Assembly (NCBI GenBank): GCA_036924835.1
Contig: JBAGRR010000001.1
Location: 5,905,001-5,969,000 of the forward strand
Source: Nitrobacteraceae bacterium AZCC 1564
GTDB taxonomy: Bacteria > Pseudomonadota > Alphaproteobacteria > Rhizobiales > Xanthobacteraceae
Length of the DNA: 64,000 nucleotides
Direction: 5' to 3'
The position numbers and the translations under genes were made by a program. Below the pieces are notes generated by a model, which saw nothing but the letters and a program-made list of their open reading frames with translations, made no database searches and had not been told where the DNA came from. Shown here in pieces: positions 1 to 64,000 of this stretch (its first letter is position 1; each line of letters starts with the position of its first letter).

Positions 1-298
1 CTGTACCGATATGGACGACAACCTGCGTGAAATGGGAGTTGGCGACCTGACCGTGCCGAAACGAATGCAGGCCTTCGGCGAAGCCTTTTATGGCCGGTCC
101 ACCGCTTACGACATGGCGTTTGAGGCCGGTGACGAGGAGCTGACCAAGGCGCTGATGCGCAATGTCCTCAACGGCGAATTTCCGGATAGCGCCCCGCGTC
201 CTTACGAACTACGTGCGGGCGGTCAGTGCTGCTCTCAATGCCGCAGAGCCCAAGGCTCTTTCTGCAGGTTCATGGACGTTTCCCAAGCCGATGCTTAA
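1..298 (+). CDS. Ubiquinol-cytochrome c chaperone family protein, 3' end only
   Basis: The reading frame is open from the first codon of the window (base 2) to TAA at 296-298, so this is the C-terminal part of a gene that begins outside. The text DMDDNLREMGVGDLTVPKRM followed by EAFYGR is typical of the CBP3-like chaperone family that assists cytochrome bc1 complex assembly in mitochondria and alphaproteobacteria. It is followed after 19 bases by the YceD-like gene, an arrangement common in Nitrobacteraceae. The ATG at base 11 is internal to the conserved domain and is not the start. Function is inferred from family resemblance. Confidence 0.75.
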   Translation, partial: CTDMDDNLREMGVGDLTVPKRMQAFGEAFYGRSTAYDMAFEAGDEELTKALMRNVLNGEFPDSAPRPYELRAGGQCCSQCRRAQGSFCRFMDVSQADA

Positions 299-317
299 CT
301 CCTGAACAGGTGGTGGC

Positions 318-908
318 ATGAGCAAAGCTGACGAGATGACGGAAAAGATGATTCCCTGGAGTTTCCCGGTTGCGGTGGCTCAGCTACCCGAGAAGGGCGC
401 ACATCAGAACTTGGAGGCCACGGCGGCGCAGCGTGACGCGATCGCAGTCCTTGCGGAGCTGCCGGCGGTGATGGAAGCGAGGGCGGAATTCGATCTGGCC
501 CATGCTCCGGGTGGCCAGGTTCACGTCACTGGGCGCGTGAAAGCACGTGTCGAGCAGACCTGCGTGGTGAGCCTCGATCCGGTCGAGAACGACATCGACG
601 AGCCGATCGACATCATGTTTGCGCCGCCCTCGCAGATCCCCGTGAGCGCCAAGGTCGTCCAGTCGGAAGAGGGCGACGAGTTCGAGATCCCGGATCCGCC
701 AGAGCCCATCGTCAATGGCTTTATCGATCTTGGGGTGTTGGCAGCCGAGTTCCTGATTCTGGGATTGGATCCCTATCCGCGGAAGCCCGGGGCGGAATTC
801 GTCCCGCCGGAGGTTCCTGAGGACCCGGAGGAGCACCCCTTCGCCGCCCTAAAGGCCCTCAAGGACACTCCTGCCTCTCCCAAGGCCAAGAAGCCAAAGA
901 AGAAGTGA
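318..908 (+). CDS. DUF177 / YceD family protein
   Basis: A 196-residue protein of the YceD/DUF177 family, which in bacteria and plants is linked to 23S rRNA and 50S subunit accumulation. The family core (a TGRVKARVEQTCVVSLDPV segment, then an acidic stretch and an FIDLG...E element) is visible near residues 70-150. The C-terminus is lysine-rich (KAKKPKKK). It lies just upstream of plsX, as YceD genes usually do, but the rpmF gene often found between them is absent here. The start is the ATG at 318; no strong alternative is seen. The exact role in this organism is inferred. Confidence 0.85.
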   Translation: MSKADEMTEKMIPWSFPVAVAQLPEKGAHQNLEATAAQRDAIAVLAELPAVMEARAEFDLAHAPGGQVHVTGRVKARVEQTCVVSLDPVENDIDEPIDIMFAPPSQIPVSAKVVQSEEGDEFEIPDPPEPIVNGFIDLGVLAAEFLILGLDPYPRKPGAEFVPPEVPEDPEEHPFAALKALKDTPASPKAKKPKKK

Positions 909-1087
909 AGAAACCGGGTATAGGGCCATTGACCGAACGGGTCTGCCGGGTCAAGGCGTTGTATCGGACAACGAAAACGCTATTGTCGCTGCCCGGCTGG
1001 GGGCCGGTACCGTATTTTGGTCCGCCTTTGCCTCACGCCTAACCCGCGGTTCTCTGAGGCCGCAAGAATCAGGTTTCCAGGACGCCC

Positions 1088-2149
1088 ATGCCGCAAAAGG
1101 TTCGAATCGCGCTTGACGCCATGGGCGGCGATTTCGGTGCGTCGGTGGTTGTCCCGGGGGCTGCGCTGGCGTTGACACGGCATCAGGATGTGGAATTCCT
1201 GCTGTTTGGTGACAGCACGCTGATCAATGCTCAACTGGCTCAGCATCCGGCCCTTAAGGCCGTATCACGCGTGTTTCATGCTGACATCGCCATCAGCATG
1301 GACGAGAAGCCAAGTCAGGCGCTCCGGCGGGGCCGCAAGTCGTCGTCCATGTGGCTGGCGATCGATGCGGTCAAAAAAGGCGAGGCGGATGTTGCGGTCT
1401 CGGCCGGCAACACTGGCGCGCTTATGGCCATGGCCAGGCTCAACCTGCGGATGCTGCCGGGAATCGAACGCCCGGCGATCGCTGCGGTCTGGCCGACGGT
1501 GCGCGGTGAATCGGTGGTGCTCGATGTCGGCGCGTCGATCGGCGGCGATGCACGTCATCTCGCGTCGCTTGCGATCATGGGCGGTGCCATGGCCCAGGTG
1601 CTGTTCGATCTCGAGCGTCCGACCGTCGGTCTGCTCAATATCGGCGTCGAGGAAGTGAAGGGCGTCGAGGAGGTTCGCGAGGCTGCGGAGTTGCTCCGGG
1701 CCATGAACCTGCCTCAGCTTGATTTCATTGGTTTCGTCGAGGGCGACGGCATCGGCAAGGGTGCCGCCGATGTTATCGTGACAGAAGGGTTCACCGGCAA
1801 CATCGCGTTGAAGACGGCGGAGGGCACCGCGCGCCAGATCGCGGAATATCTGCGCAGTGCCATGAGCCGAACTTGGCGCTCCAAGCTCGGCTATATTTTT
1901 GCACGTGGTGCGTTCAATGCGCTGCGCGACAAGATGGACCCTCGCAAGGTCAATGGTGGCGTATTTCTTGGACTGAACGGGGTGGTCATCAAGAGCCATG
2001 GCGGCACCGATGCGGAAGGCTTCGCCTCTGCTGTCGATGTCGGTTACGACATGGTTCGCTACGATCTCCTGCCAAAGATCAATCATACACTTAATCGCGA
2101 CGGCAACGCACTTTCCAAGATGCCGAGCGCGCAGGAGGCTGTCTCGTGA
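1088..2149 (+). CDS. plsX: Phosphate acyltransferase PlsX
   Basis: A 353-residue PlsX, which converts acyl-ACP to acyl-phosphate at the entry to phospholipid synthesis. The N-terminus [12 protein letters not shown] and the later segments [10 protein letters not shown] and [10 protein letters not shown] are hallmark motifs of the family. Length is normal. The stop codon overlaps the start of fabH by four bases, so the two are translationally coupled and form the classic plsX-fabH lipid module. The long leader from 909 to 1087 contains no other gene I can support. Confidence 0.98.
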
Positions 2150-3123
2150 CTGTGATGCGTTCGGTTGTGCTTGGCTACGGCGCTTATCTGCCGGAGCGCA
2201 TCCTGACCAATGCCGAGCTGGCGACGATGGTGGACACGTCCGACGAATGGATCGTTCAGCGGACCGGCATCAAGCAGCGCCACATGGCGGCGGAGGGAGA
2301 GTTTACGTCGCACCTCGGCCTCAAGGCCGCGCAGGCCGCGATCGCCAATGCAGGTATCGATACGCAGTCGATCGACCTGATCGTGCTCGCGACGTCCACT
2401 CCGGACAATACGTTTCCGGCGACGGCGGTCGCGATCCAGAACGGACTCGGCATTACCCATGGCGCCGCGTTTGACCTTCAGGCGGTCTGTTCGGGATTTA
2501 TCTTCGCGTTGGCGACGGCTGACAACTTTCTCAGGAGCGGAGCTTTCAAGCGCGCGTTGGTGATCGGCGCTGAAACGTTCTCTCGCATTCTGGACTGGAA
2601 CGATCGCGGCACCTGTGTGCTGTTCGGCGACGGAGCCGGCGCTGTGATCCTGGAAGCCCAGCCGCAGTCGGGAACCTCGGCTGATCGGGGCATCCTTACA
2701 ACTCATCTGCGCTCAGACGGCCGCCACAAGGATAAGTTGTTCGTGGATGGCGGTCCGTCGACGACCCAGACCGTAGGACATCTGCGGATGGAAGGGCGCG
2801 AGGTGTTCAAGCACGCAGTGGGCATGATCACTGATGTGATCGTCGATGCGTTCGAGGCGACGGGCACCACGGCAGAAGACATCGACTGGCTGGTTCCACA
2901 TCAAGCCAACAAGCGCATCATCGATGCATCCGCAAAGAAGCTACATATTGCGCCGCAGAAGGTTGTGCTGACAGTTGATCTCCACGGCAATACGTCCGCC
3001 GCATCGATTCCGCTTGCATTGGCGGCTGCTGCTGACGACGGACGCATCAAGCGTAATGATCTGATCATGCTCGAGGCAATGGGTGGCGGCTTCACGTGGG
3101 GCTCAGCACTGTTGCGCTGGTAG
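2146..3123 (+). CDS. fabH: 3-oxoacyl-ACP synthase III (KAS III)
   Basis: A 325-residue FabH, the enzyme that condenses acetyl-CoA with malonyl-ACP to start fatty acid synthesis. The catalytic triad is visible: Cys near residue 115 (QAVCSGF), His near 251 (VPHQAN) and Asn near 281 (HGNTSAAS). The C-terminal MGGGFTWGS is also typical. The start is taken as GTG at 2146, overlapping the plsX stop; an ATG at 2155 is a possible alternative. An AT-rich stem-loop with 7-bp arms (3132-3138 / 3148-3154) lies just after the stop. Confidence 0.98.
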
Positions 3124-3189
3124 ACATTTGTGTAAAATGCCGATCGTATTTTACTTATAAATTTCATGCCGTTGCATTGATGAGCAAGG

Positions 3190-3216
3190 TTGACCCTCGC
3201 TCACTAAGCTCATAAT
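3190..3216 (+). promoter_or_regulatory. Candidate ihfA promoter
   Basis: TTGACC at 3190-3195 and CATAAT at 3211-3216 are separated by 15 bases, 40 bases upstream of the ihfA start. The region is AT-rich against its surroundings. The spacing is shorter than ideal, so this is a weak inference. Confidence 0.3.
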
Positions 3217-3255
3217 TTCCGAACAGATTTTTTTTCGCCGTAAGTGGGGCGGGCG

Positions 3256-3588
3256 ATGACCGGAACCGGAAAGACTGTCACGCGTGTGGACCTATGCGAA
3301 GCCGTCTACCAGAAGGTAGGGCTGTCGCGTACGGAATCCTCTGCATTCGTCGAATTGGTGTTGAAGGAGATCACTGATTGCCTTGAGAAAGGCGAGACAG
3401 TGAAGTTATCATCATTCGGCTCGTTTATGGTGCGCAAGAAGGGCCAGCGTATTGGCCGCAATCCAAAGACGGGAACGGAAGTTCCAATCTCTCCGCGTCG
3501 CGTGATGGTGTTCAAGCCTTCGGCAATCCTGAAGCAGCGGATCAACGGCAATCACAGCGCTGCAAGCGCCAATGGTTCCGACGACTGA
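3256..3588 (+). CDS. ihfA: Integration host factor subunit alpha
   Basis: A 110-residue DNA-bending protein of the HU/IHF family. The text [16 protein letters not shown] is the usual IHF-alpha N-terminus, and [12 protein letters not shown] is the beta-arm segment that inserts into the minor groove. IHF-alpha acts as a heterodimer with IHF-beta in nucleoid structure, sigma-54 activation and recombination. The start is ATG 3256, preceded by a GGGGCGGG purine stretch; a GTG at 3244 would add four residues with no ribosome-binding site of its own. It is followed by the MerR-type gene, the usual order in alphaproteobacteria. Confidence 0.95.
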
Positions 3589-3625
3589 CTGAGCGTTAGG
3601 ACGGCCCTCAGCAAGGAGCGTGCAT

Positions 3626-4315
3626 TTGGACAAAGCGCCGGATGCATTTCGGACGATCAGCGAAGTCGCCGACGACCTCGACGTGCCACAGCACGTGCTG
3701 CGTTTCTGGGAAACGCGGTTCACTCAGATAAAACCGATGAAGCGGAGCGGCGGTCGCCGCTACTATCGCCCTGATGACGTCAACCTGCTGCGCGGGATTC
3801 GTCGGCTACTGTACGGAGAGGGATATACGATCCGTGGTGTGCAGCGCATCTTGCGCGAGCATGGCGTCAAATCAGTCCAGAACCTGACTGATGCGTCGGA
3901 GCGGCCTGCTGCGCTCTTCGACGGATCAGCTCTGGTCGAGACGCTCCATGATGGCCCTGAGCCCGAGGAGATGGACGACGCTGAGGACGATGAGCTCCAT
4001 GCCGAGGACGAAGGCGGCGAGGATCCCGGTGACGAAGCATTCTCGTCCGAGCTACAACATGAACGCGGAACCCCGCTGCGAGCCAATGCGGTGGTCTATG
4101 GTCCGGTTTTGCCCGCCCCGGTCATTGCCAAGCCAGTGCAGCCCAGTCCGCTGAATACCGGTCCGTCCGGACCTACAGCTTACGCTCCGCCCAGCATCCG
4201 TAACAGCAGCGCTGCCGGTAGTGTGAGGCCGACCGATCGCGGCAAGCTGCAGGCCGCGCTCGATGATCTGATCGGGGCGCGAGCCCTGATTGATGAGGTC
4301 CTGAAAGACGGGTAG
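3626..4315 (+). CDS. MerR family transcriptional regulator
   Basis: A 229-residue regulator with an N-terminal winged helix of the MerR type ([22 protein letters not shown], then [10 protein letters not shown] and [11 protein letters not shown]). After residue 90 it has a long acidic stretch ([20 protein letters not shown]) and a proline-rich linker that no known effector domain explains. The start is taken as TTG 3626 because AAGGAG at 3613-3618 lies seven bases upstream; a GTG at 3620 would sit almost on top of that site. The ihfA/merR-like/tRNA-Pro order is conserved in related genomes. The regulated genes are unknown. Confidence 0.9.
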
Positions 4316-4441
4316 GGCTCGGATGGTGGTGCTTCGAGTAGAGCCTCCAGTCCACCTCCGTGGACAGACCGAAAAGGCGATGCCGGCCTTCTTGCGCGAC
4401 GAGCTGAACGAGGCTACAGCAGCGGAGCCGTATGGCAGGTT

Positions 4442-4519
4442 CGGAGCGTAGCGCAGCCCGGTTAGCGCACTAGTCTGGGGGACTAGGGGTCGGAGGTTCA
4501 AATCCTCTCGCTCCGACCA
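4442..4519 (+). tRNA. tRNA-Pro, anticodon GGG
   Basis: A full cloverleaf can be drawn: acceptor arm CGGAGCG paired with CGCTCCG, D arm GCGC/GCGC, anticodon arm CTAGT/ACTAG around the loop CTGGGGG (anticodon GGG, proline), and T arm GGAGG/CCTCT with the loop TTCAAAT. The gene encodes its own CCA end, which closes at 4519. The TTG of an open frame at 4520 touches it directly, but the next real start is about 100 bases further on. Confidence 0.97.
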
Positions 4520-4621
4520 TTGATTTCACAAAGAAAATTGCCCTGTGCGGGTCCCTCGCAACCGATCGCGGCATTCAGCCAAACTACAGTAGATTGCCAG
4601 CCGGAAATTGGATTTTTGGCA

Positions 4622-5449
4622 ATGCGACCCGACCTTGCAGAAGAGAGTAATGAGGCGGCCCGTGCCCTATGGAACCGAAAAGCCGTGGGCAGCGATCGTG
4701 CATTGGGGGCCGAAAAAGCATCGAGCGCCTACTTTGAGCGCATCAGGGCTTATCGCTACGGGTACGAGACGCCGTTTATCCCAAGGACATTTGCATTTGA
4801 TGCACTCTCAGGAAAGAGGGTCTTAGAAATCGGGGTTGGCAATGGCATCGACGCAGTCGAGATGATGAAGGGCGGGGCGATCTACACAGGTCTCGACATC
4901 ACTGAAAATCATCTTGATCTAACGAGACGCCATGCTGCTCTGTATAATCTCTCTTCTCAGGTTGAAGCGCTGATCCATCAGGATCTGCTTTCTACAGAAC
5001 TTAACGCGCAATTCGACGTCGTTTATTCGTTCGGCGTACTTCACCACGTATCGCACGAGTTGGACTACCTACGTAAGATACGTGCGCTGTTGAGACCGAA
5101 TGGAGAGCTGCGCATCGCTGTCTATTCAAAGTACAGCTTCTTCAACGCTTATCTGTTCGCAACATGGGTGGTCAGAAATAGAATGAAGAACTCATTCGAT
5201 GATTGGCGAAGCCACGTCGCCGAACACTCAGAGCTAGGCTCCCCTGTTACGATAAAAATTCGATCTAGGCGCGAGGTGGAAGCCGTGCTGGTTTCTGCCG
5301 GTTTTGCGATCGCCCGATACGAAAAGCGCGGCTTCGTCCAAAACTACATTCCAGTTTTAGGAAGGTTGTTGGCTCCTGATGGGCCGACGCTTGCAGCATT
5401 CGCGCGCCTGCTCGGCTGGTATCATTGCTTCATATGCAAACCAATTTAA
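4622..5449 (+). CDS. Class I SAM-dependent methyltransferase
   Basis: A 275-residue protein with the Rossmann SAM-binding pattern: motif I VLEIGVGNGIDAVEM near residue 68, an acidic motif II (YTGLDIT), and motif IV/post-IV YSFGVLHHVSHELDYLRKI followed by LLRPNGELRIAVYSK. The substrate cannot be read from sequence. The ATG at 4622 is chosen because an upstream TTG start would abut the tRNA. The gene is visibly more AT-rich than its neighbours and lies alone next to tRNA-Pro, which suggests transfer, although no copy of the tRNA 3' end is seen downstream. Confidence 0.85.
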   Translation: MRPDLAEESNEAARALWNRKAVGSDRALGAEKASSAYFERIRAYRYGYETPFIPRTFAFDALSGKRVLEIGVGNGIDAVEMMKGGAIYTGLDITENHLDLTRRHAALYNLSSQVEALIHQDLLSTELNAQFDVVYSFGVLHHVSHELDYLRKIRALLRPNGELRIAVYSKYSFFNAYLFATWVVRNRMKNSFDDWRSHVAEHSELGSPVTIKIRSRREVEAVLVSAGFAIARYEKRGFVQNYIPVLGRLLAPDGPTLAAFARLLGWYHCFICKPI

Positions 5450-5473
5450 GGAAGCACACTTGCTTTCAGCGGA

Positions 5474-5782
5474 TTAGATCGACAACCTCACACGCCCCGA
5501 CTTCCTTTTGACTTCGGGCTTTAAAAAGCGTGCCGCGATCTGATTGCCGTTCAGCCGCACCATTTGACAGCGGCGATAGGCAAGACCGGTTGATGACAGC
5601 AGCAGGAAGAATTCTCTGATGTCCAGTCCGGCAATTGGATCCTTCATAATTAAAAGGACGCCGGAAGCAGACACGTCTTTCATCAGGCACTCTCGACGCC
5701 AAGTGCCGTCAATAGCCATGATGTAAACACTAATGCCGCTCTCAAAATCGACGCGCGGACAAATTCGCCGTTCGCTGCCCAT
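5474..5782 (-). CDS. PilZ domain protein
   Basis: A 102-residue single-domain PilZ protein. The two c-di-GMP-binding signatures are present: an arginine-rich RxxxR-type N-terminus (ERRICPR) and DVSASG for the (D/N)xSxxG motif. It probably acts as a c-di-GMP receiver, though no output domain is attached. The start is ATG 5782, with AAAGG seven bases upstream; a GTG two codons earlier would overlap that site. A diguanylate cyclase gene lies at 31163-32410, but no direct link can be read. Confidence 0.85.
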   Translation of the reverse strand: MGSERRICPRVDFESGISVYIMAIDGTWRRECLMKDVSASGVLLIMKDPIAGLDIREFFLLLSSTGLAYRRCQMVRLNGNQIAARFLKPEVKRKSGRVRLSI

Positions 5783-5982
5783 TTCCACACCTTTCGCGGT
5801 GTCGGCTCTGGCGCTGCATGAACACGCCGGCAGTCGGCCGGTGCAGCAATCTCAACAACAAACTTCGCTAATTAATTTGGCGCCCGCTTATGGACTGACG
5901 CCATGAGCCGCACTTAAAAATTAAATCAATTTATTCTACCGAAGGATATTGAAAATTCGTTAACGGCTGCGGCTGGGATTTA
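5783..5982. other. AT-rich intergenic stretch
   Basis: No gene is seen between the PilZ start and the repeat remnant at the end of the aldolase-like gene. The stretch around 5910-5960 is strongly AT-rich and could hold the PilZ promoter, but no clear -35/-10 pair is seen. Confidence 0.4.
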
Positions 5983-6044
5983 TCAGAAGTTCGCTGGAAG
6001 GACTCGCTGGAAAGATCGAGCGAAGTTCTGAACTACCACACTAG
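5983..6044. repeat. CTAG-type hairpin element, one end degraded
   Basis: Inverted arms TCAGAAGTTCGCT (5983-5995) and AGCGAAGTTCTGA (6019-6031), then CTACCACA and CTAG at 6041-6044. It matches the element at 7574-7654. The left outer end has decayed. Its CTAG supplies the TAG stop (6041-6043, minus strand) of the neighbouring aldolase-like gene. Confidence 0.8.
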
Positions 6045-7120
6045 CGAAGTTTTCCCCGTGCAACAGTCGGAAGCGTGCCGATAATCTCGTCACCACGAAC
6101 CATCACCACCTCGTCAGCCATGTTGACGACGACGCAGACGTGATTTGGCACGATGCGCACCACATCGCCGATAGCGGGCCGGCTGTTGGTTTTCGACAGG
6201 TCGAGAAAGCCGTGTTCTTCAGCAAAGCGTGCGATTTTGGCTTCCGGATGTTCAAGGATCAGTCCATAGCCATCAAGGCCGCCTGAATCCGCGGTCAATG
6301 TCTTGGAGCCGGCGTCGAGAATACCTCGCTCCGGTGCGGCACGGCTGACGACCGTGGAATAGACGTGCAAGGCGCAGTCGTCCCACGAGGCAACGCCAGC
6401 GGCGACTTGCATGCGATCATTGTAGATGTAAGTGCCGGGCCGATGTTCTGTCGCGCCGTCAAGTTTTCCGACGTTCTTTAAATTCGGGGAGCCACCGGTC
6501 GATACGATGGTCGGAGTGAGGCCCAATTGCCGGACGCCGCTCAAGGCATCGTTATAAAACTGTTGCGCCTCCTGCCATCCCGTCTCGGTGGGGTACAGCA
6601 TAAAACCTGCGAAAGCGAGGCCGGGTGTATCGGAAATTTGTTTGGCAAGAGCAATCGCCTCTGCAGGCGTTTCGACGCCCGCACGCTTGCGGCCGGTGTC
6701 ACACTCGACAACCACGGGGAGAGGGCGTCCTGCGGCGATCCCAGCATCGGAGAGTCCTCCGATCACCACGGCATTGTCCGCCGCCACTGTGACATTTGTC
6801 CTTGTCAGCAGGGCACCAAGGCGGGCAACCTTTTCCTCGCCGATCAAGTTGTAACTGATCAGGATATTGTCGAGGCCGGCTTCCGCCATCACTTCGGCTT
6901 CGCCAAGCTTCTGGCACGTGATGCCCTGAGCTCCGGCTTGAATTTGAAGTCGCGCCAGGATTGGACTTTTGTGTGTCTTGATATGCGGCCGATTGGCGAC
7001 GCCCGCCGTGTCGCAGAGGGCCTGGATGCGCGCAATATTCCGTTCAACGCGGTCCATATCGATGACAAGTGCAGGCGTGCCGTATTCCTTGGCAATCTTT
7101 GCGGCGAGCGGGGTGGTCAC
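6041..7120 (-). CDS. D-threonine aldolase / D-serine dehydratase-like PLP enzyme
   Basis: A 359-residue fold-type III (alanine racemase-like barrel) PLP enzyme. The N-terminal GTPALVIDMDRVERNI and RPHIKTHK segments are typical of the family; Lys48 in the latter should carry PLP. The C-terminal domain has the metal-ligand pattern VPNHVCVVVN used by D-threonine aldolases and D-serine dehydratases. Which reaction it performs is not certain. The start is GTG 7120, preceded by AAGGAG at a spacing of five. The stop codon is formed by the terminal CTAG of a repeat element. It appears monocistronic. Confidence 0.9.
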   Translation of the reverse strand: MTTPLAAKIAKEYGTPALVIDMDRVERNIARIQALCDTAGVANRPHIKTHKSPILARLQIQAGAQGITCQKLGEAEVMAEAGLDNILISYNLIGEEKVARLGALLTRTNVTVAADNAVVIGGLSDAGIAAGRPLPVVVECDTGRKRAGVETPAEAIALAKQISDTPGLAFAGFMLYPTETGWQEAQQFYNDALSGVRQLGLTPTIVSTGGSPNLKNVGKLDGATEHRPGTYIYNDRMQVAAGVASWDDCALHVYSTVVSRAAPERGILDAGSKTLTADSGGLDGYGLILEHPEAKIARFAEEHGFLDLSKTNSRPAIGDVVRIVPNHVCVVVNMADEVVMVRGDEIIGTLPTVARGKLR

Positions 7121-7166
7121 GATGGCTCCTTATCTTCACGACATCAGCGGCTTGCGATCCTCGCCA

Positions 7167-7654
7167 CTAGGGTCCCGAATTCAAAGTTCGCCTCAAATTG
7201 CGGCACACTCCGCAGCGAACTTTGGATTCGAAAGGACACTAGCAAACTTATGATTCTAGTGTCCCGATTCCGAAGTTCGCACAGGCTTGCTCAGATGCGA
7301 ACTTCGGAATCAAAGGGGCACTAGTAAGTCTATGATTTGAGTGCCGCTTTTGGATTTGAAGTTCTTCATCGAGCTTGCGGCTCCACTCGGAAGAACTTCA
7401 AATCCGCGGCACTAGTGTCCCGTCTCCGAATAACCGACCTATTTGCCGCGCGCTCGCACGGTTATTCGGAGACGATAGGACACTAGCAAAATCAAAATGC
7501 GAGTGTGGCTTTGTCTCGCAATTGCCGATAAGGGGCCAGCCGCAAGACAGGTCGGCAATTGCGAGACGCCACACTCGTGTGGTTTAGGTTTCAGAAGTTC
7601 GCTGGAAGGACGCACGGGAAAAATTGGAGCGAACTTCTGAACCACCACACTAGA
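7167..7654. repeat. Cluster of six CTAG-type hairpin elements
   Basis: Six elements of 69-81 bp at 7167-7242, 7256-7324, 7337-7415, 7412-7486, 7500-7577 and 7574-7654. Each has long inverted arms and ends in CTAG or a close variant (CGAG, CTCG, TTGA). Elements are joined either by a 12-13 bp AT-rich linker or by sharing one CTAG. Four inner-arm families occur: CGAAGTTCGC, GATTTGAAGTTC, CGAATAACCG and GCAATTGCC, plus CAGAAGTTCGC. With the next cluster this fills most of the gene-free stretch 7121-8010. Confidence 0.9.
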
Positions 7655-7713
7655 ACGAAGCCTATCTTTATTTGTTGGTGGATTGAAGCCTGCTCCAGTC
7701 GGGCGCGCCGGAA

Positions 7714-7874
7714 ACGATGTCCCGAATCCAAAATTCACCTCATGCAGCGCGTTCCGTAGCGAACTTCCGAATCAAAGGGACACGAGCAAGCCCATGATTT
7801 AAGTGCCGCTTTGCGATTTGAAGTTCATCGAGCTTGCGGGATCACTCACAAGAACTCCAAATCCGCTCCACTAG
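7714..7874. repeat. Pair of CTAG-type hairpin elements, partly decayed
   Basis: Two elements, 7714-7786 and 7799-7874, joined by a 12-bp linker. The first has the CGAATCCAAA type arms, the second the GATTTGAAGTTC type; several arm mismatches show decay. The same two families are joined in the same way at 7256-7415. Confidence 0.8.
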
Positions 7875-8010
7875 GACTCCGTCCTAAATTCCACCTTCAT
7901 TCTGAGCCGATCATGTCAGGGACTTCGATACCTCTTTAAAAGTGAAGAGCCGCTCTTAAGTTTATCCAGCCTGTGGATGGTGCAGGCCTTGGCAAATATG
8001 TGAGGCACAG

Positions 8011-8508
8011 ATGTTTTCGTTTGGATCGGTCGGAAAAAGTGTGGCAGCGGCAGCTGTTTTGGGATTGTCACTGGTTGCCACCGAATCTATGGCGCAGTCT
8101 TCTCAACCATTCGCAGGCATGTCGGGCGTCTGGTCGGGGAGGGGCACCATTTCGCTGGAAGGCGGAGCCCGCGAAGCCATTCGTTGCCGGGCGACCTACG
8201 CCGTGAGAGCCGATGGCAACGGCCTGCAGCAAACCCTGCGTTGTGCGAGCGATAGCTACAGAATCGAGCTCTCGAGCAACGTCATTGCAAATGGCGGTAG
8301 ATTGACAGGGACCTGGAGCGAAGCGACGCGCAATATCAGCGGCGAGCTTCGAGGGACCACATCGGGCGGCCGTTTCCACGTGACCGTCAACGCCGGGTCC
8401 TTTGCTGCGGATTTAACTTTAACAACGCACGGCAATTCGCAGGCCGTTGTGATCCGCTCCGACAGCGGCGAATTCAGGGGCGCCAATATCAGGCTGTCCC
8501 GCACGTAG
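8011..8508 (+). CDS. Conserved secreted protein of unknown function
   Basis: A 165-residue protein with a Sec-type signal peptide (residues 1-29, ending SMAQ) and a mature part rich in beta-forming residues (GVWSGRGTISL, RCRATYAV, GGRLTGTWSE). This looks like a small periplasmic beta-barrel or lipocalin-like fold, and two cysteines (CRATY and RCASD) could form a disulfide. I do not recognise a named family. It stands alone between the repeat cluster and the LptF-like gene. The ATG at 8011 gives a proper signal peptide. Confidence 0.75.
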   Translation: MFSFGSVGKSVAAAAVLGLSLVATESMAQSSQPFAGMSGVWSGRGTISLEGGAREAIRCRATYAVRADGNGLQQTLRCASDSYRIELSSNVIANGGRLTGTWSEATRNISGELRGTTSGGRFHVTVNAGSFAADLTLTTHGNSQAVVIRSDSGEFRGANIRLSRT

Positions 8509-8684
8509 CGGTCAGTTGCTGAAAGTCTGGTAGACGGACACCGTTGGTTGATCGAGACAGACTAACTGGCGGTGGTAACGCGCCGTGCAGTCGCGTTGAA
8601 GAAAAAATTATCTATATGGTTCAGTGATATAACAGCGGTTCGTTGCCTTGACGGTCTTCTGTCCGGGCTGTAACCGGGTGGCAG

Positions 8685-9845
8685 ATGAAGGCAATCGACA
8701 CCTACACCATTCGGACGACGCTGCTGGCGTTCCTGATGGTCCTCGTCTCTTTGACGGGGATCATTTGGGTGACACAAGCGTTGCGCGGCATCGATTTGAT
8801 GACCGGGCAGGGACAGTCGGTCCTGGTCTTTCTCGGCGTCACGGGATTGGCCATTCCTCTGCTCGGCATGATCATTGCGCCGATCGCGTTGCTTATCGCG
8901 GTGATGCATTCGCTGAACAGGTTTGCGACTGACTCCGAAATCATCGTGATGAATGCGGCCGGGTTATCCCCCACGCAATTTCTTCGGCCGTTTCTGATTG
9001 CGACCTGTGCGGTGAGTGTGCTGGTCGCGTCACTCTCGATCTATATCGCGCCGGAGTGCCTGCGTGCGCTGAGGAAATGGCAAACCGAGATCGGTGCGGA
9101 TGTCCTCACCAACATCCTTCGGCCAGGTGAGTTCACGAAATTGGGCCCGCTGACCATCCGTGTTGATGGCCGACAGCCCGGGGGCGTTCTGGTTGGTATC
9201 TTCATCGACGATCAGCGAAATCCGGCAGAGCGAATTGACATCCTAGCCGAGCGTGGAACCGTCCAAAAGAATGAAAGGGGATCATTCCTCGTTTTGCAGG
9301 ATGGCAATCTCCAACGGTTCGAAGCCGGAAAGCGTGATCCCGCACTGGTCGCATTCAAGAGCTATGCATTCGATCTTTCGCAATTCTCGAATATGACGCA
9401 GAATATTACGTACAGCGCCCGCGAAAGATCGTTCGGTGAGCTTCTGTCGCCGCCTCAAGACGATCCGATGTATCAGCAAAGGCCAGGGGAATTTCGGACG
9501 GAGCTCCATGACAGGATCATCGCGCCGATCTACCCATTTGTCTTCGTGCTCATGGCCTTTGCGGCTCTCGGTGCGCCGCGCACGAACAGGCAGAATCGCA
9601 ACTTCGCGATCGCAGTGCTCATCGTCGGCATTCTTGTCGTTCGTATCGCAGGTTTTGGTTTTTCGACGGTGTCAGCAAAGATTCCTACTGCGATCATAGG
9701 GCAGTATGTCATGCTTGCGCTTGTCTGCGCGGGAAGTACGTGGCTGATCATGCGGGGAGTTATCATCGATGCTCCCACCAACCTGCTTGCAAATGTGCAA
9801 CGCTTGATCAATCGATTCACGCCCGCACGAGCGCGGGCGTCCTAG
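8685..9845 (+). CDS. lptF: LptF/LptG family LPS-export permease
   Basis: A 386-residue YjgP/YjgQ-family permease. Three membrane segments lie in the first 110 residues (starting RTTLLAFLMVLVSLTGI), a soluble beta-jellyroll-like periplasmic domain in the middle, and three more membrane segments at the C-terminus (from about residue 285). LptF and LptG move LPS from the inner membrane to the LptA bridge together with the LptB ATPase. In this window it is single, with no lptG, lptD or lptB beside it, so it may be the genome's only LptF or an extra paralogue tied to the polysaccharide genes. Its TAG stop (9843-9845) is the CTAG of a repeat. Confidence 0.85.
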   Translation: MKAIDTYTIRTTLLAFLMVLVSLTGIIWVTQALRGIDLMTGQGQSVLVFLGVTGLAIPLLGMIIAPIALLIAVMHSLNRFATDSEIIVMNAAGLSPTQFLRPFLIATCAVSVLVASLSIYIAPECLRALRKWQTEIGADVLTNILRPGEFTKLGPLTIRVDGRQPGGVLVGIFIDDQRNPAERIDILAERGTVQKNERGSFLVLQDGNLQRFEAGKRDPALVAFKSYAFDLSQFSNMTQNITYSARERSFGELLSPPQDDPMYQQRPGEFRTELHDRIIAPIYPFVFVLMAFAALGAPRTNRQNRNFAIAVLIVGILVVRIAGFGFSTVSAKIPTAIIGQYVMLALVCAGSTWLIMRGVIIDAPTNLLANVQRLINRFTPARARAS

Positions 9846-9914
9846 TATCCCGAATCCAAAGTTCGCTATGGAGCGCGCTGCACGATGAGGCGGACTTTGG
9901 ATTCGGGATACTAG
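9842..9914. repeat. Solo CTAG-type hairpin with two identical short ends
   Basis: A 73-bp element with arms CTAGTATCCCGAATCCAAAG at one end and its complement at the other. Unlike most copies, both ends are of the short type, so the outer stem pairs with no bulge. It lies between the convergent lptF-like and gmd genes and gives lptF its stop codon. It could act as a bidirectional terminator, but no T-run follows. Confidence 0.9.
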
Positions 9915-9932
9915 CGGTCGAAGCGTATCGTC

Positions 9933-11012
9933 TTATTCGTGGTAATTATACGCCGTGAAACCTGCGCTCTGGACCAAGTGATCACGCTGGGCTGCAGTGA
10001 AGTCTTCTTTGACCATTTCGGCAACGAGTTCCTCGAAGCTGATTCTAGGTGACCAGCCGAGTTTTTCGCGCGCCTTGGTCGCGTCGCCGAGCAGGCTTTC
10101 GACTTCCGCCGGCCTGAAATAACGCGGATCAACAGCGACAATCAGCTTGCCATTGGCATCGTAGCCTTTTTCGTCGACGCCTTTGCCCTTCCAGGTAATC
10201 GTCATGTCGAGCATGCGTGCAGCAACGTCAACGAACTGACGAACGCTGTATTGTACCCCGGTCGCAATGACGAAATCCTCAGGGTGCGCCTGCTGCAGCA
10301 TCAGCCATTGCATCTCAATGTAGTCTTTCGCGTGCCCCCAATCGCGCAGGGCGTCGAGATTTCCGAGATACAGTGTGTCCTGCAACCCGAGCTTGATGCG
10401 CGCTAGCGCCCGGGTGATCTTGCGTGTGACGAACGTCTCACCGCGCCGCGGCGACTCGTGATTAAACAGGATACCGTTACAGGCATAGAAGCCATACGCC
10501 TCACGGTAATTGATCGTGATCCAGTATGCATAAAGCTTCGCGACAGCATAGGGACTGCGGGGGTAGAAGGGCGTTGTTTCCTTCTGCGGGACTTCTCGCA
10601 CCAATCCATACAATTCCGAAGTCGAAGCCTGGTAGAATTTGGCCTTGTCCTTGAGCTTGAGGATGCGCATGGCTTCCAACAGTCGCAGCGTACCCAGCGC
10701 GTCAGAGTTTGCTGTGTATTCCGGCTCTTCAAAGGATACCGCGACGTGGCTTTGTGCTGCGAGGTTATAGATTTCGTCAGGGGCGACGTCTTCCATAATG
10801 CGGATGAGCGAGGAGGAGTCGGTTAAATCGCCATGATGAAGCACGAAATGGCGATGCTTGACTTCAGGACCTTCGTAGATGTGGTCGATGCGGTCGGTGT
10901 TGAAAAGCGAGGTACGGCGCTTGATGCCATGTACTTCGTATCCCTTGGCCAGCAGAAATTCGGCCAGGTACGATCCATCCTGTCCGGTCACACCGGTAAT
11001 AAGTGCCTTCAT
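9933..11012 (-). CDS. gmd: GDP-mannose 4,6-dehydratase
   Basis: A 359-residue short-chain dehydrogenase/reductase of the Gmd type, converting GDP-mannose to GDP-4-keto-6-deoxymannose for fucose, rhamnose or perosamine in surface polysaccharide. Visible are the NAD(P)-binding [12 protein letters not shown] at the N-terminus, the SELYG segment, and the active-site YxxxK as YAVAKLY. The usual partner fcl (GDP-fucose synthase) is not next to it. The ATG at 11012 is preceded by GGAG at a spacing of nine. It is upstream of a repeat pair that fills most of its leader. Confidence 0.97.
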
Positions 11013-11024
11013 ATGCTTCGGCTC

Positions 11025-11192
11025 CTAGTGTCCCGGTTCTAACGTTCGCATCACTTTGCAGCACTCTCGTTTGCGAACGTAGAACCAGGAGAGACACTAG
11101 CAACTCTATGAAGCTAGTGCGGTTTTGGATCTGACGTTCGTATAATGGACTCGCGGTTAATTCTGATACGAACGTCAGATCCACCGCACTAG
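11025..11192. repeat. Pair of CTAG-type hairpin elements
   Basis: Elements 11025-11100 and 11114-11192, joined by a 13-bp linker. Inner arms are GGTTCTAACGTTCGCA in the first and GGATCTGACGTTCGTA in the second. The ends facing the linker carry a few extra bases in the outer stem; the outer ends do not. It lies immediately upstream of gmd. Confidence 0.9.
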
Positions 11193-11399
11193 GTCAGCTA
11201 CGCCGGGATGTGCGGCGAAGACTGATGATCGCCGAGAGTCAATTTGCGCCACCCCTAACGGCTTGAGGCCTTGAAGACAAGCTACCGGATTGGGGCTGGA
11301 AGTCGCAAAAAAGAAGCAAGCCAGCGGCTCCTTGCCGAACAAAACCACATTTGGCACGTTAGGGGTGACAATGGCGCCAATCCCTCTGGTTCGTAACGG
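11193..11399. other. Intergenic stretch with a widely spaced inverted repeat
   Basis: No gene is seen here. It contains an 11-bp perfect inverted repeat, CACCCCTAACG at 11250-11260 and CGTTAGGGGTG at 11357-11367, with 96 bases between. The purpose is unknown; it could close a long RNA hairpin or mark the ends of a small decayed insertion. Confidence 0.5.
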
Positions 11400-12212
11400 T
11401 TGGGTGTGGATTTGTTGCGACGCAAGAGTTTTTCCATCGGATTAGGCATATTCGCGGCAGTTGCCGCTGGAAGCCTTGTTGCCGGTCAGACCATTCAGGC
11501 CCCGGCAACTCAGAATAAGCCTCGCGCGCTACAGGATGCGGCGGCGGAAACGACCGGAAGTGTCCCGCCGTCCACGGATGCGGTCAAACCGGTAGATGCT
11601 GCTAAACCGGCGGAAGCTCCCAAGCCTTCGTCAGCGGATCAAAATTCTGCAAACACTTCGCAGTCATCGGAGACGCCAGCACCGCTACAACTTTCGCCAG
11701 CGGAGCAAAAGGCAGCGGAAGCAAAAGCCGCGCTCGACCGGCTGTTGGCTGAAGCCAGCGCCTTGAAGGCGAGCTACGAGGACTACAAGCGCGGCCGGAG
11801 CAAGACACCGGTGTCTTTGTCCGCCTTCCGCAGCATGGAATTGAGGCTGATGATGGCAGCCGCAGCAGATCCCACAAATACCAAGGCGCGTGAGATGGCT
11901 GGAGCCATGCGCATGGCGCAGTTTGAAATCCTCCGGCCATCCGTGCAAATCGCAGCTATCGCCAATCGCCAACTCTATGCGCATGCGATGGCGGAACGGA
12001 TGCGCGACGACGGCATGCAGGTCGAGGTATCTGGTCGGGACAACAGCATCGTGCGCTTCGTGTCGCCGCAGATGACCAAGCAAATGGCCATGCAGCTAGC
12101 CGACAGCGCGAAGATTTCAGAACAAGCGAAATCTCTGCAGTTTAGCCGCGTGGTGTTCAGCAACGGCCGGCGCTCGTGGACATATAACGTTCGCAGGGGA
12201 CGATTCCGCTAA
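11400..12212 (+). CDS. Hypothetical membrane-anchored or exported protein
   Basis: About 270 residues, not assigned to a family. The N-terminus has a basic patch and a hydrophobic segment (FSIGLGIFAAVAAGSLVAG) that is a signal peptide or anchor, then a low-complexity Ala/Pro/Lys/Ser stretch to about residue 95, then a helical, coiled-coil-like part (AEQKAAEAKAALDRLLAEA) and a conserved-looking C-terminal half. The start is uncertain: TTG 11400, GTG 11406 and TTG codons just after are all possible and none has a clear ribosome-binding site. A good bidirectional terminator follows. Confidence 0.7.
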   Translation: MGVDLLRRKSFSIGLGIFAAVAAGSLVAGQTIQAPATQNKPRALQDAAAETTGSVPPSTDAVKPVDAAKPAEAPKPSSADQNSANTSQSSETPAPLQLSPAEQKAAEAKAALDRLLAEASALKASYEDYKRGRSKTPVSLSAFRSMELRLMMAAAADPTNTKAREMAGAMRMAQFEILRPSVQIAAIANRQLYAHAMAERMRDDGMQVEVSGRDNSIVRFVSPQMTKQMAMQLADSAKISEQAKSLQFSRVVFSNGRRSWTYNVRRGRFR

Positions 12213-12233
12213 CGCCAACCTTACAAAAAAGAG

Positions 12234-12261
12234 AGCCGGCCCAAAGAAGGCCGGCTTTTTT
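12234..12261. terminator. Bidirectional rho-independent terminator
   Basis: Stem AGCCGGCC (12234-12241) and GGCCGGCT (12249-12256) around a 7-base loop, with a T-run on the right and an A-run on the left. It serves the gene ending at 12212 and the convergent gene ending at 12281. Confidence 0.9.
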
Positions 12262-12280
12262 ACTGAGACCTGTTTGTCGT

Positions 12281-13054
12281 CTATGCCTCGAGTACCGCAA
12301 CAATCTCAAGGGTCCGCGGATTGACTACGACGATCTGGTCCCTGACGACGAAGAATTCATATCCGCGCCAGTCGGGGTAGATCGTGACGACTTGAGCAGG
12401 AAGCGGATGGAATTCAACGCTCCGCGGAACGCGGGTGCCTACCGAAATCGAGAAGTCGACGTTCGTGACCGACCTCACGTTCTCCTTGGTGATGACGTCC
12501 CGGACCTGCGTTCGTTGCTCGGTCGTGAGCTTGGCTCCCGACGCGGCCTGCCCAGTGGTCGTTCCACTTCTTGCGTTGTTGTCGGTTGCGTTCTTCTCGG
12601 TCTTCATGCCGTCTTTCGAACGATCCATCGTGCTGTCGGAGCGGCCTTTTTGGTCTTGCCGCATGTTATCCTGGGTACTCTTGCCGGGCTCTCTCTCGTT
12701 GTCGCGAGTGCTTCTGCCGGTGGTCCCCCGCTCTTGATCCGGAGCGTTCTTGCCAGTGGCCTTCCCGCCGGGTCTCATCTGATCGGTTTGAGAGTCGCGC
12801 ATGCCGCCTTCAGGCTTCATGCCGCTTTCTGACCCGCCGCGGCCGGTAGTCTCCCCGCGATTCATCTCTCCACGATTCATCTGACCGGTGCCCGAGTGAC
12901 CAGCTCCCGAGGGGGCGTTAGGCGCGGCAGATGGAGCTGATTGCGAGGCGCCTCCTGTGCTCGGCGCATTGCCTGGCGATTGAGCGGAGGCGAAACCTGT
13001 CGCGCTGATCAACGCGGCAGTTGCAACAGAAATAAGAAACTTCTTCCTCATCAT
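12281..13054 (-). CDS. DUF1236 domain secreted protein
   Basis: A 257-residue exported protein. A signal peptide (MMRKKFLISVATAALISATG, cleaved after SAQ) is followed by a long Gly/Ser/Asn/Asp/Met-rich disordered stretch with small tandem repeats (MNRGEMNRGE) to about residue 170, then a C-terminal DUF1236 domain (SVGTRVPRSVEFHPLP, FVVRDQIVVVNP). DUF1236 proteins are common in Bradyrhizobium relatives and have no firm function. The start is ATG 13054, preceded by GGAGAA at a spacing of five, rather than an in-frame codon 10 residues upstream. Confidence 0.88.
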   Translation of the reverse strand: MMRKKFLISVATAALISATGFASAQSPGNAPSTGGASQSAPSAAPNAPSGAGHSGTGQMNRGEMNRGETTGRGGSESGMKPEGGMRDSQTDQMRPGGKATGKNAPDQERGTTGRSTRDNEREPGKSTQDNMRQDQKGRSDSTMDRSKDGMKTEKNATDNNARSGTTTGQAASGAKLTTEQRTQVRDVITKENVRSVTNVDFSISVGTRVPRSVEFHPLPAQVVTIYPDWRGYEFFVVRDQIVVVNPRTLEIVAVLEA

Positions 13055-13175
13055 TGTTCTCCTCGTTGTCTGCCCGAAATTCAACGAGGATTGACTGCTG
13101 CCGTTCCGCAGGAAGTCAGCGTTTATTTGCTGAAAGCCTGTTCATTCTGGAACAAGGAAACTTGGAATGTGCGAA

Positions 13176-14435
13176 TTATGTGGCGGCGATCGTTCGCACG
13201 TGACGTTGATTGTATTGATAAGCATGCGCAGCGGCGAACATCGCCCACATTGCGCCCAGCATCATCCAGAAATGGCGCCAGTGATCGACGTCGATGATGA
13301 AGGCTTCTGCAACAGTGCCAAGGAACGCTGCGAACAATGCAAGATATGGCCTTTGCCACGGAACGCGCACGAAGATCAGCTTGAAACCATGGATCACAGT
13401 GATGAAGACGAGGGCGGGAAAACAGATGCCCGCAATCCATCCGCCTGACATGAATGCGTTCAGGAATGAATTGTGCGTATCCTCGGGAAAGTACTTCGTG
13501 AATTGAAGCGGTCCAATTCCAAGTGGCATTTCAAGAGCCATCTGGAAGCCCAGCACATGTCGTCCAAATCGTCCGAAGCGCCCGCTATCGTAGGTTTGAT
13601 GGAAGCTTGCACGTTCCTTGAACAGATCTCCGATCGAACTGAATGATAGAAGAATGACCATCACAACTACCGCTATGACGACCGCCGCAACAGCCATGGT
13701 CACGATCCGCCGACGCTCTTTGGTCGATGGACTGGTCAGATACATCAAGATCAGCATGAAGGCCGAGCAAAGGATAAGCTGGCCCCAGGATGCGCGTGAA
13801 AACGCCAGCAGCACCGCAAGAGTGATTGTGCCCAATGCCAATACGCTTGGAAATGATTTACGCAGAGACTCAGTCACCACGACCTGAAGCGAAAATAACG
13901 CGGGCAGGATGAGGAACGCCGCGAGCACGTTTGGATCCTTGAAAGTTCCACGTGCCCGGCTGTACAGGGTTAGCAGGTCGTAGCCGCCTGGTATCAGATG
14001 AAAGTAACCGGCGACCCCAGAGGCTGAAGCAATGACAGCCCCAACAATCAGGCCACGGCGAAGGTAATCAAGCCTGTTGGCTGTGTCTTCGGACAAGACC
14101 ATCGCGAAGAACAACACCGTGATCGCCAAGTACCAGGACGTGAGGATCCAGTTCACGATCTCCTTTTTGTCCATCAGGTAGGCGGCGCAGATCGTGTAGC
14201 CGAGGTTCGTGAGAAACAGCAGGATCAGAAGCGGTATGAAAGCGGGCCGCATCCGCAATCCCGTGGCAAAGAAAAAGATCAGCGCGGCCAGCGTCGCAAG
14301 CTCATAGGGACTTGGTTCGATGAACACGATGGCGCCGCCGGCGCCGACGGCCCACACCAACCCACGTTGAATCGAAGCGATACCGGGGGGCGTCGCCGAA
14401 GTCGGAAGAGCATAATCTGCCGCGGCCGGTACCAT
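13176..14435 (-). CDS. O-antigen ligase / polymerase family membrane protein
   Basis: About 419 residues with ten or more hydrophobic segments and, in the C-terminal half, the large loop and DTHNSFLNAFMSGGWIAG segment typical of O-antigen ligase (WaaL/Wzy_C) proteins, where the His is thought to be catalytic. It likely polymerises or transfers a lipid-linked polysaccharide. It follows the priming transferase on the same strand. Start choice: ATG 14435; a GTG at 14480 would extend it 15 residues and overlap the upstream gene by 17 bases. Confidence 0.85.
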   Translation of the reverse strand: MVPAAADYALPTSATPPGIASIQRGLVWAVGAGGAIVFIEPSPYELATLAALIFFFATGLRMRPAFIPLLILLFLTNLGYTICAAYLMDKKEIVNWILTSWYLAITVLFFAMVLSEDTANRLDYLRRGLIVGAVIASASGVAGYFHLIPGGYDLLTLYSRARGTFKDPNVLAAFLILPALFSLQVVVTESLRKSFPSVLALGTITLAVLLAFSRASWGQLILCSAFMLILMYLTSPSTKERRRIVTMAVAAVVIAVVVMVILLSFSSIGDLFKERASFHQTYDSGRFGRFGRHVLGFQMALEMPLGIGPLQFTKYFPEDTHNSFLNAFMSGGWIAGICFPALVFITVIHGFKLIFVRVPWQRPYLALFAAFLGTVAEAFIIDVDHWRHFWMMLGAMWAMFAAAHAYQYNQRHVRTIAAT

Positions 14436-14463
14436 GTGAACCAAGGTCCTCTTCGCGCACGCG

Positions 14464-16017
14464 CTAGTAGGCGTTCTCACCCTTGATCAGGGCGAACGGG
14501 GTCTTGAAGAGGATGTAGAGATCGAAGAATACCGACCAGTTCTCAATGTAATAGAGATCGAACTCGACACGCTTCTGGATCTTCTCCTCACTGTCCACTT
14601 CGCCGCGCCAACCATTGATCTGCGCCCAACCGGTAATGCCGGGCTTGACGCGGTGACGCGCGAAGTAGCCGTCGACAGCTTCGTCGAACAGGCGGCTCTG
14701 CAGTTTGCCCTGCACGGCGTGCGGCCGCGGGCCGACCAGCGAAAGATTGCCTTTGAACACCACATTGAAGAGCTGCGGCAGTTCATCGAGGCTCGATTTG
14801 CGGATGAAGCGCCCGACGCGGGTGACGCGCTTGTCCCCCTTGGTGACGACCTTGGACGCCAGCGGATCGGCCTGATCGTGATAGAGCGATCGAAACTTGA
14901 AGACATCGATGCGTTCGTTGTTGAAACCGTAGCGCTTCTGGAGAAACAGCACGGGGCCGGGGCTGTCGAGTTTAACGGCGAGCGCGATCAGCGCCATGAT
15001 CGGCGAGACGAGAAGAAGGATGATTGCGCCGACCACACGGTCGAACACCGATTTCATCACCATATCCCAATCCGTGATCGGTTGTTCGAACACGTCAAGT
15101 GTCGGCACTTCACCAAGATAGGAATAGGAGCGGGGACGAAAGCGCAGCTTGTTGGTGTGTGCAGAGAGCCGAATGTCGACCGGCAGCACCCAGAGCTTCT
15201 TTAGCATTTCCAGAATGCGGGTTTCCGCTGAAATCGGTAGCGCGAACAGCACCAGATCAACGCGGGTTCGGCGGGCGAATTCGGGAATGTCGTCGATCTT
15301 GCCGAGCTTTGGTGCGCCGGCGCAGGTATCCAGCGCTCGCGAGTCATTGCGGTCGTCGAACACGCCGAGAATTTGAATGTCGGAATCGCTCTGAGCGTTG
15401 AGGGCGCGAATAAGATTTTCGCCGTTCTCGTCCGAGCCGACAATAATCGTCCGCCGGTCGAGACGCCCGTCGCGGGCCCAGCGCCGGATAAGCGAGCGCA
15501 GCATCAAGCGCTCTGCGATGAGAGCGGTAAGGCCCACGAAGAAAAACGCCGCAAGCCAGACGCGCGATACCGCGTCACCCAGTTTTGCGAAGAACGATGC
15601 GCCGATGAACAGAAGAAAGACGAATGCCCAGGACGATATGATCCGCGTCAGTTGGCGGAGCTGACCACGGAATACCTGCAGGTCGTAAATGTCGGCGGCC
15701 TGGAAGCTGATCACGCCGACCAGCGCAATCAGGAGGACCGCTTCGATATACTCCCAGGAGAACCCATCAAGGGGCGTCACGTATGTCAGATACAATACGA
15801 TGCCGATGGTACTGAGCAGGAAAAAGTCGACAGCACGTACTGCGCCAGTGATGACGATGGCGGAATATGCGCGTGGAACTTTCCGATTCGCGACCGCGAG
15901 GGCTGCGGGGGAAAGTCTTTTGCGGCGTTCCACTCTCGGAGTGCCGTCAGCAGTGCTTGCGGTGGCTGCTGCCGCCGCGGCTGCATTCATCATCGAGCGA
16001 GCGTCGATCGGTTCCAC
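14464..16017 (-). CDS. Undecaprenyl-phosphate glucose phosphotransferase
   Basis: A 517-residue polyisoprenyl-phosphate hexose-1-phosphate transferase of the WcaJ/ExoY class. After an Ala-rich start come four membrane segments (from about residue 50), a CoA_binding_3-like Rossmann domain ([17 protein letters not shown] near 190), then the catalytic bacterial sugar transferase domain ([47 protein letters not shown]). It loads the first sugar phosphate onto undecaprenyl phosphate and so starts polysaccharide synthesis. The start is GTG 16017, with GGAAG seven bases upstream; ATG 15993 is an alternative. Confidence 0.95.
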
Positions 16018-16056
16018 GAATAAACTTCCGTTGTTGCACGTCAGGTGGCGACGGGG

Positions 16057-16222
16057 CTAGTGTGGCAGTTCAGAAGTCCGCATCATTCGTGCAGCGTGTC
16101 CGAAATGCGGACTTCTGAACCAAAGCCACACTAGATCCAATAACTTGCTAGTGTCCTTCGATTCCGAAGTTCGCAAACGAACGTGCAGCGCAATGATGCG
16201 AACTTCGGAATCGGGACACTAG
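16057..16222. repeat. Pair of CTAG-type hairpin elements
   Basis: Elements 16057-16134 (inner arm GTTCAGAAGTCCGCA) and 16148-16222 (inner arm GATTCCGAAGTTCGCA), joined by the 13-bp linker ATCCAATAACTTG. The bulged ends face the linker. The same two families are paired at 21715-21878 and 29051-29215. The pair fills most of the 277-base gap between the priming transferase and the GT4 gene. Confidence 0.92.
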
Positions 16223-16294
16223 GGAACGTGCAGCCCCATCGCGCCTGCCTTAGCGAACAAATCGGAAGATTTGGTTATCGTTGGTAAAGACCGG

Positions 16295-17431
16295 TTAACG
16301 CGAATTAAACGCGTCGCGATACCCGTTCATGACACCATCGACCATGGCGTTTTGTGAAAAGTGCATGAAGATCCGTTCCCGGAGCTCCTTTGCACGCTTG
16401 CGGGTGGCGTCCATATCGGTGAGAGCCGTTTCAACAGCATCGGCGATTGCGCCTGCGCTGTTCGGGGCGAACAGTCCCGAAGTGTATGGTCCGAATATCT
16501 CCGGGATACCTCCGACATTGGCGGCAAGCATCGGGATGCCTGCTGCCGCAGCTTCGATCACCACATAGGGCATGGAATCCCCGCGCGATGGAACGATCAG
16601 GAGCTTACCCTTCGAGAATCCGAACCTTGCCTTGACGTGTCCGATGAAGCGAACCGCGTCTCCAAGGTTCAGCTTCTTGATCAGCGCCTTCAGCTTTTCG
16701 GTTTCCTCGCCATCGCCAGCAAGGGTGAGGGTGACAGGCTTGCCGTCGGCCCGAAGCCGCGCCACGGCCTGGATCAGCAGATCGGCGCCTTTAATCTCAC
16801 GGAATTCACCGACGTACATCAGATCTGTTGCATCTTCTGCCGGCATGACGGGATCAAATTCGGACGCCGTTACACCATTGAAAACGCAGCGCACGAGACC
16901 GGTCGTCGGCTTGCCAATAACCCGTTGATAGGTATCGCGGGCAAAGCCGCTCTCGAACAGAAACAGCTCGGTTCGGTCCATCAAGGCCCGCTCGAGTTTT
17001 GCGTAGAGCGCACCTTTCAGCGTATTCGGCGGATAGTGCAGGGAGCCGCCATGGGGCGTGTAGACGCGGATGGCGTTCTTCGACTTGCCCTTGAGGCGCA
17101 CAAAGGCACCGGCCTTCGCGCCGTGTCCGTGCAGGACATCGAGATTGAGGGATTTCGCGATCTTCAAAAACTGAACTGAAGCGGTTGTATCGGCGGGATG
17201 AGGCTCCCTGCGAATCGCGAGCCGGTAAACGCCGAGCTTGAGTTTGGGCTCAATCTCCTTAAGGGCCGCCTGCGCGCGTTCGCCGCCGGTAAGGCTATCG
17301 GCCAGAATGCCGACCGCATGTCCCCGCTCGGCCTGCCCAACGGCAAGATCGAGGATATGGCGAAAGATGCCGCCAACAGGCGCGCGGACAGCATGAAGAA
17401 TGCGGAGCGGAGAAGTTGCCATTTCAGGCAT
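16295..17431 (-). CDS. Glycosyltransferase family 4
   Basis: A 378-residue GT-B fold glycosyltransferase. The N-terminal acceptor domain begins LRILHAVRAPVGGIFRHI; the C-terminal donor domain has LMYVGEFREIKGADLLI and the EX7E-like segment PSRGDSMPYVVIEAAAAGIPMLA used by GT4 retaining enzymes for the nucleotide sugar. It probably adds a sugar to the lipid-linked repeat unit. The start is ATG 17431, whose first base is shared with the stop of the Wza-like gene (TGATG), so the two are coupled. The donor sugar is not predictable. Confidence 0.92.
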   Translation of the reverse strand: MPEMATSPLRILHAVRAPVGGIFRHILDLAVGQAERGHAVGILADSLTGGERAQAALKEIEPKLKLGVYRLAIRREPHPADTTASVQFLKIAKSLNLDVLHGHGAKAGAFVRLKGKSKNAIRVYTPHGGSLHYPPNTLKGALYAKLERALMDRTELFLFESGFARDTYQRVIGKPTTGLVRCVFNGVTASEFDPVMPAEDATDLMYVGEFREIKGADLLIQAVARLRADGKPVTLTLAGDGEETEKLKALIKKLNLGDAVRFIGHVKARFGFSKGKLLIVPSRGDSMPYVVIEAAAAGIPMLAANVGGIPEIFGPYTSGLFAPNSAGAIADAVETALTDMDATRKRAKELRERIFMHFSQNAMVDGVMNGYRDAFNSR

Positions 17432-18078
17432 CAGAACCACCGTTCAGTCACGACGACTGTATCGCCGGGTTTGAGGACCGTGCCGGGCGGCACGGTGGCC
17501 CGCTGGGTGCCGGCTTCGCTGGTACGCGTAAGCTGGACATCACTGCGTTGGGCGCGGGGCGTAAAGCCTCCGGCGATGGCGACTGCACTCTCAACTGTCA
17601 TATTCGGTACGTAGGGGTACTGCCCGGGCGCAGTGACTTCTCCGAGAATAAAGAACGGGCGGTAGGTCTCGACCTCAGCCGCGACGTAAGGTTCACGCAG
17701 ATAACCTTTTTTCAGCTGCACTGTCACGGCTGCGGCCAATTCGGCAGGCGTCAAGCCGCGTGCGCGAACCGCGCCAATCAGCGGCATGGTGATCGAGCCG
17801 CCGGCATCAACTGTGTAGGTGTTGGTCAGGCCTTCCTGACCATAGACAACGATCCGCAGCCGATCGCCAGCATCCAGGCGGTATGGCTCGTCGTGCGGTG
17901 CGTAGGCATACGAGGCGGGCACCGCCGTTCCCTGTGGGCGCTGATAGCCACCGCCACCGTAGGCAAGGGCATCGAGGCTCGGATTGGGAGCGGACGCCAC
18001 CGGACTACGAGTCCTCATACAGCCCGACACCGCGAGCGCGAGAAGAAGACAGGTGAATAGCGCTCGACTGCGCTGCAT
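17431..18078 (-). CDS. Polysaccharide export outer-membrane lipoprotein (Wza/GumB-like)
   Basis: A 215-residue protein with a lipoprotein signal (LALAVSGC, Cys20 lipidated) and the polysaccharide-export domain PYRLDAGDRLRIVVYGQEGLTNTYTVDAGGSI, then two SLBB-like units (PFFILGEVTAPGQYPYVP). It should form the outer-membrane channel that exports the polymer built by the neighbouring genes, acting with the Wzc-like protein encoded divergently at 18261. It overlaps the following GT4 start by one base. Confidence 0.92.
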   Translation of the reverse strand: MQRSRALFTCLLLALAVSGCMRTRSPVASAPNPSLDALAYGGGGYQRPQGTAVPASYAYAPHDEPYRLDAGDRLRIVVYGQEGLTNTYTVDAGGSITMPLIGAVRARGLTPAELAAAVTVQLKKGYLREPYVAAEVETYRPFFILGEVTAPGQYPYVPNMTVESAVAIAGGFTPRAQRSDVQLTRTSEAGTQRATVPPGTVLKPGDTVVVTERWF

Positions 18079-18107
18079 GGGGCAATCCAGAATAAGTACG
18101 ATTCCGA

Positions 18108-18127
18108 TTAACCACTTGTATGGTTAA
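18108..18127. promoter_or_regulatory. Palindrome in the divergent exopolysaccharide promoter region
   Basis: TTAACCA-CTTGTA-TGGTTAA, perfect 7-bp arms with a 6-base centre, between the divergent wza-like and wzc-like genes, 30 bases from the wza-like start. The position and symmetry suit a repressor operator that would tie both arms of the export machinery together. The binding protein is unknown. Confidence 0.45.
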
Positions 18128-18260
18128 CAAAGTGTGACGTTGCGCGCTCGCGTGCCGGAAGTTGGCTTCAATTAACCGGGTGGCAACCTTAATAGACTGT
18201 AATCGCTTCCATCGATCGGGTTTTGAGTCTGTACAGTAAGTGGTCGGTGGAGAGAGTTGC

Positions 18261-20408
18261 ATGCGTTTCGCGTTTCCGCGTGAATGGGTCAGCAAGAGCT
18301 GGTCTAAGATCGTCGCCGCTGTCGCCCCGCCCGTTGGACCTGCTCCAGCGCCGCGACCGGCCCCTTCATCGGAATTGAGTGACATCGACCTGCGCGCCAT
18401 CTGGCAGGAGCTGGTGCGAAAACGGGCATGGGTGGTCATCCCGACCGGGCTTGCGCTGCTGCTCTCGCTAATCGCCGTCAACATGATTACCCCGCGCTAC
18501 AAATCAGAGGCGCGTATCCTGATTGATGGCCGTGAAAACGTCTTCCTGCGCCCCAATGGCGAGCGCAATGAAGAGCGGGGCACCATCGACGCAGAAGCGG
18601 TCACCAGCCAGGTTCAGTTGCTGTTGTCGCGCGACCTTGCGCGTGAGGTCATCAAGAAGAACAAGCTTGCTGATCTTCCGGAGTTTGATCCTGTCCTGCA
18701 CGGGATTTCGCCTCTGAAGACGCTCCTGTCACTGTTCGGTATCGGCAAGGATCCGTTCAAGATGACACCCGAGGAGCGGGTGCTTCAGGCTTATTCCGAG
18801 CGCCTGACCGCGTATGCCGTCGAAAAATCACGCGTCATTGTCGTTGAATTCCAGTCGCGCGATCCCGATCTTGCGGCGCGCGTGGCGAACTCGATTGCTG
18901 ACGAATACCTCATCTTCCAGCAGGCGGCCCGGCAGGATCAGGCGAAGTCTGCGTCTCAGTGGCTGCTGGTCGAGATCGAAGGGCTGCGCAAGAAGGTTGC
19001 GGAGGCGGAAGCGCGGGTCGAGGAATTCCGTGCGAAGTCCAATCTCTTCATTGGCACCAACAGCACAACGCTGTCGAACCAGCAGCTTGGTGAGCTGAAC
19101 TCTCAGCTCAACAACGCGCGCGCGTTGAAGTCCGATGCTGAATCGAAGGCACGGTCGATCCGGGAAATGCTGCAGAGCGGCCGCTCCATTGAAGCTTCTG
19201 AAGTTCTCAATTCCGAATTGGTTCGCCGCCTGTCGGAACAGCGCGTGACATTGCGTGCCCAGCTCGCTGAGCAATCATCGACGCTGCTGAGTGGGCATCC
19301 GCGCATCAAGGAGTTGAAGGCTCAGATCGCGGACATCGACCGCCAGATCAGGGAAGAGGCGAGCAAGATTTCCCGCTCGCTTGAAAATGACGCGAAAATC
19401 GCCAGCGCCCGTGTGGATGGGCTGAACGGAAGCCTCGATCAATTGAAGCGCCAGGCGACGTCCACGAACGGTCAGGATGTGCAGCTCCGTGCACTTGAAC
19501 GCGAAGCCAAGGCGCAGCGCGACCTTCTGGAATCCTATCTGGCCAAATACCGTGAGGCGACCACACGCGAGAATATCGATGCGGCTCCTGCAGATGGTCG
19601 CATCATTTCCCGCGCCATTGTTTCGAACACGCCGGCATTCCCCAAGAAGCTGCCGATCGTGCTTATTGCCACGCTGGCAACGTTCATGCTCAGCGCGGGC
19701 TATATCGCAACCGGCGAGTTGCTGCGCATGACAGCGCCCCGTGTCATGGGCGAGCGCGCGGTCTCGGTATCGTTGCGAGAAACGACGTCGGAATCGCCTG
19801 AAATCACCGGCGAGATCGAATGGGTCGCCAGTTCGTTGCGGGCCGGCGGCGATGCGTCCCGAAAGATCACGGTTATTGGCGCCCACCAGAATGAGCGTGT
19901 CACATTGACGGCGTTGACGCTGGCGCGTCTTCTTGCTCGCGGCTCCAAAGTTGTTCTGGTTGACCTGTCGATGGCTTCGCAGACGCTGGCGGCGACCTCG
20001 TCCGACCCCACTGCGCCGGGCCTGACGGATCTCATGCAAGGAGCGGCATCGTTTGGCCAGATCATCACCAAGGATCGGATGTCAGGCGTTCATCTGGTCG
20101 GCGCGGGCCGCGATACAGGACAACGTTCTCTTCTGCAGCTCCCGCGCGTGAACCTTGCTATCGACGCGCTGTTGCGCGCGTATGATCATGTGGTGCTGGA
20201 TGCCGGTACAGCGTCGAATTTGCCGGCGACACTTATCGCGTCACAGGCGCACGCGATCATCATTCCGGATCCCAATATGGCAGCGCAGGCCTGCGAGACG
20301 ATGCGCGGCCAGTTGCTGGCGACAGGCTTTGTCGGCGTAACCATTCTGAAGGCCGCCGTGCAATCGGCAGATGTCGCGGCTTCCAGCGATCGGATCGCAG
20401 CCGCCTGA
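18261..20408 (+). CDS. Wzc/GumC-like polysaccharide copolymerase with degenerate kinase domain
   Basis: A 715-residue polysaccharide copolymerase. It has a Wzz-type N-terminal domain, membrane segments near residues 56-75 and 463-485, a long periplasmic coiled coil between them, and a cytoplasmic P-loop-type domain from about 520. In a true BY-kinase the Walker A motif ends GKS/T; here the matching place (about 537-547) reads IGAHQNERVTL, with no lysine, and the tail lacks a tyrosine cluster. The protein therefore probably sets chain length and export without autophosphorylation. ATG 18261 is chosen because GGAGAGAG precedes it; a GTG 21 bases upstream is less likely. Confidence 0.92.
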   Translation: MRFAFPREWVSKSWSKIVAAVAPPVGPAPAPRPAPSSELSDIDLRAIWQELVRKRAWVVIPTGLALLLSLIAVNMITPRYKSEARILIDGRENVFLRPNGERNEERGTIDAEAVTSQVQLLLSRDLAREVIKKNKLADLPEFDPVLHGISPLKTLLSLFGIGKDPFKMTPEERVLQAYSERLTAYAVEKSRVIVVEFQSRDPDLAARVANSIADEYLIFQQAARQDQAKSASQWLLVEIEGLRKKVAEAEARVEEFRAKSNLFIGTNSTTLSNQQLGELNSQLNNARALKSDAESKARSIREMLQSGRSIEASEVLNSELVRRLSEQRVTLRAQLAEQSSTLLSGHPRIKELKAQIADIDRQIREEASKISRSLENDAKIASARVDGLNGSLDQLKRQATSTNGQDVQLRALEREAKAQRDLLESYLAKYREATTRENIDAAPADGRIISRAIVSNTPAFPKKLPIVLIATLATFMLSAGYIATGELLRMTAPRVMGERAVSVSLRETTSESPEITGEIEWVASSLRAGGDASRKITVIGAHQNERVTLTALTLARLLARGSKVVLVDLSMASQTLAATSSDPTAPGLTDLMQGAASFGQIITKDRMSGVHLVGAGRDTGQRSLLQLPRVNLAIDALLRAYDHVVLDAGTASNLPATLIASQAHAIIIPDPNMAAQACETMRGQLLATGFVGVTILKAAVQSADVAASSDRIAAA

Positions 20409-20423
20409 GGTCGTTCTCGAAAA

Positions 20424-20495
20424 CGAGTGCCGCGGATTTGAAGTTCTTCCGGGTGAAGCCGCGAGCTTGTGCGAACTTCGGAATCGGGACACTAG
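20424..20495. repeat. Hybrid CTAG-type hairpin element
   Basis: A 72-bp element whose left arm (GCCGCGGATTTGAAGTTCTT) belongs to one family and whose right arm (GCGAACTTCGGAATCGGG) belongs to another, so the arms pair poorly. Both are short ends. It looks like a heterotypic pair that lost its interior and linker by deletion. Its right CTAG (20492-20495) supplies the TAG stop of the acyltransferase gene on the minus strand. Confidence 0.85.
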
Positions 20496-21673
20496 CGGTG
20501 GATGGCGTTGCGCAGGAGCTGCGCCATCTGCATCAGCGCGGGGTTATGCTTCACAAGGCGCTTGGCATGCGTCAGTGACGACATGCCCAAGGCGGCCAGT
20601 CTGCCGCGTGCAGTCAAGGGAATGAAGCTGTCGAAGATCGGCTCGTCTTCCTTGCAATAGATCATCTTATAGTCGTCCGAGCCGACGCCAAAGTCGAGCG
20701 AGCTGTAGCCGAGCCCGCCGTAATAATCGATCATGTCACGCAGCAGGATAAGACCCGGGCTGTAGCGGGCATTCTCCGAGATCGTATACGTGTTGAACAT
20801 GGTCGAGAATCGCTGGCCATCGGCAACGCACGCGAAAATCGAAATGATCTCGCTGTCGCATTCCAGTGCATGGATCGCGATGGCGCGTTCGCCGTTGGGC
20901 AGCTTCCTTAAGCAGGCCTCGCGAATGAAGGCCTGGGTGGCGGAATCCGCAAAGACGTTCGGAAGTTTGGAAAGCGCCATGCGCTGCGGTTTGATGATGA
21001 AGAAGCCATCGAGCAGGCGGTTGATGTCCTCATCAGTGGTCGCGATGAAATAGCGATAGCCGGGCAGGGCCTGGAGCTTGCGCTCCTTGTTCCGCAGGCG
21101 GCGGCGCGTCGAATTGCTGACGCGTTCTTCAGGCTTGCAGCCAGGCACCATCGTCATCAGCGGGCAGCGGTTCGTCGATGGTTGTCCGCCAAGGTGCCCG
21201 AATGGATTGGTCACGCCCTGCCATTGTTTCGGCTGTTGGGTAAAGGCAAGCACATCGACGCGGTTGCCGATCCCCGCCGTGAGAGCGTCGAGATCGGTCT
21301 TGGTTGCGGATGCGGCGAAGTCGCGTTGCCATAAGCCCATATTGAACGTCGGGTGCTTGCCACCGATAAAGCGGGCGACAAGCGCTCCGTTTTCGCGACC
21401 AACGGTGAGCGGCAAGAGCAGCAGTGGCTGGTCGTGTTCGCCAAAAGCAACGACGATGAATGGAGTGGTGCCTTCATCCTCCCCGACTGTCTTCTGCCAG
21501 GCATCGAGCAGTTCAAACCGCTGATAGGGGGTCGAGAGGAAGTCCGGACCTTCGAACTTGCGCCAGATCGCTTCGGCATCCGCCATGTCGCGGATCACAT
21601 CGACGCGGGCGATGCGAGGGGCGCCGGAGCGCGACTGGCCATGTTCGGTTTGAAGCGCGGCAGCCATGGTCAT
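20492..21673 (-). CDS. GNAT-fold acyltransferase, CelD/BcsL-like
   Basis: About 393 residues with the two-part FemAB/CelD-like acyltransferase fold found beside exopolysaccharide and cellulose genes. Recognisable parts are the N-terminal WRKFEGPDFLSTPYQRFELLDAW and the C-terminal acetyltransferase segment YSPGLILLRDMIDYYGGLGYSSLDFGVGSDDYK. It could add acyl groups to the polymer; the substrate is inferred from context. The frame continues upstream into a repeat element, which would give a false 27-residue N-terminus, so ATG 21673 (or 21667) is preferred. The stop codon is provided by another repeat. Confidence 0.85.
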   Translation of the reverse strand: MTMAAALQTEHGQSRSGAPRIARVDVIRDMADAEAIWRKFEGPDFLSTPYQRFELLDAWQKTVGEDEGTTPFIVVAFGEHDQPLLLLPLTVGRENGALVARFIGGKHPTFNMGLWQRDFAASATKTDLDALTAGIGNRVDVLAFTQQPKQWQGVTNPFGHLGGQPSTNRCPLMTMVPGCKPEERVSNSTRRRLRNKERKLQALPGYRYFIATTDEDINRLLDGFFIIKPQRMALSKLPNVFADSATQAFIREACLRKLPNGERAIAIHALECDSEIISIFACVADGQRFSTMFNTYTISENARYSPGLILLRDMIDYYGGLGYSSLDFGVGSDDYKMIYCKEDEPIFDSFIPLTARGRLAALGMSSLTHAKRLVKHNPALMQMAQLLRNAIHR

Positions 21674-21714
21674 GCAAGACCTTAACTCGTGGATTAAAAA
21701 AAGGTCGTCGGCGA

Positions 21715-21951
21715 CTAGTGTCCCGATTCCGAAGTTCGCATCATTCCGCAGCACGTTCGTCTGCGAACTTCGGAATCGAAGGACACTAGCAAGTTATTGT
21801 TCTAGTGTGGCTTTGGTTCAGAAGTCCGCATTCCGGACACGCCGCCCGAATGATGCGGACTTCTGAACCGCCAACTAGTGTGGCGTCTCGCAATTGCCGA
21901 CCTCGTTTGCGGATGGTCCCTTATCGGCAATTGCGAGAGACGGGACACCAG
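21715..21951. repeat. Three CTAG-type hairpin elements
   Basis: Elements 21715-21789 (arm GATTCCGAAGTTCGCA), 21802-21878 (arm GTTCAGAAGTCCGCA) and 21875-21951 (arm GTCTCGCAATTGCCGA). The first two are joined by a 12-bp linker, the last two share one CTAG. The third ends in CCAG rather than CTAG. They occupy the space between the divergent acyltransferase and deacetylase-like genes. Confidence 0.92.
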
Positions 21952-21970
21952 GGCGACCTTATTCAAACAA

Positions 21971-23095
21971 ATGTCAACAAAGAGTAATGACAATGCCGCT
22001 CCACGGATGGTGGCGGGTAAGGATTCGTCGTTGTTTTCCTGGAAGCGGATGCTGGTGAATGCCGGGCTGGAAGCCGCATATTTCAGCGGTCTGGCCCATT
22101 TTGCGGAGAGGAGCGCGCGGGGTTCGGGCGTTATCCTCAAATTCGAGCATGTCCGACCATTGCACAAGGATCCATTTCAGCCATTGCGGTCCCATGAAAT
22201 CACTCCTGAATTTCTTGACCGTGTCATCGAGGCGCTGAAGCGCTGGAAGTTCGACTTTCTGTCCATCGATGAGGTCGCAGAACGCGCCGGACGGCCGGCG
22301 GGCACGCGGCGTTTTATTGCTCTGACGTTTGACGGCGCGTATTGCGATTTCATGACATCGGCCTATCCGGTCTTATCGCGCCACCGTGTGCCTTTTGCGC
22401 TGTACGTCCCGACCGGATTCGTCGATGGCATTGGTCAGGTGTGGTGGCTTGCATTGCGTGAGGTCATTGCGAAGAACACGCGCATCGCACTGTTTATGGA
22501 TGGCGTCGAGAGACGGTTCAACGTTTCGGACCGCGCTGGCAAATACGAACTCTATGCCGGCCTGCATGCGTGGCTGTTGTCATTGCCGCCGGATGACCTT
22601 TCGGTTGCGATCAACGATTTGTGCCGGCGCTATGGCGTAGACCTTGCCTCGGTTTCGCGCGGCATCACCATGACATGGCAGGATCTTGCGGTGCTGGCGC
22701 GCGATCCGCTGGCAACGATCGGCTGTTCGACGGTGAACTATCCCAATCTGCGGCACACCAAGGGGACGGTCGTCCTGAGGGAAATGGCTATGGGGCGCAA
22801 GGTCCTCGAGACAGCGCTCGGCGTGTCGTGCCGACACTTTGCCTATCCCTATGGCGACCGGGACAGCTTTACGCCGCGGGATGTGATGTTGGCGGGGGAG
22901 GCAGGATTTGCGACGGCCGTGTCCTCTGAGGCCGGCCTCGTTGGCCGCGACGGTCAACCGGACCTCATGCGGTTGCCTCGCATCGCCTGGGACGGTCGCA
23001 GAACGTCGCTGCGTGTTTTACGCGCGCTCCTTTCAGGTATCACCGTACGTCGCACCAAGGAGCGGGAGCCGGAACCCGCGATCAATTACGGCTGA
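21971..23095 (+). CDS. NodB-type polysaccharide deacetylase homologue lacking metal ligands
   Basis: A 374-residue protein with the NodB/CE4 fold: motif 1 region ALTFDGAYCDFMTSAYPVL, motif 2 region ATIGCSTVNYPNL, and the motif 3 region RHFAYPYGDRDSF. In active CE4 enzymes motif 1 reads TFDDG and motif 2 HxxxH; here one Asp is replaced (TFDGA) and both His are replaced (SxxxY), so catalysis by the standard route is doubtful. It sits with the polysaccharide genes. The start is ATG 21971; an earlier in-frame start lies in repeat sequence. Its 3' end overlaps the convergent DUF2842 gene by ten bases. Confidence 0.88.
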   Translation: MSTKSNDNAAPRMVAGKDSSLFSWKRMLVNAGLEAAYFSGLAHFAERSARGSGVILKFEHVRPLHKDPFQPLRSHEITPEFLDRVIEALKRWKFDFLSIDEVAERAGRPAGTRRFIALTFDGAYCDFMTSAYPVLSRHRVPFALYVPTGFVDGIGQVWWLALREVIAKNTRIALFMDGVERRFNVSDRAGKYELYAGLHAWLLSLPPDDLSVAINDLCRRYGVDLASVSRGITMTWQDLAVLARDPLATIGCSTVNYPNLRHTKGTVVLREMAMGRKVLETALGVSCRHFAYPYGDRDSFTPRDVMLAGEAGFATAVSSEAGLVGRDGQPDLMRLPRIAWDGRRTSLRVLRALLSGITVRRTKEREPEPAINYG

Positions 23096-23298
23096 GGATC
23101 GGGCCGCGACATCCACGAAATGAGCGGCATGGCGGGCAGCACCCAGCCGAGCCCTGCAACCACATAAAAGATCGCCTGAGCGAGCTTCGAGGCGGCGAGC
23201 AACGGGGCCTGGGCGATCGCCATTGCGGTCAGCGACCAGATCACGACCAGTCCCAGAAGCCCAATTGTTCCAATAAGTTTGCGGGTGCGGATTGTCAT
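23086..23298 (-). CDS. DUF2842 small membrane protein
   Basis: A 70-residue protein with two hydrophobic segments (LIGTIGLLGLVVIWSLTAMAIA and IFYVVAGLGWVLPAMPLI) ending WMSRPDP, the pattern of the DUF2842 family found across alphaproteobacteria. Function is unknown. The start is ATG 23298 (MTIRTRKLIG); the frame is open 26 residues further upstream, but that part is arginine-rich and unlike the family. It lies back to back with ctaA, a pairing often seen in this group. Confidence 0.82.
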   Translation of the reverse strand: MTIRTRKLIGTIGLLGLVVIWSLTAMAIAQAPLLAASKLAQAIFYVVAGLGWVLPAMPLISWMSRPDPQP

Positions 23299-23394
23299 AA
23301 CAGCATTGTGCGGATCGTGGCCGGAGCGCAGCTTGCGCGATAAAGTGCGGGGACTATAAGGTCCGCGCGAATTCATTCAAGGCTGTGTTTCTAA

Positions 23395-24504
23395 ATGCTC
23401 TCCGCTGTGATCGATCGACCAGAAAAGCCCGTGGCAAGCCTGCGCGGAGTGCGCATTTGGCTGGTCTGCGTAGCCGCGCTCATCGTGTGCATGGTGCTGG
23501 TCGGCGGTGCGACGCGCCTGACGGAATCCGGCTTGTCGATTGTCGAGTGGAAGCCAGTCACAGGCACTATACCGCCGCTGACAGCAGCGCAGTGGAACCA
23601 AGAATTCGAAGCCTACAAGACCATTCCGCAGTACCGCGAGATGAACGCGGGCATGTCGCTGTCCGAATTCAAGACAATCTTCTTTTGGGAGTGGGGCCAT
23701 CGGCTGCTGGGGCGCCTGATCGGGGCTGCATTTCTGTTTCCGTTTCTTTGGTTTCTCTGGAAAGGCGCCTTTAACAACGCCGAGGGGCTGAAGCGCAGGC
23801 TCTGGATGATCTTCGCCTTGGGCGGGCTGCAGGGGGCCGTCGGTTGGTGGATGGTGAAGTCCGGTCTCACCGACCGTGTTTCTGTTTCGCAGTATCGGCT
23901 TGCAGCGCACTTGATGCTGGCGCTGTTCATCTTCTCGGCCATCGTCTGGACGCTGCGACGGCTGGAGAAGCCATTAGCCATCGTCGCGTCTGCCCGGGTG
24001 AAATTCACGAGCCGCTTGTTGCTTGTGCTGGTTTTCCTGCAGCTCTATTTCGGAGCGCTGGTGGCTGGTCTCCGTGCGGGCAAGGTGTTCAACACGTGGC
24101 CACTGATCGACGGCGGTTTTATCCCGTCAGCTGAACGGCTGTTCTTTGAACGGCCCTGGTGGCGCAACTTCTTCGACAATACCCTCACGGTTCAGTTCAC
24201 TCACCGAATGATCGCTTATACGTTGCTCGTCGTTGCGACTTTGCATGCGATCGATGCCGTCCGTTCGCGGGCAAGTCCTGAAGTCGTGAGCAGGGCACTG
24301 TGGCTGGTCGTCGCAATGATCGTGCAGGCATCGCTCGGCATCATCACGCTGCTCAATCAGGTGCCGATCGATCTCGGTCTAGCGCATCAGGCTATGGCGA
24401 TCGTGGTCCTGACAATGGCTCTGTTTCAGACGGAGCGGCTGGGCGCAAAGTTGGCCGCGACCACACCGGCCAAACTCAGCCTGGTGGTCAGCAATCCTCG
24501 CTAG
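23395..24504 (+). CDS. ctaA: Heme A synthase (COX15/CtaA)
   Basis: A 369-residue membrane protein with eight predicted membrane segments. It oxidises heme O to heme A for cytochrome c oxidase. The N-terminal [22 protein letters not shown] and the His-bearing EWGHRLLGR and QFTHRMIAY segments match the alphaproteobacterial (type 2, COX15-like) form; these histidines bind heme. The ATG at 23395 fits the family length. Its TAG stop (24502-24504) is the start of a repeat element. Confidence 0.96.
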
Positions 24505-24832
24505 TGGAGTGGATTTGACATTCGCTACCCACCTGGCAGCGAGTTCGTCAAGCGAATGTCAAATCCAAAACTCCACTAGTGTGGCGTCTCGCAATTGCCG
24601 ACCTGTTTTGCGGCTGGTCTCCTATCGGCAATTGCGAGACAGAAGCCACACTAGCATTTTGATTTTGCTAGTGTCCTTTCGTCTCCGAATAACCGTGCGA
24701 GCGCGCCGCAAATTGGTCGGTTATTCGGAGACGGGACACTAGAAATTTATATTTGCTAGTGGTCCTTTGATTCTAACATTCGCAGGAGGTGTCTGCCGAA
24801 ACGGGATGCGAATGTTAGAATCGGACCACTAG
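24501..24832. repeat. Array of four CTAG-type hairpin elements
   Basis: Elements 24501-24579 (arm GGATTTGACATTCGCT), 24576-24654 (arm GTCTCGCAATTGCC), 24668-24742 (arm GTCTCCGAATAACCG) and 24756-24832 (arm GATTCTAACATTCGCA). The first two share a CTAG; the others are joined by 13-bp linkers. The array covers most of the gene-free stretch 24505-24979; nothing else is seen in 24833-24979 beyond an AT-rich leader. Confidence 0.93.
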
Positions 24833-24979
24833 GTCGAGCTATTCTAAAGTAAACAACTCGCGCGAGAAATGCCTGATTTACGGGCGTTTCTTTCATTTTG
24901 ATGTCTCTTCACAACTTAGTGCGTGATGCGCCCGCTTTCACTGCAACAAGTCGGGGAATAGAACAACATCATCCAGAAG

Positions 24980-25822
24980 ATGATGTCCTCGAGTCTCGTC
25001 ATGTCGAACGCATTTGTTCAAGCCGCTGTCATTCTGTTGCGCGAGGGGCTGGAAGCCATGCTCGTGATCGCCGCGCTGGCGGGCTACCTGCGCAAGGTCG
25101 GCGGCGGGCATCGTATTGCGGCGCTCTATGGCGGTGCGCTTGCGGCGATTGGCTTCAGTCTCATCGCGGCCTGGCTGTTCGCGGTCTGGAATTCCGGCGA
25201 GCACAGCGATGTGCTGGAAGGATTCATCATTCTCGTTGCTGCCGGGTTGATGCTCTACGTTAGCGGCTGGCTCATGGTGAAGCAGGATCCGCGCGGCTGG
25301 CAGGACTACCTCGCTGCGAAGGCCGATAACGCGCTGGCGCAGGACACATCTTGGGCGGTCGCCGTGCTCGCGTTTCTCGCGGTCTTCCGTGAAGGCGCAG
25401 AGACGGTGCTGTTTATCAATGCACTTGCCACCACATCGGGCGGCTGGAGCGTTGGTCTGTTTGCGGGGCTCGGCGCCGCAACACTTGGCCTTGTCGTGCT
25501 GTTCTACTTCATCAATTTAATTGCGAAGAGAATCCCGCTGCGGCCGCTGTTCATCATCACGTCGGCATTCCTGTTCGCGATGGGCATCAAGTTCATCGGT
25601 GAGGCGGTTCAGGAATTCCAGGAACAGAGCATCGTGCCGTTCACCGAACTGAAAGGCTTCGGATGGCTGGAGTCGCTTGGCCTCAACCCCACCGTCGAGG
25701 CGTTGTCGGCGCAGTTGCTGGTGATCTTGTTTGCGCTCGCGACCTTCTCGATCGTTCAGCGGAATGCGCGTTTGAGCCGGGAGGACAAAGCGTCTGCCGC
25801 ATTGCGCGCTTCAAAATCTTAA
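24980..25822 (+). CDS. FTR1 family iron permease
   Basis: A 280-residue, seven-segment membrane protein with both family signatures: LLREGLEAMLV near residue 20 and FREGAETVLF near residue 137, each an REGxE motif that handles ferric or ferrous iron. It resembles the EfeU/FTR1 permeases, but no EfeO or EfeB partner lies beside it, so the oxidation partner is unknown. The start is ATG 24980 or one of the in-frame ATGs at 24983 and 25001; none has a clear ribosome-binding site. Confidence 0.92.
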   Translation: MMSSSLVMSNAFVQAAVILLREGLEAMLVIAALAGYLRKVGGGHRIAALYGGALAAIGFSLIAAWLFAVWNSGEHSDVLEGFIILVAAGLMLYVSGWLMVKQDPRGWQDYLAAKADNALAQDTSWAVAVLAFLAVFREGAETVLFINALATTSGGWSVGLFAGLGAATLGLVVLFYFINLIAKRIPLRPLFIITSAFLFAMGIKFIGEAVQEFQEQSIVPFTELKGFGWLESLGLNPTVEALSAQLLVILFALATFSIVQRNARLSREDKASAALRASKS

Positions 25823-25858
25823 GTTTTCAAAAAAAGTCCATTTGCTCTGTAAACTAAA

Positions 25859-25887
25859 AACGCGGCGCCAATCCCCGGCGCCGCGTT
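25859..25887 (-). terminator. Rho-independent terminator of the sulfhydrylase gene
   Basis: Stem AACGCGGCGCC / GGCGCCGCGTT (11 bp, 25859-25869 and 25877-25887) with a 7-base loop. Read on the minus strand it is followed by TTTTTAGTTT, which suits termination after the gene ending at 25908. It may also stop transcripts from the iron permease gene. Confidence 0.85.
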
Positions 25888-25907
25888 ACCTTTGAGAGAC
25901 GTCTAAC

Positions 25908-27188
25908 TTAGGCCTTCAGCGCCTGATCGAGATCGGCGATCAAATCTTCCTTGTCTTCGAGGCCGACCGACAGACGTACCACGTCAACGCCTGCGCCAGC
26001 TTGCGCCTTCTGCGCGTCACTGAGCTGGCTGTGCGTGGTCGATGCCGGATGGATGATCAGCGAGCGAGTGTCGCCGACATTGGCAAGGTGCGAGAACAGC
26101 TTCACGTTCGACACGAGATTGATGCCCGCGTCGTAGCCGCCCTTGAGGCCGAAAGTGAACACCGCGCCTGCGCCTTTCGGGGCGTATTTGCGGGCGAGAT
26201 TGTGATAGCGATCGCCGGGGAGGCCGGCGTAGTTGACCCATGCGACGGCAGGATGGTTCGACAGGAATTCAGCGACCGCCTTCGCGTTGTCGGAATGCCG
26301 CTGAACGCGGAGCGACAAGGTCTCAATACCAGTCAGGATCAGGAACGAGTTGAATGGCGAGATTGCCGCTCCGATGTCGCGCAGGCCGAGGACGCGGGCT
26401 GCGATGGCGAAGGCGAAGTTGCCGAACGTCTCCTGCAGCTTGATGCCGTGGTACTCAGGGCGCGGCTCACTCAGCGCCGGATAGCGGCCATCGCGCGACC
26501 AGTCGAAGGTGCCAGCGTCAACAAGAATGCCGCCCAGCGAGTTGCCATGGCCGCCCAGGAACTTGGTCAGCGAGTGCACGACGATGTCGGCGCCGTGATC
26601 AATCGGGCGAATGAGGTAGGGCGAGGCGAGGGTGTTATCGACGATCAGCGGCACACCGGCATTTCGCGCAATCGTTGCGATGGCCTCGATGTCGGTGATC
26701 GTGCCGCCAGGATTAGCGATCGACTCGATGAAGATCGCCTTGGTCTTCGGCGTCACGGCGCGCTGGAAGCTCTGGACATCGTCGGTATCGGCCCACACCA
26801 CGTTCCAGCCAAAGTTCTTGAAGGTGTGGTTGAACTGGTTGATCGATCCGCCGTACAGCCGCCGTGCCGCGATGAACTCATCTCCAGGCTGGAGCAGCGT
26901 GTTGAACACCAGCATCTGCGCTGAGTGGCCGGAGGCGCATGCAACCGCAGCGGTGCCGCCTTCCAATGCTGCGACCCGCTCTTCGAGCACAGCCGTCGTG
27001 GGGTTGGTGATGCGGGTATAGATGTTGCCAAAGGATTGCAGACCGAACAGGGACGCAGCGTGATCCGCATCATTAAAGACATAGGACGCGGTCTGGTAGA
27101 TTGGCGTCGTCCGCGAACCCGTCGTCGGATCCGGCTGCGCGCCGGCGTGAATGGAGAGCGTGGAAAATCCCGGTAAACGGTCTGTCAT
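25908..27188 (-). CDS. O-acetylhomoserine sulfhydrylase / aminocarboxypropyltransferase
   Basis: A 426-residue PLP enzyme of the Cys/Met metabolism family, forming homocysteine from O-acetylhomoserine and sulfide. Lys near residue 209 (SLTKFLGGHGNSLGG) binds PLP; SIHAGAQPDPTTGSRTTPIYQTASYVF at the N-terminus and RLSVGLEDKEDLIADL at the C-terminus are standard. The ATG at 27188 is preceded by AAGGA. The family is often called MetY. Upstream lies a repeat pair; I see no SAM riboswitch, which many alphaproteobacterial met genes carry. Confidence 0.95.
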   Translation of the reverse strand: MTDRLPGFSTLSIHAGAQPDPTTGSRTTPIYQTASYVFNDADHAASLFGLQSFGNIYTRITNPTTAVLEERVAALEGGTAAVACASGHSAQMLVFNTLLQPGDEFIAARRLYGGSINQFNHTFKNFGWNVVWADTDDVQSFQRAVTPKTKAIFIESIANPGGTITDIEAIATIARNAGVPLIVDNTLASPYLIRPIDHGADIVVHSLTKFLGGHGNSLGGILVDAGTFDWSRDGRYPALSEPRPEYHGIKLQETFGNFAFAIAARVLGLRDIGAAISPFNSFLILTGIETLSLRVQRHSDNAKAVAEFLSNHPAVAWVNYAGLPGDRYHNLARKYAPKGAGAVFTFGLKGGYDAGINLVSNVKLFSHLANVGDTRSLIIHPASTTHSQLSDAQKAQAGAGVDVVRLSVGLEDKEDLIADLDQALKA

Positions 27189-27221
27189 GTGAAATCCTTC
27201 GTTCAGTGCCGTGAACCGGCC

Positions 27222-27390
27222 CTAGTGGTCCGATTCTAACATTTGCATCCCCGTTTCAGCAGGCGTGTTAGCAAATGTTAGAATCAAAGGACCACTAGCA
27301 AATATGAGTTTCTAGTGGAGTTTTGGATTTGACATTCGCTTGACGAACTCGCAGCCGGGTAGGTAGCGAATGTCAAATCCACTCCACTAG
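27222..27390. repeat. Pair of CTAG-type hairpin elements
   Basis: Elements 27222-27298 (arm GATTCTAACATTTGCA) and 27312-27390 (arm GGATTTGACATTCGCT), joined by the 13-bp linker CAAATATGAGTTT. The same two families are paired the same way at 29212-29380 and 33563-33731. The pair fills half of the gene-free stretch 27189-27510; the rest shows nothing I can name. Confidence 0.93.
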
Positions 27391-27510
27391 ATTGGAATCC
27401 TGCGGGCGCGCGCAAAATCAGTCAAGCGGGGTGCCACGATCGGCGTTAATGCGGAAGGAGATTGGTTCGTTTTGCCGCAGTGAAGACGAACATGCTGCGA
27501 AATCACGGCA

Positions 27511-28095
27511 TCATGAAACGTCGTTCTTGTCCTTTGCGACACGATCCGCTGCGGTGGTCGCGCCGCCACTGACGCTTGCACGATTCAATGACAGACGCAT
27601 GCTGCTGGTAGGGATCGGTGCGCGTTTCGAGCTCAGGGTGCGCGAGTTCACGCCCATCCACTGAATTTCTGAAGTCAGGCGACCATATTCGATTTTCGGG
27701 CAGCGATTCATCACGACCTTGATGCCGGCCGCTTCTGCCTTGGCCGCCGCGGCATCGTTGCGCACACCAAGTTGCATCCAGATCACCTTCGGCAATGTCG
27801 AAAGCTGCAAGACCTCGTCGACAATCGCGCCCGCATGATCTGAGTTGCGGAAGATGTCGACCATGTCGATTGGGCGTCCAATATCTTTCAATGAGCCGAC
27901 GAAGGGCTTTCCAACTAGGCTTTTGCCGACCTGCCCCGGGTTGATCGGAATCATGTCGTAACCGCGCTCGGCGAGGTATTTGAACGCAAAGTAGCTCGGA
28001 CGAACGTTGACCGGGGAGGCGCCGACCATGGCGATGGTTTTGACCCCGGTGAGAATACCGCGGATGTAAGCGTCGTCGTATGCGTCGTGATTCAT
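27511..28095 (-). CDS. CoA-binding domain protein (YccU-like)
   Basis: A 194-residue protein whose first 150 residues form a Rossmann-type CoA-binding domain: TIAMVGASPVNVRPSYFAFKYL, GYDMIPINPG and IWMQLGVRNDAAAAKAEAAG are typical. The last 40 residues are Ser/Ala/Lys-rich and unlike the family, and may be a tail acquired by stop-codon loss. It starts 19 bases after the enoyl-CoA hydratase gene on the same strand, so the two are probably co-transcribed. Function is not established for the family. Confidence 0.87.
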   Translation of the reverse strand: MNHDAYDDAYIRGILTGVKTIAMVGASPVNVRPSYFAFKYLAERGYDMIPINPGQVGKSLVGKPFVGSLKDIGRPIDMVDIFRNSDHAGAIVDEVLQLSTLPKVIWMQLGVRNDAAAAKAEAAGIKVVMNRCPKIEYGRLTSEIQWMGVNSRTLSSKRAPIPTSSMRLSLNRASVSGGATTAADRVAKDKNDVS

Positions 28096-28114
28096 CTTGG
28101 ATTTTCCGCCGGCC

Positions 28115-28960
28115 TTACCGGTCTTCCCACTTGGGCGCGCGCTTCTCGATGAAGGCTCCGATGCCCTCCTGCGCGTCGCGCGCCATCATGTTCTCGGTCA
28201 TCACCTGTGCCGTGTAAAGATAAGCATCCGCAAGGCTCATTTCGGCCTGCCGATAGAATGCCTCTTTGCCGATCTTGAGGGTGTAGGCCGACTTCAGCGC
28301 TATTTTCTTCGCAAGGTCGATCGCGGCCTGCCGCACCTCGCCGGCAGGGACGACGTTGTTAACGAGCCCGAGCTCCTGAGCCCGCTGTGCGGAAACCGGC
28401 TCGCCGGTCAGCAGCATATGCATCGCCTGCTTGCGCGAGATGTTTCGCGACAGCGCAACCATGGGGGTGGAGCAGAACAGCCCGATGTCGATGCCGGGCG
28501 TGGCGAACGTTGCTTGCTCGGACGCCACCGCAAGATCGCATGTCGCAACCAACTGACAGCCTGCGGCGGTTGCGAGACCCTGCACAGCGGCGACCACGGG
28601 TTTGGGAAGATGCACGATGGTCTGCATCATCGTGCTGCAGGCCGTCATGACCTGCGCAAAGTAGGCGCGTCCGTTGTCCGGGTCAGTGCGGCGCGCGGTC
28701 AGTTCCTTCAGATCGTGTCCCGAAGAGAATGCGGGGCCATTCGCTGCAATAACGACAGCGCGGATCACCTTGTCCTCGCGGACGGAGTCCAGTTGCGCCT
28801 GCAGCGACGCGATCATCGCTTCTGACAGCGCGTTGCGGGATTTGGGGGAATCCAGCGTCAACACGGCAATGCCGTCGATCGTTTCGCGCAACAAAGGCGA
28901 GGGTGATTGAGTCGGTGGTGCCGTTGCAGCCTGGATCGTCATGGCGATGTCCGTTGTCAT
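28115..28960 (-). CDS. Enoyl-CoA hydratase/isomerase family protein
   Basis: A 281-residue crotonase-fold protein. The oxyanion-hole segments are AFSSGHDLKEL near residue 80 and VQGLATAAGCQLVATCDLAVAS near 125. The catalytic glutamates of classical enoyl-CoA hydratase are not evident at the usual places (FATPGIDIGLFCST), so it may be an isomerase, hydrolase or inactive homologue. It is upstream of and probably co-transcribed with the CoA-binding protein gene. The ATG at 28960 has no clear ribosome-binding site. Confidence 0.88.
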   Translation of the reverse strand: MTTDIAMTIQAATAPPTQSPSPLLRETIDGIAVLTLDSPKSRNALSEAMIASLQAQLDSVREDKVIRAVVIAANGPAFSSGHDLKELTARRTDPDNGRAYFAQVMTACSTMMQTIVHLPKPVVAAVQGLATAAGCQLVATCDLAVASEQATFATPGIDIGLFCSTPMVALSRNISRKQAMHMLLTGEPVSAQRAQELGLVNNVVPAGEVRQAAIDLAKKIALKSAYTLKIGKEAFYRQAEMSLADAYLYTAQVMTENMMARDAQEGIGAFIEKRAPKWEDR

Positions 28961-29050
28961 TACGCCGTTTGTAGGCGAGGGGACGCCGATGTGAAATCTG
29001 TTTCCACTTTTGCTGATCGCCCTGTGTGTTACAAGGCCGTCATATAAGCA

Positions 29051-29380
29051 CTAGCGTGGCGGTTCAGAAGTCCGCATCATTTGTGCGGCAAGTCTGAAAT
29101 GCGGACTTCTGAACCAAAGCCACACTAGATCAATAACTTGCTAGTGTCCTCCGATTCCGAAGTTCGCAAACGAGGGTGCAGCGGAATGATGCGAACTTCG
29201 GAATCGGGACACTAGTGGTCCAATTCTAACATTTGCATCCCGTTGCAGCAGGTACGTTTGCAAATGTTAGAATCAAAAGGACCACTAGCAAATATAAGTT
29301 TCTAGTGGAGTTTTGGATTTGACATTCGCTTCCAGGCTTCGCTGCTACATGGGTAGCGAATGTCAAATCCACTCCACTAG
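29051..29380. repeat. Array of four CTAG-type hairpin elements (two pairs)
   Basis: Elements 29051-29128 (GTTCAGAAGTCCGCA), 29141-29215 (GATTCCGAAGTTCGCA), 29212-29288 (ATTCTAACATTTGCA) and 29302-29380 (GGATTTGACATTCGCT). Elements 1-2 and 3-4 form two heterotypic pairs with 12 and 13-bp linkers; the pairs share one CTAG. The array fills most of the gene-free stretch 28961-29396 and ends 16 bases before the thioesterase start. Confidence 0.95.
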
Positions 29381-29396
29381 CCAGGGCAGACCACCC

Positions 29397-29828
29397 ATGA
29401 ATAAAGCTAAAATGACTGTGGCGGAGCTTCAGGCGTTCCTCCACAAGGAGTTTCCGCAGGCTTTCGCCAGCGGTGAAATCCTGATCGAGAGCGCGGACGG
29501 CGCAACCAGCCTGCTACGCCAGCCTTATAATGCGCGGATGCTGCGGCCAGGCGGAACGGTTTCGGGGCCGACGCTCATGGCTCTGGCTGATTTCGCGATG
29601 TACGTGGTCTTATTGTCAGCAATCGGCCCCGTCGGGCTCGCGGTGACTACAAGTCTCAACATCAACTTCCTTCGAAAAGGACAGCCGGGACAGGATATCG
29701 TCGCTGCCGCCAAGCTCATGAAGCTTGGAAAGCGGCTTGCCGTCGGCGAAGTGCTGCTGCTGTCTGGGACATCCCCGGACCCGATCGCGCACGTGACCGC
29801 GACCTATTCCATTCCGAATGCTCAATGA
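29397..29828 (+). CDS. PaaI-type hotdog thioesterase
   Basis: A 143-residue hotdog-fold acyl-CoA thioesterase. The segment YNARMLRPGGTVSGPTLMALADFAMYVVLLSAIG is the family core with the catalytic Asp in ALADFAMY, and SLNINFLRKG the following strand. The acyl-CoA substrate is unknown. The frame is open further upstream through a repeat element, so ATG 29397 is preferred over any earlier codon; an ATG at 29412 is also possible. It precedes the ribosomal L13 gene but has its own gap of 150 bases. Confidence 0.88.
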   Translation: MNKAKMTVAELQAFLHKEFPQAFASGEILIESADGATSLLRQPYNARMLRPGGTVSGPTLMALADFAMYVVLLSAIGPVGLAVTTSLNINFLRKGQPGQDIVAAAKLMKLGKRLAVGEVLLLSGTSPDPIAHVTATYSIPNAQ

Positions 29829-29897
29829 TTCTACAGGTATCAAAATACCATATTTTTAAGTTATTGATTTGTAAGTTCTATTTCGTGCGATGAGGCG

Positions 29898-29926
29898 TTG
29901 ACGTGTGCGGCGCCGTTATTTAGAAA
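29898..29926 (+). promoter_or_regulatory. Candidate rplM promoter
   Basis: TTGACG at 29898-29903 and TAGAAA at 29921-29926 with 17 bases between, 53 bases before the rplM start. The -10 match is weak, so this remains a guess from position and spacing. Confidence 0.3.
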
Positions 29927-29978
29927 CCGCGGCAGCTTTGGCGATTTGCGCCGAACATCAATTTCACGGATCCCTCAC

Positions 29979-30443
29979 ATGAAGACGTTTTCGGCCAAGC
30001 CAGCCGAGGTCAATAAGAAGTGGGTGCTGATCGACGCCAAGGGTTTGGTCGTCGGCCGTCTCGCTTCTTTGGTTGCCATGCGTTTGCGCGGCAAGCACCT
30101 CCCGACTTACACGCCTCACGTTGATTGCGGTGACAACGTCATCATTATCAACGCTGCTCAGGTCGTCCTCACCGGACGCAAGCGTGAGAACAAGGTTTAC
30201 TACAAGCACACCGGCTTCATCGGTGGCATCAAGGAGCGCACCGCAAAGTCGATCCTTGAAGGCCGCTTCCCGGAGCGCGTTGTTGAGAAGGCTGTCGAGC
30301 GCATGATCCCGCGCGGACCGCTGGGCCGCGTACAGATGGGCAACCTGCGTGTCTATCCGGGTGCCGAGCATCCGCATGAAGCACAGCAGCCTGAAGTCGT
30401 GGATGTTGCATCGATGAACCGTAAGAACATGAGGGTCGCATAA
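29979..30443 (+). CDS. rplM: Large subunit ribosomal protein uL13
   Basis: A 154-residue ribosomal protein L13. The N-terminus [20 protein letters not shown], then [15 protein letters not shown] and [12 protein letters not shown], are standard for alphaproteobacteria. ATG 29979 is used; the upstream TTG in frame belongs to the promoter region. The stop overlaps the rpsI start by one base (TAATG), the usual L13-S9 coupling. Confidence 0.98.
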
Positions 30444-30919
30444 TGTCCGACACCATGCAGTCCCTCGACCAGTTGTCGTCGCTCAAGACCGCGACCGCCG
30501 AAGGTCCGAAGTACGTCAAGAAGGTCGACAAGCTTGGCCGCGCTTACGCTACCGGCAAGCGCAAGGACGCGGTTGCCCGCGTCTGGATCAAGCCGGGTTC
30601 CGGCAAGATCGTCGTCAACTCCCGCGAAGTCGAAGTCTATTTCGCTCGCCCGGTGCTGCGCATGATGATCCAGCAGCCGATCGTCGCTGCTGCCCGTCAG
30701 GACCAGTACGACGTGTTCTGCACCGTTGCAGGCGGTGGTCTCTCCGGTCAGGCGGGCGCTGTGCGTCATGGCATCTCGAAGGCTCTCACCAACTTTGAGC
30801 CTGAGCTGCGCGGCGTCCTCAAGAAGGGCGGCTTCCTGACCCGTGACTCGCGTGTCGTCGAACGTAAGAAGTACGGCAAGGCCAAGGCCCGCCGCTCCTT
30901 CCAGTTCTCGAAGCGTTAA
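30443..30919 (+). CDS. rpsI: Small subunit ribosomal protein uS9
   Basis: A 158-residue S9 protein. The body from [22 protein letters not shown] to the terminal [11 protein letters not shown] is standard; the basic SKR tail reaches the P-site tRNA. The first 30 residues form the N-terminal extension seen in alphaproteobacteria. It is coupled to rplM and followed by a strong terminator. Confidence 0.98.
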
Positions 30920-30960
30920 TCGCGACGATCAAATTGTCCGCAACCGCGGATTGGTTTCAA

Positions 30961-30986
30961 AGGGCGCCTCTTGGGGCGCCCTTTTT
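30961..30986 (+). terminator. Rho-independent terminator of rplM-rpsI
   Basis: Stem AGGGCGCC (30961-30968) / GGCGCCCT (30975-30982) with a T-run to 30986, 41 bases after the rpsI stop. Confidence 0.92.
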
Positions 30987-30989
30987 GCT

Positions 30990-31011
30990 TGTCCGAATCC
31001 AAAGTTCGCCT
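30990..31011. repeat. Half of a CTAG-type element
   Basis: TGTCCGAATCCAAAGTTCGC matches the left arm of the elements at 7167 and 9842 with one base missing. The right arm and the CTAG ends are absent. It lies directly after the S9 terminator and appears to be a decayed copy. Confidence 0.6.
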
Positions 31012-31162
31012 CTGATGAGTTCCAGACGTTGCGGAATTGCAGATAATTTTTCGCGAAAATTGTGTGACGGGCGCAAACGGAGTCCCAAGATACCGCCGCT
31101 AGCCTCTGATCGGCTGAGGGGGCTATTCCGGCTCCGTCTTTTTTCAAAGCGCACTATTAAAG

Positions 31163-32410
31163 ATGCCCGCTGGATCGCACCTGTCGCTGGATATTTCCAC
31201 GCTGTACCTCATTGCCACGTTAGCCGCCGCACTTCTCGGGATCATGCTGCTGTTCTTCTGGCGGCAGGAGAAGATCCCGGCACTCGGATGGTGGGGCGCG
31301 GCCTATCTTTTAGGTGCGGCATCGATTGCGTTATGGATCGCAGGCGGTGCGCAACTCGGTCAATGGCTGTCACTGGCGGTGAGCGCTGTAGGCTTCTTCG
31401 CCTGCGGTCTGGTCTGGGACGCCGCGCGCGTCTTTCACGGCCGCGCCCCGAACTGGATCCTTGTTCTCGCCGGTCCGGCGCTTTGGGTTGCAGCGATGAT
31501 CGCGCTTGATCCGCTCGATCCGGAAAAGCGCATGATCCTGAGTGCCGGCATCGTCGCGGTCTACGCTATGCTCACAGCGAGTGAGTTATGGCGCGAGCGC
31601 CGCAAGAGTTTACGGGCGCGGTGGCCTGCGATCATCGTTCCAGTTCTGCATGGTGCCGTGCTGGTGATGCCCATCGTGCTCGGAGATATGATGCGTGCGA
31701 CCGGTGCCACTATTGGAGCAGGATGGGTCGCAGTCTTTGCGGCAGAACTCGTGCTCTATGCCGTGGGCACGGTGTTCATCATCTTCCTGCTGGTTTCTGA
31801 GCGGACGGTCAGCGCACACAAGACCGCGGCGTCGATCGATCCGCTCACGGGTCTGCTCAACCGCCGCGGATTCGGCGAGGCAACGTCACGCATGATTGAG
31901 CGGGAGGCCAAGGCGGGCCGTCCGGTGACCGTAATGATTTTCGACATCGACCATTTCAAATCCGTCAATGATCGCTTCGGCCATGCGGCCGGTGACGATA
32001 TCTTGAAAGTATTCTCGCATTGCATTGTCACGTCTTTGCGGATCACCGATCTTGTCGGCCGCGTCGGCGGCGAGGAATTTGCCGCGCTTCTGCCGTGCGC
32101 CATGGATGAAGCGCTGCTCGCGGCCGAACGCGTGCGTGAAGCGTTCGAGGCATCCGGCGTATGCGTCGATGATGAACCACTGGCAACGACCGTGAGCATA
32201 GGTGTTGCGGGCGGTCCCGCGAACACGGAGCTTGAGGTGCTGATGGCCTCAGCCGACACCGCTCTTTATCAGGCCAAACGTGGTGGGCGTAATCGGGTGG
32301 AGGCGGCTGCAGAACAGCGTCCGCTGTCGCTTGAACAGTCGCGCCGCAAGATCGCTGGTGCATCGCACCATGACGTCCATCCAGTTCCAGCGATGGAAAT
32401 TCGGATCTGA
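31163..32410 (+). CDS. Membrane diguanylate cyclase (GGDEF domain)
   Basis: A 415-residue protein with six to seven membrane segments in the first 210 residues and a cytoplasmic GGDEF domain after IDPLTGLLNRRGF. The active site reads GGEEF, compatible with c-di-GMP synthesis, and five residues before it RITD forms the RxxD inhibitory site for product feedback. No EAL domain follows. The signal sensed by the membrane part is unknown. It appears monocistronic; a near-palindrome (AATTTTTCGCGAAAATT, 31045-31061) lies about 100 bases upstream. Confidence 0.93.
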   Translation: MPAGSHLSLDISTLYLIATLAAALLGIMLLFFWRQEKIPALGWWGAAYLLGAASIALWIAGGAQLGQWLSLAVSAVGFFACGLVWDAARVFHGRAPNWILVLAGPALWVAAMIALDPLDPEKRMILSAGIVAVYAMLTASELWRERRKSLRARWPAIIVPVLHGAVLVMPIVLGDMMRATGATIGAGWVAVFAAELVLYAVGTVFIIFLLVSERTVSAHKTAASIDPLTGLLNRRGFGEATSRMIEREAKAGRPVTVMIFDIDHFKSVNDRFGHAAGDDILKVFSHCIVTSLRITDLVGRVGGEEFAALLPCAMDEALLAAERVREAFEASGVCVDDEPLATTVSIGVAGGPANTELEVLMASADTALYQAKRGGRNRVEAAAEQRPLSLEQSRRKIAGASHHDVHPVPAMEIRI

Positions 32411-32534
32411 TGCACGGACCACGCAATAGGGCTGCATCAAACGTCGATGCGGTCCGCAAAAGTGCGGCTGGTACTTTTACCGAAATCAACTAAAGCTCCC
32501 GCTCCCTCACGATCCGAGGGCGGGGATTTCGTTA

Positions 32535-33566
32535 ATGCTTGGTGCAATTTATGCGGCGCTGGCCGCGCTCACATTCGCCATGAACAACACGGCGATGCGC
32601 CGGGGCGTGCTGACGGGCTCGGTCACGCAGGCCATGGCCATCACGGTGCCGCTCGGCGGAGTGGGCTTCGTTATCATTGCGGCGATCTCCGGCCAGCTCG
32701 GTTCTCTGTCTTCGTTTCCTCCCATTGCTTTGTCCTGGCTTATCGCTCAGGGCTGCCTGCATTTCCTGTTGGGGCGGTTTTTCAACTACCAGGCCAACAA
32801 GCTCGTCGGCGTGAACATCTCCGCGCCGGTGGTTCAGCTCCAGGTCGTGGTGACGATGTTGCTCGCCGTTGTACTGATGAAGGAACCGTTCACGGTGCTT
32901 CAACTGTTCGGCACGATCTTGATGCTTGCCGGATCATTCGCGACACAACTGCATTCGACAATCGGTAAGCGCGTTGTGCGCTCCGAAAAGGTGGTTGCCG
33001 TTGAGGCCGCACCTTCGGCGGCCAAGCCCATGTTCAAGCCGCAATACCTGCCAGGATTCTTGAGCGCGCTGGGGGCGGCCACCTGTTACGGCATTTCCCC
33101 GCTCATGGTGCGCATGGCGTTCGAAAGCATGCCGGTAAAGAGCCCCATGGCGGGAGGCGTGATTGCCTACACGGCGGCCACCATCGTGCTGTGCTTCCTG
33201 GTCCTGCCATCCCCATCGATCCGCAAGGACGTGCTTTCGCTGAATCGAAGCAACGCGATGTGGTTCGTGGGGTCCGCTATCCTCGTCGCGATGTCGCAAG
33301 GCTTCGTCTATGCGTCGCTGGCTGTTGCGCCGCTGATGGTGGTGACGCCCATTCTGCAGTTGTCGCTGGTCTTCCGGCTGTTCCTGTCGCAGATGATCAA
33401 TCGCGAGCATGAGGTGTTGAATACATCCGTTGTCGTCGGGGCCTTAGTGACGATCGTTGGCTCCATCATCGTTTCGCTGGACACCAACTACGTGCTGTCG
33501 TTAGCGGACCTGACTGGCCGTGTTGCCGATATTCTGCGCTTCCGTCTGGATGGCGGGGGTCCCTAG
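32535..33566 (+). CDS. DMT superfamily (EamA-like) transporter
   Basis: A 343-residue membrane protein with about ten hydrophobic segments in two EamA-like halves (LGAIYAALAALTFAMNNTAMRRG and FLSALGAATCYGISPLMVRMA), separated by a charged linker near residues 140-165. Such proteins export metabolites or amino acids; the substrate is unknown. The purine stretch GAGGGCGGGG sits about ten bases before ATG 32535. The TAG stop (33564-33566) is formed by the CTAG of the downstream repeat. Confidence 0.88.
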   Translation: MLGAIYAALAALTFAMNNTAMRRGVLTGSVTQAMAITVPLGGVGFVIIAAISGQLGSLSSFPPIALSWLIAQGCLHFLLGRFFNYQANKLVGVNISAPVVQLQVVVTMLLAVVLMKEPFTVLQLFGTILMLAGSFATQLHSTIGKRVVRSEKVVAVEAAPSAAKPMFKPQYLPGFLSALGAATCYGISPLMVRMAFESMPVKSPMAGGVIAYTAATIVLCFLVLPSPSIRKDVLSLNRSNAMWFVGSAILVAMSQGFVYASLAVAPLMVVTPILQLSLVFRLFLSQMINREHEVLNTSVVVGALVTIVGSIIVSLDTNYVLSLADLTGRVADILRFRLDGGGP

Positions 33567-33731
33567 TGGTCCGATTCTAACGTTCGCATCCCGTCTCGGT
33601 GGGCACCTTTGCGAACGTTAGAATCGAAGGACCACTAGCAAATATAAGATTGTAGTGGAGCTTTTGGATTTGACGTTCGCATCACGAATTCGCGGCAAGC
33701 AGGGTAGCGAACGTCAAATCCGCTCCACTAG
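33563..33731. repeat. Pair of CTAG-type hairpin elements (last in the window)
   Basis: Elements 33563-33638 (arm GATTCTAACGTTCGCA) and 33652-33731 (arm GGATTTGACGTTCGC), joined by the 13-bp linker CAAATATAAGATT. The left CTAG contains the stop codon of the DMT transporter gene. No further copy is seen from here to 64000. Confidence 0.94.
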
Positions 33732-33786
33732 TCCGGGCACGGCGTTGCACGCGCTTGCCGACGAGATGATTGCCTTTAAGCGCGCA

Positions 33787-35205
33787 TTAGACGAACGACA
33801 GTTCTTCCGCCGATTCCAGAATGCGCCGAAGTTGGGTGAGGGCGCGCCTCAGATCGTTGTCGGTCTTCGGATGGCCCAGACAAATACGCACACCCAGGGT
33901 GCCGCGATCGACCTGCTGTAGAGCTCCTGGAGGCGCCAGTGTGATACCCGCCTGCGCCGCTTGCGCGACAAGGGCGATCAAGGTGCGTCCGGCAGGGATC
34001 GGCAGCCAGCGATGGAAGCCGGGCGTATCCGAGACAATGGGAAGCCAATTGCCGAGCACTTCATCGGCAATCGCGTTGCGGCGCACGGCCTCCGCGCGCT
34101 TGAGCTGAACCTGGCGCAGCAAGTCGCCGCTGTGAATGAGGCGGACCACCACTTCGGCCATGATGGGAGAAGCCATCCAGCCGGTGGCGCGAATGGCATT
34201 GATACAGCGATCGCGGAATTGATCCGGTGCAATCATAGCGGCAATGCGCAGACCCGGGGCCAGGCACTTGGCGAAGCTGGTGACGTAAAAACTCCGCTCG
34301 GGCACCATGGATGAAATCGGCTTGGGCGGCGTTGTGAATAAGAACGCGTAAGCGTCGTCCTCCAGCAGGAAGCCGTTATGCTTGCGAATGATGTTCGCGA
34401 TGTCCTGACGGCGCTCGTTGGGCATCACCGTGCCTGTCGGCGTCTGCAGGGTGGGCGTGACAAACAACGCCCGCGCGCCGGTTTCCGAAAATGCGCGGTC
34501 CAACGCATCCGGCAAAAGGCCGTGCCTGTCGCCCGCGACGCCGTGCAATTGATAGCCGTTCATCGCGGAAAGCGCGATCATCCCCGAATAGCTGAAGCGT
34601 TCGGTCAGCACCGTTTCTTTCGGTGCAGCCACCATGTTCAGCGCGATAGAGAGAGCATGCTGGCCGCCGTGCGTAATGAACAGATGATCCACGTCAGTGG
34701 TGATGCCAAGCTGGGCGAGCCATTCGGCCATCACGCTGCGATGATAGGGAAGTCCTTGATGGGGCAGATAGCCGAGCAGTGGCTTCAATGCGCCATCGGC
34801 GACGACTTCTTCCAGAACGGAAGCGATCAGTTCGTCTTCGCCGGTCGATGGTGGCACGTTCAGGGCGAGATTGACGGTCGTTGCCGCAGGGCCGCCATTT
34901 GCGTTTTGTGCGTGATGGCGCCGCCGCTGCACGAATGTCCCGCGCCCGACTTCTCCTGAAATGAGGCCGCGCGCTTCAGCTTCTGCATAGGCACGCGAAA
35001 TGGTCCCGACACTCAGTCCGAGCTGCGCCGCCATGTCTCGTTGCGGCAAAAGACGCGTGCCCGGCTTCAGCGCGCCGGATTCGATATCGCTCTCGAGCGA
35101 TTGCACGAACGCGAGGTAACGCGGCCCCCCGGTGTCGGAAAGAACCGGGATCCATTCAGGTGATGTGGTGTCTTGAGACACGGAAATATCCTCAAATCGG
35201 GTCAT
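33787..35205 (-). CDS. MocR-type transcriptional regulator (GntR-HTH plus aminotransferase fold)
   Basis: A 472-residue protein with a GntR winged helix in the first 95 residues (GTRLLPQRDMAAQLGLSVGTISRAYAEAEARGLI) and a fold-type I aminotransferase domain after it, with the PLP lysine expected in SFAKCLAPGLR. MocR proteins use PLP or an amino-type ligand as a signal. It is transcribed away from the NIPSNAP/molybdenum hydroxylase operon across a 200-base gap, so it is the likely regulator of that operon. ATG 35205 is used; a TTG at 35220 is less likely. Confidence 0.93.
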   Translation of the reverse strand: MTRFEDISVSQDTTSPEWIPVLSDTGGPRYLAFVQSLESDIESGALKPGTRLLPQRDMAAQLGLSVGTISRAYAEAEARGLISGEVGRGTFVQRRRHHAQNANGGPAATTVNLALNVPPSTGEDELIASVLEEVVADGALKPLLGYLPHQGLPYHRSVMAEWLAQLGITTDVDHLFITHGGQHALSIALNMVAAPKETVLTERFSYSGMIALSAMNGYQLHGVAGDRHGLLPDALDRAFSETGARALFVTPTLQTPTGTVMPNERRQDIANIIRKHNGFLLEDDAYAFLFTTPPKPISSMVPERSFYVTSFAKCLAPGLRIAAMIAPDQFRDRCINAIRATGWMASPIMAEVVVRLIHSGDLLRQVQLKRAEAVRRNAIADEVLGNWLPIVSDTPGFHRWLPIPAGRTLIALVAQAAQAGITLAPPGALQQVDRGTLGVRICLGHPKTDNDLRRALTQLRRILESAEELSFV

Positions 35206-35232
35206 CCTCGAATAGTACAATTATGACATTGT

Positions 35233-35328
35233 TGCAATCATTCGAAGCTTCTGGGCGGTAGAATGTGGAGAAAATATCGAAAATCGGTCCTATTCACTCA
35301 GATTCCACGAATTGCTGCGGTGCAATCA
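35233..35328. promoter_or_regulatory. Paired TGCAATCA sites in the MocR divergent region
   Basis: TGCAATCA occurs at 35233-35240 and again at 35321-35328 in the same orientation, 88 bases apart. MocR proteins commonly bind direct repeats in the gap to their divergent target, so these are candidate sites. Short enough to arise by chance. Confidence 0.3.
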
Positions 35329-35359
35329 GAGATTTTTGCCTAATTGAACTATAATAAAT

Positions 35360-35387
35360 TTGACAATGCTCCTGTCTTTGATTTTAT
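35360..35387 (+). promoter_or_regulatory. Candidate promoter of the molybdenum-hydroxylase operon
   Basis: TTGACA at 35360-35365 and TTTTAT at 35382-35387 with a 16-base spacer, in an AT-rich patch 34 bases before the first gene of the operon. A perfect -35 with plausible spacing. Confidence 0.5.
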
Positions 35388-35421
35388 CGCGCTCAAACGC
35401 TGAGCACTAAGGAGCCGTGCA

Positions 35422-35745
35422 TTGATCTACGAAATTCGCGTGTATGAAGCCGTTGAAGGCAAAGCCGAAGCGATGAGGGCCCGGTTCAAGACCGAGGTGG
35501 TTCCAAGGCTCCCGAAGCATGGAATTGAGCTGCTCGGCGTGTTCGAAGCGCCTGCTGAAGACGGCCGGCTGACTTATATGACCCGTTTCAAGTCCGAGGA
35601 TGATCGGACGAAGGCATGGGCAGCTTTCGGCGCTGATCCCGAATGGCGCACCATCAAGGCGGCAAGTGAAACAAACGGGCCACTGCTGAAGAACCAGAGT
35701 GTGTCGGTTCTGTCGCCCAAGGTCGCCGGATTGCTTCTCGGATAA
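35422..35745 (+). CDS. NIPSNAP family protein
   Basis: A 107-residue single-domain NIPSNAP protein (dimeric alpha-beta barrel fold), beginning IYEIRVYEAVEGKAEAMRARF. NIPSNAP proteins often occur in bacterial catabolic operons, but their biochemical role is unclear. The start is TTG 35422, with AAGGAG at 35409-35414 seven bases upstream. It is the first gene of a nine-to-ten-gene run on this strand and is 67 bases before the next gene. Confidence 0.88.
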   Translation: MIYEIRVYEAVEGKAEAMRARFKTEVVPRLPKHGIELLGVFEAPAEDGRLTYMTRFKSEDDRTKAWAAFGADPEWRTIKAASETNGPLLKNQSVSVLSPKVAGLLLG

Positions 35746-35812
35746 TTCGTCTTCGTCTCAGGGTGGCGGGGGCCGCACTGGGATATGTGTCACACGTGAA
35801 AGGCAGAGCACT

Positions 35813-36709
35813 ATGAAGCCAGCCCCTTTCGAATATGTCAGGCCGGAATCCATCGCAGAGGCCTGCACATTGCTCGCAGCCGATGAGGATGCGCGCATCA
35901 TCGCGGGCGGACAGACCCTGATCCCGATGTTGGCGATGCGGCTCGCACGGCCGGCAAAGCTTGTCGATATCTATCGTTTGCCTGAACTGAACGGCATTCG
36001 AACCGAAGACGGTTTTGTCGTCATCGGCGCGACAACGCGCCAGGTGCAGGTGGAGAACAGTGCGACGACGCGCAATGCGCTGCCGCTGCTAGCGAAAGCG
36101 TTGCCATGGGTCGGGCATCCGCCGACGCGCAACCGCGGCACGGTCGGAGGCTCGGTATCCAACGCCGACCCATCGGCGGAAATTCCGCTCGTTGCAGTCA
36201 CGCTTGGTGGCGAGATCGAGATCACCAATCCCGATGGAGTTACCACGATGCCGGCCGATGACTTCTTCATCGGTCCGATGCTCACCGCGGTGATGCCGGG
36301 CGATTGCGTCAGCGCTGTCCGTTTTCCCGTGTGGTCGCACGCCAAAGTGGGGACTGGTTTCCACGAAGTCAGCGCGCGCAAGTCGGACTTCGCCTTTGTT
36401 GCTGCTGCGGCCCAGGTCGCGCTCGACGATGATGGACGCTGTCTTGACGTTGCGCTGGGCATCGGTGGCGTCGGCGATCGTGCGATCCGCCTCGATGTGT
36501 CCGGATTGATTGGTGGCTCCCTCGACAAGGCATCGATCACTGATGCCGTCCGTGAGGCGACGAAAGTGCTTGAGCCAACAACGGACCTGCATGCATCGGC
36601 GGAATACCGTATGCGTGTTGCCAATGTTCTCGGAAGCCGTGCGCTTGAAGATGCAATTGCCGACGCCAAGTCGCCGGCAGCTCGGAGCGCTGCCGGAGTC
36701 GTGCAATGA
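35813..36709 (+). CDS. Molybdenum hydroxylase, FAD-binding subunit (CoxM-like)
   Basis: A 298-residue FAD subunit of the xanthine dehydrogenase/CO dehydrogenase family. FAD-binding motifs are AGGQTLIPMLAMRLARP near residue 33 and TVGGSVSNADPSAEIPL near 108; the C-terminal CO_deh_flav domain follows. It passes electrons from the Fe-S subunit to the acceptor. The start is ATG 35813. Its stop overlaps the next start (ATGA), so the subunits are coupled. Confidence 0.94.
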   Translation: MKPAPFEYVRPESIAEACTLLAADEDARIIAGGQTLIPMLAMRLARPAKLVDIYRLPELNGIRTEDGFVVIGATTRQVQVENSATTRNALPLLAKALPWVGHPPTRNRGTVGGSVSNADPSAEIPLVAVTLGGEIEITNPDGVTTMPADDFFIGPMLTAVMPGDCVSAVRFPVWSHAKVGTGFHEVSARKSDFAFVAAAAQVALDDDGRCLDVALGIGGVGDRAIRLDVSGLIGGSLDKASITDAVREATKVLEPTTDLHASAEYRMRVANVLGSRALEDAIADAKSPAARSAAGVVQ

Positions 36710-37305
36710 AAGTGAATCTTAAAGTGAATGGCCGTTCGCGGACGGTCGATGTCGAGCCGCGCAAGACCTTGCTCGATACTCTGCGGGAAGATCTCGCGCT
36801 TGTTGGCAGCCACGCGGGATGCGAGCACGGCGTTTGCGGTGCGTGCACCATTCTGCTCGATGGCGTGCCGGTACGCTCGTGTCTGATGTTTGCAGCTCAG
36901 TCCGATGGATATGAGATCACAACCATCGAGGGGCTGGCGCCTGCACCGGGCGAGCTTGGGGTCATCCAGGACGCCTTCTGCGAAACCCATGGTCTGCAGT
37001 GCGGTTACTGCACGCCGGGCATGATCCTGACCGCTCACTCTCTGCTTGAGCGCGTGGAAAATCCGACGCGCGAGGACATTGTCGAAGCCATCTCAGGCAA
37101 CATCTGCCGTTGCACCGGATATGGACAGATCGTGGAAGCGATCGAGTTCGCAGCCGATCGTCTACGCAAGGCCAACGCACCACGACACCTCAAGGGATCG
37201 CACGCCAATGAGCCGGTAAAGGATCCCAACGCGAAGACCGATGCGCCTCAAGAAGGCATCCTTGAAGCCGCAGAAGCGGACACGCCCCATGGAGGACGCT
37301 CATGA
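36706..37305 (+). CDS. Molybdenum hydroxylase, 2x[2Fe-2S] subunit (CoxS-like)
   Basis: A 199-residue iron-sulfur subunit. The plant-ferredoxin-type cluster site is CEHGVCGACTILLDG near residue 43 and the second cluster site is CGYCTPGM near 101 with CRCTGY near 133. The last 40 residues (KGSHANEPVKDPNAKTDAPQ and onward) exceed the usual 155-165-residue length and look disordered. It is coupled on both sides by ATGA overlaps. Confidence 0.95.
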   Translation: MKVNLKVNGRSRTVDVEPRKTLLDTLREDLALVGSHAGCEHGVCGACTILLDGVPVRSCLMFAAQSDGYEITTIEGLAPAPGELGVIQDAFCETHGLQCGYCTPGMILTAHSLLERVENPTREDIVEAISGNICRCTGYGQIVEAIEFAADRLRKANAPRHLKGSHANEPVKDPNAKTDAPQEGILEAAEADTPHGGRS

Positions 37306-39695
37306 GCGGGGAACCGACAACACTGAAGTTCGTTTCGTCGAACCGGCGCGTCCGCGAAGACCGGCGCTTTGTTGCCGGCCATGGCCGTTATGTCGCGGAC
37401 ATCGCGCTCGACGAGTTGCTGCATGTGGCCTTGGTGCCGTCGCAGCATCCAGCCGCAAAGATCAAATCGATCGACACCAGTGCCGCGCTGAAAATGCCGG
37501 GCGTGGTCTATGCGCTGACCGGTGAAGAGCTAGCCAAGGCTGTCGATCCTCTGATGAACGGCCTCGATACGCCGAAAGTGCGCCGCTATCCGCTGGCCGT
37601 TAATCAGGTGCGATATGCCGGTGAGTGGGTTGTGGCGGTGGTCGCTGAAACCCGCGCACAGGCTGAAGACGCTGCGGAAAAGGTGAAGATCGATTATGAA
37701 CCGCTGCCGTACGTCATCGACGCGGAAGAGGCGATTACCGACGCGAGCCCCAAGGTTCATCCCGAGCACGGCACCAACGTGTTGCTCGACAAGCTGTTCG
37801 TCTGGGGCGAGGTCGACAAGCATTTCGCTGAAAGTCCGCGTCATCTGTCATTCCGGGTGGTCTGGGGCCGCAATTCGACCGTGCCGATTGAAACGTTCGG
37901 CGTGGTCGCGCAGTGGGATCCGTGGCGCGAGATGCTCGACGTCTGGGCATCGATCCAGATGCCGAAGTATCCGGATCAGATTTCCCGCGCACTTCGCATC
38001 CCGACCAACAATGTCCGCGTGCATCAGGATGTCGACGTCGGTGGCAGCTACGGCGTCAAGCGCGGTATCAAGCACACCGTGCTGGCGTCGCATCTGGCGC
38101 GCATTATCGGTCGTCCGGTGCGGCTGATCGAGGACCGGCTCGAGAACATGCGGGCAGGGGATGCCCATGGTCCTGAGCGCATCTTCGACGTTGAGGTTGC
38201 ATTCAACGACGACGGCATCGTCAAGTCGATGAAAATGCGGGCACTGGACAACGTCGGCGGCTATGCCGGCCGTTCGCCGTTCCAGCTCGGCAAGCCGATC
38301 GGCGCCATCGTCGGCCCCTACAAGATCGAAAGCGTGCAGTATCGCGCGATGGCGACGATGTCGAACAAGGCGGCGCAAGAGGCGGTGCGCGGTTTCGGTC
38401 AGGCGCCGACGAATTACGCAATCGAAACCGCGATCGATAAGGTGGCGGCTGCGGTTGGCCTCGACCGCCTCGAAGTTCGCCGCCGGAATTTCATCCGCAA
38501 GGAGGAATTCCCTTACCTGATCCCGAGCGGAACGCATTACGACAGCGGCGACTATCACACCGTCGTCGACAAGGTGTTGGCGAGCGCGGACTACGAGGCG
38601 CTGGTCAAGGAGCGTGATGAGCTGCGCGCGTCCGGCATGATGGCGGGTATCGGCATTGCGGCTTGTCTTGAGCCGAGCGGCGGTAACTCGTCGTTCGAGC
38701 CGTTGCTTAACGAGAAGAACACGACCACCACGTGGATGGACTCCTGCCGCATCAACGTCGATGGCGTCGGGTTCGTTACTGTGACCATTCACACGACGTC
38801 GGCCGGTCAGGGCCATGAGACGCTCGCGGCAACCGTCGTTGGCGAAGTGCTCGAGATCGACCCTGACATGATCCGCGTTGTGCGTCCGGACTCACTGGCG
38901 AGCCTGCCGTCGAATACACCGGTTGGCAGCCGCATGGCGATCATGATGGGTGGTGCGTGCTATCACGCAGCCCTCAAGCTCAAGGCCAAGCTGACCAAGA
39001 TTGGTGCACATCAGTTCGGTCTCGGCGAAAACGATGTCGAGTATGCCGGCGGTGCCGTCTCCGACCCCAAGTCGAAGAAATCGCTGTCCTGGGCTGAGCT
39101 GGTGAACATCGGACACCGTCACTTCCATGCGCTGCCCGAGGGCATGGAGCCAGGTCTGGAGACGACGCATGTGATGCAGGTGCCGACCGGCACCAAGCTG
39201 CCGGAGAACGGCCGCGTTCAGATGTATCCGTGCCATTCGTTCGAGTTTCACCTCGTTCTGCTGGCGTTCGACCCGCAGATCACGAAGCCTGAAATCCGGC
39301 GTTACCTCATCGGCCATGACTGCGGCACGGTGATCAATCCGCACATCGTCAAGGGCATGACCCTCGGCGGTATCGCCCACGGCATCGGCGCGGCACTACT
39401 GGAAGAGTTCGCCTATGACAGCGAGGGCCAGCTCCTGACCCAGAGCTTCATGGACTACCTGCTACCGTCGTCGCACGAAGTCCCGCATGTCGAGATCGTG
39501 CACCACTGCACACCGTCGCCGTTCACCGTCTTCGGTCAGAAAGGCTCCGGCGAGAGCGGCTATCTCGGCTCGCCTGCGGCGATTTCCGGCGCGATCAACG
39601 ACGCAGTGTCGCCACTCAACATCTCGTTCTCGAAGCTTCCCATCCGTATCGCGGCGATCAGTGATGCCATCGCTGCGGCACAAGCGACTAAGTAA
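37302..39695 (+). CDS. Molybdenum hydroxylase, molybdopterin-binding large subunit (CoxL-like)
   Basis: A 797-residue large subunit of the xanthine dehydrogenase family. It has the ald_xan_dh_C domain in the first 130 residues, then the Mo-cofactor domain. The active-site loop reads AVRGFGQAP, not the AYRCSFR loop of true CO dehydrogenase, so it should hydroxylate an organic substrate. TTSAGQGHETLA and the C-terminal GSGESGYLG, with the catalytic Glu, are present. The substrate is unknown; neighbours suggest an aromatic or N-heterocyclic acid. Coupled to the upstream subunit by ATGA. Confidence 0.95.
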   Translation: MSGEPTTLKFVSSNRRVREDRRFVAGHGRYVADIALDELLHVALVPSQHPAAKIKSIDTSAALKMPGVVYALTGEELAKAVDPLMNGLDTPKVRRYPLAVNQVRYAGEWVVAVVAETRAQAEDAAEKVKIDYEPLPYVIDAEEAITDASPKVHPEHGTNVLLDKLFVWGEVDKHFAESPRHLSFRVVWGRNSTVPIETFGVVAQWDPWREMLDVWASIQMPKYPDQISRALRIPTNNVRVHQDVDVGGSYGVKRGIKHTVLASHLARIIGRPVRLIEDRLENMRAGDAHGPERIFDVEVAFNDDGIVKSMKMRALDNVGGYAGRSPFQLGKPIGAIVGPYKIESVQYRAMATMSNKAAQEAVRGFGQAPTNYAIETAIDKVAAAVGLDRLEVRRRNFIRKEEFPYLIPSGTHYDSGDYHTVVDKVLASADYEALVKERDELRASGMMAGIGIAACLEPSGGNSSFEPLLNEKNTTTTWMDSCRINVDGVGFVTVTIHTTSAGQGHETLAATVVGEVLEIDPDMIRVVRPDSLASLPSNTPVGSRMAIMMGGACYHAALKLKAKLTKIGAHQFGLGENDVEYAGGAVSDPKSKKSLSWAELVNIGHRHFHALPEGMEPGLETTHVMQVPTGTKLPENGRVQMYPCHSFEFHLVLLAFDPQITKPEIRRYLIGHDCGTVINPHIVKGMTLGGIAHGIGAALLEEFAYDSEGQLLTQSFMDYLLPSSHEVPHVEIVHHCTPSPFTVFGQKGSGESGYLGSPAAISGAINDAVSPLNISFSKLPIRIAAISDAIAAAQATK

Positions 39696-39704
39696 GGACT
39701 GAGA

Positions 39705-40682
39705 ATGATCATCGATTGCCACGCCCACCTTGTGCCCCCCAGCCTGCTCGACGCGATCCGTGCAGAGAAGGCGAAGTTTCCGTCGATCCGCCTGATCGAG
39801 GAAGGCGGCAGCCTCGGCTTCTCGTTCGCTGGCAACAAGCCGACGCGGCCCGTGTCGAAGCCTCTCAGCGACATCGCTGGCCGTCTGCAGTGGATGGACA
39901 CCAACAAGATCGAAAAGCAGGTCGTCGGCGGCTGGCTCGATATGTTCGGCAACGAGATCCCTGCGGAAGAGGGCACCCGGTGGGCGCGGTTGATCAACAC
40001 CCATCTCGCCCAGGCGGCGAAGGAGCAGCCTCGCTTCATCCCGCTGGCAACGGTGCCGCTGCAGGACGGCGCTCGCGCCGCCGAGGTGCTGCGTGAAGCG
40101 CACGGTCTCGGCTTCAAGGGCGTGATGATCGGAACGCAGCCGAAGGGCAAGGGCGGCGTGCTCGACGATCCGTCGCTCAATCCATTCTGGGAAGCCGCCA
40201 ACGATCTGGGCTCGATCATCTTCATCCACCCCGTGTTCGAGAGCGGCGACGACCGCGTGCATGACTACGGTATGGCCAATGCTGTCGGCCGCATCACCGA
40301 CACGCTGATTGCGATGTCGCGCATGATCTATGCGGGTCACATCACACGCTATTCCAACATGAAGGTCGTTGCCGGTATCGGCGGCGCGGCGCTGCCTTAC
40401 GTGATCGGCCGTCTGCGCCGCAACTATTCGCTCGACAAGGAGAAGCTCGGCGATCCGGATGCCGCGCTGGCGGCGATGTATTACGACACCATCGTGCAGG
40501 ACACGCGCGCGCTGCGTTACCTCGCGGATGTGGTTGGCGCAGATCGCATCATGATGGGATCGGACATGCCATTCCCGATCGGCGATCTGGCTCCATTGAA
40601 TATCGTCAAGGAAACCTCGTTCTCCGACAGCGAGCGCGCCTCCATTAATGGCGGCCTCGCGAAGAAACTGTTCGGTGTCTAA
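39705..40682 (+). CDS. Amidohydrolase family 2 (ACMSD-like) protein
   Basis: A 325-residue TIM-barrel metal enzyme related to aminocarboxymuconate-semialdehyde decarboxylase. Metal ligands are visible in CHAHL at the N-terminus, FIHPVF near residue 177 and GSDMPFP near 286. Members decarboxylate or hydrolyse aromatic acids and ring-cleavage products. Its place right behind the Mo hydroxylase suggests it acts on the hydroxylated product. Nine bases separate it from the large-subunit gene. Confidence 0.92.
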   Translation: MIIDCHAHLVPPSLLDAIRAEKAKFPSIRLIEEGGSLGFSFAGNKPTRPVSKPLSDIAGRLQWMDTNKIEKQVVGGWLDMFGNEIPAEEGTRWARLINTHLAQAAKEQPRFIPLATVPLQDGARAAEVLREAHGLGFKGVMIGTQPKGKGGVLDDPSLNPFWEAANDLGSIIFIHPVFESGDDRVHDYGMANAVGRITDTLIAMSRMIYAGHITRYSNMKVVAGIGGAALPYVIGRLRRNYSLDKEKLGDPDAALAAMYYDTIVQDTRALRYLADVVGADRIMMGSDMPFPIGDLAPLNIVKETSFSDSERASINGGLAKKLFGV

Positions 40683-40691
40683 GGAGGCAGC

Positions 40692-41159
40692 ATGAAACTC
40701 GAGATTGGCGGCAGCGAAACAGTTCCGGCACCGGTTGAAGCGCTTTGGGTGGCGCTGAACGATCCCGTTGTGCTGACCCGGTGCATCCCGGGCTGCAAGA
40801 GCATGACGGAAACCGCTCCGGATTCTTACAAAGTCGAGATGCAGCTCCGCGTGGCTGCGGTCGGCGGCTCGTTCGAAGGTGAAATCAGCCTTTCGGACAA
40901 GGACGCGCCGCAGGCCTGCAGCATCAAGGTATCAGGAGCGGGCACGCTCGGACACGGCAACGGCACGGCGCGCTTTGAGATCGAGCCCGATGGCGAGGGT
41001 TCGTCCAAGCTGATCTACAAGGGCACGGGTGAGATCGGCGGTCTGGTGGCCGGCGTTGGACAGCGAATTCTGTCCAGTGTGTCCAAGCATTTGATCGGCC
41101 GTTTCTTCGTTGCGCTTCGCAAGGAGTTCGAGGCGCCGGTGCACGGGGCTGCGGAGTAA
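40692..41159 (+). CDS. CoxG-like SRPBCC protein
   Basis: A 155-residue SRPBCC-fold protein of the CoxG family: GSETVPAPVEALWVALNDP, CIPGCKSM and the C-terminal QRILSSVSKHLIGRFF are typical. CoxG-type proteins accompany molybdenum hydroxylases and are thought to anchor them to the membrane or aid assembly. AAGGAGG precedes the ATG at 40692. It lies nine bases after the amidohydrolase gene and three before the hydrolase gene. Confidence 0.92.
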   Translation: MKLEIGGSETVPAPVEALWVALNDPVVLTRCIPGCKSMTETAPDSYKVEMQLRVAAVGGSFEGEISLSDKDAPQACSIKVSGAGTLGHGNGTARFEIEPDGEGSSKLIYKGTGEIGGLVAGVGQRILSSVSKHLIGRFFVALRKEFEAPVHGAAE

Positions 41160-41162
41160 CGC

Positions 41163-41984
41163 ATGGCAATGACGTCATCACGCATCGAACGAATTGAGGT
41201 CGAGCCGGGTGTGCGGCTGGCGGTGGAGGTTGCTCCGCCGTCCAGCAAACCTGTCGTGATGCTGAGCAGTTCGATCGGTGCCAGCATGACAATGTGGGAC
41301 GAGCTCGTCGAACGGATGTCCGACAAAGTTCGGATCATCCGCTACGACACCCGTGGTCACGGGCAGTCGGACGTTCCCGCCGGACCTTATTCCATTGACC
41401 GGCTCGGTCAGGATGCAGAGGCCATTCTCGCGGCGCTTGATATCCAGAGCGCCGTGTTCTGCGGCTTGTCGCTTGGCGGTTTGACAGGGATGTGGCTTGG
41501 TGCCGCACGTTCAAAGCGCGTGGCCGGGTTGATCCTTGCCAACACTGCAGCCAATTTTCCTCCCGCAACAATGTGGCAGGAGCGAGCGGCTGCGGTGCGG
41601 ACCAACGGCCTGCAATCACTCGTCGGCGCGACGCTCGATCGTTGGTTCACCAAGTCGTATCAGGCGAAGCATCCCGATCGTCTCGCGGAGTTGGGGAAGA
41701 TGATCGGCGCAACGCCGGCGGAAGGCTATGCCGGATGTTGTGAAGTGTTGGCCGTGGCCGATCTCAGACCGCGTCTGGCCAATGTTGCATGCCCCGTTCG
41801 CGTGATCTGCGGACAGCATGATCCTTCAACGCCTCCGGCGCGCGGCGAGGAGATCGTCGCTTCGATCGCCGGTGCCGACATGGTGGTTCTTGATGCAGCT
41901 CACATTTCGGCGGTGGAAGCGCCGGACGCCTTTGCCGAGGCGGTGAGCCAGTTCCTATCCCGCACGTTAAGCGCGGCCACATGA
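41163..41984 (+). CDS. Alpha/beta hydrolase, 3-oxoadipate enol-lactonase-like
   Basis: A 273-residue alpha/beta hydrolase with the nucleophile elbow GLSLGG (Ser near residue 103), Asp in ICGQHDPSTPP and His in DAAHISAVE. The overall pattern (RYDTRGHGQSDVP, SLGGLTGMWLG) resembles PcaD enol-lactonases of the beta-ketoadipate pathway, but no other pca gene is present, so it may hydrolyse another lactone, ester or amide of this pathway. It is closely packed in the operon. Confidence 0.9.
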   Translation: MAMTSSRIERIEVEPGVRLAVEVAPPSSKPVVMLSSSIGASMTMWDELVERMSDKVRIIRYDTRGHGQSDVPAGPYSIDRLGQDAEAILAALDIQSAVFCGLSLGGLTGMWLGAARSKRVAGLILANTAANFPPATMWQERAAAVRTNGLQSLVGATLDRWFTKSYQAKHPDRLAELGKMIGATPAEGYAGCCEVLAVADLRPRLANVACPVRVICGQHDPSTPPARGEEIVASIAGADMVVLDAAHISAVEAPDAFAEAVSQFLSRTLSAAT

Positions 41985-42004
41985 TCATCGGGAGGAGACG
42001 TACT

Positions 42005-42976
42005 GTGAAGAAAATTGCATTTGCATTGGGATTGCTTTCCGCCGTTGTCACGGCATCGCCGCTCTCCGCGCAGGGCTTGCCAAAGATCTCGATTGTGGTG
42101 TTCGGCGCGCCGTCGCTCGGCGCGTTCCTGCCGCCCGTCATCAAGGCACAGAAGCTCGACGAGAAAAACGGCATCTCCATCGATTTCCAGGAGCGGACCC
42201 CTGACGCTTACACCGCGCAGTTCAACTCCGGCGAATTCCAGGTCGGCGGCAGTGCTGCGCTGCTGACCGTTGGCCTTGCCGACGTTCGCGGCGTCAAGGT
42301 GACGTATCTCTTCAATTTGTTCGACTTCTGGGGCGCGGTCGTGACCTCGCGTCCAGAGATCAAGTCGCTCAAGGACATTGAAGGCAAGGATCTCGCCGCG
42401 GCCAAGGGCACCACGAACTATGTGATGTTCGACTGGTTTGCCCGGCAGCTTGGCGCGGATACCAGCAAGTTCTCGGTCATCAACACCGCAACGCCTGGCC
42501 TGGTCGGCTATGCGCTCGCGGATCGTGCTTCGGCCGTCCAACTCTGGGAGCCAGCCTACACGACGCTGCACGCCAAGAAGCCCAGCGTCCGAATGCTGGA
42601 TCTGAAGATCACCGAGAACTGGAAGAAGTTCACGGGCAGCACCAACATTCCGTACCTCGGCGTGGCTGCTCATGTGGCCTGGGCTGAAAAGAACAAGGAC
42701 CTCATTCCAAAGCTCTACACGGCCTACAAGCAGGCGGCTGAATGGGTTGCAAAGAACCCGGACGATGCAGCCAAGCTGATTGCGGCCAAGGGCACCGAGG
42801 ACGACCGCAAGGCGATTGCCGAGCTCATTCGCGCCAACGATCGTCTTGGCATGAATCTGCGCACCGCGGCCGAGGTGAGCAAGGAAATCAAGTCCGTCTA
42901 TGAAGCTGGAAAGTCGATTGCCTTCTTGCCGTCGGATCCAGCACCGTCAACGATTTACGAAGGGCCGATGAAATGA
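42005..42976 (+). CDS. NitT/TauT-type ABC transporter substrate-binding protein
   Basis: A 323-residue periplasmic binding protein with a Sec signal peptide (KKIAFALGLLSAVVTASPLSAQ). The mature part has the SsuA/THI5-like two-lobed pattern (AFLPPVIKAQKLDEKNGISIDF, QVGGSAALLTVGLADVRG). GTG 42005 is the start: GGAGGAG lies seven bases upstream and the signal peptide begins there; an ATG at 41981 would overlap the previous gene. It should deliver the operon's substrate to the permease encoded next. Coupled by ATGA. Confidence 0.92.
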   Translation: MKKIAFALGLLSAVVTASPLSAQGLPKISIVVFGAPSLGAFLPPVIKAQKLDEKNGISIDFQERTPDAYTAQFNSGEFQVGGSAALLTVGLADVRGVKVTYLFNLFDFWGAVVTSRPEIKSLKDIEGKDLAAAKGTTNYVMFDWFARQLGADTSKFSVINTATPGLVGYALADRASAVQLWEPAYTTLHAKKPSVRMLDLKITENWKKFTGSTNIPYLGVAAHVAWAEKNKDLIPKLYTAYKQAAEWVAKNPDDAAKLIAAKGTEDDRKAIAELIRANDRLGMNLRTAAEVSKEIKSVYEAGKSIAFLPSDPAPSTIYEGPMK

Positions 42977-43785
42977 CGGCATCCGCAACGCAAAGCGCGT
43001 CGGGAATTGTAAGTTTTGGTTCGGGCGCATTGCGCAAGGCAGTATCTTACGTGCTGCCTTTCGCGGTCGTCGCGGGGCTGTGGCAATTTGCGTCGCTGTT
43101 CTTCCCGCCATTCCTGTTTCCGTCGCTGGTAGACGTCTTCTGGCGTTTTCTGAGCATCGTGACGGATTGGTCGCAGTTCGTCGACGTTTTCGCGACAGTC
43201 ATGCGCATTCTCGCGGGGCTCGCCGGTGCATTCATCATTGGTGCAATCCTGGCTGTGATCATGGCGAAGTCGCGTGCGGCAAACGACTTCCTGTCGCCGA
43301 TCCTGACGCTGTTTCAGGGTATCCCGGCGCTCTCGTGGGTGGTGTTCGCCATCATTTGGTTCCACGGGATTGAGCCGCGCATCTTCTTCATCATGGTGAT
43401 GACGACGCTTCCTGCGTTTGCATTCCAGGTGCTGGGTGCGCTGCAAGCGATGTCGCGAGATCTCACCGAAATGGTGATGAGTTTCCGGCCCACCCGGTAC
43501 AAGTTGCTCAAGTCGATGATCTTCCCGGCCGTCCTTCCGGACATTCTCACCGCCTGGAAGGTCAACCTCGGCAACGCATCGCGTGTGGTCGTGGTCGCCG
43601 AACTCGTCGGCGCCACCGGTGGCGTTGGCTATCAGCTTCTCCAGCAGCAGCAGGTGTTCGATATGGCGGGCGCGCTGGCCTGGACGCTGCAACTGGTGCT
43701 GTTTGTTCTGATCGTTCAGGCCATCCTGACTTTCATCGAGAACATCGCCTTCCGCTATCGTGCTGTTTCGGAGCGTACGCTATGA
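42973..43785 (+). CDS. NitT/TauT-type ABC transporter permease
   Basis: A 270-residue BPD_transp_1 permease with six membrane segments. The coupling-loop region FQVLGALQAMSRDLTEMVMSF...KSMIFPAVLPDILTAWKVNLGNA is the EAA-type motif that contacts the ATPase. It overlaps both neighbours by ATGA, forming a complete importer with the binding protein and ATPase. Confidence 0.94.
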   Translation: MTASATQSASGIVSFGSGALRKAVSYVLPFAVVAGLWQFASLFFPPFLFPSLVDVFWRFLSIVTDWSQFVDVFATVMRILAGLAGAFIIGAILAVIMAKSRAANDFLSPILTLFQGIPALSWVVFAIIWFHGIEPRIFFIMVMTTLPAFAFQVLGALQAMSRDLTEMVMSFRPTRYKLLKSMIFPAVLPDILTAWKVNLGNASRVVVVAELVGATGGVGYQLLQQQQVFDMAGALAWTLQLVLFVLIVQAILTFIENIAFRYRAVSERTL

Positions 43786-44546
43786 CCAACGAAACCCCGA
43801 AGGCTGCGATCAGCCTCGAAAAGGTCTCCAAGATTTTCGGCAAGGCGAAGTCTGAAGGCTCGTACGTCGCCGTCGACAAACTGAACCTTCAGGTGGCGCA
43901 GGGACAGATGCTTGCGCTGCTCGGCAAGACTGGTTGTGGCAAGTCGACGATCTTCAACATGATCGCAGGCTTGACCGAGCCGACCGAAGGAAAAGTGACC
44001 GTTGATGGACGCGATCCTTTCCGCGAGTTCGACGCGTTCCGCGGCAAGATGGCGATTGTCTTCCAGAACGACCGGCTATTGCCATGGCGAACGGCCATCG
44101 AGAACGTCGAACTCGGACTCGAAATGCTCAATACGCCGGCAGGAGAGCGCAGGGCGACTGCCCAGCGCTGGCTGGAGACACTCGGCCTGCGTGGCCACGA
44201 GCACGATTATCCGCATGCACTGTCGGGCGGCATGAGGCAGCGTGTCTCAATTGCCCGGGCCTTCGCGACCAATGCCAACATCCTGCTTTGCGACGAGCCG
44301 TTTTCAGCGCTCGACGAAATGACCGGCAAGAAGCTGCGGGCGGAGTTCGTCAAGCTGGTGAAGGAAAACGGCAAGACGGCGGTCTTCATTACACACTCGA
44401 TCAACGAGGCTCTGGAGATCGGGGATCGGATCGTCGTGCTCAAGCGGCCTGCCAACATCGCCGTCGATATTCCGCTAACGTCAACGACCACAGTGGAGAA
44501 CAAGGAAGTGATCCGCGGGCAGATCCAGGGCGTCCTGGCTGCCTGA
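43782..44546 (+). CDS. NitT/TauT-type ABC transporter ATP-binding protein
   Basis: A 254-residue ATPase: Walker A LLGKTGCGKSTIF near residue 46, signature LSGGMRQRVSIARA near 146, Walker B ILLCDEPFSALDE near 166 and the switch His in VFITHSINEAL. It powers the adjacent permease. It is the last gene before a strong palindrome, so the operon probably ends here. Confidence 0.94.
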   Translation: MTNETPKAAISLEKVSKIFGKAKSEGSYVAVDKLNLQVAQGQMLALLGKTGCGKSTIFNMIAGLTEPTEGKVTVDGRDPFREFDAFRGKMAIVFQNDRLLPWRTAIENVELGLEMLNTPAGERRATAQRWLETLGLRGHEHDYPHALSGGMRQRVSIARAFATNANILLCDEPFSALDEMTGKKLRAEFVKLVKENGKTAVFITHSINEALEIGDRIVVLKRPANIAVDIPLTSTTTVENKEVIRGQIQGVLAA

Positions 44547-44558
44547 GGCTAAATAAGA

Positions 44559-44588
44559 CTAGAGCTTCGGCTTACACCGAAGCTCTAG
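44559..44588 (+). terminator. Perfect palindrome at the operon end
   Basis: CTAGAGCTTCGG (44559-44570) and CCGAAGCTCTAG (44577-44588), a 12-bp perfect stem with a 6-base loop, 12 bases after the ATPase gene. It should stop or stabilise the long transcript. It ends in CTAG like the repeats to the left but shares no arm sequence with them. Confidence 0.7.
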
Positions 44589-44659
44589 ATTCTATTTCTG
44601 ACGCGTTTTCTTCACGCGAACCGAAAAAGCTATAAAAAAATACTTAGGGGAGTGAATTC

Positions 44660-45460
44660 ATGTCGATTAGGATGACGCGCCGCCGCGCTCTCGCGGCGGG
44701 CATGACTGGTGCTGCCATTGCGGCAACCGGGTTTGAGGCCGCTGGTGCGCAGCAGACAGCAAAGACCTTCGTATTGGTGCATGGCGCCTGGCACGGAGGA
44801 TGGTGCTGGCGCCGGGTGTCCGATCTGCTCGAGAAGCAGGGGCACAAGGTTTTCGCGCCCACGCTCACAGGGCTTGGCGAGCGCTCTCATCTCCTAACTA
44901 AAGATGTCAATGTCAGCACGCACGTCACCGACATTGTGAACGTCTTGAAGTGGGAAGATATTAAGGACGTCGTTCTGGTGGGCCACTCCTACGGTGGACT
45001 GGTCATCAGCGGCGTGGCTGAGCAGGCTGCCGACAAGATTTCGTCGATCATATTCCTCGATGCGTTCTTGCCGGAGAATGGCGACAGCCTGCTTGAGAAG
45101 TCATCGCCCGCGTTCAAGTCGGCCATCGAAGCCGCGCTTGGCCGCAACGAAGTCTCGTTCAAGGCCCCACCAGCGTCAGCGTTCGGTGTCGAGGAAAAGG
45201 ATCGTGCGTGGGTGGATTCAAAAACAACCCCACAGCCGATCGGCACGTACACCGAGAAGGCAACCTACACCGGAGGCCGGGAGAAGATCGCCAAGAAGGC
45301 CTATATCCGAGCCGAGGGATATAAGAGCCCGACCTTTGACGCGAACGTCGTTAAGGTGAAGGGGAAATCGGATTGGAAACTTGCCGAGATGCAGACCGGG
45401 CACGACGCGATGGTGACTGCGCCGGATCAGCTTGTTACGCTGCTGCTGCAGTTCGCGTAA
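44660..45460 (+). CDS. Tat-exported alpha/beta hydrolase
   Basis: A 266-residue hydrolase. The N-terminus has a twin-arginine-type signal (MTRRRALAAGMTGAAIAA, processed near GAQ). The mature part begins FVLVHGAWHGGWCWRRV, with nucleophile Ser in GHSYGG, like the salicylate-binding/hydroxynitrile-lyase-type esterases. Its location after the operon palindrome suggests its own promoter, and export would let it work on a substrate before uptake by the adjacent importer. It is convergent with the response regulator gene, 13 bases apart. Confidence 0.9.
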   Translation: MSIRMTRRRALAAGMTGAAIAATGFEAAGAQQTAKTFVLVHGAWHGGWCWRRVSDLLEKQGHKVFAPTLTGLGERSHLLTKDVNVSTHVTDIVNVLKWEDIKDVVLVGHSYGGLVISGVAEQAADKISSIIFLDAFLPENGDSLLEKSSPAFKSAIEAALGRNEVSFKAPPASAFGVEEKDRAWVDSKTTPQPIGTYTEKATYTGGREKIAKKAYIRAEGYKSPTFDANVVKVKGKSDWKLAEMQTGHDAMVTAPDQLVTLLLQFA

Positions 45461-45473
45461 CTGTCCGATCGGA

Positions 45474-46403
45474 TCATCCCGACCGCTTCTGATTGGCGTT
45501 GGCAACCGCTGCAGCCGCAGTCCGGTTTTCAACGCCAAGTTTCGCGTAAATCTGTTCGAGATGCTTGTCGACCGTGCGCGGGCTGAGCCCGAGGATCTGC
45601 GCGATATCCCGGTTGGTCTTTCCCTTGCTGAGCCAGGACAGCACTTCACCCTCGCGGCTTGTCAGTCCCAGCTCCTGGCTGAATTCCGCGGGTGATGCCG
45701 AGCTGGTATCGCGCGCGAGCCGCAGAAGAAATTCATTTGATCCGAGCCTGCCCATGTATTGCAGGCGAAGCTGATGGTTTTCCGAGAAGGTGAGGGTTTC
45801 CGGTGGCTTTGTCTTGGCCTGGCTGCCGGCGATTTGTTCCAGCCATTCGCGCCATGGCCGAGGAAGAATGAAACCATTGCCGGGGCTTTCGGCAGAATCT
45901 TGCGCCAAAAGCTTCTGCGCCTGCGGGGTGGACCACATGATCGCTCCAGAGCGGTTAACTGCAAAAAGAGAGCGTCCTGAGACGTCCAGCGCAGCTCGGG
46001 CGCTTTGAGTCAATCTGGCGTTCGCAAGATGGACCTTGATGCGCGCAAGCATTTCGGCGACCACAATCGGCTTGGCAACGTAGTCGACGCCCCCGGCTTC
46101 AAGGCCGCGAATGATGTGCTCTGTCTCCGCGAGCCCCGTCATAAAGATCACCGGGACGTGGTCGAGGCCGGAAACTCGTTTCAATCTGCGGCAAGTCTCA
46201 AACCCGTCGATTCCCGGCATGACCGCGTCCAGCAGAATAATGTCCGGAGTAATCTGTTCCACAATGCGCATCGCGGACGCGCCATCTAGCGCAACCATGA
46301 CTGTCATGCCGGCATTGTCGAGTGCATCGGTCAAGAGCCGCAGCGTGTCCGGGGAATCATCGACAACAAGCGCGACATCGCGCTTCTTTGCATCATTGTT
46401 CAT
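45474..46403 (-). CDS. Response regulator with LuxR-type DNA-binding domain
   Basis: A 309-residue regulator: receiver domain with phosphorylation site Asp59 (IILLDAVMPG), the Asp pair VVDDSPD and the Lys in YVAKPI; a central PAS-like stretch (about 130-230, SLFAVNRSGAIMWS); and a C-terminal LuxR HTH (LTSREGEVLSWLSKGKTNRDIAQIL, TVDKHLEQIYAKLGV). It overlaps the end of the sensor kinase gene by 11 bases, so it is its partner. The likely target is the divergent amide-uptake operon. The central domain is unusual for this class. Confidence 0.94.
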   Translation of the reverse strand: MNNDAKKRDVALVVDDSPDTLRLLTDALDNAGMTVMVALDGASAMRIVEQITPDIILLDAVMPGIDGFETCRRLKRVSGLDHVPVIFMTGLAETEHIIRGLEAGGVDYVAKPIVVAEMLARIKVHLANARLTQSARAALDVSGRSLFAVNRSGAIMWSTPQAQKLLAQDSAESPGNGFILPRPWREWLEQIAGSQAKTKPPETLTFSENHQLRLQYMGRLGSNEFLLRLARDTSSASPAEFSQELGLTSREGEVLSWLSKGKTNRDIAQILGLSPRTVDKHLEQIYAKLGVENRTAAAAVANANQKRSG

Positions 46404-49400
46404 GTGGCTCGAGTATCTTTAGCGTGGCAAAATATTGATTGAAATCGAACTGATCGATGAGCCCGCGCATGCGGGTCACGAAGGCGGCCTGTTCGGGATA
46501 GTCGGCGCTGAGCTGGTCGAGCTTCTCGTGGATAGCTTTGACGTGCCCGATTTGTCCAAGGTCAATCAGTTCAGCGACGTCTTGTGCTGACGGATACGCA
46601 CTCTTTCCAGGCGCCCAGATCGGCTCGGGAATATCGTCGCTGGCATATTGCCAGTCGATTTTGAGCAGCTGTCCAATTTGTTCGAGAAGCCGATGAACAT
46701 CCACGGGCTTCATCAGATAGCCGTCATGATAGGGCTCAGCCAGCGGCGTCCGATGGGCCTCAATGGCGCTTGCGGAGATCATCAAAATACGCGCCTGACG
46801 ATGACCGGTTGCGCGGAGTGTCTTCGCCACGGTCCAGCCATCCATGCCAGCCATCGATATATCCAGAAGAAAGAGGTCCGGTTGGCAATGCTGCGCGAGT
46901 GTCAGGCACGATGGTCCATCCTGCGCGCTGAGCATGATAAAGCCGAGTGGCGCGAGGATTTCCCGTAACAGATCACGTTGGGTCGGGTCGTCGTCGGTGA
47001 CAAGGATGGTTTTGCGTGGTCCGTGATAGCCGAACACGGGTTCTGCAATCGGAGCGATCCGCTTCGGATTTGTCACCTCGGACAACAGCAGCTTGACACG
47101 AAACGTGCTGCCTTTGCCGACGGCACTGGAGACGTTGATGTCGCCGCCCATGACACCAGCGAGAAGGCGGCTGATGGTGAGTCCGAGCCCCGTGCCAGTA
47201 TGCGGTTGGGCTTCGCCCAGGGCACCGCGCTCAAACGGTGCAAAGATGCGTTCAAGATCATCTGGCCGGATACCGGGCCCGGTATCGATGATCTCGAATT
47301 CTGCCACGGGGCTGCGATAGTGCATGACAAAGCACACGCCGCCACGCGACGTGAACTTGATGGCGTTCGACAGAAGGTTAATCAGTATCTGGCGAAGGCG
47401 CTTTTCATCGGTGTAGACAACAGGCGGAAGGTTGCCGTGGCGCTGGAAGAGGAATTCGATGTTTTTGGCCGCGGCTTGCAGGCGGAACATGCCGACCAGC
47501 TGATCGAGAAAATCACCGAGACGAACTTCGTCGCGCGAGAGATAAAGCCGTCCCGCCTCGATCTTTGAGATGTCGAGAATTCCATCGATAAGGCCCGATA
47601 AGTGATCAGCACTTCGCCGCATGACCCGCACCTGATCGCGCGGCTTGGCCGGTAGGCTTGCATCCTGTTCTAGGAGCTGGGCATAGCCGCTGATGGCATT
47701 GAGCGGCGAGCGCAGCTCGTGGCTCAGACCGACAACGTATCGGCTTTTCGCCAGATTGGCGGCTTCGGCAACTTCCTTGGCTCGCTGCAATTCGGCGTCG
47801 GTGCGTTTGTGAGCGTCGATTTCCTGAATCAGCAGCGCGGTCTGCCGTTTTGTTTCAGCTTCGGCCGCGTGGCGGCTCTGCCGCGCCAGCACGAACAGCC
47901 ACGCGACAACGCCGATGATGATCGAGAGGGCGAAGAAGACCTTCCATAGAACCTCGGAAAGATGAGTTTGATCGAATCCGATCGCAGCGGATGTCTGCAG
48001 GTAAATGAGGCCGAGGATCAAACCGACGAGCCCGGCTGAGGCGGCGAAGACGCCGAGATAATGCCCAAGCTGAGAGTTGAGGCGAGCGTAGAGCGTTTCG
48101 GGAAGAAGCTTTCCAAGTGTCTCTGCAAACTGAGCCGGCGCGTGCGCATGAGGTTTGCAGAGGTCATGGCATCGTGCGTCGAGAGAACAGCACAACGAGC
48201 AGATCGGGCCTGAATAGGCGGGGCATGATGCCATGTCTTCAGGTTCGAACGCGTGTTCACAGATACAGCACTTGATGGTCTCGAGGTTTTGCCAGCTTCG
48301 CTTAGGCTTTCGCGCGATGTAGTATTTTCCGCTCGTAGCGAATGCGATGGCCGGTGCAGTGATGAACGCAGTCAGGAGCGCGACGAACGGCGCAAGCGCT
48401 TTCGCGGTCGGGCCGAAAAATCCGTAGAATGCGCTGATCGATACAACAGTCGAAATGGCCATGGCACCAACGCCGACGGGATTGATGTCGTAAAGGTGCG
48501 CACGCTTGAACTCCATTGTTGGCGGCCGAAGACCGAGCGGCTTGTTGATAATCAGATCTGCGACAAGCGCGCCGACCCAAGCAATGGCAACGTTGGAGTA
48601 TAGCGCAAGTGTCTGTTCCAGCGCCTTGTAGACACCGATTTCCATCAGCAACAAAGCGACCAGCACATTGAAGACCAGCCAGACAACGCGGCCTGGGTGG
48701 CTATGGGTGAGCCGCGAGAAGAAGTTCGACCACGCAATGGAGCCCGCATAGGCATTCGTTACGTTGATCTTCAACTGGGAGAGGATGACGAAGGTCCCGG
48801 TAAGGGCAAGTGCGACGTCCGGCTGCGCAAATACATACCGGAAGGCCTCCAGGTACATATGGGACGGCTCAGCCGCGTATTCTGCGGAAACACCGTGCTT
48901 GAGCGCAAAGTAGGCCAGGAAGGAGCCAGCGAGGAGCTTGACGGTGCCGGGGATGATCCATCCCGGTCCGGCGCTGACCATGGCGATCCACCATGATCGT
49001 TTGGATGTGCGTCGATCACGTGGAAGAAAGCGTAGAAAGTCGACCTGTTCGCCGATCTGCGCCACCAATGAGAACACCACGGCGGCAGCGGTGCCAAACA
49101 ACAGGAGATCGAGTTGTCCTGACGGATCTCCATGCTCCCCGGCAAATGCGCGCCATTCGGCGAAGGACGTGGGGCTTTTGATCGCAATGGCCGCAAAGGG
49201 AAGGATGTGGAGCAAAATCCAGAACGGCTGGGTCCACAGTTGGAAGCGGCTGATCAGCGTGATGCCGTGCGTCACCAGCGGAATGATGACGATGGCGCCC
49301 ACCAGATAACCGATGGGGCGGGGCAGGCCGAAGCACAGCTCCAGCGCCATGGCCAGAATGACGGCTTCGATGGCGAAGAAGATGAAAGTAAAGGAGGCAT

Positions 49401-49764
49401 AGATCAACGAGGTGATGGTTGATCCGATGTAGCCAAAGCCTGCCCCGCGCGTCAGCAGGTCGATGTCGACGCCATATCTGGCGGCGTAATAGGCAATCGG
49501 CAGGCCGCAACAAAAGATAATCACACTGACGACTAAAATAGCGGCAGTCGCATTGGTCACGCCGTAGTTCAGCGTGATGGTGCCGCCGATGGCTTCCAGC
49601 GCAAGGAATGAGATCGCGCCAAGCGCGGTGTTCGCCACGCGAGATGCAGACCAGCGGCGCGCGCTCTTGGCTGTGAACCGAAGTGCGTAGTCCTCAAGGG
49701 TTTGGTTCGCAACCCATTGATTATACTGGCGCCTGATGCGGTCTATGCGCTGACGACCGACCAA
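46393..49764 (-). CDS. Hybrid sensor histidine kinase fused to an NCS1 permease domain
   Basis: An 1123-residue protein. Residues about 20-480 form an NCS1 (purine/cytosine/allantoin) permease-like domain with about 12 membrane segments. At about 495-537 comes a nine-cysteine segment (CCIC, SCPAYSGPICSLCC, CHDLC) suited to zinc or Fe-S binding, then two further membrane segments, a coiled coil, a HisKA domain (His near 682 in LSHELRSPLN), an HATPase domain (TGPGIRPDD, GTGLGLTISR) and a receiver (Asp near 967, LFLLDISMAGMDG). It probably senses a nitrogen compound through the permease part and signals to the overlapping response-regulator gene. The start is TTG 49764, with GGGAGG seven bases upstream. 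Confidence 0.93.
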   Translation of the reverse strand: MVGRQRIDRIRRQYNQWVANQTLEDYALRFTAKSARRWSASRVANTALGAISFLALEAIGGTITLNYGVTNATAAILVVSVIIFCCGLPIAYYAARYGVDIDLLTRGAGFGYIGSTITSLIYASFTFIFFAIEAVILAMALELCFGLPRPIGYLVGAIVIIPLVTHGITLISRFQLWTQPFWILLHILPFAAIAIKSPTSFAEWRAFAGEHGDPSGQLDLLLFGTAAAVVFSLVAQIGEQVDFLRFLPRDRRTSKRSWWIAMVSAGPGWIIPGTVKLLAGSFLAYFALKHGVSAEYAAEPSHMYLEAFRYVFAQPDVALALTGTFVILSQLKINVTNAYAGSIAWSNFFSRLTHSHPGRVVWLVFNVLVALLLMEIGVYKALEQTLALYSNVAIAWVGALVADLIINKPLGLRPPTMEFKRAHLYDINPVGVGAMAISTVVSISAFYGFFGPTAKALAPFVALLTAFITAPAIAFATSGKYYIARKPKRSWQNLETIKCCICEHAFEPEDMASCPAYSGPICSLCCSLDARCHDLCKPHAHAPAQFAETLGKLLPETLYARLNSQLGHYLGVFAASAGLVGLILGLIYLQTSAAIGFDQTHLSEVLWKVFFALSIIIGVVAWLFVLARQSRHAAEAETKRQTALLIQEIDAHKRTDAELQRAKEVAEAANLAKSRYVVGLSHELRSPLNAISGYAQLLEQDASLPAKPRDQVRVMRRSADHLSGLIDGILDISKIEAGRLYLSRDEVRLGDFLDQLVGMFRLQAAAKNIEFLFQRHGNLPPVVYTDEKRLRQILINLLSNAIKFTSRGGVCFVMHYRSPVAEFEIIDTGPGIRPDDLERIFAPFERGALGEAQPHTGTGLGLTISRLLAGVMGGDINVSSAVGKGSTFRVKLLLSEVTNPKRIAPIAEPVFGYHGPRKTILVTDDDPTQRDLLREILAPLGFIMLSAQDGPSCLTLAQHCQPDLFLLDISMAGMDGWTVAKTLRATGHRQARILMISASAIEAHRTPLAEPYHDGYLMKPVDVHRLLEQIGQLLKIDWQYASDDIPEPIWAPGKSAYPSAQDVAELIDLGQIGHVKAIHEKLDQLSADYPEQAAFVTRMRGLIDQFDFNQYFATLKILEPHEQ

Positions 49765-49826
49765 ACCCGCACCTCCCGAGCATTCGTTGAAGCCGATTCA
49801 AAATCTACGTCGCGCTTTTGCGGTGC

Positions 49827-49860
49827 CGTATGCGCGATTTCGCGTATGCGTGCATTGCAC
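49827..49860. promoter_or_regulatory. Direct repeat and palindrome upstream of the amide-uptake operon
   Basis: In the 149-base gap between the sensor kinase and the binding-protein gene, CGTATGCG occurs at 49827-49834 and 49843-49850, 16 bases apart, followed by the palindrome GTGCA-T-TGCAC at 49850-49860. These are plausible sites for the LuxR-type response regulator. Inference from position and symmetry. Confidence 0.4.
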
Positions 49861-49913
49861 AAACCGGGCCATCCTCATCCCACCAAAGCGTTGTTCAACG
49901 AGAAGGGGTGGCC

Positions 49914-51173
49914 ATGTCGGACAAAAACGATCGAGGATTACAATCTCCATTCAGGCGTAAGATGTTGATGGGCATGGCGGCTTTGCCCGCTCTGTCGCTG
50001 CTACCGACACCGTCCTTCGGCGCGGGTCCGGCGACCTCTGCCGTCAACACCACAGGACTTGCCGTGACCGATACTGAGGTCACGGTCGGTATCCTGCACT
50101 CGGCCACCGGCACCATGGCCATCTCCGAGACCGGATCGATTGAGGCGGAGAAGCTGGCCATCGAGCAGATCAATGCTGCCGGCGGCGTGCTCGGCCGCAA
50201 GATCAAGTTCATTCAGGAAGACGGCGCCAGCGACTGGCCGACCTTTGCCGAAAAGGCCAAGAAGCTGCTTGTCAACGACAAGGTCGCGGCCATTATGGGT
50301 TGCTGGACCTCGGCCTCGCGCAAGGCCGTGCTGCCAGTGATGGAGCAGTACAACGGCATGCTCTACTACCCGACCTTTTATGAAGGTCTCGAGCAGTCGA
50401 AGAACGTGATCTACACTGGCCAGGAAGCCACGCAGCAGATCCTTGCCGGCCTGAACTGGATCACGAAAGAGAAGGGCGCCAAGAGCTTCTACTTCATCGG
50501 ATCGGATTACATCTGGCCGCGTACATCGAACAAGATCGCGCGCAAGCACATCGAGAACTTCCTCAAGCTCAAGGTGGTCGGCGAAGAGTACTTCCCGCTT
50601 GGCCACACCCAGTTCAACTCGGTCATCAACAAGATCAAGCTGACCAAGCCTGATGTGATCTTCACCGACGTCGTGGGCGGCTCGAACGTGGCCTTCTACA
50701 AGCAGCTCAAGGCAGCCGGCATCGATCTGTCGAAGCAGACGCTTCTCACCATCTCGGTGACGGAAGACGAAATCGACGGCATTGGCGGCGAAAACATCGC
50801 GGGCGCCTACGCTTGCATGAAGTACTTCCAGTCGCTCAAGAACGACAACAACGCGAAATTTGTCCCCGCCTTCCAGAAGATGTGGGGCGAGAAGACGGTG
50901 ATCGGTGACGTGACCCAGGCTGCATATCTCGGCCCGTGGCTGTGGAAGCTGACGGTCGAAAAGGCCCAGAGCTTCGACATCGATAAAATCGCAGCAGCTT
51001 CGCCTGGTGTTGAATTCAAGGAGGCTCCGGAGGGCTACGTCCGGATCCACGAGAACCATCACCTCTGGTCGAAGACCCGCGTCGGTCGCGCCCGTCTCGA
51101 TGGTCAGTTCGACGTGATCTACGAGACCGCAGATCTGGTCGAGCCCGATCCGTTCCCCAAGGGCTACCAATAG
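49914..51173 (+). CDS. Urea/short-chain-amide ABC transporter substrate-binding protein
   Basis: A 419-residue UrtA/FmdD-like periplasmic binding protein. The export signal has two arginines (SPFRRKMLMGMAALPALSLL) and may be Tat- or Sec-dependent. The mature body (VTVGILHSATGTMAISETGSI, AAIMGCWTSASRKAVLPVME, YEGLEQSKNVIYTG) is closely urea-transporter-like. With formamidase and amidase downstream, the natural ligand is more likely a short amide such as formamide or acetamide, or urea. ATG 49914 is preceded by AGAAGGGG. A large hairpin follows the gene. Confidence 0.95.
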   Translation: MSDKNDRGLQSPFRRKMLMGMAALPALSLLPTPSFGAGPATSAVNTTGLAVTDTEVTVGILHSATGTMAISETGSIEAEKLAIEQINAAGGVLGRKIKFIQEDGASDWPTFAEKAKKLLVNDKVAAIMGCWTSASRKAVLPVMEQYNGMLYYPTFYEGLEQSKNVIYTGQEATQQILAGLNWITKEKGAKSFYFIGSDYIWPRTSNKIARKHIENFLKLKVVGEEYFPLGHTQFNSVINKIKLTKPDVIFTDVVGGSNVAFYKQLKAAGIDLSKQTLLTISVTEDEIDGIGGENIAGAYACMKYFQSLKNDNNAKFVPAFQKMWGEKTVIGDVTQAAYLGPWLWKLTVEKAQSFDIDKIAAASPGVEFKEAPEGYVRIHENHHLWSKTRVGRARLDGQFDVIYETADLVEPDPFPKGYQ

Positions 51174-51224
51174 CGCTTCTCCTCAGCTCCCTGGCAGCGG
51201 CCGTCAAAAGCCGCGCTGAAGACC

Positions 51225-51253
51225 CCCGCGCCGCACTTGGCCTGCGGCGCGGG
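51225..51253 (+). terminator. Intercistronic GC hairpin after the binding-protein gene
   Basis: CCCGCGCCGCA (51225-51235) and TGCGGCGCGGG (51243-51253), an 11-bp perfect stem with a 7-base loop and no T-run. It lies between the binding-protein and permease genes, a position where such hairpins protect the upstream mRNA and make binding protein more abundant than permease. It may act as a partial terminator. Confidence 0.65.
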
Positions 51254-51280
51254 ATCCTTTCCCTGACGGAGGACGGATCG

Positions 51281-52207
51281 ATGTTCGGCGATTATTCGAT
51301 TGGTGATCTTGGCGCAATCTTCGCGATGCAGGGCTTCGCGGGACTGATCCTGTTTTCTGTGTATGTGCTGATGGCGTTGGGGCTGGCGATCATCTTCGGC
51401 CAGATGGGCGTCATCAACATGACCCACGGCGAGTTCATGATCCTCGGGGCCTACGTCACGTGGATGACGTCGAACTTCTTCCAGGCGCATCTTCCATCCC
51501 TGTTTGGGGGCTATTTCTTCGTTGCGATGATCCTGGCCTTTATCGCGTCCGGCGCGCTGGGGATGCTGGTCGAGTGGGGGCTGATCAGGCACCTCTACAA
51601 ACGGCCGCTAGACACGCTGCTTGCAACCTGGGGCCTGAGCCTCATCCTTCAGCAGGCTTATCGTTCGATCTTTGGCGCCCGCGAAGTCGGCGTTGAATTG
51701 CCGCAGTGGATGCTGGGATCGCTGCATGTCACCGATACGATTGAGGTGCAGATCAACGGCATCTTCGTGATGTGCTTGACCGTGCTCATCACCCTCGGTG
51801 TCGTGTACATCCTCTATCTGTCGCGGTTCGGCCGGCAGGTTCGCGCGGTCGTGCAAAACCGCATCATGGCGGGCGCTGTCGGCATCAACACCGAAAAGGT
51901 AGACCGTTTCACCTTCGGTCTTGGCTGCGGGATTGCAGGAATCGCCGGCAGCGCATTCACCATGATCGGCTCCACGGGGCCGACATCGGGCCAGCTCTAC
52001 ATCGTCGATACCTTCCTGGTCGTCGTGTTCGGCGGCGCCGCAAGCCTGCTCGGCACCATCGCCTCGGCCTTCAGCATCTCGCAGACCCAGTCGACGCTCG
52101 AGTTCTTCCTGTCGGGATCGATGGCCAAGGTGATCACGCTGCTGTCGATTGTCGCAATCCTGATGGTGCGTCCGCAGGGCCTGTTCGCCCTCAAGGTCCG
52201 CAAGTGA
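51281..52207 (+). CDS. Branched-chain-type ABC permease, UrtB/LivH-like
   Basis: A 308-residue permease with eight or more membrane segments; ALGLAIIFGQMGVINMTHGEFMILGAY is the standard LivH/UrtB N-terminal signature and NRIMAGAVGINTEKVDRFTFGLGCGIAGIAG the coupling-helix region. It pairs with the UrtC-like protein encoded 12 bases later. GGAGG precedes ATG 51281. Confidence 0.95.
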   Translation: MFGDYSIGDLGAIFAMQGFAGLILFSVYVLMALGLAIIFGQMGVINMTHGEFMILGAYVTWMTSNFFQAHLPSLFGGYFFVAMILAFIASGALGMLVEWGLIRHLYKRPLDTLLATWGLSLILQQAYRSIFGAREVGVELPQWMLGSLHVTDTIEVQINGIFVMCLTVLITLGVVYILYLSRFGRQVRAVVQNRIMAGAVGINTEKVDRFTFGLGCGIAGIAGSAFTMIGSTGPTSGQLYIVDTFLVVVFGGAASLLGTIASAFSISQTQSTLEFFLSGSMAKVITLLSIVAILMVRPQGLFALKVRK

Positions 52208-52219
52208 GAGGCAGAAGCC

Positions 52220-53374
52220 ATGACCAACAACACGCGCTTTGCAACCAAGTCTGAACTTCTCGGCATCGCCGCGCTCGCCTTGCTGCTGGTTGTCATTCTG
52301 CCGCTGACGCTCGACGTCTTCCGATTGAACCTGGTGGCGAAGTATTTGACTTACGCCTTCGTCGCGCTGGGCCTCGTGATCTGCTGGGGCTACGGCGGCA
52401 TTCTTAGCCTCGGGCAGGGCGTGTTCTTTGGGCTCGGCGGTTATTGCATGGCGATGTTCCTCAAGCTTGAGGCATCGAGTGTCGAGAACACCAAGATCCA
52501 GTCCACGCCCGGCATTCCGGACTTCATGGACTGGAATCAGATCACGTCGTTGCCGTTCTTCTGGCAGCCGTTCCACAGCCTGACTTTCACGATTATCGCG
52601 ATCATCGTTCTGCCGGGTCTGTTCGCCTTCATCCTTGGCGCAGCGATGTTCAAGCGCCGGGTGGGTGGCACTTACTTCGCGATCATTACCCAGGCGATTG
52701 CCGCCATCATGACGATCCTGATCATCGGTCAACAGGGTTACACCGGTGGCATCAATGGCATGACGGATCTGCGCACGTTGAAGGGATGGGACATCCGGCC
52801 GGATCACGCCAAGGTCATCCTCTACTTCTTTGAAGTGGCCTGTCTGTTCGGCTGTATCGCCGTCGCGCAATTCATCCGGCATTCCAAGCTGGGGCGCATT
52901 CTGGTGGCGATGCGCGAAAAGGAGGATCGGGTCCGGTTTTCTGGTTATAGCGTCGCCAACTTCAAGATCTTCGCGTTCTGCATCGCGGCTGTCTTTGCAG
53001 CGATCGGCGGCGCGATGTTTACCCTCGAAGTCGGGTTCATGTCGCCGTCCTTCGTCGGCATCGTGCCCTCCATTGAAATGGTGATCTACACGGCCGTCGG
53101 TGGCCGGTTGTCGATCCTCGGCGCTGTCTACGGCACGCTGCTGGTTAACTTCGCCAAGACGAGCTTCTCGGAGTCCTTCCCTGAGTTGTGGCTGTTTGGC
53201 CTCGGTGCTTTGTTCATTGCCGTTGTCCTCGCATTCCCGAATGGGCTGGCAGGTATCTGGCGCGATCATGTGCAGTCTACCATCGATCGCTTCATTGCGG
53301 CCCGTAAGCCGAAGTCAGACGGCAAGAGTGGTTGGACCAGCGGCTCGGTCGCCGACGGCGCACCGGCAGAGTAG
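52220..53374 (+). CDS. Branched-chain-type ABC permease, UrtC/LivM-like
   Basis: A 384-residue permease, with the LivM/UrtC signature WGYGGILSLGQGVFFGLGGYCMAMFL near residue 55 and AMREKEDRVRFSGYSVANFKIFAFC near 230. Its C-terminal tail (KPKSDGKSGW and onward) is hydrophilic. It forms the second half of the membrane channel with the UrtB-like protein. Ten bases separate it from the first ATPase gene. Confidence 0.95.
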   Translation: MTNNTRFATKSELLGIAALALLLVVILPLTLDVFRLNLVAKYLTYAFVALGLVICWGYGGILSLGQGVFFGLGGYCMAMFLKLEASSVENTKIQSTPGIPDFMDWNQITSLPFFWQPFHSLTFTIIAIIVLPGLFAFILGAAMFKRRVGGTYFAIITQAIAAIMTILIIGQQGYTGGINGMTDLRTLKGWDIRPDHAKVILYFFEVACLFGCIAVAQFIRHSKLGRILVAMREKEDRVRFSGYSVANFKIFAFCIAAVFAAIGGAMFTLEVGFMSPSFVGIVPSIEMVIYTAVGGRLSILGAVYGTLLVNFAKTSFSESFPELWLFGLGALFIAVVLAFPNGLAGIWRDHVQSTIDRFIAARKPKSDGKSGWTSGSVADGAPAE

Positions 53375-53384
53375 GAGGGCTCAC

Positions 53385-54140
53385 ATGCTTGTTGGTCATC
53401 AACCCAAAGACTTTCTGCTCGCAGTCGAAGGCCTCACGGTGTCTTTCGACGGATTCAAGGCGGTCAACGATTTGTCGTTCTACGTCGATGAAAACGAAAT
53501 CCGCGTGATCATCGGCCCCAACGGCGCTGGCAAGACCACGGTGCTCGATCTCATCTGCGGGAAGACAAAGGCGACATCGGGCTCAATTCAGTTTCGTGGA
53601 CAGGAGCTGACCAAGCTGAAGGAGAACCAGATCGTCCAGGCCGGTGTGGGGCGCAAATTCCAGACGCCCTCGATCTATGATGACCTCACTGTGTTCGAGA
53701 ATTTGGAAATTTCCTATCCGCGCGGACGCACCGTGTTCGGCGCTTTGACCTTCCAACGCGATGCCGCTGTGCGCGAGCGAGTGGAGGAGGTCGCGGAGAC
53801 GATATTTCTGAAAGATCGGTTGAACATGAGCGCCGAATTGCTGAGCCACGGGCAGAAGCAGTGGCTCGAGATCGGCATGCTTCTGATTCAAGATCCGGAT
53901 CTCCTGATGCTGGATGAGCCCGTTGCCGGCATGAGCGTCAGCGAGCGCGTCAAGACCGCGGAGCTCCTCAATCGCATCATCAAGGATCGCTCGGTGCTCG
54001 TGATCGAGCACGACATGAAGTTCGTCGAAGACATCGCCCACAAGGTCACCGTGCTGCATCAAGGCCAGATCCTGTCGGAAGGTTCGATGGAGAAGGTGAA
54101 GACCGACCCCAAGGTCATCGAAGTCTATCTCGGTCACTGA
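53385..54140 (+). CDS. ABC transporter ATPase, UrtD/LivG-like
   Basis: A 251-residue ATPase: Walker A IIGPNGAGKTTVLD near residue 43, signature-like LLSHGQKQWLEIGM and Walker B LLMLDEPVAGMS. The signature reads LSHGQ instead of LSGGQ, the variant usual in UrtD proteins. The ATG at 53385 is used, behind GGAGGG; the frame is open upstream but overlaps the permease gene. Confidence 0.95.
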   Translation: MLVGHQPKDFLLAVEGLTVSFDGFKAVNDLSFYVDENEIRVIIGPNGAGKTTVLDLICGKTKATSGSIQFRGQELTKLKENQIVQAGVGRKFQTPSIYDDLTVFENLEISYPRGRTVFGALTFQRDAAVRERVEEVAETIFLKDRLNMSAELLSHGQKQWLEIGMLLIQDPDLLMLDEPVAGMSVSERVKTAELLNRIIKDRSVLVIEHDMKFVEDIAHKVTVLHQGQILSEGSMEKVKTDPKVIEVYLGH

Positions 54141-54158
54141 GCCAAAAGGGAATACGCA

Positions 54159-54848
54159 ATGCTGGCGATCTCGGATCTTCACGTCGCTTACGGTCAGAGC
54201 GAAGTTCTCCATGGCCTCAACGTTTCCGTCGCGCCCAACGAAATCGTGGCCATCATGGGCCGCAACGGCATGGGCAAGACTACACTCATGAAGTCGCTGA
54301 TGGGGATCGTTTCCACCAAGAGCGGTTCGGTAGCGATGGATGGCGCCGAACTGAGCAAGCTCAAAAGCTATGAGCGTGTCGCCAGAGGCCTCGCCTACGT
54401 GCCGCAGGGCCGCATGATCTTTTCGACCATGACGGTGAAGGAAAACATCGAGACAGGACTTGTCACGACGAAGGACAAGGAAGTTCCCGGTGACATCTAT
54501 GAGTTGTTTCCAGTTCTGCTCGAGATGAAAGGCCGGCGCGGCGGCAATCTGTCAGGTGGTCAGCAGCAGCAGTTGGCGATCGCGCGGGCTCTCGCCACCA
54601 AGCCAAAGGTGTTGCTGCTCGATGAGCCGACCGAAGGCATTCAGCCTTCGATCATTCGCGAGATGGCGCGCACGCTTAAGCGCATTCGCGATGAGCGCGG
54701 GCTGTCGATCATCGTCTCGGAACAGGTGCTGAGCTTCGCGCTCGATGTCGCCGATCGGGTTCTCGTCATTGAGAACGGAGAGATCGTCCGGGATGAACCG
54801 CGAGAAGGCATCGATGCCAATCAGGTCGCGAAATATCTGTCCGTCTAA
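54159..54848 (+). CDS. ABC transporter ATPase, UrtE/LivF-like
   Basis: A 229-residue ATPase: Walker A IMGRNGMGKTTLMK near residue 31, AYVPQGRMIFSTMTV (the Q loop of UrtE/LivF proteins), signature LSGGQQQQLAIARA and Walker B VLLLDEPTEGIQPS. It completes a five-part importer with the preceding four genes. The formamidase gene follows after 43 bases. Confidence 0.95.
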   Translation: MLAISDLHVAYGQSEVLHGLNVSVAPNEIVAIMGRNGMGKTTLMKSLMGIVSTKSGSVAMDGAELSKLKSYERVARGLAYVPQGRMIFSTMTVKENIETGLVTTKDKEVPGDIYELFPVLLEMKGRRGGNLSGGQQQQLAIARALATKPKVLLLDEPTEGIQPSIIREMARTLKRIRDERGLSIIVSEQVLSFALDVADRVLVIENGEIVRDEPREGIDANQVAKYLSV

Positions 54849-54891
54849 ATCGTCAACGCACACCATCACTGTAACCAAGGGGAGCTGCTAA

Positions 54892-56121
54892 ATGCCAGAT
54901 ACACTAATCAAGGTCGACCTGTCGCAGTCGGCTTATGAAAACGACAAGGTCCACAACCGCTGGCATCCTGACATTCCGATGGTGGAATGGGTCAACCCGG
55001 GCGACGACTTTATCATCGAGACGTATGACTGGACGGGCGGATCCATCAAGAACAATGACTCGGCTGATGACGTTCGCGACATCGACCTCTCGATCGTTCA
55101 CTTCCTGTCCGGCCCGATCGGTGTGAAGGGCGCGGAGCCAGGCGATCTGCTGGTGGTCGATCTGCTGGATGTCGGCCCGATGAAAGAGAGCCTGTGGGGC
55201 TTCAACGGCTTCTTCTCGAAGAAAAACGGCGGCGGTTTTCTCACCGATCACTTCCCGCTGGCGCAGAAGTCGATTTGGGACTTCAAGGGCATGTACACGT
55301 CGTCGCGGCATGTGCCGGGCGTCAACTTCGCCGGCCTGATCCATCCCGGCCTGATCGGCTGTCTGCCCGATCCAAAGCTGCTCGCCACCTGGAACGAGCG
55401 CGAGACCGCCTTGATCGCGACCAACCCGACCCGCGTTCCGGGCCTTGCCAATCCGCCATTCGGCCCGACCGCGCATATGGGGCGTCTGAAGGGCGATGCG
55501 AAGGCAAAAGCTGCGGCCGAGGGCGCGCGCACCGTCCCCCCGCGCGAGCACGGCGGCAACTGTGACATCAAGGATCTGTCGCGCGGCTCCAAGATCTACT
55601 TCCCGGTCTACGTTCCGGGTGGCGGGCTCTCGATGGGCGATCTCCACTTCAGCCAGGGCGACGGCGAAATCACCTTCTGCGGCGCGATCGAAATGGCGGG
55701 ATGGCTGCACATCAAGGTCGACGTCATCAAGGATGGTGTCTCGAAGTACGGCATCAAGAATCCGGTTTTCAAGCCGTCGCCGGTGACGCCGAACTACAAT
55801 GACTATCTGATCTTCGAAGGCATCTCGGTCGACGAGCGGGGCAAGCAGCACTACCTCGATGTGCACATCGCCTACCGTCAGGCGTGTCTGAACGCCATCG
55901 AGTATCTCAAGAAGTTCGGATACTCCGGCGCACAGGCTTACTCGATCCTCGGCACGGCGCCGGTTCAGGGCCACATCTCGGGCGTCGTCGACGTACCGAA
56001 CGCATGTGCCACACTGTGGTTGCCGACGGAGATCTTCGACTTCGACATCATGCCGTCGTCGGCGGGACCGATCAAACACATCAAGGGCGGCATCGACATG
56101 CCGCTGTCTCCGGACAAGTGA
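54892..56121 (+). CDS. fmdA: Formamidase (acetamidase/formamidase family)
   Basis: A 409-residue FmdA-type formamidase, hydrolysing formamide to formate and ammonia. The text KVHNRWHPDIPMVEWVNPGDDFIIETYDWTGG at the N-terminus, FAGLIHPGLIGCLPD and SRGSKIYFPVYVPGGGLSMGDLHFSQGDGE in the middle are family signatures. Length matches Methylophilus FmdA. Position behind the Urt-like importer fits uptake followed by hydrolysis for nitrogen. fmdB follows after 70 bases. Confidence 0.95.
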   Translation: MPDTLIKVDLSQSAYENDKVHNRWHPDIPMVEWVNPGDDFIIETYDWTGGSIKNNDSADDVRDIDLSIVHFLSGPIGVKGAEPGDLLVVDLLDVGPMKESLWGFNGFFSKKNGGGFLTDHFPLAQKSIWDFKGMYTSSRHVPGVNFAGLIHPGLIGCLPDPKLLATWNERETALIATNPTRVPGLANPPFGPTAHMGRLKGDAKAKAAAEGARTVPPREHGGNCDIKDLSRGSKIYFPVYVPGGGLSMGDLHFSQGDGEITFCGAIEMAGWLHIKVDVIKDGVSKYGIKNPVFKPSPVTPNYNDYLIFEGISVDERGKQHYLDVHIAYRQACLNAIEYLKKFGYSGAQAYSILGTAPVQGHISGVVDVPNACATLWLPTEIFDFDIMPSSAGPIKHIKGGIDMPLSPDK

Positions 56122-56191
56122 GCGGGGGCGGCACGGGGCGGCGTCGGCCGCCTCGTGTCAATTCATCGCGGCAAGCATGGGGAGAGCATCG

Positions 56192-56530
56192 ATGCCGGTT
56201 TACGAATATCTGTGTAACGACTGTGGGCCATTCACCGACATGCGGCCAATGTCCGAGTGCGACGATCCGCAGGACTGTCCGCATTGCGCGACGGAGTCGC
56301 GGAGAGTCATTCTGACGGCGCCGCATTTCGCCTGCATGCCGGCGGACCGGCGCAAGGCTCACGCCACCAACGAGCGCAGCGCGAACGCGCCGAAGACGCT
56401 CAATGAATATAAGGCGTCGCATGGCCCGGGATGCGGTTGTTGTTCGGGCAAGGCCTCACGCCTCGTCACCAAGACGCGAAGCGGCGCGAAAGGATTCCCG
56501 ACCGCGCGCCCCTGGATGATCAGCCACTAA
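56192..56530 (+). CDS. fmdB: FmdB family zinc-ribbon protein
   Basis: A 112-residue protein with the FmdB zinc ribbon [12 protein letters not shown]...CPHC in the first 35 residues; a second cysteine cluster (GCGCCSG) lies near residue 83. The C-terminus ends [11 protein letters not shown]. In Methylophilus, FmdB regulates amide genes; the mechanism is unclear. ATG 56192 is used, although the frame extends upstream into fmdA sequence. A copy of its last 25 codons is found again at 57640-57717. Confidence 0.93.
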
Positions 56531-56589
56531 CGCAGGATCCCAAACGTTCATCGACGGCACGTCACAAATCAAAAGAGAGGCCAGTCCCA

Positions 56590-57630
56590 ATGCTTCACGG
56601 TGATATTTCCAGCAGCAACGACACGGTCGGTGTCGCCGTCGTCAACTACAAAATGCCGCGCCTACATACCAAGGCCGAGGTGCTCGACAACGCCCGCAAG
56701 ATCGCCGACATGCTGATCGGCATGAAGGCTGGCCTGCCGGGCATGGATCTCGTGATTTTTCCGGAATACTCCACTCAAGGCATCATGTACGACTCGAAAG
56801 AGATGTACGAGACGGCGTCGGTGATCCCTGGCCCCGAGACCGACATCTTCGCTGAAGCTTGCCGCAAGGCCAAGGTTTGGGGCGTGTTCTCGCTCACCGG
56901 CGAGCGTCACGAGGAGCACCCGCACAAGGCGCCTTACAACACCTTGATCCTGATGAACGACAAGGGCGAGATCGTTCAGAAATATCGCAAGATCATGCCG
57001 TGGGTGCCGATCGAAGGATGGTATCCGGGCAACTGCACTTATGTTTCCGATGGTCCGAAAGGCATGAAGATCTCACTGATCATCTGCGACGACGGCAACT
57101 TTCCGGAGATCTGGCGCGATTGCGCCATGAAGGGCGCCGAGCTGATCGTGCGTTGCCAAGGCTATATGTATCCGGCCAAGGAACAGCAGATCCTGATTTC
57201 CAAAGCGATGGCTTGGGCCAACAATGTCTATGTGGCCGTCGCCAATGCCGCCGGCTTTGACGGCGTCTATTCCTACTTTGGTCACTCCGCGATCATCGGC
57301 TTCGACGGCCGCACCCTCGGCGAGACCGGTGAGGAGGAATACGGTATCCAGTACGCCCAGCTCTCGAAGAATCTGATTCGAGACGCGCGTCGCACCGGCC
57401 AGTCGCAGAACCACCTCTTCAAGCTGCTTCATCGCGGCTATACTGGCACGATCAATTCCGGTGACAGCGCGCGGGGTGTCGCGGCGTGCCCCTACGATTT
57501 CTACAAGAACTGGATTGCCGATCCCGAAGGGACCCGCGAAATGGTTGAGGCGATGACCCGTCCGACCGCAGGGACTGAGGAATGCCCGATCGACGGCATC
57601 CCAAATGAGTTGACCGCGACCAATTACTAG
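56590..57630 (+). CDS. amiE: Aliphatic amidase
   Basis: A 346-residue nitrilase-superfamily amidase, hydrolysing acetamide, propionamide and similar amides. Catalytic residues fit the AmiE triad: Glu in [10 protein letters not shown] (near 59), Lys in YRKIMPW (near 134) and Cys in [12 protein letters not shown] (near 166). The length is that of Pseudomonas AmiE. ATG 56590 is used; it lies 59 bases after fmdB. It complements formamidase by handling C2-C3 amides. Confidence 0.95.
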
Positions 57631-57639
57631 ACCGTTGGG

Positions 57640-57717
57640 CCTGCGCACCTTGTCACCAAAAGCCGTAGCGGTGCGAAAGGATTCCCAACCGCGCGGCCCT
57701 GGATGATCAGTCACTAA
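57640..57717 (+). pseudogene. Duplicated 3' end of fmdB
   Basis: Read in frame from 57640, the DNA encodes [18 protein letters not shown] followed by WMISH and TAA at 57715-57717. The end of fmdB encodes [18 protein letters not shown] and WMISH. The remainder of the gene is absent. This is a leftover of a duplication that brought amiE behind a second fmdB copy, or of a recombination at fmdB when amiE arrived. Its end overlaps the stop of the next gene on the other strand. Confidence 0.88.
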
Positions 57718-58775
57718 GAAGTTGGCTTCTCCGTTATCGTGACCGGCACCTCATACACGCAGTTGCGCGCGTGTGTAGGGGGCTGGACATGTCCTGCATG
57801 ATCAGTGGCGCGGGCCATCAGCACATATTTACCTTGTGATGGTGGCGTCCAGGGCGTTTCGAACCGTTGCCAGGATCGGTTGACTGCAACCTCCACATTG
57901 GCTGCGGTCCAGCTTTGTCCGCCGTCGGTGCTGACCTCGACGCTCTGAATTCCGGCATCCGCCCAGGCCCATCCCCAGATCAGGAGAGGGCCGGGGCTTA
58001 ATTCGGCATTGGCCGCGGGCGAGACGATGATCGACTCCGGTGCAATCTCCCACACGGGTTTCGTTCGTCCCGTCGGATTCTCTGGCGTCGGTGTGGCGAT
58101 GACGTCGTTGTAATAGGTCGTCGTGAAAGGGCCGTCCGGGCGATGGTCGGACAGTTCCAGCCGATAGAGCCATTTCACCGAGTTTGTGCCGTAGAAGCCT
58201 GGAATGACCAGGCGCAGCGGAAAGCCATGTTCGCAATCAAGTCTCTCGCCATTGAGTTCATAGGCGAGCAATACGTCGCCGCTAGCGAGGCGATCGAGCG
58301 GCATATCCTTCAGGTAGACGTGTGACTGGATGTCCTCGAAGGCGCCTTGATCGAGGCCATAAGACCAGAGATAGCGAGCCTCCGCGCGTATTCCTGCAGC
58401 CTCCAGCAATGACGCGAGATCGACGCCGCCCCAGGTGACGTTGGCATAGCGGCGGGTGGCGATGTGCGGTGCTTTGGGAAAGCCCGCGCATTCATGCAGC
58501 GCCGTCACCTTTCGTTTCGGCATGCGGAGAATTTCGTCGAAGGAGAGACGAAGCGGCTTGTCGACAAGCCCGGCAATATCAAGCCACCAGTCTTCGCCGC
58601 GGGCGCGGGGAATGCCGACATGGGCAAGCACGAACACATTCTTCGAAGGCGTAATCCGCTCCGTGTATTGATGCGGTGCAAGCGGAATGTGCCGCACGGT
58701 TTTTCGCGGGACCATATCGATCAGGGGCGGCTGCTCGTGGTCGATGGGCGGTTGCGGGTTCCTGGACTTCGACAT
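57714..58775 (-). CDS. Sulfite-oxidase-like molybdopterin enzyme
   Basis: A 353-residue protein with the sulfite oxidase Mo-cofactor domain (Cys ligand in ALHECAGFP near residue 93; the family usually has ECAGN) and a C-terminal Mo-co dimerisation domain (IWGWAWADAGIQSVEVSTDGGQSW). No signal peptide is seen, while bacterial sulfite dehydrogenases are normally exported, so it may be cytoplasmic with another substrate. ATG 58775 is chosen (GAGG five bases upstream); the frame continues upstream through the operator-like motif at 58809-58829. Divergent from the MFS gene. Confidence 0.9.
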   Translation of the reverse strand: MSKSRNPQPPIDHEQPPLIDMVPRKTVRHIPLAPHQYTERITPSKNVFVLAHVGIPRARGEDWWLDIAGLVDKPLRLSFDEILRMPKRKVTALHECAGFPKAPHIATRRYANVTWGGVDLASLLEAAGIRAEARYLWSYGLDQGAFEDIQSHVYLKDMPLDRLASGDVLLAYELNGERLDCEHGFPLRLVIPGFYGTNSVKWLYRLELSDHRPDGPFTTTYYNDVIATPTPENPTGRTKPVWEIAPESIIVSPAANAELSPGPLLIWGWAWADAGIQSVEVSTDGGQSWTAANVEVAVNRSWQRFETPWTPPSQGKYVLMARATDHAGHVQPPTHARNCVYEVPVTITEKPTS

Positions 58776-58808
58776 CATCGCCTCGGCACGCCCTGCGAGC
58801 AAAAGAAG

Positions 58809-58829
58809 CATGTTAAACTGACATATTAG
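58809..58829. promoter_or_regulatory. Operator-like motif, copy 1
   Basis: CATGTTAAACTGACATATTA (plus one G) between the divergent sulfite-oxidase-like and MFS genes. It matches the motif at 60231 at 18 of 21 positions. Candidate site for the GntR regulator encoded at 62437-63135. Confidence 0.6.
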
Positions 58830-58892
58830 TTTGACACCCAAGTTTTCTCCTGTCTAGATTTTCATTCATCAACACAGGGGGAGGCTGTCGCG

Positions 58893-60221
58893 ATGAGTGC
58901 AATCGATAATGTAGTGACTGGGCAGGTGACGGACAGGCAGCGGCTGCTGGCGGTGCTGGCATCTTGCTTCGGCTGGTCGCTGGATCTGTTTGATCTGTTT
59001 ATCCTTCTTTATGTGGCTCCCATCATCGGCAAGCTGTTCTTCCCGTCGGATCATCCGACGCTGTCCCTTGCCGCCGTGTATGCGTCGTTCACCGTGACGC
59101 TTCTCATGCGGCCGGTTGGCTCGGCGATCTTCGGAAGTTACGCGGACCGGCATGGCCGAAAGGCGGCCATGTTCACAGCCGTTTGTGGCGTGGGTATCGT
59201 TACTGCGGCGTTCGGCTTCCTGCCGACATTGGCGACTGCGGGGCTGATCGCGCCGATCGCATTCCTTGTGCTGCGTCTGATCCAAGGCATCTTTGTTGGC
59301 GGCGTGGTTGCGACGACGCACACCGTCGGCACGGAATCCGTGCCGACGCATTGGCGCGGTGCGGTGTCAGGATTGGTCGGAGGAGGCGGGGCCGGTCTTG
59401 GCGCCTTGCTGGCTTCGGTGGCCTTCTGGATCGCGTCGACGCTCTATCCCGGCCAGGAATTCGAGATCTGGGGCTGGCGCTTTATGTTCTACTGCGGAAT
59501 CGTCAGCTCGATTTTGGGGCTTTTTATCCTGAAATATCTGGAGGAATCTCCGGTCTGGCTGGCTGCAAAGGCCCGGCGTGCGGCCGCTGGTCCGGGTAAT
59601 ACGAAATCTCCCGTATCGCAGTTGTTTACCGGCACCCACCGCAATGTCCTGCTGGTCAACCTGCTTGTGACCGGTGGAGCGGGGGCTGCTTATTATGTGA
59701 CCTCCGGATATCTGCCCACCTTCCTGAAGCTCATCAACAAGATCCCGAATACGTCAGCTTCGATGATCCTCGTGGGGTCCGCGATTGTCGCGACGATCAG
59801 TGGGCCCTTTATTGGCTATCTCAGCGACCGGATTGGCCGGCGTGGCGCATTCCTTGTGGTCGGTGTTCCTGCCCTGGTGTTGCTGCCATTGATGTATCTG
59901 TCCATGGCTTCAACGCAGAACATCTCGACGATCGCGTTCTATGCTCTCGCGATCTCGTTCTTTGGAAATGCCGTGCTTGCTCCCGTTCCGATCTTCCTGA
60001 ACGAGCGTTTTCCGACGGTGTTGCGCGCCAGCGGAACGGGACTGTCGTGGAACATCGGCTTCGCGTTCGGCGGCATGATGCCCACGTTCGTGTCGCTGGC
60101 TGCAGGTGAGACCGCCAATATTCCGATGTCGCTTGCGGCGTTCTGTTTCGCGGCTTGTGCGCTCTTTGTGATTGGCGCGATTGTGGCGGGAGAGACCAAG
60201 GGTACACAGCTTCATAGCTGA
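58893..60221 (+). CDS. MFS transporter (metabolite:proton symporter type)
   Basis: A 442-residue, 12-segment major facilitator protein. The loop motif GSYADRHGRKAAM between segments 2 and 3 and its repeat GYLSDRIGRRGAFLVVG in the second half are MFS signatures. The N-terminus (RQRLLAVLASCFGWSLDLFDLFI) resembles aromatic-acid and carboxylate carriers. GGGGGAGG precedes ATG 58893. It probably imports the substrate of the following enzymes. An operator-like motif lies upstream. Confidence 0.92.
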   Translation: MSAIDNVVTGQVTDRQRLLAVLASCFGWSLDLFDLFILLYVAPIIGKLFFPSDHPTLSLAAVYASFTVTLLMRPVGSAIFGSYADRHGRKAAMFTAVCGVGIVTAAFGFLPTLATAGLIAPIAFLVLRLIQGIFVGGVVATTHTVGTESVPTHWRGAVSGLVGGGGAGLGALLASVAFWIASTLYPGQEFEIWGWRFMFYCGIVSSILGLFILKYLEESPVWLAAKARRAAAGPGNTKSPVSQLFTGTHRNVLLVNLLVTGGAGAAYYVTSGYLPTFLKLINKIPNTSASMILVGSAIVATISGPFIGYLSDRIGRRGAFLVVGVPALVLLPLMYLSMASTQNISTIAFYALAISFFGNAVLAPVPIFLNERFPTVLRASGTGLSWNIGFAFGGMMPTFVSLAAGETANIPMSLAAFCFAACALFVIGAIVAGETKGTQLHS

Positions 60222-60230
60222 TCGACAGGC

Positions 60231-60251
60231 ATGTCAAATTGACATGTTAGA
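60231..60251. promoter_or_regulatory. Operator-like motif, copy 2 (perfect palindrome)
   Basis: CATGTCAA-A-TTGACATG at 60231-60247, perfect 8-bp arms about a single base, followed by TTAG. It starts nine bases after the MFS stop and 60 bases before the reductase start, which suggests a regulated promoter inside the cluster. Confidence 0.7.
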
Positions 60252-60307
60252 TCGCTTGGCGTAGGACCGATCCGCAACGAGTGTTCTGCGAATCTAAGGA
60301 GCTGTGA

Positions 60308-61246
60308 ATGCGCATTCTGTGTCTGGGGGCGGGCGCCATTGGAGGTTATTTCGGTGGCCGACTGGTCGAAGGCGGCGCCAACGTTGAATTCCTGGTCAGG
60401 GAAAATCGGCAAAAGCAGCTCCGCGCGGATGGACTGCGCATTGAGAGCAAGTATGGCAACGTCCAGGTGCCCGTGACGGCCGTCACAGAGAAAGAGGCGA
60501 AGGGGCCGTACGACATCGTTCTGTTGACCTGCAAGGCCTATGATCTTGCGAATGGGATGGCGACGATCGCGCCGTTCGTTGGCGAGAATACGGCGGTCCT
60601 GCCGCTGCTGAATGGTGTCGCCCATATCGAGATCCTCAATGCCAAGTTCGGCAAGGAGCGGGTTCTCGGCGGTGTGGCCAAGATTGCCGCGACGCTGACG
60701 CCGGATGGCCTGATCAAGCATCTCAATGACTGGCGATACATCACCTTTGGTGAACAGAGCGGCGAGATGTCTCCTCGTGTGACCCGGTTGAAGGAAGCTT
60801 TCGACAAGACTTCGGTGATCGCGTCGGCAGTGCCGAACATCATGCAGGCGATGTGGGAAAAGGTGGTTCATCTGTCGACCGTTGCCGGCATGACATGTGC
60901 CATGCGTGCAAGCGTCGGCGATATCGCGCGGACGCGCGATGGCACCGAGCTCATGATCGAGCTGCTGGAGCGCAATGCCGAGATCGCAGGCCGCGAAGGT
61001 CATCGGCCGTCGGATGCGTTTCTCGCCGAGTACCGGCAGCTTTTCAACGACCAGACCTCGACGTACACAGCGTCTATGCTGCGCGACATCGAGCGAAATG
61101 GTCCGGTGGAGGCCGATCATATCCTTGGATTCATGCTGGATAAAGCCAAGCAGCACGGGGTCGATCCATCGCTGCATCGCTTCATCTACGTCCATCTTCA
61201 GGCTTATGAGCAGCGTCGCGCCGTTGCGCTGGCAAAGGCTGCATAA
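60308..61246 (+). CDS. PanE/ApbA-family 2-dehydropantoate 2-reductase-like enzyme
   Basis: A 312-residue NAD(P)H-dependent reductase with the dinucleotide-binding GAGAIGGYFGGRL at the N-terminus, LLTCKAYDL near residue 77 and LLNGVAHIE near 99, and the ketopantoate reductase C-terminal domain (MWEKVVHLSTVAGMTCAMR). Many such genes in catabolic clusters reduce other 2-keto or 3-hydroxy acids rather than ketopantoate, and this context suggests that. AAGGAG lies upstream of ATG 60308. Its stop overlaps the next start by one base. Confidence 0.9.
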   Translation: MRILCLGAGAIGGYFGGRLVEGGANVEFLVRENRQKQLRADGLRIESKYGNVQVPVTAVTEKEAKGPYDIVLLTCKAYDLANGMATIAPFVGENTAVLPLLNGVAHIEILNAKFGKERVLGGVAKIAATLTPDGLIKHLNDWRYITFGEQSGEMSPRVTRLKEAFDKTSVIASAVPNIMQAMWEKVVHLSTVAGMTCAMRASVGDIARTRDGTELMIELLERNAEIAGREGHRPSDAFLAEYRQLFNDQTSTYTASMLRDIERNGPVEADHILGFMLDKAKQHGVDPSLHRFIYVHLQAYEQRRAVALAKAA

Positions 61247-62304
61247 TGAGCAAGGTTCATCGGATTGCGGTCGTTGCCGGGGACGGCATCGGCATGGAAG
61301 TGATGCCGGAAGGCATCAAGGTGATGGAAGCTGCAGGGAAGCGGTTCGGAATTTCATTCCAGTGGGATGAATTCGACTGGTCCTGCGAGCGTTTCCAGAA
61401 GACCGGCCGTATGATGCCGGAAGATGGCCTCGATCGCATTCGCAGCCACGATGCGATCTATCTCGGCGCCGTCGGGTATCCGGGTGTTCCGGACCACGTC
61501 TCGCTCTGGGGACTGTTGATCCCGATCCGGCGGGAGTTCAATCAGTACGCCAATGTTCGTCCCGTGAAGCTCATGCCGGGCGTTAAGAGTCCGCTTGCTG
61601 GCCGGACGTCCAAAGACATCGATATGCTGATCGTTCGCGAGAACACCGAGGGTGAGTATTCAACGGTCGGCGGAATTCGGGACGAGGGAACGGAGACCGA
61701 GCGCGCCGTTCAGGAGAGCGTCTTCACCCGCAAGGGCGTCGATCGGATTCTTCGCTATGCTTTCGAGGCGGCGAGGCGTCGACGCGGGCATGTCACGTCG
61801 GCAACCAAATCAAATGGTATTGCGATTACGATGCCATATTGGGACAGCCGCTTGGCCGCACTCTCAGAGGAATATCCGGACGTCACGACAACGCAGTACC
61901 ACATTGACATTCTCACTGCGCACTTCGTCCGCAATCCGCATTATTTCGATGTCGTCGTGGGATCGAACCTTTTCGGCGACATTCTCTCTGATCTCGGACC
62001 GGCCTGTGCGGGGACGATTGCCATTGCGCCATCGGCCAACATCAACCCCGAGCGTGAATTCCCTTCGATGTTCGAGCCGGTTCATGGTTCGGCGCCGGAC
62101 ATCTTTGGACGGAAGATCGCCAACCCCATCGGGCAGATCTGGTCCGGTGCGATGATGCTGGAGCACCTCGGCTATCCTGAGGCGGCGGCAGCGGTTGTAA
62201 AGGCGATCGAGCGGGTGTTGCTCGAAGGGCCTCATAATCCCGACCTTGGCGGGAAGGCGTCCACCGACGAGGTGGGGTCGGCCATTGCCGCGGCGGTCCA
62301 ATGA
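61246..62304 (+). CDS. Tartrate/isopropylmalate-type dehydrogenase
   Basis: A 352-residue beta-decarboxylating dehydrogenase of the isocitrate/isopropylmalate family, closest in style to tartrate and D-malate dehydrogenases (TtuC/DmlA): YANVRPVKLMPGVKSPL, IDMLIVRENTEGEYS, the Mg-binding GSNLFGDILSDLG and FEPVHGSAPDI. It oxidises a 2-hydroxy acid with NAD. Coupled to the PanE-like gene by TAATG, so both probably work on the same carbon skeleton. Confidence 0.93.
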   Translation: MSKVHRIAVVAGDGIGMEVMPEGIKVMEAAGKRFGISFQWDEFDWSCERFQKTGRMMPEDGLDRIRSHDAIYLGAVGYPGVPDHVSLWGLLIPIRREFNQYANVRPVKLMPGVKSPLAGRTSKDIDMLIVRENTEGEYSTVGGIRDEGTETERAVQESVFTRKGVDRILRYAFEAARRRRGHVTSATKSNGIAITMPYWDSRLAALSEEYPDVTTTQYHIDILTAHFVRNPHYFDVVVGSNLFGDILSDLGPACAGTIAIAPSANINPEREFPSMFEPVHGSAPDIFGRKIANPIGQIWSGAMMLEHLGYPEAAAAVVKAIERVLLEGPHNPDLGGKASTDEVGSAIAAAVQ

Positions 62305-62356
62305 ATGAAGAGAGCACTTCCCGGCTGCACCGCGTTGGAATATCTTGCGGGAAACG

Positions 62357-62372
62357 CGGACTCGTTAGTCCG
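62357..62372. promoter_or_regulatory. Short inverted repeat upstream of the GntR gene
   Basis: CGGACT-CGTT-AGTCCG, 6-bp perfect arms, 65 bases before the GntR start. Unrelated in sequence to the three operator-like motifs. It could be an operator or a weak hairpin; evidence is only the symmetry. Confidence 0.25.
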
Positions 62373-62436
62373 GGAATTTGCTTTCTAATGGCGTTTTGTG
62401 CCTGACACACGCCGGGGCCGACGGGATTTCGAAGAC

Positions 62437-63135
62437 ATGCTGGAGCGCACACCTCAAACGGAGAAAGAGCTTTCTGCGGCCGACCTGGCCTATGGCGGGA
62501 TCATTGATCTCGTCCTGAACAGTGAGCTCAGGCCGGGAGAGCGTACGTCGGTCAACTTGCTCGCGGCGCGCCTTGATCTCGGCCGCACGCCGGTCAAGGA
62601 GGCGATCACCCGTCTTCAGACGGAAGGATTGCTGTCCGTGGCCGGCCGCAGCGGCACGATGGTCAACCGCATCGACCATACCCAGACCGAGCAATTATTC
62701 GCGTTACGCCGCGCACTGGAAGATTTCGCCGCGGACTTCGCTGTTCAGAACGCGACCGCGAAAGATATTCAGCAGATCAAGAAGTGCCTGCAGAAGCTCG
62801 GCCGATCCAATTCGACATCTGAATTCGTGCGGGCGAATGTGGAGTTCCACTCGCTGATCGTCGCTGCGGCGGGAAATCCGTTTCTGATCCGCTTCTATGG
62901 GCAACTTCAGATCCAGCTCCAGATCGTGACGTATTTGGTCCGGCGCGGGTTCGATCCGAAAGCGGCTGACGTCCGACAACGGGAACATGCTGCAATCGTG
63001 CACGCGCTTGAAAAGCGTAATGCGGCGGCACTGAAGAATGCGCTTCGCACCCACGTTCTCACCACTGAGCGGGCGATCCTGGCGACGTTGAGCGCTGATA
63101 ACGAACGACGAGAGCGATTGGTGCGGCGCAAATAA
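62437..63135 (+). CDS. GntR family regulator with FCD ligand domain
   Basis: A 232-residue FadR-subfamily regulator: winged helix at residues 10-80 (AYGGIIDLVLNSELRPGERTSVNLLAARLDLGRTPVKEAITRLQTEGLL) and an FCD domain (LFALRRALEDFAADFA, FVRANVEFHSLIVAAAGNP with metal-binding His candidates). FCD regulators usually repress catabolic genes until an acid ligand binds. ATG 62437 gives the normal length; a GTG at 62398 would add 13 residues, and neither has a clear ribosome-binding site. It probably controls the surrounding cluster. Confidence 0.92.
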   Translation: MLERTPQTEKELSAADLAYGGIIDLVLNSELRPGERTSVNLLAARLDLGRTPVKEAITRLQTEGLLSVAGRSGTMVNRIDHTQTEQLFALRRALEDFAADFAVQNATAKDIQQIKKCLQKLGRSNSTSEFVRANVEFHSLIVAAAGNPFLIRFYGQLQIQLQIVTYLVRRGFDPKAADVRQREHAAIVHALEKRNAAALKNALRTHVLTTERAILATLSADNERRERLVRRK

Positions 63136-63158
63136 GCGCCTCTTTCGGCCTGAATTGA

Positions 63159-63179
63159 CATGTCAGGTTGAGATGTTAG
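63159..63179. promoter_or_regulatory. Operator-like motif, copy 3
   Basis: CATGTCAGGTTGAGATG at 63159-63175 followed by TTAG, matching copy 2 at 18 of 21 positions. It lies between the GntR gene and the nitrilase gene, 28 bases before the nitrilase start. Confidence 0.6.
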
Positions 63180-63206
63180 AATTTTTGATGCAAGTGGAGC
63201 TCATGA

Positions 63207-64000
63207 ATGGCTGGTGACGATCTTAGAAACTTAAGCAAGCTCGATGGACCGTCCGAGCCGAAATATCTGGCAGCCTGCGTTCAGGCCGCGCCTGTCGCGT
63301 TTGATTTGCAGGCGACACTTGAAAAGACGCGGGATCTGGCGGCGGACGCTGCGCGCCAGGGCGCCAAGCTGATCCTTTTCCCTGAAGCATTTATCTCGGC
63401 CTATCCGCGCGGAACGAGCTTCGGCGCAACAATCGGCGCGCGGTCGCCTGAAGGCCGCGAACTGTTTCGCCGCTATCATGCATCGTCGATCGAGATTCCT
63501 GGACCTGCGGTCGGCGTTCTCGGGCAGGTCGCCAAGCAAAGCCGCGCTTATCTCGTCATGGGCGTCATCGAGCGCGACGGCGGCACGCTGTATTGCACTG
63601 TTGTGACATTTGCGCCGGACGGCCGCTATCTCGGTAAGCATCGCAAGCTGATGCCGACCGGTTCGGAGCGTCTGGTGTGGGGATTTGGTGATGGATCGAC
63701 GTTGCCGGTTTACGATACCGATATCGGCAAGCTCGGCTCCGTGATCTGCTGGGAAAATTACATGCCGATGATGCGCGCGGCCATGTACTCACAGCGCATT
63801 CAGGTCTATTGCGCGCCGACTGCCGATGGCCGGCCGACATGGTTGCCGTCGATGCAGCATATCGCGCTCGAAGGACGTTGCTTTGTTTTATCGAGCAATC
63901 AGTTCTGCAAACGTAGTGACTATCCGGAGGACTATCCGTCGGATCTTCCGAGCGAGGGCGATGCCATCGTGTCGCGTGGCGGAAGCTGCATTGTCGATCC
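63207..64000 (+). CDS. Nitrilase, 5' part (cut by the window end)
   Basis: The first 264 codons of a nitrilase, which converts nitriles to carboxylic acids and ammonia. The Glu-Lys-Cys triad is present: Glu in LILFPEAFISAYPRG (near residue 57), Lys in GKHRKLMPTGSERLVWG (near 144) and Cys in VICWENYMP (near 178). ATG 63207 is preceded by AGTGGAG at a spacing of seven; an ATG four bases upstream runs into a stop. An operator-like motif lies just upstream. The frame is still open at 64000. Confidence 0.93.
   Translation, partial: MAGDDLRNLSKLDGPSEPKYLAACVQAAPVAFDLQATLEKTRDLAADAARQGAKLILFPEAFISAYPRGTSFGATIGARSPEGRELFRRYHASSIEIPGPAVGVLGQVAKQSRAYLVMGVIERDGGTLYCTVVTFAPDGRYLGKHRKLMPTGSERLVWGFGDGSTLPVYDTDIGKLGSVICWENYMPMMRAAMYSQRIQVYCAPTADGRPTWLPSMQHIALEGRCFVLSSNQFCKRSDYPEDYPSDLPSEGDAIVSRGGSCIVD

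Follow-up and report, generated by a model that had tools for sequence, protein, structure and literature searches.

Hairpin elements in the window

The window analysed here is a 64-kb stretch of the genome of Nitrobacteraceae bacterium AZCC 1564 (the host), which contains a family of short hairpins. Each hairpin has an approximately 25-bp stem, CTAG at both feet and a bulge of approximately 3 nt toward a linker. The stems are very stable (DNA fold z = -13.4), and a consensus fold revealed both-sided changes in 12 of the 15 pairs. A search of the 64 kb for the exact pattern CTAGTG...CACTAG identified 17 hairpins, and a profile search identified 30, every one of which is located within 5983-33731, with none between 34 and 64 kb. 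This is close to the approximately 31 elements that the first-pass annotation of this DNA had placed in the first 34 kb. In our reading, the window hairpins are grouped into 13 composites, each formed by two hairpins (class A and class B, with numbered subtypes) and a linker, and four leftovers:

5983..6044, reverse strand: remnant B0-type hairpin; its CTAG gives the TAG stop of the ORF at 6041-7120 (reverse strand)
7167..7242, forward strand: class A hairpin (A1), hosting a nested array
7243..7255, forward strand: 13-bp linker CAAACTTATGATT
7256..7415, forward strand: nested composite of A1 (69 bp), linker and B6
7412..7577, forward strand: nested composite of A3, linker and B5, with a CTAG in common with its neighbour; the B5 feet are CGAG/CTCG
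7574..7653, reverse strand: class B hairpin (B0), in our reading the displaced partner of 7167-7242
7714..7874, forward strand: degenerate A1-B6 composite
9842..9914, reverse strand: solo hairpin; its CTAG gives the stop of the ORF at 8685-9845 (LptF/LptG)
11025..11192, forward strand: composite of A1, linker CAACTCTATGAAG and B20
16057..16222, reverse strand: composite of B0, linker and A1; the empty allele of relatives is approximately 4 bp (such as CCAA, CCAG)
20425..20479, forward strand: B6 fragment adjoining the CTAG at 20492
21715..21878, forward strand: composite of A1, linker CAAGTTATTGTT and B0
21875..21953, forward strand: unpaired B5 hairpin, abutting the composite at 21715..21878
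24501..24832, reverse strand: nested array of B2 / B5, linker, A3, linker and A4; CTAG gives the stop of the ORF at 23395-24504
27222..27390, forward strand: composite of A4, linker CAAATATGAGTTT and B2, with two bulged stems (z = -13)
29051..29215, reverse strand: composite of B0, linker and A1
29212..29380, forward strand: composite of A4, linker and B2; CTAG in common with the composite at 29051..29215
33563..33731, forward strand: composite of A4, linker and B2; CTAG gives the stop of the ORF at 32535-33566

The adjoining composites at 29051..29215 and 29212..29380 are jointly missing in two relatives. An Rfam search of positions 1-36000 of the window detected tRNA only and no curated family matching the hairpins. 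The window had been annotated as free of transposases; this holds for ten ORFs of the first 34 kb, nine of which belong to other Pfam families and one to none.

Distribution in the host genome and the family

The whole host genome contains 738 exact hairpins, and a profile search of a 1.66-Mb sample (28% of the genome) detected 439 hairpins, which account for 1.9% of its bases. In a survey of the family, exact hairpins were found in 33 of 47 genera, with at least five per genome in 20 genera, and the number per genome ranged from 0 to 847, with 451 in a further element-rich genome. A reversed-pattern control gave 0-96 matches per genome, above the forward count in many genomes, but is a poor control because the reversed pattern reads GATC, a word commoner than CTAG; the 24 genomes from other families that had 0-2 forward matches were used in its place. 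Single-query searches of plasmid and phage sequences yielded no match to the element.

Pairing rule, linker and stem sequence

Neighbouring hairpins in the 1.66-Mb sample form 136 junctions of 8-15 bp, 125 of which are 12 or 13 bp long. Among 140 isolated two-hairpin clusters, 138 are heterotypic, compared with approximately 70 expected; the two same-class pairs compare with 69.7 expected and with a minimum of 48 in 10,000 shuffles. The hairpins are inverted with their long (bulged) ends toward the linker in 136 of the 140 pairs. Subtypes also keep largely to fixed partners (mutual information 0.906, whereas 5,000 shuffles reached 0.170 at most), and the 138 pairs include 67 A1-B0, 34 A4-B2, 7 A3-B5 and 7 A1-B6. 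Each pair subtype has a linker sequence of its own, oriented so that CAA (or TAA) lies next to class A, and 118 composites are 157-171 bp in length. From the window, the first-pass annotation had proposed a composite of approximately 165 bp made of two different hairpins, with the long ends facing the linker at nine of 13 junctions, a linker of 12-13 bp mostly starting with CAA, and four non-random pairings. The host sample bears out each of these points: the four pairings recur, and the pairing is inverted, near-exclusively heterotypic and far from chance. Several apparent same-class junctions were rejected as exceptions and represent nested insertions instead. The A/B labels are not universal, because seven of the 13 composites in the stretches of one relative (G013) consist of two hairpins both scored as class A by the host-trained profiles.

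The paired hairpins differ, yet have upper-stem sequence in common. In a comparison of the partners of 147 composites, the upper stem gave 0.75 versus 0.65 when shuffled (sd 0.008), and the lower stem 0.50 versus 0.48.

CTAG feet and empty target sites

Feet were counted in 367 of the 388 near-full hairpins, in which the TG/CA anchors are in register. Both feet are CTAG in 225 of these 367 hairpins; variants include CTCG/CGAG, and the feet co-vary, those of 24 of the 51 hairpins with both feet non-CTAG being exact complements. Because CTAG is present at 224 of 294 outer feet and 230 of 294 inner feet, the outer feet look element-borne. CTAG is thus the paired foot of each stem and seems to arrive with the element. 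Both outer feet are non-CTAG in 11 composites, differing in eight and being identical in three. Two of these three composites may represent one lineage, since they have a linker in common and a repeat as target. Duplication followed by correction would give the same pattern as identical altered feet.

Empty alleles were compared between species (identity 88.8-94.9% among G013, G027, G018 and G020 and approximately 84% to G002), skipping single-hairpin arrays, arrays near a locus end and repeated flanks. Among eleven sites, three were ambiguous and two gave 3 or 3-6 bp; at the six clearest, an empty allele of 4-6 bp with C or T first and usually G last corresponds to CTAG-element-CTAG in the filled allele. 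Overall, the empty alleles are approximately 4 bp (3-6 in most) and often Y...G, with substitutions at the junctions possible since the comparison is between species, and in some individual relatives the difference amounts to 16-19 bp. No conventional target-site duplication was seen at filled sites compared with empty alleles: CCCGG, CCCC/CCCG, CTTG, TCGG and CGAG do not contain TA, and TTAC holds one TA, yet leaves no duplicate. An IS630-like duplication of CTAG was rejected, because the foot variants pair within the hairpin and the clear interspecies empty alleles lack CTAG. At one nested site inside other host hairpins, the empty sequence is CTAG in four and CTAA in three of 15 cases. Insertion into hairpin loops in general, an idea prompted by a repeat hotspot and the B11 loop, was also rejected; 13 empty sites showed no folding advantage over random genomic 50-mers (mean rank 0.53).

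Nesting and the mobile unit

Nesting is exemplified by an array at 2,242,711 of the host genome, which reads A4-l-A3-l-A1-l-B6-B5-B2 (l, linker). Equal numbers of A and B hairpins are present in 21 of 204 clusters (four hairpins in 16 and six in five), some being nested and some side by side. The 332-bp window array at 24501..24832 recurs at no fewer than five further places in the host, where 328 bp or more of it match at 87-93% identity and the matches stop where the array itself ends; among the matches listed, a sixth place contains 224 bp of it at 95% identity. Such recurrent arrays could alternatively have arisen by several insertions at the same junction. Related species differ by whole composites, and G013 and G027 contain insertions missing from the relatives compared. 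The nesting and the whole-composite polymorphism suggest that what moves is the two-hairpin composite of approximately 165 bp. Nesting, foot covariation and the apparent overwriting of the target are additions to the first-pass annotation.

Activity in the host may have ceased, since the closest copies in its sample are at most 96.2% identical (157 of 160 compared). The unpaired hairpins of the 1.66 Mb are mostly truncated, accompanied by a decayed partner, or hybrid-like solo hairpins; no autonomous copy was seen among them, nor any gene flanked by a matching pair.

Possible modes of movement

We consider it fairly probable (roughly 0.6) that the composite is a non-autonomous miniature mobile element of approximately 165 bp, consisting of A, a 12/13-bp AT-rich linker and B in inverted orientation, that is moved by an enzyme acting in trans and overwrites its target. 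Such an enzyme would recognise both stems through the common upper-stem motif and use the two outer feet as element ends. The element would be joined across a target of roughly 4 bp such as CNNG, the bases of which would give way to its CTAG during insertion or shortly afterwards. Recognition specificity would probably differ between the pair subtypes, and structural recognition, possibly with hairpin-templated correction, may maintain the complementarity of stems and feet. In the host, the enzyme would be something other than a detectable Y1/RAYT protein. With somewhat less than even confidence, we further propose a transposition system of possibly new enzymology, in which two non-identical, co-evolving hairpins act as the ends of one miniature element, integration overwrites approximately 4 bp of target with the element's palindromic foot rather than duplicating it, and several pair-specific versions coexist and nest.

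An unlikely alternative is a REPIN-like element moved by a RAYT/IS200-type Y1 (HUH) transposase that has since been lost or is too divergent to be detected; the hairpins would be single-strand recognition sites, CTAG the foot tetranucleotide, and the left foot would start as target and be corrected to CTAG. The missing duplication suits Y1 chemistry, and the inverted hairpin pairs with bulges and a foot tetranucleotide are in line with this reading; the foot, however, is CTAG rather than GTAG/GTGG. The accessible text of the REP/REPIN literature describes heterodimers (PMC3733652, PMC6006769) and 'double foot' REPs, the latter on record in PMC6006769. However, a RAYT/IS200-like gene, which the first-pass annotation had suggested looking for, did not emerge: Y1_Tnp (PF01797) had no match in the host genome or in relatives G013, G018, G027 and G002, even though G013 and G027 hold insertions that their relatives lack, and RAYT as the driver is thus unsupported for the host and these four relatives. 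The loci examined comprised 12 with Y1 genes in other genomes (some overlapping) and one at the single DDE_3 fragment found in the host by a DDE_3 search. Only one of the 13 matched the composite, weakly and partially (E 0.002) and more than 2 kb from the gene, and no hairpins adjoin the Y1 genes examined in other genomes.

It is quite unlikely that the element is a MITE derived from a DDE transposon, either IS630/Tc1-like (TA duplication) or IS5-like (4-bp YTAR duplication), and that hairpin-templated correction later turned the duplicate into CTAG. Neither CTAG nor YTAR is read in the six clear interspecies empty alleles, the foot variants are inverted complements within the hairpin, the altered outer feet mostly differ (8 of 11) and DDE_3 is represented in the host by the one fragment only. 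In favour of a MITE, a majority of copies (94 of 160) carry CTAG at both outer feet and 4 of 160 carry CTCG/CTCG, there is a short terminal repeat, CTAGTG, and CTAG or CTAA stands in 7 of 15 sister copies from one nested site.

We also regard as very doubtful the capture of excised or copied pieces (DNA or reverse-transcribed RNA) at double-strand breaks by end joining, with small deletions and no duplication. A target loss that varies (3-6 bp at most sites) is consistent with such capture, but the ends are exact, the targets tend to Y...G, and one palindromic repeat has been struck repeatedly at a single position, which calls for specificity.

With respect to gene context, 55 long ORFs enter an element, so the annotated restriction to intergenic regions is loose, and 32 of the 55 stop on the TAG of the element's CTAG. 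This enrichment probably reflects which insertions survive; a preference for gene 3' ends was rejected, the neighbouring gene sides being 192 tails and 193 heads. That the hairpins are immobile structured RNAs or terminators, useful to the host, selected and spread by recombination, is highly improbable: very stable stems with compensatory changes and the stops on TAG are in keeping with it, but the nesting, the insertions present in one species only, the even tail and head counts and the wide range of copy numbers in the family are not.

How short palindromic repeats spread in bacteria is a long-standing question, to which RAYT is the usual answer. The non-autonomous mobile element that we favour is abundant and spans many genera within one family; its insertions are polymorphic, its ends are exact, and its nesting records the order of insertion. 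No RAYT was detected in two genomes (G013 and G027) holding insertions that their relatives lack, and strain comparison and genetics can therefore test directly what moves it. The fixed A/B pairing, together with the common upper-stem motif, would constitute a built-in code for end recognition.

Comparison with known systems

In a literature search with subscription journals mostly outside its coverage, none of the matches listed was recognisable as this element. The RIME elements of Rhizobium are intergenic mosaics of two palindromes, approximately 108 bp in length, and are likened to the present element by this general description. The bulged hairpins also bring to mind integron attC sites, at which IntI recombines a conserved core site. 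The empty alleles show neither the TA duplication of IS630/Tc1 MITEs nor the 4-bp YTAR duplication of IS5-type MITEs, apart from the CTAA/CTAG sisters at the one nested site. Br-REP1 and Br-REP2 of Bradyrhizobium, a member of the same bacterial family, are also intergenic palindromic repeats, one consisting of three adjacent stem-loops; however, their consensus is different, CTAG never stands at a word start, and no heterotypic pairing rule is seen in the accessible text (PMC5082802). According to the accessible text on the CIR elements of Caulobacter and Brucella, these alphaproteobacterial intergenic elements likewise consist of two long inverted repeats and a linker and contain GANTC (PMC2229807), but they are approximately 110 bp in length versus 165 bp here, and GANTC is located at a terminal loop, on one arm, whereas GATTC/GAATC here is a stem motif in most A1 and A4 copies and is missing from the A3 consensus.

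The first-pass annotation had described the element as comparable to, and not the same as, REP/REPIN systems, a view that our results support. As in REPINs/REP-BIMEs with RAYT (TnpA-REP), short intergenic palindromes with a foot tetranucleotide are present in many copies as inverted pairs with a linker (136 of 140 pairs here). In contrast, REPs are 20-40 bp, whereas the stems of approximately 25 bp lie here in hairpins mostly of 74-81 bp; the REPIN foot is GTAG or GTGG, whereas CTAG is present here at both feet of both hairpins; and near-exclusive heterotypic pairing, nested insertion and the lack of a detected hairpin-flanked Y1 gene (host and four relatives) are unlike REPINs. Thus, while the tested defining features of both systems fail, the architecture of the element resembles those of REPINs and CIRs.

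Abundance, pairing and distribution

The window lies at bases 5905001-5969000 of a single 5,994,409-bp contig of the host genome, in which the exact pattern CTAGTG...CACTAG matches 738 hairpins. Profiles derived from nine subtypes detected 439 hairpins, covering 1.9% of the sampled bases, in a host sample of 1.6 Mb in 20-kb stretches plus the window (approximately 28% of the genome). The exact pattern finds 197 in the same sample, and extrapolation from these counts gives roughly 1,600 hairpins for the whole genome. The first-pass annotation had placed about 31 hairpins in the first 34 kb of the window and none beyond; the profiles found 30, all of them there. Its description of fixed heterotypic pairs, with long (bulged) ends facing a 12-13-bp linker, also proved correct in the host sample: among 140 isolated pairs, 138 combine a class A hairpin (TCC-type outer stem) with a class B one and 136 have the bulged ends facing inward, and 125 of the 136 short junctions have linkers of 12 or 13 bp. 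Subtypes show partner preference among these 140 pairs, and the host linker sequence is oriented and set by the pair subtype. The composite element is real and abundant.

The class labels derive from host hairpins, and in the relative G013 (six 20-kb stretches, picked for holding elements) both hairpins score as class A in 7 of the 13 composites under these labels. The two hairpins are nevertheless different ones, inverted, with a linker of like kind; pairing is thus heterotypic there too, although 'A with B' is not universal. Among the host and its relatives, the exact hairpin pattern is present in 36 of 61 genomes; in a larger family draw it occurs in 75 of 149 genomes, from 33 of 47 genera, with 0 to 847 exact hairpins per genome. 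Twenty genera include a genome holding at least five, and the 13 with just 1-4 may include chance matches. Exact junction pattern matches to named records were from Afipia in 9 of 13 stretches, Bradyrhizobium in 3 and Nitrobacter in 1.

Hairpin structure and CTAG feet

Folding of the 27222 composite, as DNA (-52.4 kcal/mol, z -13.4) or RNA (z -13.3), gives two stems of approximately 25 bp with an unpaired linker between them; on its linker side, approximately 10 bp up from the foot, each stem has a 3-nt bulge. Ten single window hairpins gave z values of -5.9 to -11.0. The consensus fold of 45 class A hairpins (three subtypes) has 15 pairs, all in the lower stem; 12 of them have one or more pair-keeping changes on both sides. 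Upper-stem identity between partners is 0.75 versus 0.65 (sd 0.008) with shuffled partners; the lower-stem match is far weaker (0.50 versus 0.48) and exceeds all 1,000 shuffles. From these sequence comparisons, the upper stem may be a common recognition sequence.

CTAG is the foot of the hairpin stem. CTAG stands at both feet in 225 of the 367 anchored hairpins and at neither in 51; in 24 of these 51 the two feet are exactly complementary, the combination being mostly CTCG and CGAG. In 147 composites, CTAG occupies 224 of 294 outer feet versus 230 of 294 inner feet, so the outer feet are not more degenerate than the inner ones, which the target does not touch. Hairpins contain 613 of the 1402 CTAG words in the host sample; outside them CTAG is depleted (789 seen versus 2154 expected for the sample under a first-order model).

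Filled and empty sites

Comparison of five species (genomes G013, G027, G018, G020 and G002) yielded 12 distinct polymorphic sites. One has a partly deleted element as the shorter allele, and six of the remaining 11 are clear at the junction.

Interspecies sites (L-numbers are loci in the relatives' genomes)
Clear, filled in G013: empty in G018, G027 and G020 (CCCGG between GGCAA and CTTGC)
Clear, filled in G020: empty in G018 and G013 (CCCC and CCCG) and G027 (16 bp)
Clear, filled in G018 and G013: empty in G027 and G020 (TTAC)
Clear, filled in G027 and G013: empty in G018 (CTTG) and G020 (19 bp)
Clear, filled in G013: four empty genomes (TCGG twice, CGTCGG, CGTCGA)
Clear, filled in G013: three empty genomes (TCGG once, GCGCGG twice)
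Two further sites: empty allele of 3 bp, or of 3 and 6 bp
Ambiguous at the junction: L205, L190/L193, L236:8969
Filled in G013 alone: L175:4200, L176:8903, L180:12590
Filled in G027 alone: L205:1266
Filled in G020 alone: L264:1335

At least one empty allele begins with C or T at all six clear sites and finishes with G at five. At the site of window element 16057, 11 of 12 relatives differ in length by an amount that implies an empty allele of 2-5 bp (4 bp in six), reading CCAA, CCAG, CCGG or similar. Within the host, one composite in a B11 (class B subtype) loop stands in place of the CGAG of sister copies, and another lies in an A-type loop; of 15 sister copies, four have CTAG at this position, three CTAA and the rest other words. 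Taken together, these alleles indicate that approximately 4 bp gives way to the element plus both of its CTAG feet. No target duplication was seen at the interspecies sites, the 16057 site or the host sister copies, and empty sites are generally not hairpins (mean fold rank 0.53 over 13 sites). The five cases with a single filled genome favour insertion over loss. At L175:16899, filled in G013 and G018 and empty in G027, loss or another history is possible.

A second, separate palindromic repeat, GCGTTTTCGAGCGAAGTGG-CTACCGG-TTCGCGTGAAGAAAACGC (GCGTTTTCGAGCGAAGTGGCTACCGGTTCGCGTGAAGAAAACGC), has 16 left-half matches in the host sample, and its loop is a hotspot for composites (for example, host 184125, 594618, 2030866 and 3696331). 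Seven of the 16 copies carry a detected composite at or adjoining the loop, one carries a seemingly degenerate composite, six have none, and the remaining two are damaged in other ways or match poorly. The seven comprise four A4-B2, one A1-B0, one A1-B6 and one labelled A4-B6 (class A and B subtypes); copies holding the same composite type may have arisen by duplication of the repeat together with its element, so the minimum is three events. Two separately located composites carry CTCG/CGAG at every one of their four feet and have the same linker variant, which fits feet being passed on with the element; since both lie within copies of this repeat, they may not be independent insertions. A small perfect CTAG-bounded hairpin (window 44559-44588, CTAG-AGCTTCGG...CCGAAGCT-CTAG), unrelated in sequence to the composite hairpins, adjoins a right half of the second repeat. 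Another repeat of approximately 110 bp lies at L177:18233-18342, with copies also in G020 and G002.

Nested arrays and the search for a mobilising enzyme

Host arrays can be nested, as in A4, linker, A3, linker, A1, linker, B6, B5, B2.

Window 24501-24832: 332-bp nested array B2, B5, linker, A3, linker, A4
Window 29051-29380: side-by-side composite pair

At least five other places match the 332-bp array over at least 328 bp (87-93% identity), stopping at the array edges, and among the matches listed one further place aligns over 224 bp (95%); for the side-by-side pair, those listed include a single comparable match, at 85%. This recurrence implies either that outer hairpins are able to transport a further composite as cargo or that one junction was struck repeatedly. 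The composite is apparently mobile as a pair, and host hybrid solo hairpins, combining the outer arms of A and B, are probably deletions. In the host sample, identity between the closest copies is 96.2% and the median identity to the nearest copy 91.9%, so the host burst does not look fresh.

The proposed check for a RAYT/IS200-like transposase was answered in part: of the two families searched, Y1_Tnp (PF01797) had no match in the host, and DDE_3 gave one fragment there. Y1_Tnp also had no match in G013, G018, G027 and G002, and matched 11 of 61 genomes, G020 included. Inspection of 13 loci (12 at Y1 genes, some overlapping, and one at the host DDE_3 fragment) revealed no flanking composite save one weak partial match (E 0.002) more than 2 kb from the gene. 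Y1 genes of RAYT-like type, whose open frames span 179-198 aa, occur at L166-L170 and L171 in G020, G004, G031 and G036 and do not adjoin CTAG hairpins. One query each against plasmids and phages gave no match.

Genomic placement

With the longest ORF taken as the gene, element sides face gene heads and tails equally (193 versus 192). Of 55 long ORFs entering an element in the host sample, 32 terminate at the TAG within CTAG, where frame alone predicts one third. Hairpins are missing from 20 of 84 bins (20 kb or less), including 160 consecutive kb, with unchanged G+C.

Long ORFs stopping on the TAG of a CTAG foot: window 6041, 9842, 20492, 24501, 33563
Long element-free stretches: window 34000-64000; host 3.72-3.88 Mb; host 1-80 kb

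The element-free stretches may be later-acquired islands or insertion-excluding regions, and acquisitions could be dated by element density.

Comparison with known systems

No recognisable description of the composite was present among the literature matches listed. Its most surprising parts are the near-obligate heterotypy with shared upper stems, the element-borne CTAG feet replacing approximately 4 bp of target, and the species-specific insertions in genomes where no RAYT is detectable. The composite lacks the GTAG or GTGG foot of REPIN/RAYT and has no detected linked Y1 gene, and it lacks the size and the GANTC at a loop of CIR elements, whereas its architecture is that of REPINs and CIR elements (PMC3733652, PMC6006769, PMC2229807, PMC5082802, PMC10969869); the element is therefore, as first suggested, comparable to REP/REPIN systems yet distinct from them.
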